From: Trichuris trichiura
Lineage: Eukaryota; Nematoda; Enoplea; Trichinellida; Trichuridae
Reading direction: 5' to 3'
NCBI GenBank assembly: GCA_037903355.1
Contig: JBAJFE010000027.1
Span: 372,001-436,000, forward strand
DNA: 64,000 bases
Positions within the stretch are counted from its first letter, which is position 1; each line of letters begins with the position of its first letter. A program made the position numbers and the translations under genes. Shown in pieces: positions 1-64,000 of the stretch. The notes under the pieces are model-generated. The model searched no databases, was not told the DNA's origin, and saw nothing but the letters and a program-made list of their open reading frames with translations.

Positions 1-637
1 GGCGCACACGTCGGAGTCAGCCGTGTGTGTCTCGATACAGTCGTTTAGCTCCCTGAAGTCCATCACGGGTCGCACCTTGCTCTTGTTCCGCTGAACGACT
101 GCCATTAGAGGGACCAATCCTTTGGCCGCACCATACTTGCTTTCATCATATGGTACTAAGCAACCGTTTTGGATCCACGTCTCCAGTTCTTTTTCGTATG
201 GTGCTCTGACCCCATCAGCTAGATGGTATTCCTTTGCGGTGTTCCGCTCTGCACCTTCTGACCATTTACATACGGCTGTCCAAGAACGCGTATCTGCACT
301 ATACGACGCCGCGAAGTCACGCTCATCTAATTTGAGGCCCACATCAACGACTGGAGGTCCACATGGACAGCCTACATCAACGGCTGTGCAAGCCACGGAA
401 CTTCTTAGTCCAAGTTGAACGCGCCTCTGATTGCCCACGATCACTCTCCCCAGAGCGGTAATTCCGTTCATGCCGAGGATGTAATCAAAGCCTAGCGGCT
501 TCACGGGCGTCGCAATAATTCTTACCTCCATTGGAACCCCTTCGGTTGCTTGCAGACGCGTGGTGCTAGAGCCTTCGCACTGAAACTCTCTGCCATCAAC
601 TGCTATCAGGCTTGTAGACTCTTTCCTCCATCTTTTG
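1..637 (-). mobile_element. Gypsy-like LTR element, protease end and start of RT
   Basis: Read on the minus strand, this holds the second half of a retropepsin (YILGMNGITALG, about 430-490) followed by the first part of a reverse transcriptase (KSKVRPVMDFRELND, about 40-90; the RT start pattern VRPV-D-RELN). The element runs off the left edge of the window. Its upstream part (protease active site, zinc knuckle, gag) lies at 5173-6240, because a Copia element has been inserted between. The RT and protease would copy and process the element's own RNA and polyprotein. Assignment to the Ty3/gypsy group rests on domain order and RT motif only; other LTR groups are possible. Confidence 0.75.
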
Positions 638-818
638 TGTTAGGACAAGGCATGCCCATCACGAGAAGCCTACGACGAGAGGAGCCTGAGAATCGTTTTA
701 TCTTCTGCGTACAGTACCTAACCTGCTTTTAGTTAGTCGGTCATTCTAGTGTGTCTCTCAGTAGTGTTGCCTGTTCTTACAAGTAAAAGCTGTCCTACTC
801 GCTCCCAAAATCCCAACA
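638..818 (+). repeat. Copia 5' LTR
   Basis: 181 bp beginning TGTTAGGACA and ending ATCCCAACA. It is identical by eye to 4987-5167. Target duplication TTTTG lies immediately upstream. Confidence 0.93.
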
Positions 819-836
819 ATGGTTATGGGCCCAGCA
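819..836 (+). promoter_or_regulatory. Primer-binding site, half-tRNA type (initiator Met tRNA)
   Basis: GGTTATGGGCCCAGCA follows the LTR directly. Its complement, GCTGGGCCCATAACC, matches the anticodon stem-loop of eukaryotic initiator methionine tRNA rather than its 3' end. That is the half-tRNA priming mode known for Drosophila copia. The match is by recall of the tRNA sequence and was not searched. Confidence 0.8.
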
Positions 837-900
837 GCATCGCCTCCGCGCCAGTGAGGGTGACGTACAATTGTAAGTGACTTCAAACCAAACCGTCATT

Positions 901-3900
901 ATGGTAATGTCGGCGGCGAGTGTGCCCACTGGCACAGCAGCAATAGCGAAGTTGAACGGACTCAACTACGCTACGTGGAGCTTCCAGATGAAGCTCGTGC
1001 TAATGGAATGTGACCTCTGGACCACGGTGCAACCAGGGGAAAATCGCCCAGACGCACAGTCCGTTGAAAAGTTACAATTGTACGAACCCCGCCAAGGAAG
1101 AGCGCTAGCCAAAATTTGCCTAGCGATTGGTGACGAGCAGCAGCAGCATGTGCAGCATTTGTCTTCGCCTAAGGAAGTTTGGGAAGAACTTCAGAAGCTT
1201 AATGCACCGAAGGACAGTAAATTTCGAGTGATTCAATTGAGGCGTCGGCTGTACTGCAAAAAATTGGAAAGCCATACAAGCATGGACAGCTATTTGGCAA
1301 CTATGAATCATTTGGTCACGGAGCTCGTGAGATAAGATAAGCGACGATGACATTGCGATGACAATCCTTTGTGGACTGTCGGATGACTGGGACAACGTTG
1401 TGTCTGCTATCTGCAATCTCCCAGCGTCATAATTCTCTTGTGCGACAGTGAAGCAGAGACTGCTAGCTGAGTCACAGAGAAGAAGCAATTGTCCGAGCAA
1501 AAACGCGAACGCTTTAGCCGCCAGAGATCCGGCTGCGACACGGCCGGCTGCAAAAAGTTCCGGAAGAGCAGATGTAACTTGCTACAAATGCTCGAAGAAA
1601 GGACACTACGCTAGGGAATGCAAGAGCAAACAAGGCCACTGGAAACAAGAAAAACGTGTTGCTGAAGACAGAAAAAGTCGAATGTTTCATTCGAACCTGT
1701 TTGCGTCTTGTGGAGCAGCGTCAGCAGAATTGACAGGTGCCTGGATCATTGATTCAGGGGCAACTCATCACATGTCGCCAGAAGCGCAATACTTCTCAAA
1801 GTGGGAGAGGAACTGTTTCTCCAACACGCACGTTCGAATCGCTGATGGATCAGCGTTACCGATAGCCAATGTTGGCACAGTTGTGGCGAAAATAAGCAGG
1901 AACAAAGGTCTCCTCAATGAATTTACTGCCAAAAACACTATATTCGTGCCAGGTATCCACAGTGGAGTCCTGTCTGTCGCCCAAATGGTAGAAAATGACC
2001 GCAAGGTAATTTTCGACAAGAAAGGTTGTCACATCTATGATGCGGACAACAATCTTATGATTGAAGCCGAAAAGCGTGGGCGTCTGTTTGTCGTGAAGAC
2101 ATCGCCAAGCCGAAGCTACACGACTGTTGTTAGAAACTGTACTGCAGAGCGTCAGATGCTCGACCTGAATCTATGGCATCAGCGAATGATGCACGTAAGC
2201 AAGGACAGAATCCTGCGAATGGTCAGAAGTAAGTCCGTCATTGGCCTTAATTGCAGACCAGCTAGCCCAAAGAGCTGCGATGATTGCCTGAAGGGTAAGT
2301 CGTCGCGTCAACCATTCGAAAAAGTTCCCCAGCATCAATACAAAAGGGAAACCGTCCCTTTGGCTTTGGTCCATTGTGACCTTATGGGACCGTTCGATGA
2401 ACCAAGTTGGGGAAACGCAAAATATACGCTTTGTATCATTGACGATGCGACGCGGTACGTGAGTGTATTCTTCTTAAGCAGCAAAGCTTGCGTGCTGAAC
2501 AAGTTCAAATCGTGGAAAATATTAGCCGAACGGCAAACTGGAAGGAATCTGCTGAAAGTCCGGACCGACAATGGACTTGAATTCTGCTCCAGAAATTGGG
2601 AAGCTTTCTGTAGTGCGCATGGCATTATTCATCAGCGTACCATGGTCTATAGCCCGCAGCAAAACGGCGTTGCGGAGCGAATGAATCGCACGTTAATGGA
2701 CCTCGTCCGGAGCACGTTGTCTAGTACTAACCTTCCAAAGGGTGCGTGGGCTGAACTGACAAATACGGCAGCCTATATCAGAAACCGAGTGACACATCGC
2801 CACGATGAACTGAAAACTCCTTTCGAACTTTGGTTCAGACGAAAACCAAGTGTTCGTCACCTGAGAACGTGCGGATGTAAGGTGTTGACTCACATCCCGA
2901 AACCGCAAAGGAGTTCCAAACTGGAGCCGAGGGCACGCACTGGCACTTTGGTTGGATACGCCTTGAGAGGAAAGGGGTGGCGAATTTGGATGCACGACAC
3001 ACAAGAAGTCATTGAGTCCCGCGATTGCGTTTTCGAGGAAGACAGTATCGGCGAGAAAGCATGGGATCGCTCGCCCCCAGTTGTCGACGATACGTATTCA
3101 AAGGTCGCCTTTCCGGAGGAAGGACCAAATGCGAATAGTTATCCCCGAGTCTGCTTACCGAATGGACTAACAATCAAGGATAATGCTCAACCATGCACTG
3201 AGCCATATCGTGTTGAGGACCAAACGACAGGAGAGCCAAGTCAAGAAGTCACAAGGGAGAAACCCTCAAAGTGTCATGTCAGGATGGAACAAGCAAGGAG
3301 TCACCCGATGACGCTAAGGAGCCGAAAGAGAGCTCCCTCTCCAAGTGAAGAGCTCACTCCGGTGGACACACCATTTTGTAGTCCGTGTGCCACTGAGGAA
3401 GATGGGACATTGTCCTATCATGACGCTGTAAATGGACCCGAAGCAGCAAAATGGCTAAAAGCAATGGAAGAAGAAATGGAAAGCCTACGTAAGCACGAGG
3501 TGTGGTGAATGGAAGAGCTTCCAAACGGCGTAAAGCCAATCAAGTGCAGACGGGTCTTCCAAAGGAAAACGAATTCTTCAGGAGAAATTGTCCGTTACAA
3601 GGCACGCTTAGTTGCCAAAGGCTACTCACAGCGAGAAGGAGTAAATTACGAAGATGTATATTCTCCAGTATCAAGCTTTGAAGTCGTCAGATTGTTAATC
3701 GCCGTTGGAGTGAGCATGAAATGGAAAATTGACCAATTCGACGTCAAAAACGCATACCTACATGCAAAGCTGAATGAAACGATTTATATGGAACCGCCTG
3801 AAGGGTTTCTTCTACATGGAAAAGAAGGTATATACTGTCGACTCACGAAGAGTCTCTACGGATTGAAACAAAGTGGACGATTTTGGAATGAACATCTGGA

Positions 3901-4986
3901 TACGTGCTTGAAAGGGATAGGATTCCAACGAAACCAAATAGACCCGTGCGTATACACGCTCACGTTGGATGAAGGGCGTCTCGTATTGTGCGTTTACGTC
4001 GACGATATGTTGCTCATATCAGAAAACGACAAAGCCAGGGAAAGGGCAAAGCAGCTCTTAAACAGTAATTTTGAATGCAAGCACATGGGCAAGGTCTCGT
4101 ATTTGCTCGGCGTCAAATTTAGTCATGGTGATGACGGAAGCGTTACACTGTCACAGCAGGCATATATAGAACGCCTCTTACAGCGTTTTCACTTGCAAGA
4201 CGCAAAGGGTGCCGCAACACCAATGGAAGTGCGACCGTTCTTACTGGAAAAGGGGGAGACGGAAGATGTTAACGCAGACGTGCCTTACAAAGAGCTAATT
4301 GGCAGCCTACTTTAACTTGCCCAGAGAACCAGACCAGATATTTCCTTTGCTGTCGGAAAGCTGGCGCAGTATTGTAGCCATTTCACAACGCAACATTGGA
4401 ATTCAGCCAAGCGTATCCTGCGCTACTTGAAAGAGACTATGGAGATTGGTATAGTATACCGACCTTCATACGAGCCACTGACAGCCTATGCTGATGCCGA
4501 TTGGGCGTCCTGTAGCGAAACTAGGAAAAGTACTACAGGGTACGTCGTGCTCCTGTGTGGAACGCCTATAATTTGGAGAAGCACAAAGCAAACAGTTGCG
4601 GCGCTAAGCACTATGGAAGCAGAGTACGTGGCAGTCAGCGAATGCTCAAGAGAAGTAACTTGGGTTAGAGGATTCCTTGAATCTGTCGGACGAAATCTCA
4701 AGCTGGTGCTTGGACCAACAAAATTGATGTGTGACAATCAGACTGCGATTGCACATGCGAAAAATTCAATGGACAAGAACCGCACTAAACACATTTCAAT
4801 GAGGTACCACTTCATACGAGAAAAGATCGAAAACGGCACCATTGAACTGATATACATTCCTAGTGATAGGAACCTAGCGGACATTCTGACGAAGCCGTTA
4901 AATGGAGTTCGGCAAAAAATGCTCCGAGACAGGCTTCTCACAGTTAGCGAAGTGAGCGCATGTGAGGCATCACTTCGAGGGGAGAT
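901..4986 (+). pseudogene. Copia gag-pol, one frameshift and three stops
   Basis: Gag begins at ATG 901 and shows the copia-type capsid pattern (LNGLNYATWSFQMKLVL). The CCHC knuckle CYKCSKKGHYARECKSK is near 1580, the protease site IDSGATHHMS near 1750, the GAG-pre-integrase motif LWHQRMMHVS near 2170, and the zinc site CDDCLKGK near 2277. The D,D-35-E integrase core, RT motif YVDDMLL (about 3998) and RNase H motif ADADWAS (about 4490) follow. Lesions are a frame change near 1328-1340, TAA at 1430-1432, TGA at 3506-3508 and TAA at 4313-4315. Apart from the frameshift, all pol segments stay in one frame, so the stops are point changes. The copy cannot make a full polyprotein. Confidence 0.92.
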
Positions 4987-5167
4987 TGTTAGGACAAGGC
5001 ATGCCCATCACGAGAAGCCTACGACGAGAGGAGCCTGAGAATCGTTTTATCTTCTGCGTACAGTACCTAACCTGCTTTTAGTTAGTCGGTCATTCTAGTG
5101 TGTCTCTCAGTAGTGTTGCCTGTTCTTACAAGTAAAAGCTGTCCTACTCGCTCCCAAAATCCCAACA
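4987..5167 (+). repeat. Copia 3' LTR
   Basis: 181-bp copy of the left LTR with no difference seen by eye. It is preceded by a purine-rich tract (CGAGGGGAGAT) and followed by target duplication TTTTG. Confidence 0.93.
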
Positions 5168-5172
5168 TTTTG

Positions 5173-5986
5173 CAGCATGCGACGTGGGCGACGCACTTCG
5201 AACAGCCCGTATCCACTAGTACCTCTCGTTGAACGCCGTCCACGTATAGCTGAACGGTGGGTAGCGCCTAGATCAGTGAGCAAAGGGGAAGGAGGCTGGC
5301 GCTGATGCCTGCTCCCCGTCTTCGTTTCACTGGTGGGGAGAAACAGCGGTTCCAAACCGTCTGCGTCCATGATTCCGTGGCGGACGTCGGGGACTTTGTC
5401 CCACATTCTGCTGGCCGGCGGCAGGAACCCGTCGCTGAGCCTGGCAATCCCTGGCGAAGTGGTTCAGCTCGCCGCAGGCGTAGCAGCGCAATGTTGAAGT
5501 GCCGGTTTGCAGCTTTGCTTCTGAATCTCCAGCGGTCAGGCAAGCGTGGGTCATTCCGGAGGGACGACCGTCCGTGATGATTGCTCTAGTACGCGTCAAG
5601 ATCTGATTCAGACTGAGGTCTTCCATGCGTGCACCAGCTCTCTCAAGGGCTGGCGGACATTGTCCGGCAGTCCAGAGATGAATGCACACGTGACTGCTTT
5701 CTCTGGTATACCACCAAAAAGTGACGCCAGTCTACGCAGGTCAGCCAGGAAAACGTCGGGAAGTTCATTAGCATGAAGACTCCTCTCTTTGAATTGTTCA
5801 TAGGCGATGAAAGGGTCCACTGCAAAGGCGGCCAGAAGGCATGCCTTCAACTTTTCAACGCTTTGTCTCTCTCCATCACTCAGCTGCAAGTAAACGGCTA
5901 GCGCGCCACCGGTGAGACGAAGGGGAATGACGCTGGCAACATCTTCGACTTTCTGTAGCTTGCAGATCAGTTCCACAGATTGTAAC
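5173..5986 (-). mobile_element. Gypsy-like element: gag C-part, zinc knuckle, protease start
   Basis: On the minus strand, gag-like sequence (5976 to about 5610: KLQKVEDVASVIPL, GLPDNVRQPLREL) is followed by a CCHC knuckle (CYACGELNHFARDC, near 5480). A retropepsin active site LVDTGCS (5202-5216) lies just before the Copia insertion. The protease continues at 637 and below, so the Copia element splits it. Gag and the knuckle are in different frames, with a frameshift near 5610-5640, so this copy is also dead. The gag frame is further interrupted by a solo LTR at 5987-6129. Confidence 0.85.
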
Positions 5987-6129
5987 TGTTATGCATTGGA
6001 CGAATGATAACTATTGTTGGTTGTACTTGAGAATGTTATTTAGCTACGGTTAGCCAACTTGCCGTTTCCTCTTGCGTGCTTGAACGATTAAAAGAGAGGT
6101 AGGAGCCTGTACGTGTCGAGTACTCAACA
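5987..6129. repeat. Solo LTR inserted in gag (TSD GTAAC)
   Basis: 143 bp from TGTTATGC to CTCAACA, flanked by GTAAC at 5982-5986 and 6130-6134. Reading across the gap with one GTAAC restores an open minus-strand gag frame (FDGSQGQSVAEWLQSVEL around the junction), which confirms the insertion. It shares no obvious sequence with the Copia LTR at 638. Confidence 0.85.
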
Positions 6130-6400
6130 GTAACCATTCAGCGACTGATTGCCCCTGAGAGCCATCGAACTGAGGGATGAGCTTCAGATCAACAAATCCA
6201 CCTGTTCCGTGTGAACCCCTGACGCCTCGATAGCTTGTAGCAACGCTCTGATTCGCAACGATTTACTCGACAACGATATCGCAATGACAACGGTCGACAA
6301 CCTGGTCGGTACCACGAACTGTGCACACTGCCCACGTTGGCTTGTCATTGCTCTTATATACTCTTAAGGTCAACGCGGGGCTGATCATAACAACAACAGG
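6130..6400 (-). mobile_element. Gypsy-like element: gag N-part and leader/LTR promoter
   Basis: Minus-strand gag frame continues here (about 6240 to 6135), with no clear ATG seen. Further upstream on the minus strand a TATA box (GAGTATATAAG, plus 6353-6363) suggests the LTR promoter. The exact LTR borders and primer-binding site could not be fixed. Confidence 0.5.
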
Positions 6401-6477
6401 TGGCACCCAGCCTTAGAAGGGAAAACATCTGGTCACACGATAACAACAGCTGCGGAATCTTGCCCGCCGGCCTTTAC

Positions 6478-6734
6478 TTACCCGATGTCGGACTTGTTAT
6501 TCGGCACAAAAACCCATAGCCCCGTTAAGAAACATCCTACTTTCAAGATCACGGAGCATAGAGAAAGGAACTCGCCATCAGCGTAGCGTGGCGCTTCTAA
6601 TTCAATAGAACCCTGCTGCGTCCAAGCTAAGTCACTGACAATTCGCAGACGCTCGCTGGATACTGAATGAGACTGCGCAATTCCTCCATTTGGCGACGAC
6701 TTCACGACGACGAAGTTTCGACTAATTCCATATG
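6478..6734 (-). CDS. Possible internal exon of an unknown membrane protein
   Basis: An open minus-strand stretch of about 85 codons has an acceptor-like CCTTAG before it and a strong donor GTAAGTAAAGG after it. It ends in a hydrophobic run (FLSLCSVILKVGCFLTGLWV) that could cross a membrane. There is no start codon in the stretch, so it would be an internal exon. Partner exons were not found; the gypsy-like element lies where the next intron would be. Family not recognised. Confidence 0.25.
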
Positions 6735-7519
6735 ACTAAGGAACCTTTTTGACCTACCTTCATTCACTCAGCAAAGAAGCGAGAGGCGCAGTTACAGGTC
6801 GTCTGAAATTTTTAGATCGCGTGACTGAAAAGCATTGCCTACGTGTCAGAAATTAGATTTGGATTCGTTACTGTCTTTTCCATATGGCACAGACCGGTAC
6901 AAACATCGAACTTTTAAATTGAAGAGTTTTAAAATGCAGATTAAAAGTTCGTTGTTAGCGTCGGTTTCCACCAAATGGAAAAGACAACAGCAAATTCATT
7001 GTTGAAATCTTCGGTAAACTGCGTGTCACAGGTACTCTAATAAACGCGAAAGAACTTCAAGCGAGAAAGCGGAAGAGCAGAACCACGCAAGAACGGGGGG
7101 GGGGGCTGAGGAGTTGCGCGTCTCGAAAGGGGACCCCGGCGCAGAAAAGGTTGGAAATCACTGGCTTAAAGCAATCACCCATCCACAGCAAGGGAAGATA
7201 GCGAATGACAGCTAGGGTAGAAACAAGAGGACCTTTCGCCACCATATAGGGTGAAGTAAACCTACGGCCGGTCACCGTGTACCGGACTCGGCACTCGAAG
7301 GAGAAACCTAAGGCAACGTGAACGCCCGGCAAAGTGAACCCTACGACAACGTGATCGCAGGCGGAGTGAACGCTACGGCAAGGTAAAAAATATGGCACAA
7401 TAATCGACGGCAAAATAGAACTCACCCATTTCCACAAACTCAACTGGCAAACAATATTTCCAGATGACAGCATCAAAACTTCGATGAGTAGTGCGTTTGA
7501 GTTGCAGTAGCTTTTTAAC
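6735..7519. other. Non-coding stretch with a hAT-like end
   Basis: No convincing gene. Around 7095-7165 a G/C-rich stretch ends in GGAAATCACTG followed by GCTTAAAG, which resembles one end of the hAT elements found elsewhere in the window (right end ...ATCACTG plus NNNTANNN). The opposite end was not found. Confidence 0.4.
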
Positions 7520-7877
7520 ATGACACCGTGTTGTGTAAACTACTTACTGATCATTACTTTTAGTCTGTGTTTCTCGTACGTAGTTGGTGGATTTGGTTTC
7601 TGCTCTTCTTGTTACAAAGATTTTGTGCACCAAAAGGTAAGTATAAGCTAACTGTTGTTCCAATTGCTTTCCTGCTGTCAGTTTTATTTGTTTCACTGTT
7701 GTTCAGGTCAGGTGCAACGATTTTCATAAACTTGACGCTTTGAATTCTTTTATTGAATTGTTTTCAACTAAGCTCCGAATGACAGCAGAGATTTTGCTGG
7801 CATTGTTTTTTAAAACCCATTTGAAGCGGATACGTTGTGCATCAATTTTTAAGATTTTAGCCAACTATCCGTACTAA
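7520..7877 (+). CDS. Candidate small secreted protein, two exons
   Basis: Exon 1 (7520-7636, 39 codons) begins with ATG and a signal-like hydrophobic segment (NYLLIITFSLCFSYVV), then a Cys pair (FCSSCY). It ends at AAG followed by GTAAGTATAAG. Exon 2 (7707-7877) follows the acceptor TCACTGTTGTTCAG and stays open in phase for 56 codons to TAA, giving 95 aa. Both splice sites are good and the intron is 70 bp, in the range of the neighbouring real genes. No family is recognised and no homology was tested, so a chance reading is possible. Confidence 0.4.
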
Positions 7878-8090
7878 TTCAGCATATTCAGTTTTGAATA
7901 CCTGTTGTTTTGCAATGGTTCGCATAAATTCTTTTCTTCTTTTGAAAAGGTTTCGTGGTTCTCGTTAAGTTTTCAGCTATTATAACGGGTAACAGCGGTA
8001 TCAAACTAAAAGGGAAATAAGACTTGGAGAACGAAAGTTCTGAATGTCGTGCGGCAGTAGTTCTCTTTCGAACGTGACCTATGTACAGAG

Positions 8091-8395
8091 CATAGTTTCT
8101 CAACTTTTTTTACCCCAGGGCTCCCCCCATAATTCACAACCGCTGAAGTCGGGTCCTGGTCGACCCGAAAGCTCCGGAGTTTACACGCATTAAACGGGAA
8201 CTATTCCGTAATAAAGCTTTTGCATTATAAAAACATACGGTCCCGTACGAAGAAACCACGTTTTCAGGGCTCCCCTAGGTTTTGTCAGGGCCCACCGTTG
8301 ATTGGGACAATGTCCTGCCGCATTAGCCTCCAGGCCCCCCTAAAATCTCCCAGGGTTCCCCAGGGGGGCCGCAGGGCCCACGTTGAGAAACACTG
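8091..8395. mobile_element. Short hAT-type element with a nested PLE end
   Basis: Ends read CATAGTTTCTCAAC... and ...GTTGAGAAACACTG. The flanks are GTACAGAG (8083-8090) and GTATAGAG (8396-8403), an 8-bp duplication with one difference. A PLE terminal repeat (about 8127-8266) with a hammerhead-like motif is inserted inside; the element sequence CAGGGCTCCCC is repeated on both sides of that insert. Confidence 0.7.
8138..8178 (+). ncRNA. Hammerhead-ribozyme-like motif (copy 1)
   Basis: CCGCTGAAGT, stem GGGTC/GACCC and GAAAGCTCCGG are visible. The last base of the CUGANGA box is T instead of A, so this copy is probably inactive. Confidence 0.6.
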
Positions 8396-8464
8396 GTATA
8401 GAGGATCAGTGTTTGTAAGAACATGTCGCGTGGTAAAGGTACAACCGTTGTCATTTCTCGTCGG

Positions 8465-8540
8465 TAAGTGAAAGTAACAGTTTCTGTACAAATGTTCTTA
8501 ATTTAAAAAATAGGCACTATAAATGCTTCCCATTGTTTAG
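8465..8540 (+). other. Possible 5'-UTR intron of eIF3b
   Basis: GTAAGTGAAAG at 8465 and ...CCATTGTTTAG ending at 8540 make a good 76-bp intron just before the eIF3b start. Joining it does not extend the eIF3b frame, so it would lie in the leader. Confidence 0.4.
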
Positions 8541-8564
8541 CCACCTAGCCCTTCCTGAGTGGTC

Positions 8565-10729
8565 ATGGTTTCCGGAGAACGCTCTGACAAGGTTGCAAAG
8601 GATAGAGCAAAAGCAATGGGTGCAGTGGACGAGGAAGAACCCGACTTCAGCGACCCAGAAGACTACGTAGATAACGTTACTGACGAAGAACTTCTTGGTA
8701 ACCTATTGTCTGACCGACCAACCGAAGAAGACATTGGCCAGTCAATTGTCATCGTTGATGGTGTACCAAAAGTTGGTCCTGATCGCCTGGGCAAGTTGAA
8801 AACAATAATGAGCAAAATATTCTCAAAATTTGGCCAAGTGCTGAACGAGTACTATCCGCTTGAGAATGATGCCACGAAGGGGTACGCATTTGTTGCCTAC
8901 GCGTCCAAGGCCAATGCAGAAGAAGCAGCTTCAGTTTTGAATGGATATAAGCTGGATAAGAGCCACACATTTACAGTAAACTTGTTTTGCGATTTGGAAA
9001 AGTATCGCAATGCGAATGAAGATTGGTCTCCACCTGAACTTCGGCCCTACAAGGATCATGGCAATCTTCTTGCCTGGCTTCTAAACGATGAATGCTATGA
9101 TCAATTTGTCATTCAGGCTGGTTGCAATCCATTTACTATAGGTGCTTACTGGAATAGTTTGCCCGAACCATCACTGATATGCGAGAAGAAAAATTGGTCA
9201 GAGGCAGCAATTCAGTGGTCACCACAAGGTACCTACTTGGCTACTGTGCATGCTAAAGGCATCGCATTTTGGGGCGGTATGAAGTTTGACCAAATAGTTC
9301 GTTTTGGCCATCCATTGGTTGGGTTATTTGACATTATTTCGTGTGAACAATATCTGGTCACTTTCAATGAACCAAAGGGTCAAGACAAGGACGTTGCAGA
9401 TTGCCTGAAAATCTGGGATACTCGCACTGGCGACTTAAAGCGTGTCTTTCCGTTCATGTCTAACGTATGCAAGTTTTGGCCGTACCTTAAGTGGAACCAT
9501 GATGGAAAGTATTTTGCTTTCATCCGCGATGATACATTGAGCATTTTTGAAACACCATCTTTCACTTTGGTTGACAAAAAGAGCATGGCCATTGAAGGCA
9601 TTCGTGACTTTCAGTGGTCACCTACAGAAAATTATATTGCTTATTGGGTGGCAGAGCGCGATCAAGCACCCGGTCGGGTAGCTTTGATGAAGGTACCGGA
9701 GAAAACAGACCTTCGCAGTAAGAACATGTTTAACATGGCAGAAGCAGTTATTCACTGGCAAAAATCCGGTGACAATCTTTGCTTCAAGGTAAAGCTAATA
9801 CTCCATATTTTGCCCACCTGTTCGTTTCAACGGTTCGTTTCAAGGTGGATCGTTATGGAAAGAAGAAAGAGGAAAAGTACGGGGAGTTTAAGTACACAAA
9901 TATATCGCACCATTTAGAAATCTTCCATGTTCGTGCGAAAGAAATACCAGTATCAACGCTTGAAATCAAGGATACGGTACAGGCGATTTCCTGGGAGCCT
10001 TTGGGAACCAAATTCGCCACCATACAAGGTGATCTAAAGTGTTTCATCCACTTCTATTCGGTTCGGTCCGATCCTACCGTTGTAACTATGATAAAAGTAC
10101 TCGAACAAAAGCAGCAAGTGAATTCTATCTTTTGGGCTCCAACTGGTCATCACGTTCTCTTCGCTGGTCTACGAACCCCACTGAGCGGGACTTTGGTTTT
10201 TGTCGATACGAGCGGGTCAGACGTGGTAGTATGCAACCAACAGGAACATACCGGAGTGACGGACATCGAATGGGATCCGTCGGGTCGCTACGTGGTTACC
10301 AGCGTTAGCATATGGTCGTCGACCCGGTCGGCTGATTGCGGTTATATGATATGGAACTTTCAAGGTCGCCTTTTGCAGAGGAAACCGGTGGTAGAATTTT
10401 GTCGTTTTTCGTGGCGACCCAGGCCAAGGTCATTACTATCGGATGCGGAGATGAAGAAAGTGAAACGCAATTTGAAAAAATATACGGAAATGTTCGAAGA
10501 GCGCGATCGTCTCAACTTGCTGAAGGCGTCCGAAGAGGTGGTACGACGTCGTCGTGAAATGTTCGAAGAGTTTCAGGAACTGCGCGAACAACGGCATCGT
10601 GAATGGTTGGCAGAACGGGACGTCCGAATACGACTTCGCGGAAAAGACGTTGACGACGATGCTCTTGATTCGGATTCGTACGAAATCGAAACGGAAACGT
10701 TGTTGTCCGAACAGACTTTTCAAGACTGA
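8565..10729 (+). CDS. eif-3.B: Eukaryotic translation initiation factor 3 subunit B
   Basis: Exons 8565-9788 and 9845-10729 join in phase 0 across a 56-bp GT-AG intron, giving 702 aa (nematode eIF3b is about 725). The acidic N-terminus is followed by an RRM (about residues 60-145; IVIVDGVPKV, KGYAFVAYAS). A long WD40-like beta-propeller (about 160-600; QWSPQGTYLATVH, IQWSPTENYI-type blades) comes next, and then a charged helical tail (RREMFEEFQELREQRHREW). eIF3b is a scaffold of the eIF3 complex on the 40S ribosome in the cytoplasm. Start: ATG 8565 is the first in-frame ATG. A further in-frame reading past 9788 to 9917 is intron read-through. Identification is from domain order and recalled family sequence. 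Confidence 0.96.
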
Positions 10730-11079
10730 TCCTTTTGCTTCCCACTGCAAAATTTTGTACTTTCAATTATGCGAAGCCATTTAATTTGCATTTGCAAGTT
10801 GTTCCGTAGAACTGCATTTACTGCGTAAGGTTGCGCGTTGCTTGCGCGCAGCAATACTGGAAGGTAGGCACACTTATCTTGTTTGTATTTAAATTTTGCT
10901 TGTTCTCTCTTTCTGAATGCATAACCCTATTTGGATGAACTTCACCAGAAGAAAGATGCTGTTTCCATAGGGAGCAACAAATGTAATCATCAGTGATATG
11001 TCGACTTTTGATTAAGCAGTTTGCATTAGGAAGTGAGCAGTTATTGCGTTTAAAGTTTAACACCATTATGATGCGGTGA

Positions 11080-11085
11080 AATAAA
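11080..11085 (+). terminator. Candidate poly(A) signal of eIF3b
   Basis: AATAAA about 350 bp after the eIF3b stop codon, before the first repeat. Confidence 0.4.
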
Positions 11086-11326
11086 ATGTCAGACCAAACT
11101 GTTAATATGGCAAGTGGAAAATTTCAATGGAAAGCCTTTGCTTTGAAAATGACTGCAGTGAAGATTCTTTCAAAAGATTTACTTCAAAACAGATTACTAG
11201 TTTTTTCGGTACGATGATGCGCAGTAATGAAATGTCATTGGGTATAGGAACTTTGAGGATTAACCGTAGCGTATAGCCGTAACTCTGTGCTATACTAGTT
11301 TTTTGTAGTTTTACTGTAGAAGCTGT

Positions 11327-11760
11327 TTTATAGTTGATCTTCTGGTTCACAGGTTTGGCCTGTTTGATGTATCTATAAGTAAACTTCAAAGTGCCCTACC
11401 AACGAATGGATGAGCAAATTTTTAAAAAAATTACAGAACAATTCTTACCGTATAGACGTATAACGGACGTATAACGGCCTCATTTATGTTGTGCAGCTCA
11501 CCTACAACCACGTATCAGCAACACCGATTGAAAATGCAGCGGAAAAACGAGTACTTATTCGATCTAAGAAGACGCTAACCGTATAGAAGTATAACGGTAT
11601 AGAATTGTTCTGTAATTTCTCTATCAATTCGCTCATCCATTCGTTGGTAGGGCACTTTGAAGTTTACTCACAGATACATCAAACAGGCCAAACCCGTGAA
11701 CCAGAAAATCAACTATGAAACAACCGAAGCCTGTTAAAAGACACCCCGTCTTTCGAGAAG
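11327..11760. mobile_element. PLE-type 5' fragments in inverted orientation
   Basis: A minus-strand piece (11327-11400; FTYRYIKQAKPVNQKINY) and a plus-strand piece (about 11640-11760) carry the same sequence, which recurs at 25458-25740, 51001-51160 and 54180-54350 beside GIY-YIG or RT fragments. It is taken as the start of the ORF of a second Penelope-like family. Between the arms lies unrelated sequence (11440-11600). Confidence 0.5.
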
Positions 11761-12013
11761 CTGTTTTTAGTTTTTTTGTTGCTCTGTTACCAACCGTTAT
11801 GTTAATTCACATACCCGTTAAAAGGAGCTTCATTTTCAATGCAGCTCTGTTACCAAAATCAAATGTGGAAAATTTTAATTAGATACAAATTTATTTAAGT
11901 ACTTAAAGAGGGAAAGTTACCAAAGGTTAGGGTCTTAGATCGAATAAGTACTCGTTTTTCCGCTGCATTTTCAATCAGTGCTTCTGATACGTGGCTGTAG
12001 ATGAGCTGCACAG
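11494..12013. repeat. Inverted duplicate of an unknown ~90-bp coding-like segment
   Basis: 11494-11580 (+) and about 11917-12013 (-) are inverted copies; both encode ENAAEKRVLIRSK in one frame. One copy lies between the PLE arms. Source gene not recognised. Confidence 0.55.
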
Positions 12014-12985
12014 CATAAATGACATTTAAGTACGATAGTTTGATGAAGCGAAAGTTCACACCTGCTATAACTTTAGAGAGATAAATTTCAGTAACTTTGA
12101 AATCTCTAAGAATCTGAAGCCTCAAAATTCCTAGGTAACAGCGATTGAATCTCTGCCTCTATTTGTGACCAGTAGAGTAATCTTGGCAATAATGGTGTTT
12201 ACTGTGCTCGTAAACATTCAGTAGGAGTAGGAGAAACAAAAGCTGTTTTTAATTTTTCGCGCCTGATTTTTGAGAAACGCGTAATTTTTTTCCGTTAAGC
12301 ATGCAGGCGTCTTGTTCTGCCCTCACCTGAGCCTGACCCAAATTTTTAGGTAGAAGCTTAGGTAAGGGAAGAACAGACAGGAGGGCTGGCAAAGCCACAT
12401 TACAACAGTAGGGTGCTTAATCGCTCAGTCGGTGTTATTTATCTTATTGTATTTTTACAAGTATAACAAGCCTGATTAGCGTAATGATACTGTATTATTT
12501 ACGGGCGAATAAAAAAGAAGGCCCGCGGTGTGAAGATGACTTCTTTTGAATTAGTCTGACAGCTGCTTGCAATCTTTCTTGTTAACAGTCCACCATTCGT
12601 ACCACAGCTTCGCAAAAACAACGAAAAATGCTGCTCATATGGTTTCATTTTCATGCGTCTTCCTATTGGATGACACTTGCCGAGGCTTCGCAGAGTTTAG
12701 CCCTAAGCCGTATGTATTACCAAACCTGTTAAGGTGTGCAGTGTGAACGAACAGATGAGACAAATGACTGCATCAGTTATGGAGATTAACGCGAATCCCT
12801 ACCAGCAAGCCCTTTCGTGTCAGGACTTCTTACGGACGCATTAAGCATGCAACCTCTGCCTGAGAAGTTCGTTTCGACCTTTCCGCCTATTCCACCATTG
12901 TGTTTAGCCGCTTCAGCGCTGCGCTTAGCAACAGTTCCTATTTCAGGGGTATTAAAGTGCGCCTATGCACTGCTCGTTAGGCCAG
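12014..12985. other. Non-coding stretch, nothing recognised
   Basis: AT-rich with only short shadow frames. No repeat family, RNA gene or splice pattern identified. Confidence 0.5.
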
Positions 12986-13164
12986 CCACAGTTGCAGGCA
13001 CTTGCGTGTTAACCAATCCACGAACTTCATCAATCCCACAGAGGGCGCACACGCAGGCCCTGCGAGCGCACTCAAAGCGGTGGAATAAGCTGTGTTGCAG
13101 CACCCACAAGACCGTAGTGAACTCATATCTGCATGAGTTTACGTGGCAGCAAAGGCTGCAATAG
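12986..13164 (+). pseudogene. Merlin/ISXO2-like transposase fragment
   Basis: The reading ALRAHSKRWNKL...STHKTVVNSYLHEF is parallel to the C-terminal part of the transposase at 28525-29741 (WAQLKRGNKR...THRSVVVSYLSEF). It is a short relic of the DDE region without the rest of the domain or visible terminal repeats. Confidence 0.6.
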
Positions 13165-14145
13165 TGTGAAGACCTACTCGTAAAGATCAGGGAAACTATT
13201 GCAGGCGTTTCGACGCGGCAGTGACGCGCACATGTTTCGCAAACCCCTGAGCACTGTCTTCCGAATAAAGCTTGCTAAATGTTGCCAAGTTCATTAGCCG
13301 CGACCGCTTTCACAAGAAGTGGATTATGATTTAGACAAATAGCGGCAAGTGCAAAGCATGGACAGGAAATACGATGGGTGTGCGCGTCCAAAATATGATG
13401 CGTGGGTACGATGCAATGCAAAAGAAGTGCAACGTGTTCAGTGTGTACTTTGCGGACTGCGTGGTGAAACTCATTGGCGACGAACAGTTGCCATGACCGA
13501 GTTGCACTGAAACTGCAGTTTGTGTTTTACTGCTACCGCTAATTGCTTTAGTGGCACGATAGGCGTGAAGTGGACTGAAACAAGTTTGTCTAACAGAGTT
13601 GCTAATATGGCTTAATGCAAATCTTCGCGAAGCGTCGCAAACATCGTCCAATGAGAAGCGAAGTTAAGGTTGCATCTTAGGAACCTGCATGTTTCGCTGT
13701 TTTCGCGAAGTTAGAGTACGACACGTGGGCCCCTAACAAGAAGGATTCAGCACATCGATGTCTGCGAACTTTAGCTACTCTATCATGTACAACGTGACTG
13801 AGCAATGTTTTGACTCTGCCAAACGCCGTGGTGCTAATATCGTTAGGAAAATGAGTGTACAAAGACTGTTCAGATAACGAACGATTAAGCGAAACGTTTG
13901 AAGTTTGAACAGTTGCGAATGGGGTGATACTGTTTCACTTTGAATTGTTAAGTTCCGTTACAGTAACCGTAGTTTTGCAAGGCACAAAAATGATCTTTTA
14001 TCAAGTTTCTGCTATGTTGAACGATTGATGAACCTGAAGATCTGCTACTTTCACAGTTCTTGCATGTACAGCGCACCACGACTTGGCTTTGGCGACAACG
14101 TGCGGCATACATTTCGGGAAAAACGTCAGACTACTGTGGGTTGCT
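13165..14145. other. Intergenic stretch downstream of NOL6
   Basis: No coding or repeat feature recognised apart from short shadow frames. Confidence 0.5.
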
Positions 14146-14151
14146 TTTATT
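14146..14151 (-). terminator. Possible NOL6 poly(A) signal overlapping the stop codon
   Basis: On the minus strand the stop TAA (14149-14147) lies inside AATAAA. A signal this close would give an almost absent 3' UTR; another signal further down may be used. Confidence 0.3.
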
Positions 14152-17100
14152 CATTTGTTTCTTTTGACTTCGCGTCTTCCTGAACAATAATTTTTTGCAC
14201 CAGCTCAGCGCCTAAATGATAGAATCCTTTGATAATCTCATTGGCCGCTTCGGAAAGTGTCTTGTTGTCCGCGTTATTTTTACGTAACATAGATATGAAG
14301 GAAGGTTTCCAAATGACACCAATGCTTGTGCCCTGCCAGTGATTGTAGAAAAATAAAGCGAGCTGACCGTACGTCTCCTGTAATTGCAAAATCGCGACAA
14401 AGTAGATCGCACAAACCTAGTTTCGGCTTACTCTGAGATCACGAAGGTAAAGTGATACCGAGTTGAAGTCAATCACTGGCATTGCTAAAGGTGTATGTGG
14501 TACGTCGATTGCTTCCTGTGGTCGTTGCCGACATGTTACTTTGCCCTCGGCTAACTGTATAATCGCATTAAAATGCCGCAAAGGTGGAGCGAAGCTGTTC
14601 GCTCGATTTTTCCAGTAAGTCGTCGTCAGTACTGCAGGTTTTTCTAGTTGGTCAATTGCATTCCGGGCCAGACGACAAATCCAGTCCGCAACGGAGGCGC
14701 ATGGTTGCTGTTGAGTCCAACGGTTTCCCAATCGATTTTCCGGCGTAACCAGACAAAAAGGCGGCAACGATGGTCTTAAGTTTCTGAATTCTCTCTTTAT
14801 CTCTGCGATATCGTCATCTTAACGTACGGCGTTTCATTTGGAAAACGAGAGGTGCGCTAAGTCGCACGCAAAATTACTCTTCAGCTGCCCTCCTATATTC
14901 ACCACAAGAGGATTGAATGTCCAATCATAGGTAGCTAAGAGACGAAGAAAGCGTAAAAAGCCGCTGAAGTGATGCCTAAAAGTGCTTAACGTTAAAATTT
15001 TCAACCTACTTGACCAGTAATTATCGACCTAGGTGACGTGTAAGGGAAAGGACACAGAAAAAGAGAAAGGACTATGAGTTCCACGGCTTCGTCCTTCAGG
15101 TAGTCACTTAGCATACGACAACTGATCCACTGCTTTGCAGTGCGTATTGTGCTAGCAAGGGCTTCAAAATGATTGCACAACCTGCGGGAAACATGGAAAA
15201 TATTTTAGTTAGCAGTAACGTCGACCTTTTTACTTACGACGTCATATGACGCGCGTGAGACACTCTGGACGTATTCATGTCCGCGGTCAGTTTACTTCCA
15301 TCCGGAAGTGACTCATATACAGACTCTTCTCCTGCACAACGAATCAAAAGTCGGAACACGTATCCCCCCTAAATGGTTAAATCAAATTTTGAAAGCAAAC
15401 GTTGGAAGGGTACCTCCAAAATTAAAAGGTCACAGCCGAACGGTTTCGTCACGCATTTTAATTTTTTTAGACCGTCCGATATAATCAGGCAAACCGCTTG
15501 CTTCAAGCGACGAAGCTCCGAAATATCTTTCAGATGTTTTGCGTTCAAATTAATGCTTGCCAAGACTTAAAGAGGGAATCGCTTTTGTCTGCTCAAACTT
15601 AGATATGTGTTCACCTTCTAAGGATTGTCGCCAGGGAGGTAACTGACCAGCATTCCATTTCGGTACAGCGCAGTCGAACACGATATCCACAAATTTCTGA
15701 CTATCTTGCGACGCCACTGGCGAATTAATCTAAAGTTAACGTTTAGAATAAGATTTCACGGCAAAGGTTAGTATGTTAAAAAAAAAGATTTAAACAGGAA
15801 ATGATAAACTGTGCTGCGTCTGATCTCAAACCTCGCAATCGTAGAACGCAGGAGACAGTTTGGCCACATCAATAATGTTGAACGGCAATTCGCTGAGAAG
15901 ATTTAGCTTCTTTTCAAGGTGATCAAACGTATCTTTGAAAGTCTGTTCCTTAGCCTGCGCGGCCGCTTTTGGTTTTTTACGAAAGGCATTCTTGGGTGGA
16001 TAGACTATTAAAGAGTCATTCGAGCGAATTGCCTCCTTGGGTATACTAAAATGCCTGCAAAACACGATTCCCTAAGCTAAAAATAAAAAGAGTCGTTTGA
16101 ACACAAACCTTTGCATAATGTATTCGACAATTTTCACAGTAACGGTCGTTCGCTGGTCTTCGTCGAACAAAACTGCCTCGCAAGTGCCATGACCTTGAAA
16201 TTTCCTTAACTGAGAAAGTTCTCCCCAAAATTCGCGAAACTTCGCTGCCTAAAGCATGATTGGGTTCCTTAGAGAACTTTTAAAAAGGATAAAATGATAC
16301 TTGCGGTTCTTCCGTCCGTGGCCCACGAATCAAACGATCGGTCTGACTGTTGGATTCCATTAGCAGACCAAATACTAGAGGCGAAGGCTCCGGGAAAACG
16401 CTGTCATCTTTTGGATTCACCTACGCAAAACTACGGTTGACTTATCCAGTTGGTGGCACTGCGAAAGCAGCTCAAAAAAACAATTATAATAAGGAGCTAT
16501 ATTTTAAAATGTACTTAAATGATAGCTGTTCCCTCATTACTGAAGCAAGCTTTTAGTGGCCCTGATGAGGACCTTTACGGTTATACTGACGCGAAAATTA
16601 CTGTCCCATGGTTTTTATTATCAGCATTAGAATGTAGCATTCTTGCTCTAAGCTAAGTAAGTGTAAAACGGAGAAATCGTAAAAGGGACTACAAACCTTG
16701 GAAAAATCTATCAACGTTTTGCCTATCAGCAAAATACGATCGCCGAACGCTTGAAAAAGAGTAGATTGAATCTTAGACCATGAAGACTCGTACACCATAT
16801 ATGCTGAATCAATGTATCTTGAGCAGGTTTGAACTGACGTGCAAGCGAATTTACGAAGGCAATCACGGGCGTTAAGCCTGAAAGGAACGTTTGATGGACA
16901 AGGAAGACCTACACTGCACTGACGTGAAGCAAATGTCAAACTTTTCGGCGAAAGGCAGCTGTTGTTGAAATAGTCCAATGAAGGTTAAATCCGGCTGCTC
17001 TTCAGATATAGCTTGCAATGATAACGACGCTTCGTGTTGGACCTACAGTACTATCATGTTTTAAGGAGAGCAACAGAAGTGCTATTTGAAATCGATACCT

Positions 17101-20100
17101 GTTTCCAAATGGTTTCCGTGCAATCAGAGCATATATTCACAAATCCAGTTGGATCAATGAATACTAACTCAAAGTTTTCTTGAAATGACGCAATGGATAC
17201 GTTGGACACGTCGCCTTCTTTAGGGCCAATGGATATGGGCGTCACTTTCATGTTTAAATGCACTGAAGAAGGCTTATTTCCCCACACATTGCGCAAAGAT
17301 GATGCTACCTATGGCTGACAGAACAGCTTTGAAGTTGCTCCACACAGTGTCACCTTCGCGTAACTGCTTTCCTTTCAGCAAATGCGATACGAACATTGAG
17401 GCGAACGTGCAAGACAAGCCGCCACATCCTCTGTCCAATTGTCTGCACCTTAGCCAAGCTCGCAACAACAGAACAACGCAAATACATTTTTCCGGCAGCA
17501 GCAACAAATAGTCTCTTGTGCTTAACAATGTTAAGTCTCGCAATATACTTTGATTATAAAGGGGACTCGGCAAAGCCTCTTAAAATTATTTGACACCATA
17601 AAAGATTTAGAGTTAAATTCGCATGGTTACTCAAATTCAAGTTACGGGCTTCTTCGAACTTGTCCTTGGAGAGATGAATGACAGAAGGGGCAAATCTTCT
17701 CAACGGGAAAGTGTTGGGAGACGCAAAGGCAAACAGGTTGACTTGACAACAATTTTGCAAAGGATCTGAAAAATTAACAACTTTGTAAGTAGCGTTACTC
17801 AGGACAACCTAACCTGGAGGAACGATCACCATGGTCAATTTTCTCGGGTCGTCGTGACGGTATGTTATGGAAATTTGCTTTACCAAAGCACTGGACCGCA
17901 CTCTGTCAGCCACTGCGAGTAGCACAAAACTGGTCTTTAAGTGATAAGCGTAACTGCTGGCGTCACCCTTGTCGAACATTCCCTGCGGAAATAACAAATC
18001 AACTAAGGATAGTCGTACGAACGAAATGATTCTTCAAAAAAGTGTACTTCCTCGTAGCAGCCTGGGTAAATGTGTGCCTATTGTCTAACGGCATGCACAC
18101 TTGTTCGGCTTTTAAGCTGCTGAACGCTGAATGTCTTTAAACGGAATTGTGTATTTTAACGTTGATTGCTAGTTAGGGCTTTTTCTCGTTGACTGACGAT
18201 AAATATGAATTTTAAGCTACAGAAAATGAACAAATCAGTTCGGCATATATGGCCAAGTATGGCCTACATGCTACTCGTACAAGTGAGTGACTGAGGCAGG
18301 AAATCAATTATAGGGGGTCTGCGACTTAAAATGTGTTTCGTTCCAAGCTTTCTATCGCAAGTTTAAATGCCTAATCAACGCATTTAATGCCAAACCGGAC
18401 AGCGGAGGCGGCGATTTCCTATTGGCAGTTCCACCATAAATCTTTGTTGGCCACACGTAGGTTCAATGCTATCATTGATATACACTTAGATTTAGGCTTA
18501 GGCTAAGATTAAAATCAACTGTACATTATTAAACCGATTCCAGCATAGGCGCAGTGGGCTGCTACGGTGGGACGTTTTTCCGGCGAAATGGATATGACGA
18601 ACTGTAAAGAATTCAATTTAAATATTAGAACCGGTTGAACGTCAGAAATTCTTGCAGCCTGTCTTAAAATGATTACACTCTGAAATTAGCATATAGCTGA
18701 AAGGAATCATGCTGTACAAGATTGCTTTATAATGCAACAATTCTGTTCTAGAGTTAATAACATAGATCGCGTATGGTAACTAGACTGACGTACATACACA
18801 TTTGAGAGCTCAGTGATCCATTCGATGTATCTAACTGATACTTGCAACATAATAATAATATTATAGCGACAACCCGATGAAGTTCTTTCCCTACACGTGA
18901 TTCAATAATAGCTGGAAGAAGGCAACCCTGTGATGATTGATGGTGTGCCAGGGGTAGGCTGCTTTAAGAAGGCATTAAATTTTGCTTCTATGCTCTTCTG
19001 TATTCCTCTTTACATTTCTTCGTAACTTGTGAAGGCACTTGAAGCTGTCGATTAGCTTTTACAAATCTCTCGCAGTAGCCATCTCCTATATATATACGTA
19101 CACATAAATAAGAAAATGTAAATCTCGAAGCAAATGTGTTCTGCTCAAATGTATAGGCGAATGCATTGTAAATCGGGGCCCCCTATATTTGGCGCACTTA
19201 ATAATTAGACGTTGACCATAGGTCACTTAAGGATAGCATATGCTGACTTACTTTCGGACATACGCTCGCGGACAAATTTAAACAATGTTGGTTAGTTCAA
19301 CCGCTGAAGACGGGTGACGGTTAAACACCCGAAAGCTTCGGTATATTTTTTCTCCATGATTGACGGGACCCTGTCCGCGAATAAATATTAATCATGAGAG
19401 CCTAGGGTCCTGTGGAGAAAAACTATGCGTTAAATACGTCATACTCATGGATTGTCAACAGTCTAGAAATTAATTGAAAGCAGGCTCTCCTTTCAGGTAA
19501 ACGGTAAAAATAAAAAAAACTGCTGTCTCTTCAAGCCTACAAACCACCTAATCAAGTTTGTCACGTTTTGTTAGTGCAAAAGAATAAAATCGCTACAGAG
19601 CGCTATGGATTAATACAATTAGTGCGTTAGTGCCTTGCGCAGAAAGACCTGATTCGAAATTCGAAAGGCAAACTGCTTTTTTAGACAGAGTTGCGCGCAT
19701 TAAGATTACCTGCTCTATAGGTCCGACTGATCGAACGCAGATAAGAACACTAATTACTCACAGAATGCGTAGTGTTCAAACAAGATTTAACTCAGGCGCT
19801 CCGATTCTGTTTAAAAGAAACCGTACTTACTGTAGGCATCTCTAACGCAAGATCAATGCTGGCAACAGAATCTATGCAAAGACCCAATGGGTAACTACCG
19901 ACGATATGAATGGCCACGGGTGGTAGCAGAATGAAGTGAAATCGTCCTGATACCAGTCGCTGCAGACCGAGAACATAGGCTTGTAGCTTGAATCGATTGG
20001 CTGCCTTGACTATCAGACTTAGCTAAAAAATATATGAAACGTGACGATCATAAAGTACCATAGCGTAAGAAGATTAACTGGAAAGCATCAAAGAACTACT

Positions 20101-20358
20101 TCAACCCTACATTATCATAAATCTCGGTGGCAAAACTCTTCTGTGTTGTCTCCAGTATCATCGATTTTAAAGCAGCTACATAATTCTTCAAAACATCTTG
20201 GGTTTCCGCGTCTTTTCGAATGGACGACAAAAGTGCTTGCGCCTAAAAGTTGCCTACATTAAATTTGTTGTTTAGTTAATACATTACTTTCTACGTCGAA
20301 CCTGTAGCTCGTACTCATCCGTTTCTGAAAACAATGTTTCAGGCACACTTCGTGACAT
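14147..20358 (-). CDS. nol-6: Nucleolar protein 6 (UTP22 homologue), 19 exons
   Basis: Coding exons, in transcript order: 20302-20358, 20111-20242, 19831-20022, 17814-17982, 17646-17765, 17309-17578, 17099-17262, 16915-17042, 16697-16877, 16301-16420, 16109-16248, 15832-16054, 15615-15729, 15414-15565, 15238-15368, 15029-15181, 14878-14975, 14432-14802, 14147-14377. All junctions are GT-AG and keep phase; the sum is 3147 nt, 1048 aa (human 1146). Blocks that follow NOL6: IHIVGSYPLGLCIDSVASID (exon 3), LLLRAWLRCRQLDRG (exon 6), FELVFIDPTGFVNICSD (exon 7), GFLRFLRLLATYDW (exon 17), YGQLALFFYNHWQG (exon 19). NOL6/UTP22 belongs to the small-subunit processome in the nucleolus, where it helps 18S pre-rRNA maturation. 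Most introns are 37-130 bp; intron 3 is 1848 bp because of a TIR element. Exon borders come from reading, not transcripts. Confidence 0.95.
18311..19185. mobile_element. TIR element, Tigger/pogo-type, non-autonomous, in NOL6 intron 3
   Basis: Ends AGGGGGTCTGCGACTTAAAATG and, inverted, AGGGGGCCCCGATTTACAATG, with TA on both sides. No transposase. A second copy with the same interior lies at 60486-62556; right-end fragments recur near 46950-47010. Contains a short TTAGGCTTAGGC. Confidence 0.7.
19299..19341 (+). ncRNA. Hammerhead-ribozyme-like motif (copy 2)
   Basis: ACCGCTGAAGACGGGTG, a diverged stem II (GGGTG/CACCC) and GAAAGCTTCGG, followed by the usual PLE terminal-repeat sequence to about 19420. 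It looks like a solo PLE end in NOL6 intron 3. Confidence 0.65.
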
Positions 20359-21414
20359 GGCACTCTCTCAGTTTTGACTATGAGTACCGCGTATTTCCCT
20401 TACAGAAGCATCTGGAACGTCAATACAGTATCGATGGTGTGCAAGCTACCATGCACAAGGGGAATGATACTTGTGGGCACACAAAATAAAACTGATTTTA
20501 TCTACCACATGACACCGGTTTTTTTATCTGCCCCACTCTATAGAAAAAGTGAGCCAGCTGCAAATTTACTGGAGCGACAGTTGGGCATATATTATTGCTG
20601 CGGTAATTTTTTCACTTCGAGTGACTGACATTTGCAGTTGATTTTCATTGAAATCCGTTATAAATGAAAAACGTACTTAAAATGTGCTAAGCATTTGTTT
20701 ACTTAGCTTCGACAGCCTTCTTTACTTTAACGTATCGAGAAACTGTTGAAATATATTTCGCAAAGGCAGCTGAAAAAAATAAGCATGAAATTTGGAACGA
20801 AATGTTTGCAGTCGGTTGCTCTGCTAAGTAGTTTTCACGAATGACATGAGCGCCTTATTGCATACTGTATGCGTATCTTCTATTTTGACATTTATTCTCG
20901 CTGTTTTGTTTTTGGCATGCAGTTGTATACAAATAGGCTTGGTTGTTAGCGATAGTGGTAACGTGTTCTGTAAGAATTTATTTTGATTTGAACTTTTCGA
21001 AATGTGTTGTCAAAAACGAAAGTACGTTTCGGTCGTTGTGTCGCGGGAGGCCGTTCATTGAGTGAGTTAAATAAGTGCGGACAATCTTGAATTGGTTGAA
21101 GGGTGGCTGAATTTGGAAACGTTTGTTCTTCTTTGCTGTTAGCTGAACCTGCGCCTGAAGTCTGCACAAAGTCTAAATTCACTAAGATTTATGCGCTTAT
21201 TTGAAGACCCTTAACGCTTCAGTTTTACGTCGCAAAATGGAAACTGTTGCCTGTTCTGTTTGTCATTGCACGAAGACTCGCCATTGTCTGCTCGGCGTAA
21301 AGATATTAAGAACTTGTAGGGCAAAACGGCTTTAAATATTTACGTCAATGTTTGAGTCGTTTTTTTGTAATCTGCCCATTTCAGTTTCTTGCCCTTTGAC
21401 GGTTGTCTTCAATC
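20359..21414. promoter_or_regulatory. Divergent NOL6/ATG9 upstream region
   Basis: 1056 bp between the two start codons, transcribed away from each other. It must hold both promoters and leaders. No TATA box, trans-splice acceptor or repeat could be assigned. A good minus-strand acceptor (TTTTTTTCAG, about 20763) may mark a NOL6 leader exon. Confidence 0.5.
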
Positions 21415-24400
21415 ATGCCAGGGTACATTCGATTGAATAGTCAGCAAAGATGTCAGAATGTTGGTGAGGCATCAAGCCAAAATCTTCTATCTAACGAGGC
21501 CACTTTTGCTCCTAATCAAATGCTCCAGGCAGCGACGGATGCGCTCAGTAACTGGCAACACGTTCAAAACTTGGACGAATTCTTCACAAATATTTATGAA
21601 TATCACCAGCGCCACGGGTTTTACTGCTTACTCCTAGCTGATTTGCTTGAACTATTTCAATTTATATTCGTCGTTGCTTTTGCGATCATTTTAACCACGT
21701 GCGTAGATTATCGCATATTGTTCGACGGACGCATTGCTGATATGACAAGGGCGAGCCTTTGGGACGTCATTGATTGTTCAGGTGATGGTGCAGCCTGCTC
21801 TTTGAGCAATCCATGGATGATTGTAACTATAATTTTTGCTTCTGTTTTTTGGTTGCATCGATTGGTGCGCTTTTTCTATCGTTGTACTGTTTTCTTGGAC
21901 ATAAGAAATTTCTACTACACTGTTCTCAAAGTAGAAGACAGTATGTTGCGAAACATGACATGGTACGACGTACAAGACCGCCTTTGCGACAAAAACGCTC
22001 CATATAAATTATGTATACAGAAGTCGCATCTTACAAGTATGGACATATACCAAAGAATTCTTCGTCGCAAGAATTACATGGTTGCCATGTTCAATAAGGG
22101 TCTGTTGCCGGTGCGCCTGAAGCTGCCGCTTATAGGCGACGTTTGCTTCATGACGCTTGGGTTTAAGTTCAACTTAGAATTGCTGTTTTTCTGGGGCCCA
22201 TGGGCTCCCTGGGAGAACTACTGGCAATTGAAAGCTGACTACAAGCGTCGCGACGGACGTCAAAAGCTCAGGGACCATTTGTCAAGAGTTATCCTCTGGT
22301 TTGGTTTGGTGAATCTTCTTTTGGCGCCTCTGGTATTCATCTGGCAGATTTTGTACTGCCTGTTTACCTATGTGGAAATGCTTAAACGGGAACCCAGCAT
22401 CCTTGGTACACGCAAATGGTCCATGTATGGGCGCTACTTTTTCAGACATTTCAATGAGCTCGATCACGAACTGGACAATCGGTTGTGCTATGCCTACAAA
22501 CCTGCGTCTTTGTATATGCAAATGTTTTATTCAAGCACTGCAGAAATTATTGCGAAAAACGTCGCCTTCGTCGCTAGTGCGCTTTTCTCCGTCTTCTTCA
22601 TTCTCAGCATCTACGATGAAGACGTTTTGCGCGTACATAACGTTTTACAGTTGCTGACCATCAGTGGGTGCATCGTCGCCGCTTGTAACATGTTCATACA
22701 GGTAAGCATTAATAGTCATTCGATTTTAATGCAGTAGAACCTCTGTAAGGAGACCACCCAATGGACTGACAAACTCGACAACGTAGCGAGATGGTGAACG
22801 TGTGAGGCTAGGCTAACTGTAGTAAGATGCACATGTGCAGTAGAACCTCCGAAGTTGACCACCTCCCTAAGTTGACCGAATTTTGACCACTTGGTTGGTC
22901 CGCACGTTAATAATATAATATACCCACAGCCTCCTATGTTAACCACCCCCTATGTTGACCAGTTTTTCCCGGTCCCTTGGATGGTCAACTTATGGAGGTT
23001 CTACTGTACTTTAGTTTCTTGTAAAAGTCTTCCTGAAAAACGTCATGCGTAATCAAAACATGGTACTGTCGTTCATACGGTATCTTGCAAAGTCAATGCG
23101 TTTAATGCTCTTTTCTCAAGGTTTAACCGTTCTTTCTGAAAATGAGTCAGTTTTGGTCTGCATCTTATTCTAATCACAAAGAAGTACTAAAAGCACTCTC
23201 CACACTAAATACACTACTGAGCATATCCGGGCACTTTTTGACAGCAAATCACTTAAGCTGCAACATTAAACCCCAGACATCTTCATCTCTCTGGAAAAAA
23301 AATATATACATATAGTAAAACGTCCGTATCCGCGGGGGATATGTTCCAGGAGTGACCGCGGATGAGAACAAAAGTTTTATGAACGCGTACATAGCGTGAC
23401 GTTAAGCGTTGTCCATTACTAATAGAACCTTGAGTGCTAATCCTTGTTTCTGCAGGTAACTTTTCGCATCTAGGATGAAACGCTGGTGGAACGATTCGGT
23501 GAATAATGGTGCCATAACCCACGCATTACGTTTGTGCGGCCAGAATACGGGTAGATGCTTTTTGTTCTCAATGGCGCGAAGATTTTTCGCACGATAAACC
23601 AGTCCAGGCTTTATCATATGTTCGACCGCGTTACGAAGTAACATCAGCGTGTCCCCTATCTTCGAAAGTTTTAAAGTCTGTTGTCTGTTTTAACTTTTAT
23701 GGATATAGGTTCTCTTGGGCATTCTTTTCCGAAACAACGCTGTTTCGTCGCAGTTAAAAACTTGTTTTGTATGGTGACACCCATCGGCACTGGTCGTCTT
23801 TAACTCAGCCGAAAAGTTGGCAGCTACAGAATAATCCGCTCATGCGGACTCGCTCGTAATTTTTACATTTTTTAAATTTAGACGGCATTCGATCCTGTAC
23901 AACCACGCTCCGTTTGCTGCAAATTGTTTTGCTTTCTTATGCAAGCCTTCCTTATCTTGCTTCTTACGCATATGCTCATGGAAATCCAATGCTTTTCGCC
24001 TAGCGCTTGTCCATTTATGGGTAAATTTTTCTTGTTCCTATCTTCGACCCAAAAATTTAACAGGTTTTTCGTTTTTACTATCTTGTCGCGCAATATAGAA
24101 GCTATCTTTGCTCTTTGCATAGCAGCAATGGAGCTACCGTGAATTTTATCTTTGTTCTTTACAATCTACCGAATCGAAGATTCATTCTTTCCATTTATCT
24201 TAGCCACTGCCGCATATGATTTACCTTCCTTTTACAAAGTCAAGAATTTTCACTTTTTTCACTTATAGAAAGCATGTCACCGCTTCGCTTAGGTTTATCA
24301 TCAGTACCGGCAGTATTGGTCTTTCGTTTCCGTGTCATTATTACGGTAAACGGAAGCTTCAAGACCAGGTTCTCACGTCGATTTCGTAACGTTCCAAGGC

Positions 24401-27400
24401 AGTTTTAGACGAGTCGTGAATCATTTAGATTCACGACTCGCGATCAATGTTTTTCAATGACTCTGCAATCGCGAGAAACGGACCCTAACCAGAAAAGCGG
24501 ACACTAACTAACAGATGGACTGCTTACCAATCAAGATTTCGATGAAACGAGTGGATAGATGTCTGAAGCAAGCGCATTTAAGATTGGCAAGTCGTAGCTT
24601 CTTTACTTGGCAAAAGCGCACAGAGAATATGATTGGCACTAGGATAAAGTCGAATGTTTGGACAGGTCAGGCTCTGATACTTCCAATTAACGCAGTCTCT
24701 CGCACGTTATCTCAAACGTCTCTTTGAATGAAGCTCATAGTACTGTTCGGCTATTTTTATAATGGTATTACGAAAATTCGACTCATGAAATTTATTTTGC
24801 AAAGCTTTCGAGAAGCATCCGTTCTCCGAATTTCCGCGATATCATTACGCATTTTCACATGCCTGTTAGAAAGAGCCTTGTTCTCAATGCAGTGTGCAGC
24901 TGTTTACCGAATGTTTAATGTGCATCCGCAGATCAGTGAATCATCGATAAGGAAGCATACGACGCCACTGGCTTGTCACCGTTTGGCAATACAGAATTGC
25001 TCTGTGCTGTCGGCTACGCGTACCTGATCGCAGCGAAGAGCAGTCCTTGATCTGCTTCTTTCTACGGAATATGTCCCGTTAAGGATACAATAAACTTTTA
25101 ATCTCCGAAGCTTTCGGGCCGCGCGTGACCCGTCTTCAGCGGTACTAAAAGTGATATAGTCTCAAGTGAGAGTCGACAGGTGAAAGCATTTTAACGGTTT
25201 AAGGCGAGTGTTTTAAAGTCCTGTTTTTAAGGTTTCTTTGTTTGTCAGCCAAATGCGTGTCATGTGGCGTATATGTCGAACCATCTTACGCTGTACATTG
25301 TTCCATTTTTTTCTTTTTCATGTTTAACTCCACTGTTCATTTCCTGTTCGTTATAAACGTTGCCATTTCTGTTCCATATGTTAATTCGTTTCATGTTTTT
25401 ACCATCTTGTTCCATGCAAATTTATCTATTTTTTATATTTCCATACATGATGGCTTTTCATAGTTGATCTTCTGATTCATGGGGTTGGCCTGCTTGATGT
25501 ATCTGTAAGTAAACTTCAAAGTGCCCTACGAACGAATGGATGAGCAAGTTGTTAGAGAAATTACAGAACAATTCTATACCGTTCGTTTCGGAACTGCTCT
25601 TGTTCCGTCGTCAGTAGTTTAAGTGAGAAGGTTCAGCAAACATTAAGATACATCAAACAGGCCAAACCCGTGAACCAGAAGATCAAATATGAAACAAACT
25701 AAGCCAGTTAAAAGGCACCCCGTTTTTCGAAACACATGATGGCCTACATCAATTCTATTGTTATGTATATGTTATTCAATTTTTTCAACTTGTTCACGCG
25801 CGGCCCGAAAGCTTCAGAGATTAATAGTTTATTGTATCCTTAACGGGACGTACTCCATAGAAAGAAACGGATTAATCATGGAAACCTACAGTCCCGTACC
25901 AAGAAGCTACATCATCAGAGCAGTCATTATCATAAAAAAGCTGTGGAAACCCATACTAACTAAATACAGTAGAACTTCCGGGTCTAGTATGTTGTCTCCC
26001 CACCGGAAGTTGAGGCGGCTACTTCAAAGCGTAATCTGCGAATCTATAGCGTAATAAATGGTTGTTATCGGCACAACGGGACGGACGTTATCGTCAGGTT
26101 TAGTGAAAGCATGGAATTTAGCAAGTGCGCATGCATTGAAGTTACGAGAAACACAATGGGGCCTGCAGGTGTTCAAGCTGAGACGTCGTGTAGGAATTGG
26201 TGAAAAACATCGCAGGTCAACTTTCCGAGCTGAGGCGTGCCTTGGTAGACAGGGTAAATCTCATTCTGCATTATGTCTGTCCGGGATCTAGTGACAACTT
26301 GCCATCGACAAGTGGAGGCACCGTAAGGAGGCACTGACGCCTTCTGCCTGATTACGTACATCCGAGTGAACCCGTCGGATGCGCCTCCAGCGAAATGGAC
26401 GCGTCGCCTTCGTCAGGGTGAGCGCCTGCGTTAGCAGTACGTATGCTTTTTCCCTTTTTGCGTTAGTCATTGCTCCCTTGTTCAGTGATCGCTAAATAAC
26501 GTTACTTTGCGCTATGCTTTTTGTGATTTGCGCCACGGTCAAAACTGCAAACCCAACAGCAGCAACGAACACGCGTCATGTCAAGGTTAGGCTTAGGCTT
26601 AGGCTTAGGCTTAAGCTTAGGCTTAGGTTTAGGCTTAGGCTGAGGCTTAGGCTTAGGTTTAAGCTTAGGCTTATGCTTAGGCTTAGGCTTAGGCTAGGGC
26701 AGGACAGGATGGCCGGCAGGGTTATAGCACGCACTTGGAAACAATTACCGGAACAGCGAACCGTTTCCAGCTGTGCAGCGTTCCTTCGCTGATACGCATC
26801 GCTCGCATGTGTACACAGTGAACAATAGCTTAGGTCACGCATTGTTGAGGCGACATAGTACTGATCACGTGACCGCCTTTGAAGTTGCCGTCTCAACTTC
26901 CGGTGGGGAGACAACATACAAGACCTGAACCTCCAAAGTTGACCACCTTCCTAAGTTGACCGAAGTTTGATCACTTGGTTGGTCCGCACGTTAATAAGCC
27001 CAAGGACAGCTTCTTTGGTTTCTTTTTGTACGGATTTTTCGTGTCCCGTTGAATAGACTTTTATTAATAAACTTTTATTAATAAACTCTCCGGAACTTTC
27101 GGGTCATTCGTGACCCGTCATCAGCGGTCATAAGTTGTAGCAGCGAATGCCATCTGTCGTTTCTGTGGATTTTTAAAGCGGGCATTTTTTTGGGCAAAAA
27201 ATGCCCGCTTTAAAAATCCACAGAAACGACAGATGGCATTCGCTGCCAAAAACCATTCCTACAACTTATGACCGCTGATGACGGGTCACGAATGACCCGA
27301 AAGTTCCGGAGAGTTTATTAATAAAAGTCTCTTCAACGGGACACGAAAAATCTGTACAAAAAGAAACCAAACAATGAAATTATTTGGTCCCGTACGAAGA

Positions 27401-30400
27401 CACTATATCTTCAAGGACAGCTTCTATACATTGACCACCTCCGTAATTGGGAAGTTGACCGCTTTAGCCGTGACCCGGTATATGGACGCAATGCTGATTT
27501 GCACTCTGTAAGTTGACCACTTCAGCTTGCTCAGTGTCAGTCGCTAGCAGCTGTTAACCGTCATTGCCTTAATGTGCTATTACTCAACTCAGCGAAGTTT
27601 TTCATTACGGTGCATTGGAGATTCCTGATAACGGAACAGATTCCGTCGCTTTGACGATGCTTTTCCCATGCTTGCTAGCGCAGCTTGCGCGTTTCCTCAA
27701 TTACATAACCTCTCACCTGCGCGTCAGCAGCATTCGCCCATTGAGCGAATGCTGCTGACAGAGGACAACCTCCGTAAGTGGGAAGTTGACCGCTTTAGCC
27801 GTGACGTGGTATATGGACGCAATGCTAGTTTGTTCACAGTAACTTGACCAGTTTGTTGAATGGACAACTTACGGTGGTTCAATTGCAATCTATTCAGCCG
27901 AGCCACTTATAGCCACAGCCAGGTATGTTGATCAGTTTTCTCCGGTCCCTTGGGTGGTCAACTGATGGAGGTTCTACTGTAAATAGAATTATGCTTAACG
28001 ATGAGTTCGATTCACGCGTGCAGAAACGCTAAGAACCGCTTCGACTTCTTACGCAAACAGCGAAGTGCGTAATATTAAAGTGCATGGGAGGCCGAGGGAA
28101 AAACCGTAGATACAAAGGTCTCATAGTACAGTGATACTCCCCTATCCGAGCACGCCGGGGTGAAGGATAGTCCATATTACGGACAAGTCCGGTTTATGGC
28201 GGAAGCTTACAGTAGGTCACAGAAAAGCAGGCAATGCAGGGGTCTCGTCTGAAATCAGCCCTCCGTCGGCAGTGGCGGCAACATCAAAGGAGGTCAAGTG
28301 GGGATTAGTAAGACTTAATCGGCTTAGCACACCGAGCAGCTAAGCACGCGCAAATGGTCTGGCACACTAACGCTGATGAATTTATGCAGTGTACGCATGA
28401 TTGCAGTAACATTTCCGAAGAAAAGTATGACAAATTTATCGTAAAGGTGGGTGAAAACGTCTCAGTAACGCGCGCAGTACACGCTAACGTACAGCAAGGG
28501 TACATACCGTCTAATGGTGCGCCTTCACCCACGAAAACGCTGAAGAAGCTGGGTACACTTCAGTCGGGCGTGTGCGGCACGGGCGGTGCGTTCACCGGGC
28601 TCTTGTTCGACCTGTGCATACAGACGCGCATAGAGAACAGAAACGTTAAAGAAGCATTGTACCATCCGCTTTGGCAAGGCCGCTAGCGCTGGCGTCGCGT
28701 CCGCTCGGGGCGGGTGCAACATGCGAATGTCGGCGAGGATGACCTCGAAAGCGTCGAAGGGTCCCAAACGTTTTTTCCACATGAACTCGCTCAGGTACGA
28801 CACGACGACGCTCCGATGCGTTCCACACCGCCGCTTGTTGCCGCGCTTCAACTGAGCCCACATGGACTCTACGGTCTGCGTGTTGGCGCCCGTGTCTCGG
28901 TCGACGAAGTTCGTTGAGTGATTCACTCGCGAATGATTGTACCCTTCGCGGTCGAGACGGCGGTAGGCACGCCACTCATCGGTCATCACTGCAGACTGCG
29001 GTCTCACATGGGACCGTACAACGGGTAGGAGGGTGTTCGCCGAACGGTCCTTCACGGGTTCGACGTGAACTTCGCCGTTTTCCCGACATACACCGCCGAA
29101 GAGCCACAGCGGCGAGTACATCTTCCCTCGATTGTGCTTTCTTCGGGTAAAGAGGGACTCGTCCAGTTCCACCGTCATACCCGCTCCTCCCAGTTGCACC
29201 GGTCTTTCGGCCAACGCGTCTGCATTAACTTGCCGCAGGTGGCCGTTCCACAGCACTCCAGTGCCGTGGCTGAATCCTAAAGCACACATACTGCCTACAC
29301 CAACAACAGAAGGCGTGCGAATCCGCACCCAGCTCGTGTAAGCAGAATTTAGTCGTGGTGTGCTCACGACTCCAGTTGAAAATGATCTCGACGGCCTTCT
29401 GCAGCTTTACCTTGTTCCGTGGAACTACAGAGGACGCACTGCAGTGCGTAGCGCTCGTAACGGCTTCAGCGCATAGTGCCCTTACCGTCGAACCACGTCC
29501 CTGTTCGTACGGCCACTTCCTTCCTGCAGGAACGTTTAAAACACCTCCAGGCCATGCCACCTCGCGTCAAACGCATCGCCTCTCCGCAAACGGGGCACAG
29601 CCTTTCGCTGTGCAGCAGCCCTTTTTCACGAAGGAAATTAGCCGCCGTTTCTTCATCCTGCACCGTCTGGTGCAGCCAGGCGATGTTTGTTCGGTTGCTT
29701 TTCCGGACAGGTTCACTTCGAATTGCGCACGGTGTGTTCATGCTTTACAATGAGGTTCGCACATTTTGCCACGGCACAGTGCCAACCGGAGCGATGACCT
29801 TCGATGTTTCCGACGAATAACTAACGGAACCCTGGGATACATCTCTGCAGTCACATTGTACTCCCTGTGCCAGCAATGCATGTGCACCGGTTTAATCCCT
29901 CACCTTCACTGTTTCGCAAGGGTCAGTAACCGAATCGGTGACACCTGCAACCATTACTCAATTGCGCAGCTACGCAATTCGTGCACAGGTAATTCGCGGG
30001 TCAATAACACCCTCTCTGCGTGTGCCGCTGCCGCTCCATTGTGTTACCCACTCTAGAAATGCACGCGCAGGTGTTTCATCCCTCACCAGCACTATTTCGC
30101 AAAGGTAAGCAGCTGCATAAGTGACATGGAAACGCAATTTGCAGGTCAGTGACCGGTCAAACTGCAGGTGGCACTAACCCCCCTTTGTCTCTTCGTTCAA
30201 CTTGCGCGGCACGTGTTCATCAACCCACAGTATACCGTCACACCCGTTGCGCGGCTTATCCGCATTATCGCAGCGTATTAACGTGTGAAGTTGCCGCTTC
30301 CGCCGACGGAGGGCTGATTTCGGGCTAGATCCCAATGCAGTTTTAGATGTAGGTTCCTGGCGTCCACAGCGCGATGTCAGTCTCTGCAAGCAGGGAATCA

Positions 30401-33400
30401 GCTTAACGAGGGCGGCGAAATCCATCTGACCAAGGAAAACGACTGACCAGCGGAAACCAGTTCCTTGTATGGCGTGGGCGCTGTACTGCAAAACGGCATG
30501 GGAAATAATTCCCGTGAACTTACGAGGAATGTTTGGAAAGTTTCCGGAGAGAGGGTGCAGTGTCTAACAGGGCACCAACCGATGTATCAAAACATGTTTA
30601 GTCGTACCTCCGTTATGTTCAGACTTGAACTGCGGAGTCATCTTATCTGGCGATGCGCTAGTGTGGTACAAGCTGCTCCTAAACCAGTGTTTCTCAAAGT
30701 CAGGGTCGCCGGTGCCCCCTGTGAACGTTTCCGAGCGCTTGGGCTCCCAATTCTGATTAGTCGATTTCGAGCGCGCTGATTGGCTGGATGGGAAGACGGA
30801 GGGTAGCCGGGACGTCATAATGTAGGTGCTGCGCACAAAGTTCTTTGGGGAAACAGTTTCCTGGATAGTGTGTCGAACACTTATTTTCTCGCCTCCGAGC
30901 CTGCTGCTTCCTCGGTCCTCCCTTCCAGGCAATCAGAATTGCGGGGCGCAAAGCCATGCTGCTTTCTGTGAGGCAGAGAGGCACAATATCTGACCCGCAG
31001 GCCATACCTTCCTGTGCACTTCAACACGATTGCCCAGGTGGGGCATGTGCCCCCCATAGATCAGAAGGGCCCCCTTGGCGACTTGCCCCCTCTCGATTTC
31101 AAAATGGCTCCCCGGTTGGGCACATGCCCCAGCGTTAGAATCACTGTCTTGAACTAATCGTTTTTCTCGTTACATGGAAAATCTTCGTTTTCAGGTCAGA
31201 GCTAACATTAAATTCTATCCAAGCTTGGTTGGCCGCTGAGCAGGATTATTCAATCTTTGCAGCAGGTTCACGGAAGTAGTGCACCATTTAAATCGTTTGT
31301 CGATGAGTGGATAAGGCGTTTTAAGGAGGGCAGAGAGCGTATCAAAGACGACCGGAGAGCAGAAAGACCAGCAATGGCAACGAAAAAAGAAACCGCGGTT
31401 TTTGTCCAGAATTTAGTGGAAAGAGACCGCAGAATTACCATCAGGAGGATTGCTAGAATGGCTGGGAACTCCTTCCATTCAGTATTCAGAATTTTGGTTG
31501 AAGCCAGTGCTCTGAGGAAGCTTTCAGCTCGGTGGGTCCCGAAAGCGTTGAGCGAAGAACAGCTGGTTTGACGCGTTAAATTTACTTGGGAGCTTTTAAC
31601 GAAGATTGAAATGAATGAGGCCGGGTTTCTTGACCGTATCATTACGGAAGACGAAACGTAGATGTACCAATGTCACCCCGAGAGTAAGATCCAATCCAAG
31701 CAGTGGTTACCGAAGGGGTCAGCAGGTCCGGTCAAGTTTAGAGCGGAGCAGTTGGCTAGTAAGGTAATGGCGACCATGTTCTGGGACTCGGACGGAGTAA
31801 TTCTGACTTCCTCGAAAAAGAGCAAACAGTAACGGCAAGTTATTACGAAGTAGCATTGCGAACAATAAAGACCGCACTGGCAAGAAAACGGCGTGACAAG
31901 TTGCACCTCGGTGTCCTTTTCCATCACGATAACGCGACAGCTCGTTAGTCAAGGACTGTGTGGACTGTTCTTCGTGAGTTTCGGTGGAAAGTCATTCCGT
32001 ACGCGCCCTACAGTCCAGATCTCGCCCTGTCAGACCTTTTCCTTTTCCCAAAGTTAAAAAGCATTTAAGAGGTACGCTGTTCGAGTCAATGGATGACGCG
32101 AAATGCGCCATCTCGACTTGACGCAATATACGGCCCCCAAGATTCTACAGGGAAAATCTGCGGAGGTGCAGACATCGTCTGCAGAAGTGCATAGAGGTTG
32201 ACGGAAGATATGTTAAAAAATCATTTTGGTATCTTTGCAAATAAAAAATTTAATTTTTCCTTAAACTTCTCGATGTACAGGCGGCCCTCGTTATTCGAGG
32301 TTAATTCGTCCAACATTTTGAGCATTTTACCGCGTTAAGTTGAATTCCGCGTTATATAGGCTACCCTATGAAAAAGGCTAAATAGCTTACATTCTAGCTG
32401 CGTATTTCGTCCTGTCCCCTTGAATTTCTTCGGGAACGTCGAGGCAGCTACGAAATCAGCCCATGCCGTTTCCCAAGTGATTTTTAAGTTCTTGAGGCTG
32501 AACCGCTTCATGTATTTTGCTAGCCATCCTTTCCTAGCAGTAAACCTTTTTCTTTCGTTCTCTGCATTCACGCTAGAGAAGTGCTTTTATGAGCTCAACG
32601 CTTCTTCCAAAATAACTTTCTCGTCGACGAGGACATTCTTCCGCGACATGTCCTCTATCCAAATGCTTAGCGGTTTTTCGGCCTTCACGAGGACTTTGTT
32701 GCGAACTACAGCAGCTCTTTTCCCCAATGAAGGGTCAGGATGCACGTTTCCTCAAATCTCAGATTTCTTCCGTTTTATCGTACGAATGCTGGATTCATTC
32801 TTCCTGATCCTACGGCCCACTTCGGCAAATGATAATCCGCTTTTCAAAAGGTCAAGGACCTCTGCTTTCCCATGAAGATTAAGGACGCTACGTTGTCTCT
32901 TAGCCCTAGAGCAGGGGTGGGGAACCTTTTTGGTGCCGCGGGCCGTGTAGCATACTTAAATGAAAAGAGCCTGCTTTATTTGCACGTATGTTTATTAAGT
33001 CCCCCCTAATGGGATGCTTGGAACTGCTTTTTCCTGGTGAGGAAACTCTGAGATAAAAGGCAGAATTTTGAGACACTTCTGCAACCCAGTTGTCAAGAAC
33101 ATAATCGCAAATACAGAGAACGAAATAACTTTTTTGTACTTCGAAGACGTAAAGGACAGGCGGCCGGCGCAAACCGACGAGAACGATAGCGAGAGAAGGC
33201 GAGAACGATGCCAGTGACTACTGAGAGCAAAAACAGCAGAAGTGCTCTAGCAAGTTCGACAGTCGTTATCTCGAACAAAGCAATGGTCCACGCTACTTAT
33301 GCGCGCATTCACACGATAGTGGCGCCTACTGCTTGTCACCGAGGACTAACAATGTCGGTTTGTCGACAGAGAGCTGTCAGCAACGCTGTCTTCCGAGCCA

Positions 33401-36400
33401 GCCTGACGCGCCCTGCTTGCTACGCAAGATTTATGTTATTACTAGGCTTCACATACAATACGTTTAACGCTTTATGAAAAATAACTTCCCAGAATCACAT
33501 TTCGCTGAATCTCGCATCCATGTGCGGTTGCCCCAGCGCGTGGGCGGAAAATGGTGTCGCGGGCCGGACGTTCCCCACCCCTGCCCTAGAGGAACCGCTG
33601 TGTTCACTTACTTGCCTTCTGTCAGCCATCCTCTTATGCGACACCAGTTAAACGACGCGAAAGTTCAGACCTAAATCGCTGCAGGGAAACTGATGTTTGC
33701 GCACGGCGAGTAGGCTCGACAACGCGCACGAAGCAACAACGAACAATCAAAAAAATGACAAGGCCTCATTAGCATTGTGCACGGTTAGAAAGTGTTGTAG
33801 GCAGAAAAAGTCTTTCGCGCCCGGACAGACGATCACGCTGCTTCTCATGCAGGCAACGACATTACCGCAACTGTAATGCCAGCCAGCGGTGAGCATGTTT
33901 TTGTGAAAAGGTGACGTCGCTAGTTCACGCCGGACGAACCTTATTGTATAGAACAGTGTTTCTCACGGTGGGGCACGTGCCCCACTAGGGGGCCCCTTTT
34001 GAAATTCAGGTGGGCCCAGAGCGCCAGGGGGCCCGCTGGGGGGCCCATTTGAGCTGCGTGGGGCACATGCCCCACCTGGGCCGTCGTGTTGTCGTGCATC
34101 GGAAGGTGAGGTCCGAGGGCGGGGTATTGTGCGTACTGGTTAAGATAACGTTTCATGCTATGCGTGATGCCGGCTACCCCCAATCCAGCACATGAACCAA
34201 CCACCGCTCGTCAAAATGACCATTCAGAACACGCGACAGAAGGGATGGCATGTTTGTCACCGTGACCTTCCCTGCGTAGGGTTGGGTAAGAAAAGCTTCC
34301 TGCTGAGAAGCATTTAGCGGAGAGCACATGGTTCACATCAGAGAATGGTTGTCCGCGTTATCAGAATGCGCCATAGTTTTTGCGATGTATTTGCACCTGC
34401 TTTACGATTCAACCAGCGATTAGCACGTGTTCGCAGCTGCAGCTTGGTAGCAATGACTCTGCTTTAGAATTTTGTCAACGATTACCATCTGTTGCCCCGG
34501 CTCTGTGAAAAGTCGGCTCCCTTTTTCTTCCCTTTCTTTCCTCGCGTCTATTGTCCACGCAGCTACAATGCAAGCATACGCGTTAGCGACAGGGAATTGC
34601 CTGTGCTGCTCACATATTTTCTGGAAACACTTTGTCGGTACGGCTGCTTCTCTCCTATGCTCGTTTCAGTTTTGCAAGATGTCACTGCAAGAAGAGCTGC
34701 TGGAGTTGCAGTTGAACGTGGAGTTGAAGGGCAGGTTGTCACATGGTTGTCAGCAGTTCTGGCTGCAGAGAAATCCTAGAGTTGTACTGTGGCGTATGGG
34801 ATGTGGTAAAAAAAGTTACTGGTTTATCTTCCCTCATCGAGTCTAGTGGAGCACGCATTTAGTATCATTACGGACCTAATACCAAGAAACACTGTCAGCT
34901 ACAAATAGTCAGACGCGGCGATCTATGTTTGCGAGTTACCTCGATCGAGCCCAACATCGACAGGCTAGTTCGATTGCATCTGGGCGAGCCAAGCAGCTCT
35001 TGTTGACTTCTCGAAAAACAATTTGCAGAAATAAATCTGTACAGCTATAGTTGACCTTCTAGCGTTGCAATCATTTCAGCCAATCAGTGCGTTGAAGTTG
35101 GCCAATCAGAATAGGGGGGCCCGGACGCTCGGAAGCGTTCTCAGGGGGGCCCAAGCTTGAGAAACACTGGTATAGAACACCGCGGACAACGAGGCCGGCT
35201 GTATATAGCGAGCCCTCGTTATCCGCGGTGTTCTATATAACGCGGTTCGTCCTCCGTGAAATAGTGCGTTTATCTTTTGCACGGCGGTGCACGAGACAAA
35301 GCCTTGAACAGTCAGTAGTTGCTGGTTTGTGGGGAGACGCATCAGTGAATGCGAGGAGTTAGGTGCCATTGATGAAGAGGTTATGGACATCGTGAATATT
35401 GCCAGGGAGTTGGGAGGTCAGGGTATCTCCGACGTAATAAACGACTATATCAGGGAGCACAAAGAGGGCTTTGGAAAACCGTTCACCAACGAGGAACTCG
35501 AAAAACTGACGCAATCACCTACACGTTGTCACGACAACGTTTATGGAAGATGCAGAAGCTCAAACACTCTCGGATTGGACGCTGCAATAGCTTGTCAGTA
35601 TTTTCCGTCAAGCGCGGGTTTTAAAGAATACGATTTCTGATTACAATTCATCCGTGGAACGTGGCATCATGGTTATACGGGGAGTAGCGGCTTCGTTGAA
35701 GCCGCTACAAGATTTTTTTGATAAAGCGAAGAAAAGGCAGATACAGCCTCCTATGACAATGTTTTCAAATAAAGCTCTGGCAGCAGCGAAGCCTAACATC
35801 TTAAGGCGAGACGTTTTGCTACCAACAAGTTCAAGAAACCGTAGGAGTGGCCGGTCTCCAGGGGATCTGCGCCCATCCACAGAAAGTGGGTAAATTGATT
35901 CATGATGTCCCAAACGTTTCTGCCATAGACGTTTTGCTCTATGTGGATGAGTTCTGTGTGATGTTCACTATTTCTGCTTTAGTGCTCCTATGTATTTTAT
36001 ATTTCCCCTGCTCTGTACCTATTCTGCGCACCAGTAAATCGCTTAGTTCATTAAAGCAAGGCGATTCGCAAGCGTTTAAAGAAAGAGCATTTTACTTTCA
36101 TCCTTTCTTGTATCTAACGGCCTGGACTCTGCTAGCTTCATTGGACAAGCACAGTCTCATTGATATCCTTATCTCGTAGCTAGATTCTGTAGTACCAAGC
36201 TTCGAAGGATCATTGCGTATGATAACCGTTCTGAAAGGAATTCAAGTGGGCAGGACAAAATACCCATTTGAAATAGAAACTACAAGGGGCCCTCGTTATC
36301 CGCGGGGTTCTATACAACGCGGTTCGTACGGCGTGAAATAGTGACGTCATCTTTTCACAAAAACATGCTCACCGCTGACTGGCATTACAGTTGCGGTAAT

Positions 36401-39400
36401 GTCGTTGCCTCCCTGAGCAGCAGCGTGATCGTCTGCCCGGGCGCAAAGGACTTTTTCTGCCTACAACGCTCTCTAACCGTGCACAATGCTAATGAGGCCT
36501 TGTCATTTTTCTGATTGTTGGTTATTGCTTCGTGCGCGTTGTCGAGCCTACTCGCCGTGCGCAAACATCAGTTTCCTTCCAGCATGGTAGATCTGAACTT
36601 TCGCGTCGTTTAACTGGTGTCGCACAGGAGAATGGCTGACAGAAGGTAAGTGAACAGAGTGGTTACCCTAGGGCTAAGAGGCAGTGTAGCGCTCTTACTC
36701 TTTATGAGAAAGTAGAAGTCCTTAATCTTTTGAAGAAGGATTGTCATTTGCCGAAGTGGGCCGCAGGATCGGGAAGAATGTATCCAGCATTCGTACGATA
36801 AAACGGAAGGAAGTTGAGATTCGAGGAAATGTGCATCCTGACCCTTCATTGGGGAAAAGAACTGCTGTAGTTCGCAACAAAGTCCTCGTGAAGGCCGAAA
36901 AACCGCTAAGCATTTGGATAGAGGACATGTCACGGAAGAATGTCCTCGTCGACGAGAAAGTTATTCTGGAGAAAGCGTTGAGCTTACATGAGCACTTCTC
37001 TGGCGTGAATACAGAGAACGAAAGAAAAAGGTTAATTGCTAGCAAAGGATGGCAAGCAAAATACATGAAGCGGTTCAGCCTGAAGAACTTAAAGATCACT
37101 TAGGAAATGGCATGGGCTGATTTCATAGCTGCCTCGACGTTTCCAAAGAAATTCAAGGGGACGAAATACGCAGCTAGAATGTAAACTATTTAGCCTTTTC
37201 ATATGGTAACCTATATAACGCCTAATTCAACTTAACGTGGTAAAATGCTCAAAATGTTGGACGAATTAACGGCGAATAACGAGGGCCGCCTGTATTTGGC
37301 TTTTCTCATAGGGTAGCCTGTAACGCGGGTCCAGGTTAACGCAATGAAATACAGTGGGCCCTCGTTATCCGCGGATTTGACTCAATGCGGTTTCTGCTTA
37401 GAAAACAGTGACTTAATTTTTAGCAGAGATTGACGAATCGCTGCTGAACATAATAGCAGCGCAGTGTCATTTTTCGTGTATGTTGTGGTAGGATTCAATC
37501 ATGCGACCTGAGAAAATGGTTTTTTTCTATTCTTATATCTTCTCAACCCTGCCCATAATACTAATACGTCGTGCTGCTATGATGAGCTATCACTGACCTG
37601 TTGCTTTTAGTTTCTCATTTCCCAAAATTGAGCTTAGGTACCTCATACTATTGTAAGTCAGCCTCTGAAGTCACAATGGCTTATGAATAATAGTAAAATT
37701 CCTTGTCCATAGAAGCCGTTAAGTTTGAATATTGATTGTCTCAGAAAGGCTGCATACGTTTTCGGAAGAAATATTGTAAGATCGCTTAATGCAGCAAAAT
37801 TTTAAATTTACTTGAGCTGTCGCCTGTTTGATGGATTAGCAGGGCCGTTAACAACAGCAAAGGTTGAAAAGGGTAAGAGCACAGCGGAGTTTACTGAATT
37901 TAAAATGTCGTTTGGTGTGCAATAATTTTAAGTAGAAAAAATGCAATTTACACCATAGTTTAACTCAGTGTTTCCCAACCTTTTTGGAGCCAGGGCCCCC
38001 TTTCGCGACCTTCAACTTGCCGGGGCACCCCGTCATTCTCCCCAACGTAATTTTCCTGCTTCTGTTATCCTCAAGTGCGCCTACTATGGTTACGTTGTTG
38101 TGAATTTGTGCAAGTAGTTCAACACCTGAAACAGTCTGCAGAATGTAGAATTGACTTCGCTGCCTACCGTGTATTCCAAGGGAATACCAGTTAAGCCGGA
38201 CCGTCATTAAAAACCTTGTTAACCTGAACACTGAATTTCTTTTCTACACTAGGGCGAAATGGCTAGTAAGGAAGCCGGTTGCCATGTACGACGAAAGCAC
38301 CGTAACGATATTCGAAGCCGTGAACATCTTTAATTCTTTAGTTGGCACTGAAGACATTCCGTATTGCTGGACTTAAGCCGGCTAATTGCAGATCAGAGAG
38401 CCTTCAGAGTACAAGCGCTGCACTGGTTTTCCTCTTCCTCAATTTTTTGGGCTGTTAGCAATGGTAGCGCAATATGTAAGTCAGGCTACGATGCTGTTCT
38501 CAGGGCCGCGCAACACTGAATCTAAATTCAATATTTTCTCGGAGCAAGACGACAGTCGCTTGATCTTACCTCAGTGCGACGACTGGGTATGGTGCAGTGC
38601 TACTAATTTATCCACGTCCGGCTCGATAGTCGTCAGGAGTAATCTCAGGTCACCTCGCCTCACTATCCTGAACGGCAGGATCGCTCTCGTCCTGCGGCAC
38701 CGACTACCAGGGACCCCCTAAATATCTAATCCTTCCCGGGGCCCCTTTCAAGTTTTCCAAGGCTCCCAAGGGGCCCCTGGGACCCCCGTTGAGAATCACT
38801 GGTTTAACCACTTCTATTAGTGAAAAAAACAGCAATTGATGTCAGAACTTTCACACCATCTAAGATAGTCGTTGTTCAATACTGACAAATGCTAAACGAC
38901 ATGGGCGTTAATCGTTGAAGATTGAGAAGGCTGAGAGAAGAATCTTATGCTTAGGTGACAATAGAAGATGATTGTCTCAAAGCTTTCGGAACGCTTCTGC
39001 TTCTGTTGCCAGCAGAAGTTAAACACGCGCAACATCTGGTTGCCTGCAGCTATCTTTATGAGCAAGATACGGATGAAGGGCTAAAGGGTTTTACTGATCA
39101 GAACAGCTCATGCTTCATCTGATTTTGATGCCTCTGCATTTTTGTCTGAATGTTCTCTCATCCTCCCACTGAAGATCATATATCACGGGAGCATGTTACC
39201 CAATAAAAAACTAGAGGCGCTTTGGTATGCCATAATCCTTCTATTAACTGGGACAGAGACTTCAAAGTTAATTATGAAAATGAAAAGGGTTTTGAAAACG
39301 GGGTTTCTTGGTACGGGAACAAATGTTTTCATAATGAAGAAGTTTATTACGGATAATTCCCGTTTGTTCTGTATATGTAGAATAAATCCGGAGCTTTCAG

Positions 39401-42400
39401 GTCATTCGAGACCCGTCATCAGCGGTCTTAGGTTGTTGATATGATTCATGGCAGCGAGTGCCCTAATGTTTCTGAGGATTTTAAAGCGTGCATTTTTAAA
39501 GTTTTCTGTTCGTTGGTTCTGGCATCTGAGTCTGTCAGCGTACTTCTATTTCTTGTTCCGTATGTCTTGTGGATTGTGTCTTGGCTGGGTAGTTTCGAAC
39601 ATTTTTTTGTTGTTGGTTCACTGTTTTTTCATTTTGCATTCATTTTTCTTTCTTTCTTTCTTCTTTTTTCTTTTTCTTTCCATATATATCGCAGTCCTAT
39701 CCATTTCTATTTGTTCTAATTAGTTGATTTTTCTTTTTTCTTTCCGGGCTATTGTATTTCATCTGGTGAGAGAGCAACAATTATACCGCGTCACAATATT
39801 TGTCCAAATCCCACTTATGTCCACTCCTTGATCGCGGTTGTAGGTCGTATTGTGTCTAATGTATAGTGCTTCCTTAATTCTTCTTAACCGTAAATTGTTT
39901 TCGTAACATAGAACTCTTGGGTGGAGTGGTTGGGTACATTGCGTCGCATGCTCCACTACAGCAGAGGCTTTTTTGGCTTTTTCCATTGTAAGTTTTGGGT
40001 CCACGATTGGTCTGCCTCGCTGTGTGGTTAGATTGGTGCCATTGTCAAGTATTGGCACCAAGCCAGTGCCAAACAAAAAGACAGGACTAATATACGCGGT
40101 TGAATGTTCTTGCTCAGGGATTTACATTGGTGAAACGGGAAACACCCTAGAGCACAGATTCAATGAACACATGAAAAAAGTCACAAGTTACAATAACGCG
40201 AAAACCATACTTGACAATGGCACCAATCTAACCACACAGCGAGGCAGACCAATCGTGGACCCAAAACTTACAATGGAAAAAGCCAAACAAGCCTCTGCTG
40301 TAGTGGAACACGCGACGCAAAGTAGCCAACCACTCCATCCAAAAGTTCTATGTTACGAAAACAATTTACGGATAAGAAGGATTAAGGAAGCACTATACAT
40401 TAGACACAATACGACCTACAATCGCGATCAAGGAGTGGACATAAGTGGGATTTGGACAAATATTGTGACGCGGTATAATTGTTGCTCACTCACCAGATGA
40501 AGTACAATAGCCCTGAAAGAAAAAAGAAAAAACAACTAATTAGAACAAATAGAAATGGATAGGACTGCGATATATATGGAAAGAAAAAGAAAAAAGAAGA
40601 AAGAAAGAAAGAAAAATGAATGCAAAATGAAAATACAGTGAACCAACAACAAAAAAATGTTCGAAACTACCCAGCCAAGACACAATCTACAAGACATACG
40701 GAACAAGAAATAGAAGTACGCTGACAGACTCAGATGCCAGAACCAACGAACAGAAAACTTTAAAAATGCACGCTTTAAAATCCTCAGAAACATTAGGGCA
40801 CTCGCTGCCATGAATCATATCAACAACCTAAGACCGCTGATGGCGGGTCTCGAATGACCTGAAAGCTCCGGATTTATTCTACATATACAGAACAAACGGG
40901 AATTATCCGTAATAAACTTCTTCATTATGAAAATGAAAAGGGTTGTGCAACTAGATGCCTTCGGTTTGTTTGAGCAAAATGACAGACCACACATCACAAT
41001 TGTAACGTACTGTTGGGGAATGCAAGCTGGCACGTTAATATGAGCGTATCAAATACGCGTGTCAGGATGACTCATGTTTGGCGGATTGCCAACTGTGTGT
41101 GACACGCCGTTCGCTGCCTAGCTGGTCGCGCTCGCTTTCGCTTTGCTGTCGTTCGTTGTGGTCGGTTGTGTTTTCTTTCGTTCGCTATTCAGTGCGCTTG
41201 GTAAAAGAATGTTAATGTTGTGGTTTTCCTGTTGCTACAGTTCTCAATTCGGCTCTCAATACCACAACACCTACCAGGCCTAAGAAAGGCGCAAAAATAA
41301 GAACTCTGTCTTAGTTCTTCATTCTGTTCGCGATTATCAACGTGCCTGCACGGATTATTTGTTCGAACGTCATTGTAACATTCGCTCCTCTCTGTGTTTA
41401 ATTAAGAGACTGCGTAAGAGGTAGCCGTTTGTTGAACAAGTGTCTTAACTTTCGCCCTCGAAAGCAAACAGGTGGACCTTGATAGTCTTAGAGCATATCT
41501 GGTACCTTCGTGAGCCATAACAGATCAAAGGCAAAATGTCATCTTTGACTGTGTTATAAAAGTTTGACAACTGGTCAAAAAATTTACCTGTGCAGCTTCT
41601 GATTCATTAGAACAATTCTGGCTTTAGCGACCTAGTTCATAGTGAACAAAAGGCGCCTTATTAAGGTTCTGTACGTCGAACGGCGTTCTGCGACAAGTTG
41701 TCTTTAGCCAAAGGTCGAATGACCATTGGCAAAATCTGCAGAGCCTTTACGCCTAACAGTACTACGAAAGTTCCCGTCACTTGCGTTCTTCCTCAAGTCT
41801 CAGTCATCAATGAACAGTGAATACTAAATTCCCGGATCTACTCAGGTCTGTGTCCATTAGTCTGTTTTGAGGAATACTAAAACCACGATGCCACTGTATG
41901 GTAAACCAGCATCAATTGATGAATAGAATGTGCTTGCAATGCCTGCTACGTAACAGACATAGGCAATAAGATGTTACCACGTCCAAGAGGACATGTCAAC
42001 GAATGCCCCGTCGCGAGAATGGTAAACAAAGATTCAGCAAGGGTTAGTGATGAAGCTGAGAAAGACAGTAACAGATCTGAGAAGACAACGGACGACAATT
42101 TCATCGAAGGGTTAACGTAAGAAGAGCATTCTTCTCAGCGCTCACTTGACCTACGATGAAATATCTCTCAGTGCCACCGTAGTTTCGCATGCAGTCGTAA
42201 CGAATGTGTTGACCTAAGTGTACTGTGAAGCGCTCTGGTTCGTTACTAATAGAGCAGCTGCGACGCATTAGCTCGTCAACTCATTGAGCAGCCTTTCTCT
42301 GAAGACAGAATGTCTTTGATTGAGTGAAAAGCATTTATGTTAGACCAGTGATTCTCACGGTGGAGCATGTACCCCATAGAACTTTGTGCAGCACCTACAT

Positions 42401-45400
42401 CATGACGTCCCGTTTGAGAAACCTTCTGTTAGACCATAGGTTCTCAAACTTTTCGCTCCATCGCCCCCCTGTGAACGTTCCCGAGCGCTGGTGCCCCCCA
42501 CTTCTGATTGGTAAATTTTGAGTCCGCTGATTGGCTGAAAGGTAGGGCGTGGCGTAGCCGGGAGATCATCAGGTTTTCAAACTTTTCCCTCCGTCGCCCC
42601 CGGTGGGAAAATCTTTGCAATACCATTACTCAAGAGAAATGTTTGCAGAAAAGACTTTTACTCTTCGTCACGTGGTAGACCTCCTGCTTTTCCACCAACC
42701 ATTTTGTGATGGGAAAATTTCTGCTTGTCTTTCGTGTCTCCTCCCACGTTTTTCAGAACATAAAGTCACATAAGCAAGAAGCATTCATTAGCCTTTCCCG
42801 AAAAAAACAATGTGCGTCAATTTGTCTTTTTACCCACGCCAGACAGAATTGTAGTGACAACAAACCAGATTGAAGTGAAAACGCTTAAGCGAAAAGATGC
42901 AAAAGAAACTATAACGCAAGTTTGCGACTGCACGTGAACGGAAACTACTCAATGTGATGGGTGTGCTTGACGCAGGACGAGCAAGTTGTCTATGTTTGGC
43001 TGCATCTTTGTCATCATCAGTCTAAGGTCGCCTCGATTCACTATATCTAGCCGACTTCTCTTGCTGCTTAACAGCTCCGTAACCGCGCTGAATCTGCATT
43101 CCGCTAGATAAGATGATGGAAACGCAATAAAGAAGTTTTCTACAGCAGCCCATAACTCGCTGCTTCTTGTCCCATAATGCTTTTGAATTTGCGGCCTCCA
43201 CTTCTGGAGGAATTGAGCTAAGAAAAACGCCATCGTTCCATTGCGCTCTCCACCCCCACTTGGCCTCCTTTGAAATTGCCGCCGCCACTTCTAGTTAGGG
43301 CGAGTTAAGAAAGATTCTTCTTACGAAGGTCTCTTTGAGGGCCCTCCTGCGCTAGGGATAATTCTGCCAGAGTTCCTCTTACGTGATTCTCAACGCCCCC
43401 GCACGAGGTTCCCATCGCCCCCCTGTGCTCCCTCATCGCCCCCAGGGGGCGATATCGCCCACTTTGAGAACCTATGTGTTAGACTATTGGCAGTTGTAGC
43501 CCGCCGGTGGCAGGCTATCACAGGCAATGAGAACGTGTTCTAAAAGCGCGTGAGTGATTCAGTTTATCACTAATAGCAAAATTAACCCATTTGCTCATTT
43601 TCGTTAGTTATTTGTAAGAGATGACCGACAGAAAGGACGTGAGTGATCGAAGCAATTTTTCGCACCCAAAGAGGGGGACTCTAAAGTGTTGTTTCTCTAA
43701 GAGAAAATAATGATTTTGGATCTTTTGAATAGCGGCACGTCATGTGCTGGAGTGTGCCGTAGAGTCGAAGAGATCTTCTACCTCACCAACATTAGCTAAC
43801 GTGAAGGCATTGCACAGGCAATGATTGTTGTTAAAGACGAACTAGAGTCAATGGTGTCAGCTGCGGTTCAGCGCTTTTACCTTTCGTTTACAGCGTTGAA
43901 ATGAGTTTTTTTGTACGGGATTGTAGTAGTTATTGTGGATTATGCAGCTTTTATTGCTACGGTGTTGTCCTTAGCTTCGTACAAACTTTGTTTTTACTGA
44001 AATAACGGAGCAATACCGTAACAATAAAGGCCTGTATTTTTTGCTTACAGCTAAAAAGATGTGTTCTGAAATTAATTCGTATTCCAATATATTCTGGGAT
44101 TATCGTACGTCGTTATTTTTTAAATATGTTCTTCATTAAACTGTTTATTCAGCACTAATTGATATTAAAAACTATAAGAAATTTCATGCCCATTTGTAGT
44201 GTACATGAGAAAGCGCGCAGGTTGTTTGCAAATGATTCCATATTTTAAGCACGGGGCTTTACGCGGGAAGTTCTGGAACCAAAAACCGCTGATAACGAGA
44301 GCCTACTGTACTCAAATTTTTGGACGAATTAACCGCAGATAACGAAGGTCGACTATATTATGTATATACAGTCGGCACTTGTTATCCGCGGGTTCTATAC
44401 AACGCGGTTTGTCCGGTGTGAAATAGTGACGTCATCTTTTACACGCCAGTATACGCGATAAAACCTAGAACAGTTAGTGGTTGCTGGAAGCGTTTGTGGT
44501 GAGGACGGAGCCAGTGAATGCCAGGATTTAGGTGCCATCGATGAGGAGGTCATGGGCATAGTGAATATTGCCAAGGAGTTGGGAGGAGAGGGCTTCTCCG
44601 ACATGATAGAAGACGATATCTGGGAACACATAGAAGATTGTGGAGAACCGTTCACCAACGCGGAACTCGAGGAACTGATGCAATCACCTACGGGCAGCGA
44701 CGATGACGTTATGGAAGAAGACGCTCAGACGCCCTCGGATTTATGCTGCAAAAGCTTGCCAGTATTTTCCGGCAAGCGCAGGTCCTAAAGCAGGGGTGGG
44801 GAACCTTTTTGGTGCCGCGGGCCGTTTAGACGTTTATAAGACCGTTGGCGGGCCGTATAGCGTACTTAAAGGAAAAACAGCCTGCTTTATTTGCCCGTAG
44901 GTTTATTAAGTCACCCCTAATGGGATGCTTGGAACCACTTTTCGCTGGCAAGGAAACTCCGAGATAAAAGGCAGAATTTTGAGACAATTCTGCAACCCAG
45001 TTGTAAAGAACATAATTGCAACTGCAAAGAACGAAATAACCTTTTCGTACATCGAAGACGTATATGACAGGCAACCGGCGCAAACCGTTGAGAACGATAG
45101 CAAAAGAAGACGAGAACGACACCAGGGACTACTGAGAGCAAAAAAAGCAGAAGTGCTCTAGTATTGTGGACAGTCGTTATCTCGAACAAAGCAATGGTCC
45201 ACGCTACTTACGCGCGCAGACACAGTATAGTAGCGCCTGCTGCTTGTCACCGAGGACTAACAATGTCGGTTTATCGACAGAGAGCTGTCAGCAAGGCAGT
45301 CTTCCGCCCCAGCCTGACGCTCCCTGCTTGTTACGCAAGATTTATGTTATTACTGGGATTCACATACAATACGTTTATCGCATTATGAAAAATAACTTCC

Positions 45401-48400
45401 CACAATCACATTTCACTGAATCTCGCATCCATGTGCGGTTGCCCCAGCGCGTGGGCGGAAAATGGCCTCGCGGGCCGGACGTTCCCCACCCCTGTCCTAA
45501 AGGATTTGATTGCTGACTACGGTCCGTCCATGGAACGTAGCATCATGGTTACATGTGGAATAACGGCTTCGTTGAAGCCGCTACCAGATTTATTCGATAA
45601 AGCGAAGAAAAGGCGGATACAGCTCCCTATAACAATGTTTTTAAATAAAGCTCCGGCAGCTGCGGAGACTAACATTTTAAGGCGAGACGTTTCGCTATCA
45701 ACAAGTTCAGGAAATCGTAGGACTGGCTGTTCTCCAAGAGATCTGCGCGCACCTACAGAAAGTGTGTAAATTAATTCATGTTGCCCCAAACGTTTCTGCC
45801 GTTCTGCTCTATGTGAATGTGTTCTGTGTGTTGTTCACTATTTCTGCTTAAGTGCACCTATGTATTTTATATTTCCCCTACGCTGTACCCATTCCGCGCA
45901 CCAGTAAATCATTTAGCTCATTATAGCAAGCGATTCCTAGACGTTTAAAGAAAGAGGATCTTACTTTCATGCTTTCTTGTATCTAATGATCTTGACTCTG
46001 ACGGCTGGCTCCATGGGACAAGCGAAGTCTCATTGATGTCCTTATCTCGTAGCTAGATTCTATAGTAGCAAGCTTTGAAGGATCACTAGGTACGATAACC
46101 GTTCCGGAAGGAATTGAAGAGGGCAGGACGAAATACGCGCCTAGAATATAAGCTGTTTGATTTTTTTCATAGGGTAGCCTATATAACGCAGATCCAGCTT
46201 GACGCGGCGGAATGCTCAAAATTTTGGACGAATTAACCGCGGATAACGACGGCCAACTGTATATATATATATGTATATGTTATAATATACGGTATATATA
46301 TTACAGCCTATAAGAACAGCCCTCTACCTAAGTAATGGGTGGTAATAATTGGCCCAATCGCTACTTCCTAGGCTCGCATTCGACTTATTAGTCCTATGAG
46401 CTGAACAGCAATTCTACCTCGATTAGACTCACTAAGCGATTAACTGGGCCAATCATTACTACCCATTACTTAGGTAGAGGCGTGTTCTTATAGGCCGTAA
46501 TAAACGGTTATACAGTAGAACCTCCGAAGTTGACCACTTTTCTATGTCGACCACCTCCCTAAGTTGACCGAATTTTGACCACTTGGTTGATCCGCACGTT
46601 AATAATATAATATACCCATAGCCTCCTATGTTGATCAGGTTTCCCCGGTCCCTTGGGTGGTCAACATATGGAGGTTCTACTGTGTATATATATACAGTAT
46701 AACCCCTGAAGTTGACCACCCCTATATATCGACTACCTCTATATATCGTATACAGTAGAACTTCCGAAGTTGACCACCTCTCTATGTCGACCACCTCCCT
46801 AAGTTGACCGAATTTTGACCACTTGGTTGGTCCGCAGGTTAATAATATAGTATACTCACAGCCTCCTATGTTGACCACCCCCTATGTTGACCAGTTTTCC
46901 CCGGTCCCTTGGGTGGTCAACTTACGGAGGTTCTACTGTATAACAAAATGCAAAGTTCGAAGCGAATATGCTCCCCTGTCAAAGCCATCGTAAGTCGGGG
47001 TCCCCCTGTATTCATTGGTTTTACGTATACATTAAATATTGGTTATGTGTAACAGGTCCATTCGTTTTCATTTTTCTTCCCTGTTTGTAACAAGTTTTAC
47101 GACGCGAAGCTTTCAGTATGAATGAGCACGCTCCGTCATCAGTGTTCAAATGAGTCATCCTGTTGCTACAGTTCTCAATTCGGCTCAATACCCAGTACAG
47201 TTGAACCTCCGTAAGTTGACCACCAAGCAGACTGGGGAAAAGCGGTTAACATAGGGAGGCCGTGGGTATAAGTGGCTTGGCTGAATAGATTAGCATCTGT
47301 ACGCGTTTTATTCTGTTCCACAGCATCTATTGGAGTTCTGTTAAAAATGGTGAGGTCCATAGAAATAATGTCATTGTAAAGTCATGCAAAAAATTTTTAG
47401 GGTCTACAATGCTTGCTGAAAAAGGTGTCAACTCTAATCTAGTGCTTGTTCTAACTACAAACATAAGAGGTAAGGCAGGCCTCCGCGCTAGCTACCCCAC
47501 TTAGCATCTCTGAGCATTTTTCGCCAGCAGAACATTTCAGCTGCGCTAACTTGCGCCCGATGTCCTCTTCCTTCAGCTTTTGTATCATTTTCGTGTCATG
47601 GTCACTTTCCTCTTCTGCGTCGCCTTCTGCGTTACTTGCTTCTACGCTCATTCCCGCTTTGGCTAGTATAGATAGAAAGATTGCTTGTGGGTCAGGTTCG
47701 GGAGAAGTGGCCAAATATTGCAACGAATTCTCCGAAATCTACTCTTTCAAACTTTGCCTCGTGAGTCGGACTATTAGGCTGGAGCTCGACATCATCCTCG
47801 TTGTCTCTGACGAATCCAGCTTTCTTAAAGCACTTCCTTATTGCCTCCTTATTCCAGGAAGAGCTGATCCAAAGTGCAGGGTCCAAAGCATTAATAAACG
47901 TAGCAGTCGAAGTCGCTCTCACGGATGAGCCGGTGACTTCTGCTGTGCGAATGACCCACTGCAGAAGCTGGGTCCGGTATTTCGCTTTAAATGTTTTAAT
48001 TACTTTTTGATATAGGGGCTGGGTTTTTCAGGAAGTGTTTGGAGGCAGGTACTTCAATGTGACGTTTGTTAGATGCCTCGCGCGGGCGGGGGGGGGTTGG
48101 ACAGTTATCTACTACCAGTAAAATGGGACGTTTCATTCGCTTCACCTGTCGGTCAACACTTCTTACCCGTTCCTAAAATGTGGCGACTGTCGTCCAGGCG
48201 CATTTATTTAATCTCCAAGTGACAGGGAAGTCGTCAGACCTCAAGTTCCTAAATGCGTGGGGCTTCACTGACTTACCAATGACCAATGGCTTCAGTTTCG
48301 AACACAGAGAGCTGTTCTTTCGAGAGCTTCCTGCTTTTACGTTTGTTATCTTTTAGTACAAGGCTTCTGTCAGGCAGAGCCTTGAAGAACAAGCCGCAAT

Positions 48401-51400
48401 CATGAGCTTTAAATATGTCTTCTTCCTTGAAGACTCTTGCGAAATAACGAAACTTTGTGATGAAGTCAATCTTATGCCGCGAATCTAGCGCACTTTCCGC
48501 TAGATTTGCTGCATAAAGTTTTCTGAGAAATCTTATGACGGAGCTTGAACTTCTCGAGCCAACCGCTTCAAGCTTGGAAACCTGTCAACCCAGATTCCAC
48601 GGCAAATCTTCTATTTAATTTCTGAGCTCTTGAGTCAGAGATCTGCGCATTAGCTGCTTTCATTTGCTTAAACCAGCGTTTCTCAAGGTTAGAGCTGCCA
48701 TGGCCCCCCTGTGAACGTTTCCGAGCGCCCACCAATTCTGATTAGTCGATTTCGAACGCTCTGATTGGCTGGATGGGAAGATGGAGGATAGCCGAGATGT
48801 CATAATGTAGGTGCTGCGCACAAAGTTCTGTGGGGAAAATGTTTCCGTGATAGTGTGTCGAACACTTACGTTCCCACTTCAGAGCCGGCCTCCCCCTCAG
48901 TCCTCCCTTCCAGCCAATCAGTTTTGGGGAGCCCAACACCATGCGCCTTTTTCTTAGGCAGAGAAGCACGATATCTGACCCACAGGCCATACCTTCCTAT
49001 GCACTTCAACACGATTGCCCAGATGGGGCATACACCCCTGGAAGATTAGAAGGGCCCACCAAGGACCTCATTGGCGATTTGGGCCCTTTTGAACTTTAAA
49101 AGGGTCCCCTGGCAGAGCACATGTCCCACCGTGAGAATCACTGGCTTAAACCAACTTAGCGTTGCTTCATTGACTTGGTCGAGGGAGGTTCTCCTTTTTC
49201 GCTGCGCGTCTCCGCTTTCCTTATCATATCTTTCCACGGGATCACGTTTACGTCTCTGGATGTTGCTAACGGTAGTCTTGCTGACATGAAATCGTTTCGC
49301 TGTCTTCCTTTGACTGTTGGTTTCGAGAAAGTGGATAACTTCCATTTTTTCCTTCTGTAGGAGCAGAGCTTCTTGCGACGATATACGACAGATATAAGTC
49401 TTTTTATTGAAAAGATGTTCTGGTCAACTTCGTGCATACGGTACAGAACAGCAATGGTGGTACGACAGCAATACGACTAATTCGGCGACCCAAACCATTC
49501 CCGCGACAGCCGTTTATATAGACCGTCGTTGCTCCCTACTTAGGTGAATGACCCTGGAGAAACCGTGACCAATGGAAGGACAATAGTCCAGGGAAACAGC
49601 GATGCATGGGGACTGTGAGCTCAAGCAGGGTGACCTGCAAACCTGGGCACGGCTGTATAACAGGAGGGGGCCACAGTCACACCGCCCTGCGGGTAGTCTT
49701 AGGTTAAGGCCATGTGAGGCCAACGACCTCAGGTTTTTGACATCAGTAGGGACTTCGTCTAGCAGGTGGTACAGGCACACTTTCAGTCAACTCTCTCAGT
49801 TCTTTCCGTTCGGCCATGGTGCAAACTGTAGCCAGCTTGGTAGCTATTACAGCGTAAGCCGGACAATCTTTACTCACGAAGACACGTTAAGGCCATCTCC
49901 GGCACCTGCACAGCAAAGCGAATGAATGGAATTAAGCTCGACGCGAACGAATACGAGTAGACTCGATTCGTCTTATTTCGCCCCATGGGACAACACTGTC
50001 GACACCTAGGTGAGAAGTTATGTATTTGAGGACACGTGCAAGCTGCGCCGGCAAGTATGAAAAAAGCATCGTCAGAGCGACGCAACGGGTTCTGTTATCA
50101 GGAATCTCCAATGCACGGTAAGGAAAAACTTCGCTACGTTGAGTAATAGCACATTGAGGCAATGTCGGTTAACAGGTGCTTGCGACTGACACAGAGCAAA
50201 CTGAAGTGGCCAAATTACAGAGAGCAAACTAGCATTGCTTCCATATACCACGTAACGGCTAGAGCGGCCAGCTTCTCACTCACGGAGGTGGTCGATGTAT
50301 AGAGGTTGTCCTTGCGCTTATTAACGTGCGGACCAGCCAACTGGTCAAGATTCGGTCAACTTAGTGAGGTGGTCGACAGAGAGAAGTGGTCAACTTTGGA
50401 GGTTCCGCTGTAATTGAGAGTGACAGAAAAGTCAATTTTTGTACAAAAAGTAGAGGTCAACCGGTTATTGTTGTTGTTGCTATTATCTTGTGTAACTTAT
50501 TTCGCGTAATTAGGTTAATCAAAGTGTTGCGGACTTCTGTTCCTTCGTCCCTGTTCATCGCCGTGTTGTTGTTCGTGTAAAAGGCATCCCTAATTTTCCA
50601 TAGTTGCAAATGTGGTTTGTTGGTGATAATATCTGGGTAGAGTTGACCGTCACAATGTGACGCATGCTCCACTATTGCGGACGCCTTGGTTGCTTCATCA
50701 CCTCGTTTTGCTAAAGTTTTTATGGTTACCCTCGTCTTTTTGTTCTTAATTGCGTTTGGTCATTCATGAAATTTTTGAGACGGTTCAGATAAATGAAGTG
50801 CTTTTCATGGCCGTGGGTAAAATGTTGCCTGTTTCCCCTATGTGAGGCAGAGCATGTGTACTTAATGTCGCAAGTGATTCCAGGTTTTTCGCTTGGGGAT
50901 AACGCGATCTTGTCATTCCTGACAGTGGATCTCAGAGGTGCTGCGCTTGTAAAATAAACTTTATAACCAATGACCTTAGCCATTCGCTTATTTTCTCTTT
51001 TAAACCTTTGTAATAGGCAGTATAATACTTGATTTTCGGTTCACGGCTTTGGCTTGTTTGGTGTGTCTGTAAGTAAACTTCAAAATGCCCTTCCATCTAA
51101 TGGATGAGCAAATTGTTGGAGAAAAATGTAGAACCATTCGACATCTTACGTTTTGGAACTGCTCTTGTTCCGCCGTCTGCGGTTTAAGAGAGAAGGTGTT
51201 TATTCGGTAAGTTGATTGAGTAGGTACATGGGAACAATGCATGTGAGTTAGCTCAGTAAGGCGCGGGATTGGGGTTTATTATTTTGCGCACTTCGTACCT
51301 CGCTAACCGTCGCACCATTGTCACGATTGATGGTAGAATTACTTCTGATGTCAGAGCGCCTCCATTGTACGCTTAAAAAAAAGACTTTCGTGAGGGTCTC

Positions 51401-54400
51401 GTGCGCATTGAGGTACGCGCTCTACGGTTACGGTGGCGTTGATCAAATTCTCTGTGGCCTTTCGAGGGTTTACCGTGGGTTGACGCCCGGGACCGGTGGT
51501 CGGCTCCCCGATGAGTGTTCATACGGCGTTCTTGTACCTCAACCCATTCCTCATGTGTTGCCCGTTTTTCCTACGTAGGCGGCGTTGCAACCACATTTTG
51601 TTTCGGTACGACACCTGGTCTGCTGTCAAAAGGAACTTTGATCCTGTCATTTCTCACAATCGAACGAATATTAGAAGAATGTTTAAACCGAAAATTGAAA
51701 TTTAGGGAATGTCCTAACCTCTTAATCATTTCACTTAAACCACTATATTAAGGAAACATCTTGGCACTCCATGTCCTTCCCACTCAAATTGAATAGCCTT
51801 TTCTCTAATAAAATAATGTTTTCATAATGAAAAAACTTTATTACGGATCGGTTCCCGTTTATGTATATAAAAGAGATTCCGGAGCTTTCGGGTCATTCGA
51901 GACCCGTCATCAGCGGTCTAAAGTTGTAAATATGATTTTTGGCAGCGAATGCCATCTATCGTTTCCGAGAATCCTCAGAAACAATAGATGGCATTCGCTG
52001 CCAAAAGAATTCGCTGTTTCCCGGCAATAGAGAATACTCGGAAACGACAGATGGCATTCGCTACCAAAAATCATATTTACAACTTTAGACCGCTGATGAT
52101 GGGTCTCGAATGACCCGAAAGCTCCGGAATCTCTTTTATATACATAAACGGGAACCGATCCGTAATAAAGTTTTTTCATTATGAAAATATATGGTCCCGT
52201 ACCAAGACACCACGTTTTCAAAATAAAATAATGTTGACCATTGAAAAACAAAGCAACCTAAAATTAGCTTCTCTGGATGTCTCAGTCGTGAAACGAGGAA
52301 ATAAATTACAAGCAACCGTTTATAGAAAACCGACGCACTCAGACGGGCGCTTACGTTTTTCTTCTCATCACCCCAGTCAGTTAGAAGGGCTATAGTAAAA
52401 GGAATGGACGACTGAGCTCTGATAGTATGGTAATCTCACACATTTGAATGCTGAATTAAACTACAGTAAAACCCTCGAAGTTGACCACCCTTATATGTCG
52501 ACCGCTTTCTTAAGTTGACCGAATTTTGGTCAATTGATTTGTCCGCACGTTAATAAGCGCAACGACAGCTTGTATACATTGACCACCTCCGTAAGTGGGA
52601 AGTTGACTGCTTTAGCCGTGACCTGGTATATGGACGCAATGCCAATTTGCTCTCTGTAAGCTGACCTCCTCAGTTTGTTCTGTGTCAGTCGCTAGCAGCT
52701 GTTAATCGCCATTGCCTCAATGTGCTATTACTCAACGTAGCGAAGCTTTTCATTACCGTGCATGGGAAATTTCTGATAACAGAACCGATTCCGTCGCTTT
52801 GACGATGCTTTTTTCATGCTTGCCAGTGCAGCTTGCGCGTTTCCTCAATTACTAACCTCCACCTACGCGTGGGCTGCATTCGCCCGTTGAGCGAAATATG
52901 ACGAGTCGAGCCTACTAGTATTTGTTTGCGTCGAACTCAGCTCTATTCATTCGCTTTGCTATAGCCGCGCGGCAGGGGGCCTTAACGTGTCTTCGCGAGT
53001 AAAGATGGTCAGGCACTCGCAGTAGTAGCTACCAAGCTGGTTACAGTTTGCACTATAGCCGAACAGAAAGAATCGAGGGAGCTGGCACAGAAAAATGAGA
53101 TGAAAAATGCCCAGAGATGCTGGGCGGCGTAGTTAGCGTGGAGGCCGCTTTTGCTGCTTATGTTTGTAGTAAGAACAAGCACCAGACTAGAATTGACACC
53201 TTTTCCGGCAAGCATTGTGGCCTCTAAAAAGAGTTTGCATGAATTTACAATGTTATTTTTATGCAGCTCACCGTTTAATAGACTTCCGATTGATGCTGCG
53301 CAATAGAATAAAACGCATACAGATGCTAATCTATTCAGCCGAGCCACTTATACCCACTGTTCCTGTATGTCGACCACCTCTCTATGTTGACCAGTTTTCC
53401 CCAGTCTGTTGGGCGGTCAAATTACGGGGGTTTTACTGTATATCTTAAATACATTACGCAGTAATGGGTAGTCCTGTAATTTCGTCATTTCCATCATCAG
53501 ACAGCATGAATCAAATAAATCACTACTATAGCAGCTTAAGTTGTTCTGGTGCTTCCCTGGTATAGCCGCTTAAGCGAAAAGATTAAGAGGCTAGGGCATT
53601 CCTTAAATTTGAACGTTCGATTTAGCAGTTCTTCTAATCTTCGTTCGATTGTGAGAAATTACAGGACCAGGGTTTCTTTTGACAGCGGACCAGGTATCTT
53701 TGACGAAACAAAATGCGGTTGCAACGCCGCCTACATAGGAAAAACGGGCAACACATGAGGAATGGGTTGATGTACAAGAACGTCGAACGAACACTCATCG
53801 GGGGGCCTACCACCGGTCCCGGGCGTCAACCCACAGTAGACTCTCGAATGGCCACAGAGAACGTGATCAAAGCCACCGTAACTGTAGAGCACATATCTCA
53901 GTGCGCACTTGACCCTCAAGAAAGTCTTTTTTACTTTAGGCGTGTAAAGGAGGAGCTTTACCTTCAAAAGCAATTCTACCATCGGTCGCGACAATGTTGC
54001 GGCGGTTAGCGAGGTATTGAGTGCGCTAATTAAAAAACCCCAATCCTTCGCCTTACTGAGCTAGTCCGCACTCATTGTTCCCGTGTGCCTATCTAACCAC
54101 CTTACTGAACAAACTCCTTACACCGCTGGCGACTGAACAAGCGCAGTTCCAAAACGTATGGTATCGACTGTTCTGTCCTAGTTCTCTAACAAGTTGCTGC
54201 CGTACACGAGGTGTGTTGTCATCCATTCGCTGGTAGGCACTTCGAAGTTTGCTTACAGGTACGCCAAACAGGCCAAAGCCGTGAAGCCAAGATCATCTGT
54301 GAAACTACTGAAGCTTGTTACAAGACACCCCGTCTTCCGTAAGGGCAGTATGAATAGTAGAACTGTCGATCTTGCTGCGTGTTCCTCTAGTTTGGAAAAT

Positions 54401-57400
54401 GCATGTAGGATCGCAAAAGAAAGCAGTGGTAGCATTGTTGAATATAGATGTTTTTATAAACTCTGATTCTCTTGAAAAGGATTCTTTATTGCAAATAGCT
54501 TTTGCCCTCTCCGCCGTTCCACTGGCCACGCCTTTCATTTTTGATCAAGAATAATGTGAGGAGAACAGTAAGTATCTGTCTAAGTGAGTTAGCTTTTGTA
54601 GGCAGTCGTTTTGTGCCTGCTTCCTCGCCTGATGACGAGCGCACCTGAAAAGCGGAGTCTGCTATTTTCCTTCTTTTCAATGGTGAAAGAGATATGTGCT
54701 GGGAAGAGGTGGTTAAGGTGACTGAGGAATGCTTCACCCTCACCAGACTTGATGATGGCGGAATTGTGATGTAACGTTCAAAAAGCATCGGGACAATGGA
54801 CCCATTTCAATGGAAAAGCTACTTGTTACAGAGGTTCCGTTAACACTTCCGCTAAAGCGGGCGATAGGGAACTTCCTATTGGTGCGCCTTTGGTTTGCCT
54901 GAAGATTTACTTTTTAAGGAGCATTTGCAATTGGGAATACATTTAAAGAGATCCTTTACATCGTAGCTGACCAAAATTTCTGAAGGACGTAAGGTCACCG
55001 TCTTGATTTCAGCAAACAATTCCTTACTATTCTTTGCTGAGGATGTTCTGTTGTTCTGTTTCCCGCTAGTGGTGTAGTGTCTTTTTCGGATATGACGCCA
55101 ATCGCGATGTGACGCTTTTTACGCATGAGAGCATCCTTCTGGGAGCAATACCAGGTTTATAAATCTTCGGTAGCCCGTCCATCTCTGTGCATTGCGTTGA
55201 AAATTGAATAACTAGTAACAGGTCCAATTATTTTCTTAGTCTCTGCTAACACAATTCCCTGTATTATTCTATCGTTCACTGTAAAAAGAAAAACAACAAT
55301 TTATTGAAAACTGCGTAGCTTTCGGAACTGGTACGTTTCGCCTTCAGGGCTCGAGTATTGGGTTTGTGGAAGCTGTTAAATTTTATGTGCGAGAAATGGA
55401 TTCATGTCAAGTTTTTTTTACGGAAAGTTTGTCCCGTTGAAAAATTTTTAATATTCCGGAGCTTTCGGGTCAAACGAGACCCGTCTTCAGCTGTGTTAAA
55501 GTAATGAAGTAACGAAATTTTCACGGTGTTAAAAAGATGTGATGAATGTTGCGCGGGGATGTTTTAACTGTTTAAAGTCGAATGTTTAAAGTAGATTTCC
55601 TTGTGTCCTCCTCCTCTTCTGTCTGTCAGCTAGCCATTTTTCTTGTTGTGGATATATGTTGTTATTCAGAAATTTCATTTTAAGGTTCTCCATTTTTGTT
55701 GGTTTTCATCCGTAGTTCTTTGTTTTCCTTTGTGTGTTTAGTCAAGTGAGCAGCATTTAGAGCGGGTGTCAATGTTTGCCCATAGTTCAATTATTTCTGC
55801 TCCTTGATCTCTGTTGTACGTCTCATTGTGCTTGATGTATAGGGTTTCTTTGATTTTTCGCAAGCGTAAATTGTTTTCGTAGCATAAAACTTTCGGATGG
55901 AGAATCTGGTTGCAACGTGCGGCGTGTTCTACGATCGCGGAGGCCTGTATTGCTTTGTCCATGGTAGTTTTTGGGTTCGATATTTTTCTTCCACGTCGTC
56001 TTGTAGGATCGGTGTCATTGCTGAGAATGTTTTTTGCGTTTTTATAGGTGGTTAGGCCTTTCATATGTTCGTTGAATCTATGTTCTAAGGTGTTTCCCGT
56101 TTCCCTGAAACTCCTGAACAAGGGCATTTGATTGCGTAGACCAGCCCTGCTCTTTTGTTTTTTGGGATTTTGGTTTTGTCCTTCCGGAGAACGGTCCTGA
56201 GGTTGGGGAAGCTTTTGAAAAAGACTTGGAACCCTAACCGTTTTCCTAGTCAGATAATCTTTTCTCCTAATCCTGCCACATAGGGGATAACCAACCGTGT
56301 GTCAGGCAAGATGTTTGGTTGATGTGATTCCCGGTTGTGGAGCTTGTCCTCGAACACTTGGTTGATGAAAGATTTCGGATAGTTGTTTTTGTAAAAAATC
56401 TTTCTAATATAGTTAAATTCTGATTGGATAAATTCAGGTTCGCATAAATTGATCGCTCTATTGGTCATGCCAGCAATGATACCACGCATTGCCGATCGTG
56501 GGTGATGTGATGAGAAATTAGGCTACTGTTCGGTGTGTGTCGGCGTTCTGTATACTCTGGTTTTGAGTCCCTGATTTGTGCGAATAATCAGGGCGTCCAG
56601 GAAGGGGAGGTTTTTATTCGCCTCTTTTTCCATTGTAAAGACTATTTGATTCGGCCGGATGCTGTTTAGAAACTGTAGAAATTGCTCCTCTTTCCCATCT
56701 TTTATAATTACGAAGATATCATCGACATATCTTTTGTATAGTCGTGGAGCAACTTCTCTGTCTGCAGTTTCGGACATTTCCTTTTCAAAACTTTCCATGA
56801 ATATTTCCGCCATGACAGGATACAGTGGACTGCCCATAGGAACCCCGCTAGATTGCTTGTAGAACTTATTGTCAAACATGAAGTAATTGCCATCTTGCAT
56901 GCAGAACGACACTAGCTTGACAATGTGAAAGGGGTTTAAATTAGTTCTGCTGGACAGAGTTGTATCTGTATTGAGGAGATTGTATAAGGTTTCGACAGTG
57001 TCTGAGATTGGAATGCTCGGGATTAAATCTTTCACATTGTAACTGACTAAAATCTCGTCTGATTCTAGATGGTAGTTTCGTATTTCATTGACGAAGCTTT
57101 TACTATTTTTCACGAAGGACGATTCATTGCCAGTTAGTGGTTTGATGACTTCCTGGCTTCCTTTACCTTCCCTAACTTGAAATCTTTTCCGTAGCAAATG
57201 TGTCAGAAGCAGTTGACTGTTACAGTAGGAGACGTGTTCTGCTATGGCCGATGCCTGAATTGCTTCCCACCTGGATAAATTTCCGTAAACACCACCAGGC
57301 TTTTGTTCAGGCGGTAGTCGTATATTTTATCATGTCTTGACCATGAATCTCGCTGAGAAGGAGGTTTTGAAATACATTTTGAAACCAATCCCTTATCCCA

Positions 57401-59763
57401 TCCGCCTAATCTTTTCTCCAAAACCTTTCATTACTGATCGTGATTGATGGAATGAGAAGTGGAAAGCTACGCAGCTGTTCTCTGTATATTGTTGTTTCTT
57501 TTTTTATCGTGAACAGCAGCGGAACAGGGATAACTTTAGCGAAAATGAATTTAAAAAATTGGTGTTAGGTTTAGCTGTGATCCTTCTAAACCACTTCAGC
57601 CGTTTTCGTGATAGTCGGACAACTTCCTGAATTCCATTGTCAACCTCAGCATCGGTAAAAGGATTACCGGCAACTCTGAAATTGATAACTTATCTTCTTC
57701 CCCTTCGTTGTGTTCGTTGAACTGCTAAAATTATTCATTCATATTTAGACATTTGAGGTTGCATGTTATGATGGCTTTGGATATCTGAAGAATGTCTTTA
57801 TTACGGATTGTCTCCCGTTGTGAAAATAACAAAGAGATCTTAACACTTCTTCCGGAGCTTTCGGGTTCTTTCGCGACCCGTCTTCAGCGGTGAAATTATC
57901 AATTATCTAAATGAAGACGGGTCGCGAAAGAACCCGAAAGCTCCGGAAGAAGTGTTAAGATCTCTTTGTTATTTTCACAACGGGAGACAATCCGTAATAA
58001 AGACATTCTTCTATATGAAAACTCACACTCCCGTACAAAAACATCATGTTTTCAAGGCTTTGGATATCTTTATTTAAAGCAGGGGTGGGGAACATCCGGC
58101 CCGCGAGACCATTTTCCGCCCACGCACTGGGGCAACCGCACATGGATGCGAGATTCAGTGAAATGTGATTATACAAGGTTATTTTTCATAAAGCAATAAA
58201 CGTATTTTATGTGAATCTTAGTAAGAACCTAAATCTTGCGTAGGAAGCAGGGAGCGTCAGGCTGGCTCGGAAGACAGCGTTGCTGACAGCTCTCTGTCGA
58301 CAAACCGACATTGTTAGTCCTCGGTGACAAGCAGTAGGCGCCACTACACTGAGTGCACGCGTAAGTAGCGTGGACTATTGCTTTGTTAGAGATAACGACT
58401 GTCCAGCATGCTAGAGCTCTTCTGCTTGTTTGCTCTCAGTAGTCATTGGCATCGTTCTCGCCTTCTCTCGCTATCGTTCCCGTCGGTTTGCACCAACCGC
58501 CTGTCCTTTACGTTTTCGAAGTACAAAAAAGTTATTTCGTTCTCTGTAGTTGCGATTATTTTCTTTACAACTGGGTTGCAGAATTGTCTCAAAATTCTGC
58601 CTTTTATCTCGGAGTTTCCTCACCAAGGAAAAACAGTTCCAAGCATCCCATTAGGGGTGACTTAATAAACATACGTGCAAATAAAGCAGGCTGTTTTTCA
58701 TTTAAGTATGCTATACGGCCCGCGAACGGTCTTATAAACGTCTAAACGTCCCGCGGCACCAAAGAGATTCCCCACGCCTGATTTAAAGCTTGATTTTGAC
58801 CTTATTTCGATTTGAATTGACATGTTCGTCATATTTTGCTTAATTCTTGTTTAGGATGAGAACGCTGTCTTTTGTCCTGAAATGATGATGAACACAGTAC
58901 TCGCATATGTTCATTATCTTCCAAGTTCTTGGCGTATTCAGGCGCATAGCGAATGGGTGCGACGGGAATTTTCTCGTTTCTACCAGTATCGGTTTACATT
59001 CATTCTGGAAGAGCTGTTAAGTCCGATTGTGTGTCCTTTCGTTTTGTTGCTCTGGTTGCGTCGATCAGCAGGACAGTTTGTCGACTTTTTCCGAAATTTC
59101 ACTGTCGAAGTGTCTGGCCTGGGCGATGTGTGCTCCTTAGCTCAAGTCGATCTTCGCAATTACGGTGATCCGACATATCAAATGGCCAATAAACCTTTGT
59201 CCAAGGAAGCCAGCATGGCGAAAGCTCGTCATGGCAAAGTGGAAATGTCACTATTGCATTTCATCTCCACCAATCCAAGATGGGAACCGCCCGCTGACGC
59301 AGTTCAGTATCTCAATTCTTTCCGTGCCCAAGCGGACAAGGACGCTCGTTTGTTAGAAGCGAATGCAGATCTGTTTGAAAACCCGCTGACTCAGAGCCTT
59401 TACACTTATTTAACACCGTGTGCAGTTCCTTGCTTCCGGCAGCCTCGTGGCCGCGGTGTATCGAAAAGCGTTATGCCACTTGATTCAAGTCAGTTGAGTA
59501 GCCTTAGCGCTTCCAGTGTTTTCGCCTCCGCTTTTCATCAACGGAGTCATACTCCATCGGTTGTCTGTCTCAGAGCACCATTTGCCTCTACTGGTGGATC
59601 GGCTGGACAGTCGCACTTATTGAATCTTCTTTCGCCTGTGAATTTGGACATACTGTATCTTCACGAGTTGCACAAGCGTCGTCAGCAAGTTGGCACTTAC
59701 GGTTCCATACCCTCCTCTTCCGCAGATGAATTACCATTTGACAGAAGAACAAGTGCAATGTGA
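21415..59763 (+). CDS. atg-9: Autophagy-related protein 9 (lipid scramblase), split by a 36-kb intron
   Basis: Exon 1 is 21415-22701 (429 aa), ending at CAG|GTAAGC. Exon 2 is 58855-59763 (302 aa plus stop), after TTCTTGTTTAG. Both ends are phase 0 and join inside a conserved block (exon 1 ...IVAACNMFIQ, exon 2 DENAVFCPEMMMNTVLAYVH...), giving 731 aa (C. elegans ATG-9 about 811, human ATG9A 839). Several membrane segments are visible (LLADLLELFQFIFVVAFAII; GLVNLLLAPLVFIWQILYCL; FILEELLSPIVCPFVLLLWL). Conserved ATG9 motifs include NFTVEVSGLGDVCSLAQ and FISTNPRWEPP. ATG9 is the trimeric membrane protein of Golgi-derived vesicles that seeds and scrambles autophagosome membranes. The odd feature is the 36,153-bp repeat-filled intron, the only coding intron. 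Confidence 0.93.
22838..23006. mobile_element. Small Tigger-type MITE (GTTGACC family)
   Basis: CAGTAGAACCTCCGAAGTTG...GGAGGTTCTACTG, 169 bp, with long terminal inverted repeats. Same family as 46513-46682, 46753-46938 and the ends of the 47198-50410 Tigger element. Confidence 0.75.
23312..24345 (-). pseudogene. Tigger/pogo transposase relic
   Basis: Minus-strand reading starts MTRKRKTNTAGTDDKPKRSG and passes a CENP-B-type HTH part. It then reaches DDE_1 motifs (KQVFNCDETALF near 23730; LPVFWPHKRNAWV near 23550; ALKVLLVMDNA near 23420). Many stops and shifts. A TIR-like end (TCCGTATCCGCGGG) is near 23320. Confidence 0.75.
24346..25035. other. Unassigned intronic stretch
   Basis: Nothing recognised apart from a short inverted repeat at 24411-24440 (CGTGAATC / GATTCACG). 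Confidence 0.5.
25105..25143 (-). ncRNA. Hammerhead-ribozyme-like motif (copy 3)
   Basis: Minus strand: ACCGCTGAAGACGGGTC, loop, GGCCCGAAAGCTTCGG. Box sequences intact; stem II has one G-U pair. Confidence 0.7.
25578..25617 (-). ncRNA. Hammerhead-like motif, PLE family 2
   Basis: Minus strand: CTACTGACGAC, stem GGAAC/GTTCC, then GAAACGAACGG. Box order matches the other copies but stem II sequence differs, so the structure is kept with changed bases. Decayed relatives at 51150-51190 (-) and 54120-54165 (+). Confidence 0.55.
25793..25820 (+). ncRNA. Half hammerhead-like motif (copy 4)
   Basis: Only the 3' half (GGCCCGAAAGCTTCAGAG) remains; the CUGANGA box is missing. Confidence 0.5.
25986..26925. 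mobile_element. TIR element carrying a telomere-like array
   Basis: TIRs of about 45 bp: GTATGTTGTCTCCCCACCGG (25988 onward) and its inverse (about 26875-26920). Interior has the TTAGGC array at 26584-26697. No transposase. Confidence 0.65.
26584..26697 (+). repeat. Interstitial telomeric repeat (TTAGGC)n
   Basis: About 19 units of TTAGGC with a few variants (TTAAGC, TTTAGGC, TGAGGC). TTAGGC is the nematode telomere unit. Confidence 0.93.
27090..27128 (-). ncRNA. Hammerhead-ribozyme-like motif (copy 5, FB1 left arm)
   Basis: Minus strand: GACCGCTGATGACGGGTC, loop, GACCCGAAAGTTCCGG. Boxes and stem intact. Confidence 0.75.
27271..27310 (+). ncRNA. Hammerhead-ribozyme-like motif (copy 6, FB1 right arm)
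   Basis: Plus strand: GACCGCTGATGACGGGTC, loop ACGAAT, GACCCGAAAGTTCCGG. Confidence 0.75.
28251..30321 (-). mobile_element. Merlin-like (ISXO2/IS1595-type) DNA transposon
   Basis: Terminal inverted repeats GAAATCAGCCCTCCGTCGGC (28251) and its inverse ending at 30321 enclose a minus-strand transposase. Length 2.07 kb. No matching direct duplication was seen at the ends. The next 360 bp to the hAT element at 30685 show nothing recognisable. Confidence 0.7.
28525..29741 (-). pseudogene. ISXO2-like transposase, frameshifted
   Basis: The N-terminal zinc-ribbon part (29741-29466: CPVCGEAMRL...WRCFKRSCRKE) changes frame near 29470. It continues as TTTKFCLHELG, and changes again near 29290 into a long DDE part (29280-28525). 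Catalytic-type motifs GMTVELDESLFTRRKHNRG, MTDEWRAYRRL, and NHSTNFVDRDTGANTQTVE are visible. The domain is the DDE_Tnp_IS1595 type used by Merlin transposons. Short introns instead of frameshifts cannot be excluded. Confidence 0.85.
30685..31146. mobile_element. hAT-type MITE
   Basis: CAGTGTTTCTCAAAG...GTTAGAATCACTG; flanks TCCTAAAC (30677-30684) and TCTTGAAC, a decayed 8-bp duplication. Closely related to the copy at 48674-49143. Confidence 0.75.
31200..32225 (+). pseudogene. Mariner transposase pseudogene
   Basis: HTH part (FVDEWIRRFKEGRERIKDD, ITIRRIARMAG) stops at 31571. Catalytic part follows in pieces (DRIITEDET near 31640, HPESKIQSKQW, and APYSPDLALSDLFLFPKLK near 32010-32060). Motifs fit mariner DD34D transposases. 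Several stops and shifts; TIRs not clearly found. Confidence 0.8.
32912..33583. mobile_element. hAT-type MITE, family c copy 1
   Basis: CAGGGGTGGGGAACCTTTTT...GTTCCCCACCCCTG, 672 bp, exact 8-bp duplication CCCTAGAG (32904-32911, 33584-33591). Confidence 0.9.
33954..35169 (+). mobile_element. hAT deletion derivative
   Basis: CAGTGTTTCTCACGG...TTGAGAAACACTG, 1216 bp, exact duplication GTATAGAA (33946-33953, 35170-35177). Near 34900-34998 it keeps a piece of the hAT dimerisation region (IVRRGDLCLRVTSIEPNIDR). Confidence 0.85.
35206..36282 (+). mobile_element. Tigger-like element A2, C-terminal part, truncated
   Basis: Left TIR (GAGCCCTCGTTATCCGCGG) followed by the acidic C-terminal region of the transposase (35329-35640: LGAIDEEVMDIVNIARELGG, FTNEELEKL). 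No right TIR; element A3 follows at once. Confidence 0.65.
36283..37292 (+). mobile_element. Tigger-like element A3, N-terminal part
   Basis: CAAGGGGCCCTCGTTATCCG...CGAATAACGAGGGCCGCCTG with TA on both sides, 1010 bp. Encodes the DNA-binding half of the transposase (36741-37103: FAEVGRRIGKNVSSIRTIKR, PLSIWIEDMSRKNVLVDEK), no catalytic domain. Another A-type TIR lies at about 37352. Confidence 0.75.
37293..37965. other. AT-rich intronic stretch
   Basis: Only a partial Tigger TIR near 37352 is recognised. Confidence 0.5.
37966..38801 (-). mobile_element. hAT deletion derivative
   Basis: CAGTGTTTCCCAACC...GTTGAGAATCACTG; flanks GTTTAACT / GTTTAACC (one difference). Minus strand keeps a hAT C-terminal piece (IVRRGDLRLLLTTIEPDVDK, about 38680-38570). 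The 490 bp that follow hold nothing recognised. Confidence 0.8.
39387..39426 (-). ncRNA. Hammerhead-ribozyme-like motif (copy 7)
   Basis: Minus strand: GACCGCTGATGACGGGTC, loop, GACCTGAAAGCTCCGG; one mismatch-prone base in stem II. Confidence 0.7.
39759..40076 (-). pseudogene. PLE endonuclease C-terminal part (left arm)
   Basis: Encodes the same region as the right arm (TMEKAKKASAVVEHATQC, NNLRLRRIKEALYIRHNTTY) but begins downstream of the GIY-YIG core, so it lacks the catalytic motif. Confidence 0.8.
40040..40500 (+). pseudogene. PLE GIY-YIG endonuclease (right arm), RT missing
   Basis: Open frame with CSCSGIYIGETGNTLEHRFN, the GIY-YIG core with its Arg, then the conserved tail (VVEHATQSSQPLHPKVLCYE; IRHNTTYNRDQG). 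In Penelope-like elements this domain follows the reverse transcriptase and nicks the target DNA. Here the RT is gone because the two arms meet just upstream. Confidence 0.88.
40833..40872 (+). ncRNA. Hammerhead-ribozyme-like motif (copy 8)
   Basis: GACCGCTGATGGCGGGTC, loop, GACCTGAAAGCTCCGG. The box reads CTGATGG instead of CTGATGA. Confidence 0.65.
40945..42343. other. Unassigned intronic stretch
   Basis: No gene recognised. 41232-41280 (CTGTTGCTACAGTTCTCAAT) is repeated at 47158-47195, so some of it is an unnamed repeat. Confidence 0.5.
42435..43476 (-). mobile_element. hAT derivative with transposase C-terminus
   Basis: CATAGGTTCTCAAAC...GTTTGAGAACCTATG-type ends, exact duplication TGTTAGAC (42427-42434, 43477-43484). 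The minus-strand frame at 43233-42949 keeps the hAT dimerisation domain (FPSSYLAECRFSAVTELLSS, RSRLDIVNRGDLRLMMTK), close in style to ZBED5/SCAND3-type transposases. A partial hAT end (CAGTGATTCTCACGG) precedes it at about 42347. Confidence 0.88.
43485..44265. other. Unassigned intronic stretch
   Basis: No coding or repeat assignment; a Tigger A-type right end follows at about 44270-44345. Confidence 0.5.
44369..46259 (+). mobile_element. Tigger-like element A4 with hAT insertion
   Basis: CAGTCGGCACTTGTTATCCG...GGATAACGACGGCCAACTG with TA flanks. Carries the C-terminal acidic transposase part (44516-44780: LGAIDEEVMGIVNIAKELGG) continued after the hAT insertion (45503-45769: SLKPLPDLFDKAKKRRIQLP). 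DNA-binding and DDE regions deleted. Confidence 0.8.
44791..45494. mobile_element. hAT-type MITE, family c copy 2
   Basis: 704 bp, same ends as the 32912 copy, exact duplication TCCTAAAG (44783-44790, 45495-45502). It splits the Tigger transposase remnant. Confidence 0.9.
46301..46500. mobile_element. 200-bp MITE with ~60-bp TIRs
   Basis: TTACAGCCTATAAGAACAGC at the left and its inverse (TTACGGCCTATAAGAACACG read from the right). Central 80 bp unique. Preceded by an AT microsatellite (46259-46300). Confidence 0.75.
46513..46682. mobile_element. GTTGACC-family MITE
   Basis: CAGTAGAACCTCCGAAGTTG...GGAGGTTCTACTG after TA. Confidence 0.75.
46753..46938. mobile_element. GTTGACC-family MITE
   Basis: TA-flanked (TATA|CAGTAGAACTTCCG...GGTTCTACTG|TA). 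Inserted into a fragment of the same family that starts near 46694. Confidence 0.75.
47450..49437 (-). pseudogene. Tigger/pogo transposase, interrupted by a hAT element
   Basis: Minus strand: the N-terminal HTH part is at about 49437-49150 (KTAKRFHVSKTTVSNIQRRK). The hAT insertion at 48674-49143 follows, then the second HTH part (SGWLEKFKLRHKISQKTLCS, about 48560-48500). DDE_1 pieces and the C-terminus (WISSSWNKEAIRKCFKKAGF near 47860) complete the order. The order matches Tigger (CENP-B-like) transposases. Multiple stops. Confidence 0.8.
48674..49143. mobile_element. hAT-type MITE inside Tigger transposase
   Basis: CAGCGTTTCTCAAGG...GTGAGAATCACTG, exact duplication GCTTAAAC (48666-48673, 49144-49151). 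Confidence 0.9.
50450..51000 (-). pseudogene. PLE endonuclease-region fragment
   Basis: Minus strand: VIGYKVYFTSAAPLRSTVRN, then a damaged GIY-YIG region (CSASHRGNRQHFTHGHEKH), then the tail (MEHASHCDGQLYP, RDAFYTNNNTAMNRDEGTE). The same order as in the intact PLE at 62.9-64 kb. Confidence 0.75.
51001..51760 (-). mobile_element. PLE family-2 fragment, left arm
   Basis: Minus-strand copy of the sequence that reappears inverted at 53549-54310: ORF-start piece (51001-51160), decayed hammerhead-like motif (51150-51190) and GIY-YIG region (51320-51700). Confidence 0.65.
51878..51918 (-). ncRNA. Hammerhead-ribozyme-like motif (copy 9, FB2 left)
   Basis: Minus strand: GACCGCTGATGACGGGTC, loop TCGAAT, GACCCGAAAGCTCCGG; boxes and stem intact. 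Confidence 0.75.
52089..52128 (+). ncRNA. Hammerhead-ribozyme-like motif (copy 10, FB2 right)
   Basis: ACCGCTGATGATGGGTC, loop, GACCCGAAAGCTCCGG. The base after the CUGAUGA box is T here and C in the other arm, so it is not conserved as a pair. Confidence 0.75.
52464..53438. mobile_element. Tigger deletion derivative (GTTGACC family)
   Basis: CAGTAAAACCCTCGAAGTTG...ACGGGGGTTTTACTG with TA flanks, 975 bp. Shares interior with 26924-27979. Confidence 0.75.
53549..54310 (+). pseudogene. PLE family-2 fragment, right arm (GIY-YIG)
   Basis: CGCNAAYIGKTGNT then a stop, then the tail (VTVEHISQCALDPQESLFYF; VKEELYLQKQFYHRS), then the ORF-start type sequence (FAYRYAKQAKAVK). Inverted relative to 51001-51760, with FB2 and a Tigger derivative between the arms. 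Confidence 0.7.
54480..55270 (-). pseudogene. PLE reverse transcriptase remnant
   Basis: Minus strand keeps the RT C-terminal region in broken frames (AIIKSGEGEAFLSHLNHLFP, HISFTIEKKENSRL). These match the order after the YVDD motif in the RT at 56523-57197. Confidence 0.65.
55455..55494 (-). ncRNA. Hammerhead-ribozyme-like motif (copy 11)
   Basis: Minus strand: CAGCTGAAGACGGGTC, loop TCGTTT, GACCCGAAAGCTCCGG. Lies downstream of the PLE ORF, in its terminal repeat. Confidence 0.72.
55738..57197 (-). pseudogene. Penelope-like RT plus GIY-YIG ORF, decayed
   Basis: RT part 57197-56523: VSYNVKDLIPSIPI, SSGVPMGSPLYPVMAEIF and catalytic YVDDIFVIIKDGKEE. A TAG interrupts at about 56520. The frame resumes (56489-56250: NYIRKIFYKNNYPKSFINQV) and stops again near 56250. 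The GIY-YIG core is damaged by a small deletion near 56105, and the tail is intact (56127-55738: LEHRFNEHMKGLTTYKNAKN; IKHNETYNRDQGAE). In PLEs the RT and endonuclease form one protein that copies RNA onto a nicked target. This copy is inactive. Confidence 0.92.
57198..57770 (-). pseudogene. Further PLE fragments
   Basis: Degenerate pieces of the linker and endonuclease tail (IQASAIAEHVSYCNSQLLL, just upstream of 57197) and, near 57650-57560, an N-terminal-like piece. They belong to a separate, older copy joined to the RT above. Confidence 0.5.
57851..57891 (-). ncRNA. Hammerhead-ribozyme-like motif (copy 12, FB3 left)
   Basis: Minus strand: ACCGCTGAAGACGGGTC, extended stem II with GCGAAAGA loop region, AACCCGAAAGCTCCGG. 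Confidence 0.72.
57911..57947 (+). ncRNA. Partial hammerhead-like motif (copy 13, FB3 right)
   Basis: ATGAAGACGGGTCGCG...AACCCGAAAGCTCCGG; the first base of the CUGANGA box and the upstream stem I strand are lost. Confidence 0.6.
58080..58780. mobile_element. hAT-type MITE, family c copy 3 (inverted)
   Basis: 701 bp, opposite orientation to the 32912 and 44791 copies, exact duplication ATTTAAAG (58072-58079, 58781-58788). Lies 66 bp from the ATG9 exon 2 acceptor. Confidence 0.9.
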
Positions 59764-60485
59764 AGAACTCATACGTGAGTATAAAAATGTAATTTTCGGT
59801 CGATTTTTATTAGCGCCCAGTTGCAGTCTGTAGCGCCTTAGCCTTTCTTTACCATAGCCCTTTCTGTTCAGTATGGGCATGTTTCCATGTTTCGTTGACT
59901 GTGTAGTGAAGAACTGCTGATTTTGTTTGTCACAGAGCAAAAATAATTTTACCAACCTCGTTGCGTGAAGCATAGTAAATATTGTTTTATATTTGATTTA
60001 ATATTTTTTCCTGTGCATTTGTTGAAAGCATTTTGCACCGCGCTTCAATCGTTTTTGGTTTGCTTGAACATTGCTGGTCTGATTACCATGTTGTGGGTTT
60101 CTCCGCTTCCCTATCTCTCTTTATTTATTTAGGTCAGTATCTTTGTGTATCGAAGTGTGCAATGAAAAAAAATTGTGGAAACGGCTTTGCACAATTGGAT
60201 GTTAATGTAAAGGCACGTCTATGCACTCGGTTTAGGTGATGTGAAAGAAGGACGTTTGCAATGCAATTGGATTTGGACATTACTATGTAGCAACGTGTGT
60301 TCAGAAAATCCCTTCATCAAATGGGTTGTACGTTTTAGGGTTCTTCTGTTTAGCATTATTTTGTAACCGGTAAAATTGCTGAAAAAGAATTTTTTTGTTA
60401 TAGAAAGCTTTTATTTTTTCTAGGTTGGATAATGGCACCGAAGGCAGTTATTGTTTTAGTGACGCCAATTTTTGTGGAAGTATTG
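59764..60485 (+). other. ATG9 downstream region
   Basis: AT-rich, no coding feature and no clear AATAAA seen; presumed 3' UTR and spacer. Confidence 0.4.
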
Positions 60486-61025
60486 GGTGAGGTCCTCGAC
60501 TTAGGACGCATTTCGTTCTAAGCTTTCTATAGCAAGTTTAAATGCGTAATCAGTGTACTCAATGCCAAACCGGACAGCGGAGGCAGCGATTTCCTACTGG
60601 CAGCTTCGCCATGAATCTCTGTGGCCACACGTAGGTTAAATGACATCATTGATATACACTTAGATTTAGGCTTAGGCTAAGATTAAAATCAACTGTACAT
60701 TATTAAACCGATTCCAGCATAGGCGCAGTGGGCTGCTACGGTGGGACGTTTTTCCGGCGAAATGGATATGACGAACTGTAAAGAATTCAATTTAAATATT
60801 AGAACCGATTGAACGTCAGAAATTCTTGCAGCCTGTCTTAACATGATTACACTCTGAAATTAGCTTATAGTCGAAAGGAATCATGCTGTACAAGATTGCT
60901 TTATAATGCAACAATTCTGTTCTAGAGATAATAACATAGATCGCGTGTGGTAACTGGACTGATGTACATACACATTTGAGAGCTCACTGATCCGTTCGAT
61001 ACATCCAACTGATACTTGCAATGTA

Positions 61026-62255
61026 CGGGTGGGTTTCAAAAAGTTTCGATCCTAACATACTCGTTCTGTTTGATTCAAACTTTTTTTTATTTTTTATGTA
61101 GATAGACGTCTGTGAGGACTGCATAGAAAGTTATTTGAGAATATCTCTTTTCCCGTTACTGCAGGAGGTTTTTTTCAAGACAAGTTTTGAAAAATTGCAG
61201 CGACATGCGAAGTTTGTTTAACGGAGTATCAAGCGGTGAAATCTACCGGTGGTTGTTGGACGATTACAAGGACGATGCCCTCTCCTATCCCCACGTCAAG
61301 TCTTGGATTGCAGAGTTTCGCCCGAGCAGAGAACCCATCTCTGACAAACAAAGGCCTGATCGATCAATTGAAGCCACCTCTGATGTAAATGTTGCAGCTG
61401 TGGAGAAGATGGTTTTGGAAAACAGAAGAATCAGGATTGCAGAAATCACGGCAGGAACTAAACTTTCTTTTGGCATAGTCGAAAGCGTTCTACATGATCA
61501 CCTGATGCTGTCAAAGGTCACTGCACTTTGGGTGCCAAAAACACTTTCTTTTTTTAAGAGAGAACTTGGCATAGTACATTCGAAGGAGATTTCGCAGTTG
61601 CTTGAAAAATTAGAAGAAAATTTTTTGGGGCTCTTCGTAACAGTTGATGAGTCGTGGCTCAGCCACTACGACCTCGGATCTGAGCAACAAAGCAGGCAGT
61701 AGAAAGAAACGTGCTGATTCCCTGAGACCGATAAGGGCGCGCATTAAACTCTGACTGGAGAACGTTTTGGCAACGATCTTCTGATCGATTACGTGGAATG
61801 TCGAGCTACCATCACGGGTAATTATTATGCAAATTTGCTTCATCTGTCTCGTGTTGCAAGCAAAAACAAAGTCGAGGAAAGCTGCCACGAAAGATGCAGC
61901 TGCTGCAAGACAACGCTCCAACTCACAGGTTAAAAATTTCGCTAACTGTCATCCAAGAATGCTGGTTCACAACCATTTACCGTGTAGCCCAGATCTTGCT
62001 CCCAGCGACTACTTTTTATTCAGTAATTTGAAGCAGCGCCTTCGAGGAACGATATGTAGAAATGAGGAGCTACAGTTAGCAATTGAAGAGTACTTAACCT
62101 CTCGTGAAGAAAACTTCTTCGGTGGCCTAATGAATTTGAAATCTCAATGTGAAAAGTGCATTGAAACTAATGGACATTACATTTGACCATGATAAAGTTT
62201 CATTTGCCTAACTTATCTGGAAGTATGTTAGGCTCGAAACTTTTTGAACCCTCGG
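61026..62255 (+). mobile_element. Mariner element
   Basis: TIRs of about 34 bp (GTTTCAAAAAGTTTCGATCC; inverse GTTCAAAAAGTTTCGAGCCT) and TA on both sides (61024-61025, 62256-62257). 1230 bp, normal mariner length. Confidence 0.92.
61205..62186 (+). pseudogene. Mariner transposase pseudogene
   Basis: HTH part from ATG 61205 ([20 protein letters not shown]), linker ([14 protein letters not shown]), first catalytic block [20 protein letters not shown], then a TAG at 61700-61702. After frame changes the last block CSPDLAPS DYFLFSNLKQRLRG-type motif is near 61990-62050. The cut-and-paste enzyme is therefore inactive in this copy. Confidence 0.9.
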
Positions 62256-62556
62256 TAATAGTATCACTATAGCGACAACCCGATGAAGTTCTTTCCCCAC
62301 TTGACTCAGTAGTAGCTGGAAAAGGTAAAACTGTTATGACTGACAGCGTGCCAGGGGTAGGCTGCTTTAGGAAGGCGTCAAATTTTGCTTCTATACTCTT
62401 ATATTTCTAGCGAAAGCACTTGAATCTTGTGATCAGCTTTCGCAAGTCTCTTGCAATGGTTATCAACCACATTTCCGTACATATAAATAAGAAAATACAA
62501 ATGTCGAAACGAATGTGCTCTGCTATCAAACTCATCGTTAGTCGAGGCCCCTCATG

Positions 62557-62880
62557 TTCGCATATTCAGCCTGCTAATTGTCTATCTTTCTCTTTCAGAT
62601 AATTTAAGCGCATGTTAAGAAATTGTTGTAAATTTATATGCACAACACTCAGAGTTCGGTTAGGAGCTCTATATTAACGTCAGCACACGCCTAACAATCA
62701 AGCACAAGATTCATGCGAAAACGTAACCTGGCTAGCTGAGACAGAAGCGAGAGCCAAAAGCTGCGATTCAGAAGAAGCTGCAACTGCTGAGCACTCGTCT
62801 TGCATTACAACCAGGAAGATTCATCCTCAGAGTCGTAGCCTATTTTTTCTTATAGAAATAAGTTTTCATAGTTCAGCGTC
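62557..62880. other. Unassigned spacer
   Basis: No coding or repeat assignment. Confidence 0.4.
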
Positions 62881-62940
62881 TTTAATACGGTAGCTGCGTC
62901 CCGTTGGTAAGCACAAAAAAGAAAAAAGAAAAAAAGAACT

Positions 62941-62980
62941 TCCAGAGCTTTCGGGTCTGTCGCGACCCGTCGTCAGCGGT
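62941..62980 (-). ncRNA. Hammerhead-ribozyme-like motif (copy 14)
   Basis: Minus strand: ACCGCTGACGACGGGTC, loop, GACCCGAAAGCTCTGG. Downstream terminal repeat of the PLE at the window end. Confidence 0.72.
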
Positions 62981-63252
62981 CAATATCTGTGTAATGTATG
63001 CGGGGAGATTTCTCTTGCATCGTTTTCCATCTTTTAAACCGAGGATTTTAAAGTTCTCTGTTAGAGATTTCTTCTGCGACTGTCAGCTGCTTGTCTATTC
63101 TTTTTTTAGTCTATTCTTTTTTAATCTATTCTTTTTAAATTTTCGTCCATTTTTGTCCCTTTGTTCTTTCCAGATGATTTGTGGTTCCTATAAGTTTCCA
63201 TTTGTTCCATGCTTGTAGTGACTTCTTTAACTTTGTCCTGTGTTTTTGTATC

Positions 63253-64000
63253 TTACCCATCAAGAGTGCAGCAGTTGTGGCGGGTGATAATATTTGTCCA
63301 TACATCACTTATATCCGCCCCTTGATCTCGGTTGAAGGTTGTGTTGTGTTTGATATAAAGGGCCTCTTTGAGTTTTCTTAGACGCAGGTTGCTTTCGTAA
63401 CAAAGAACCTTGGGCCGGAGGGGTTGTTCGCAGTGTATAGCGTGTTCCACCACAGCGGAAGCTTGAATAGCTTTGTCCATGGTGATTCTTGGGTTTGAGA
63501 TTGGTCTTCCGCGTTGAGCAATTGGGGTGCCACTATTGTCGAGGATGTTTTTTGCTTTTTTGTAACAGTTTAGCTTTTTAATGTGTTCGCTGAATCTACG
63601 TTCTAAAGTATTGCCTGTTTCTCCGATGTAAACTCCTGAGCACGTACATTCAACTGCGTATACTAGGCCTGTTTTCTCGGTTGTAGGAATTTTTTCTTTT
63701 GTCAGTACGAAGAATCGATCTGAGATTGGCGAAATTCTTGAAATAGACTCTGAAGCCTAATCTTTTTCCTAATTGGATAATTTTCTCGCCTAGTCCTACT
63801 ACATAGGGAACAACTAAATGTGGAGTGTATGAAATGTTTGGAACAGGGGGTTCACGTTTTTGGAGTTTGTACTTGAAAACTTGGTCAATGAAGGATTTAG
63901 GGTAGTGGTTTTTGTAAAAGACTTTTCTAATGTAGTTAAGTTCCGGCTTTAGATATTCAGGATCACAGATATTGATTGCCCTGTCAACCATTCCGGAGAG
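63253..64000 (-). pseudogene. Penelope-like RT/GIY-YIG ORF, 3' part, runs off window
   Basis: Minus strand: linker (63991-63650: NYIRKVFYKNHYPKSFIDQV; VVPYVVGLGEKIIQLGKRLG), then a frame change in an A-rich run near 63695. The GIY-YIG core CTCSGVYIGETGNTLERRFS (about 63650-63590) and the tail to 63253 (KEALYIKHNTTFNRDQGADI) follow. The core is intact, so this is the best-kept PLE endonuclease with 40040-40500. The RT lies beyond the window. Confidence 0.88.

Follow-up and report, generated by a model that had tools for sequence, protein, structure and literature searches.

Compact one-tailed fold-backs related to Penelope-like elements in the Trichuris trichiura genome: inherited units or palindromes formed anew?

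Introduction

Among eukaryotic retroelements, Penelope-like elements (PLEs) are the third class. It is established that they can have inverted terminal repeats, a tail on one side and target-site duplications (TSDs) (PMC3846280), and in-vitro work from 2024 leaves the later steps of their insertion open (PMC11167929). A stretch of 64,000 nucleotides from Trichuris trichiura (assembly GCA_037903355.1, contig JBAJFE010000027.1, positions 372,001 to 436,000; the window) contains three compact near-palindromes, FB1, FB2 and FB3, which raise the question of how such small inverted structures arise. They might be copies of a defined non-autonomous element, as an earlier note on this DNA had proposed, or debris of longer PLEs, or they might be formed anew at each insertion.

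Results

Three compact fold-backs in the window

By window sequence comparison FB1, FB2 and FB3 are each bounded by their own exact 14-bp TSD. The inverted stretches within them extend over 56–161 nt and are 95–100% complementary, so that a chance origin is excluded. All parts of the three units are given on the plus strand except the left arms, which lie on the minus strand. In FB1 the left TSD CAAGGACAGCTTCT (27001..27014) is repeated exactly over 14 nt by the right TSD (27412..27425). Between them are a left arm that corresponds to the reverse complement of the Penelope mRNA leader and has no tail (27015..27190; inverted repeats 95–97% complementary), a right arm with the leader in sense orientation (27196..27373), which has a hammerhead-like core CTGATGA..GAAA at 27275–27309, and a one-sided tail (27374..27411), the identity of which as Penelope ORF start is taken from the coding copy L097 (see below). 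The two FB1 arms are unequal, the left one being about 13 nt short close to the centre (by eye). FB2 lies between exact 14-nt copies of AATAAAATAATGTT (51807..51820 and 52222..52235) and consists of a left arm (51821..51976; inverted repeat of 161 nt, 96%), a centre of 53 nt that separates the arms and in which another copy of the GATGGCATTCGCTGCCAAAA leader motif is partly present (51977..52029), a right arm (52030..52180) with a hammerhead-like core at 52093–52127, and a one-sided tail (ATGAAAATATATGGTCCCGTACC..TTTTCA, 52181..52221). FB3 lies between exact 14-nt copies of GGCTTTGGATATCT (57773..57786 and 58056..58069). Its left arm (57787..57886) has 100 nt that are 100% complementary to the right arm (57912..58011), the central junction of 25 nt (57887..57911) is made up of a left-arm extension and filler and differs in other family members, and the one-sided tail reads ATGAAAACTCACACTCCCGTACAAAAACATCATGTTTTCAA (58015..58055). 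A GGGGAACATCCGGCCCGCGAGACC stretch directly 3' of FB3 (58080–58140) looks by eye like another dispersed repeat.

The coordinates and exact 14-bp target duplications given for FB1–FB3 in the earlier note are correct in the window sequence. Its statement that the three are independent insertions agrees with each having its own TSD, no coding body is present in FB1, FB2 or FB3, as it had said, and its proposal that Penelope machinery makes the units is supported. The description of the units as only two terminal repeats has to be amended, as the right end of each carries an extra tail of about 38–41 nt without a counterpart at the left end. Paired hammerhead-like motifs, claimed for all three, are seen in FB1 and FB2, where each arm has the core; the FB3 right arm starts inside it.

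A larger fold-back at 39278–40944

The three units are real. A fourth, larger fold-back at about 39278–40944 had been overlooked. Its arms are 727 nt long and 98% complementary, its tail is of the same type, and a direct repeat is present at its ends. The tail reads MKTFVPVPRNPVF (39293..39332, minus strand) and the tail-bearing arm (39326..40052, minus strand) comprises the end of a GIY-YIG ORF, UTR and leader. A stretch of 154 nt lies between the arms (40053..40206, plus strand); in another copy in the genome, 137 nt of it are found as an extension of the tail-less arm. The tail-less arm itself (40207..40933, plus strand) is entered by the GIY-YIG ORF 39907–40500, which spans the centre of the fold-back.

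The tail and the start of the Penelope ORF

In the coding copy L097 (contig C7) an open frame reads ..NMKTHAPIQKHHVFKTIKGEY.. and goes on past the tail sequence. The tail sequence opens a presumed PLE frame, MKTHAPIQKHHVFKTIKGEY..., about 100 nt 3' of the hammerhead-like motif; the start codon is a putative one, as the frame is also open upstream. The tails of FB2, FB3, the 39278–40944 unit and other copies encode MK...PV.....[VI]F, as does that of FB1 by eye. By these readings the first 13 codons of the Penelope ORF make up the tail of about 40 nt, and the fold-back arms are hence the 5' leader of the PLE mRNA. A tail on one of the two inverted repeats, located at the ORF start, is thus found as in PLEs, and PLE protein domains are found in the same window. 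A reverse transcriptase (PF00078) is matched at 56523–57326 (E 1.2e-7), and GIY-YIG (PF01541) at 39907–40500 (2.6e-5) and 63253–63756 (6.4e-6); PF01541 was not found in the window ORF 55738–56301. A search of the genome for the PLE reverse transcriptase region gave 121 scored matches, and part of L007 scored 19.9 bits against PF00078, which is under the cutoff. The leader motif is also present in other PLE fragments of the window, at 8139–8266, 19276–19351, 25102–25149, 55430–57326 and 62932–63756, two of the five being close to reverse transcriptase or GIY-YIG sequence.

The hammerhead-like motif

Across loci, 37 variants of the motif CCG-CTGANGA-C-GGGTC..GACCC-GAAAGCTC-CGG were found; the invariance of its core is partly by construction, because the search pattern demanded the core. 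The core is followed by an additional C, which pairs with the G of GAAA. Both stem I and stem II fold in FB1 and in FB2, stem I does not in L094, and the FB3 right arm has ATGAAGA in place of CTGAAGA, with C3 missing. No Rfam hammerhead was found in the window, at the gathering threshold or at E<=10, nor in FB2 alone. In sequence the motif resembles the helix-III-less hammerhead type, which is known from PLEs (PMC7761336). The two motifs of a unit lie on opposite strands of one long hairpin, and co-folding may block either of them. A classical type III hammerhead with cleavage at the modal inner end was considered and rejected, as no upstream pairing strand is seen (by eye). Rfam matches of the units to microRNAs and sRNAs were set aside as the usual result for long hairpins.

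Target duplications and tails across the genome

A search of the genome with FB3 DNA gave 592 candidates, of which the best 40 were scored, and 34 full units were fetched. In 33 of these 34 first-fetched FB3-family units the TSD is 12 bp or longer, allowing for one mismatch. The TSD of L058 is 11 bp with one mismatch only, and L063 has a TSD of 16 nt in one of two readings and none in the other. Exact TSDs were also found in a second set of FB3-family units (12–16 bp, 8/8) and in a third (13–16 bp, 7/8); L116 of the third set sits in an AAT repeat, where a TSD is not discernible.

A pattern for a single arm segment, blind to the tail, was found at 145 places in the genome. Among the 100 arms listed, 82 form 41 head-to-head pairs of one subfamily and no pair within 2 kb has any other orientation; the remaining 18 are without a listed partner, and some of their partners may sit among the 45 further arms. 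The inner distance is 146–173 in 25 of the 41 pairs. Tails were likewise listed for 100 of 148 places, and among these 24 of the 41 pairs have a tail on one side (on the left in 13 and on the right in 11), and no pair has two. Reading both outer ends in the fetched DNA gave exactly one tail in 41/41 pairs. L071 and L072 are one insertion, hence the count is 40/40 distinct insertions, and if tails were placed independently at both ends the probability of exactly one in 40/40 would be at most 0.5^40. L071 (at the end of C39) and L072 (C1) have matching flanks and represent either an assembly overlap or a duplicated haplotype.

The same architecture is found in FB1- and FB2-type families. Among 24 targets compared, a tail at both outer ends was present in none; L034 and L039 extend past their loci, and L012, L037 and L094 are tail-less by pattern; in L094 a shortened tail is visible despite the pattern miss. 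Arm lengths range from about 45–50 nt (L110, by eye) to about 610 nt (L026) and, for the unit at 39278–40944, 727 nt, and fold-back sizes form a continuum with arms of about 45–730 nt. A small unit is not always made of leader only, because the one-tailed, short-armed pair L114 (C48:268530–268960) encloses a piece of reverse transcriptase coding sequence (by eye). The long asymmetric unit L108 has at its centre a stretch of about 22 nt, present twice in tandem and in neither arm (by eye).

Variable centres

An element that moves as a unit would leave the same junction in many copies at different sites. Instead, the 32 readable FB3-family units (of 33) have 30 different centres, and 38 units of an enlarged, overlapping set have 36; in this set L086 and L092 were without anchors and 10 further units were not comparable by anchors. 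One of the two shared centres is that of L071/L072, i.e., one insertion present on two contigs. The other belongs to L083 and L088, which have an identical centre, different flanks and different TSDs, and share a right-arm substitution that is absent from all others of the 32 readable right arms. By sequence this pair looks as if a two-armed unit had truly been re-mobilised, and it supports the earlier note's model best; rare copying of whole units thus seems to take place. A common centre, including an 8-nt filler, was also found in L112 (C2:643780–644190) and L115 (C5:3064550–3064955); it is reversed relative to the tail, and the two units are at different sites and have different TSDs.

The variable centres speak against the defined non-autonomous element of the earlier note, as FB3-family fold-backs are mostly not inherited as units. 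The note had also named variable internal junctions as a sign of debris; such junctions are what is seen, but the TSDs are intact and the units are not debris. Its suggestion of an element class of their own is borne out in part: the pair L083/L088 looks unit-copied, but the sizes form a continuum. The view that fits best is that each fold-back is a complete primary insertion with a palindrome formed anew.

Where the arms end and how alike they are

End points were measured against one long copy. In 36 units the outer end of the tail-bearing arm lies 0–11 nt, and that of the other arm 32–48 nt, from the end of the tail. With L072 (duplicate), L093 and L094 (long) omitted from the counts, the inner end lies 14–20 nt 5' of CTGAAGA in 21/33 tail arms and 16/33 other arms, and in both arms of 14/33 units. 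In the FB2-type units L100 and L101 the inner stop is at a distance of about 20 nt 5' of the hammerhead-like motif (by eye). The FB2-type insertion L098, which has one arm and is bounded by a direct repeat, stops at a similar distance of about 20 nt (by eye). Arm stops 14–20 nt upstream of the motif are as expected for run-off at the RNA 5' end. Such an end may well be the cause of the clustered stops; a strong enzyme stop would look identical.

Among 33 units the longer arm is the tail-bearing one in 16 and the other one in 9, while 8 have equal arms. A gap of at least 5 nt in favour of the tail arm is present in 8 units, with L071 and its duplicate taken as one, and in favour of the other arm in 4; L083 and L088, which share a centre, are both among the 8. 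The centres of 16 units were compared, 7 being palindromic through the centre and 9 having a spacer; among the latter, L002 and L102 were ambiguous, L012 gave no result and L037 was left out as no tail was found. The tail-less arm is longer in the 39278–40944 unit, L035 and L038, and the tail-bearing arm in L016 and L028, with the assignments for L038 and L028 resting on 74% and 80% matches, respectively. Fillers of up to 12 nt are present at the centres.

Arms within a unit differ less than arms of different units. In the FB3 family the within-unit difference has a median of 0.005 and a mean of 0.013, compared to a mean of 0.033 for left and right arms between units (permutation p 1e-4, n=20 units; L054, L086, L092 and L072 left out), and in a second subfamily the values are 0.028 within and 0.037 between (p 0.010, n=9). 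A unit's own partner arm is uniquely nearest in 3/20 (tied in 10/20) and in the second subfamily in 2/9, because the arms are short and alike. The picture is clearer in longer units: in the 39278–40944 unit the arms are 97.7% identical, compared to 88.9% for the best other fetched copy. Both arms of a unit thus derive from the same or nearly the same RNA. L035 arms have 30 differences, of which 16 have both alleles present in other copies. This allele pattern gives a hint of two RNA template molecules, a weak one because the 39278–40944 unit likewise has both alleles elsewhere for 7/17 arm differences, when compared with more distant copies.

Discussion

Proposed priming on both target strands

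The reading we prefer, with a probability of about two in three, is that both target strands prime reverse transcription of the PLE leader RNA, and that there are two start sites, each used by one strand. The target would be cut in a staggered manner, about 14 bp apart, and both strands would prime on PLE RNA. One strand would start at the end of the tail of about 40 nt, within the first ORF codons (site 1), and the other 32–48 nt upstream, close to the start codon (site 2). Both cDNAs would be extended toward the RNA 5' end and joined there, and the product would be a head-to-head palindrome with a tail on a single side. Run-off at the normal mRNA 5' end, about 16–20 nt upstream of the motif, would give the compact body-less units, and longer or read-through RNAs would give longer palindromes, such as that at 39278–40944. 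Because initiation takes place at the ORF start, a normal mRNA would offer just its short 5' leader as template, and a body-less fold-back would therefore require no special element. What the sequence itself shows are the TSDs, the single tail, the match of the tail to the ORF start, the clustered inner ends, the variable centres and the likeness of arms within a unit; from there we infer priming on both strands, stops caused by an RNA 5' end and not by a block to the enzyme, and a dimeric protein giving each strand one site.

Some observations do not sit easily with two primings. The centres of L026, L093 and L094 are symmetric to within about 12 nt, away from the usual 5' end; two independent cDNAs would need a common RNA 5' end for such symmetry, whereas self-priming would give it directly. 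The longer arms on the tail-less side could be the result of later deletions at palindrome centres. L083 and L088 appear to have been copied as a unit, and the reversed centre of L112/L115 is not accounted for by priming on two strands. Also, the Anolis PLE shows the same use of start sites on top and bottom strands in the in-vitro account (PMC11167929).

Alternative routes to a fold-back

In self-priming only one target strand is primed, after which the cDNA or an antisense RNA folds back, copies itself and stops about 40 nt short, so that a head-to-head palindrome with one tail results. This was proposed in 2013 for the palindromic junctions of Penelopes of the rotifer Adineta vaga, possibly on antisense RNA (PMC3846280), and would account for the one-sided tail, the alike arms and the near-symmetric centres of L026, L093 and L094, for which the simplest explanations are this one or run-off of two cDNAs on a single RNA. 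A copied arm cannot, however, outrun its template, so that only one kind of longer arm is expected; barring later deletions, the presence of both kinds is at odds with this, as are the fillers of up to 12 nt at the centres. The 16/30 two-allele differences of L035 hint at two templates, though weakly in view of the 7/17 of the 39278–40944 unit, and in the in-vitro work both boundaries of the tail are starts, not stops (PMC11167929). The data thus favour two primings, and self-priming as the general route is unlikely.

More improbable still is a defined non-autonomous element, i.e., a two-armed unit that is transcribed and re-inserted whole by PLE proteins in trans. The common centre and unique substitution of L083/L088 at different flanks and TSDs would be its product; L112/L115 also have a common centre, though reversed relative to the tail, and a modal size class is present. 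Nevertheless nearly all centres are distinct in both the initial and the enlarged set, arms are closer within a unit than between units, and sizes grade into long palindromes; given the variable centres, unit propagation was rejected as main route. We consider it hardly credible that the fold-backs are debris, formed by internal deletions of longer PLEs bearing inverted terminal repeats. In favour of it, there are longer palindromic relatives that have the same ends, centres are variable, and one pair of 41, L114, encloses a piece of reverse transcriptase (by eye). Deletions would, however, scatter the inner ends, which cluster 14–20 nt 5' of the motif in both arms; the end of a single-armed insertion falls at the equivalent position, and the arms are unusually alike. 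Debris is discarded on account of the clustered ends together with the TSDs.

Relation to known systems

In twin-primed inversions of L1 priming by the second target strand takes place within the RNA, and the insertion ends up with a TSD and one segment inverted. The parts of the RNA found in an L1 inversion do not overlap, whereas the Trichuris fold-backs copy the same leader twice. Foldback-type DNA transposons have symmetric inverted ends; here one end is tailed and the other lies 32–48 nt further in. Retrozymes repeat their hammerheads in the same direction, and in contrast all 41 neighbouring pairs in the survey are head-to-head. Animal retrozymes are described as small non-coding hammerhead units that are thought to use PLE machinery and are tied to circular RNAs (PMC7761336); no circle is needed for the Trichuris fold-backs.

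Closer relatives are the rotifer Penelopes. Pen2a_Av and others of Adineta vaga are described with inverted pLTRs, palindromic junctions, a TSD and a one-sided tail of 31 bp at the ORF start (PMC3846280), and the Trichuris units share the head-to-head repeats, palindromic junctions, TSD and single tail at the ORF start. In the rotifer account the repeats flank an ORF or a captured gene, and TSDs are described as 8–10 bp (PMC3846280). In Trichuris, compared with that description, there are dozens of body-less copies with TSDs of about 14 bp, a modal inner end and variable centres. In vitro, the PAc protein of an Anolis PLE cleaves and extends both target strands, and reverse transcription starts from two adjacent internal sites by the ORF start, the tail being the interval between them (PMC11167929). 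Both strands, two start sites, the tail interval and an upstream motif of hammerhead or hammerhead-like type would be common to PAc and the Trichuris units. The PAc account is one of in-vitro products in which head-to-head insertions are not reported and no strand preference per site is described (PMC11167929); each Trichuris insertion, in comparison, uses both sites, one per side. The Trichuris units would be the expected product of an Anolis-type reaction if each strand takes one site. Body-less PLE palindromes as a class were not found in open-access titles and abstracts, which is weak evidence of novelty. The fold-backs are a real and abundant PLE product, new in form, and not a new element class.

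It is tempting to go further and propose that PLE integration is obligately two-start and two-strand, with one protomer of a dimer per site and strand. One-tailed palindromes would then be the normal product, and leader mRNA would give rise to promoter-proximal fold-backs, a large class that may occasionally be re-mobilised as units. This generalisation is tentative, its chances being slightly short of even. With dozens of one-tailed, TSD-bounded palindromes the end points record the start and the stop of each cDNA, and two-strand priming and self-priming can be directly distinguished in the Trichuris genome. The divergence between arms provides an internal clock for each insertion, as in LTRs.

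Other repeats and genes

Contigs C61, C9, C28 and C60 (L005–L020) hold PLE arrays in which neighbours are often about 7.3–7.9 kb apart. Their repeats contain an inverted part of the reverse transcriptase together with a sense GIY-YIG end, arm and tail, and several are near contig ends. The arrays are possibly subtelomeric or satellite, having arisen from PLE insertion. Ribosomal RNA was rejected as source of the 7.35-kb arrays, since 6 loci of about 3.2 kb each gave no Rfam match and PLE pieces are inside. In the window, a fragment of ATG9 that is 100% identical to a Trichuris trichiura protein is encoded at 21400–22737. By eye, the ORFs at 877–5038 have the look of a Copia-type LTR retrotransposon, and ORFs 28525–29406 and 61139–61702 that of IS1595/Merlin-type and mariner-type transposases, respectively.
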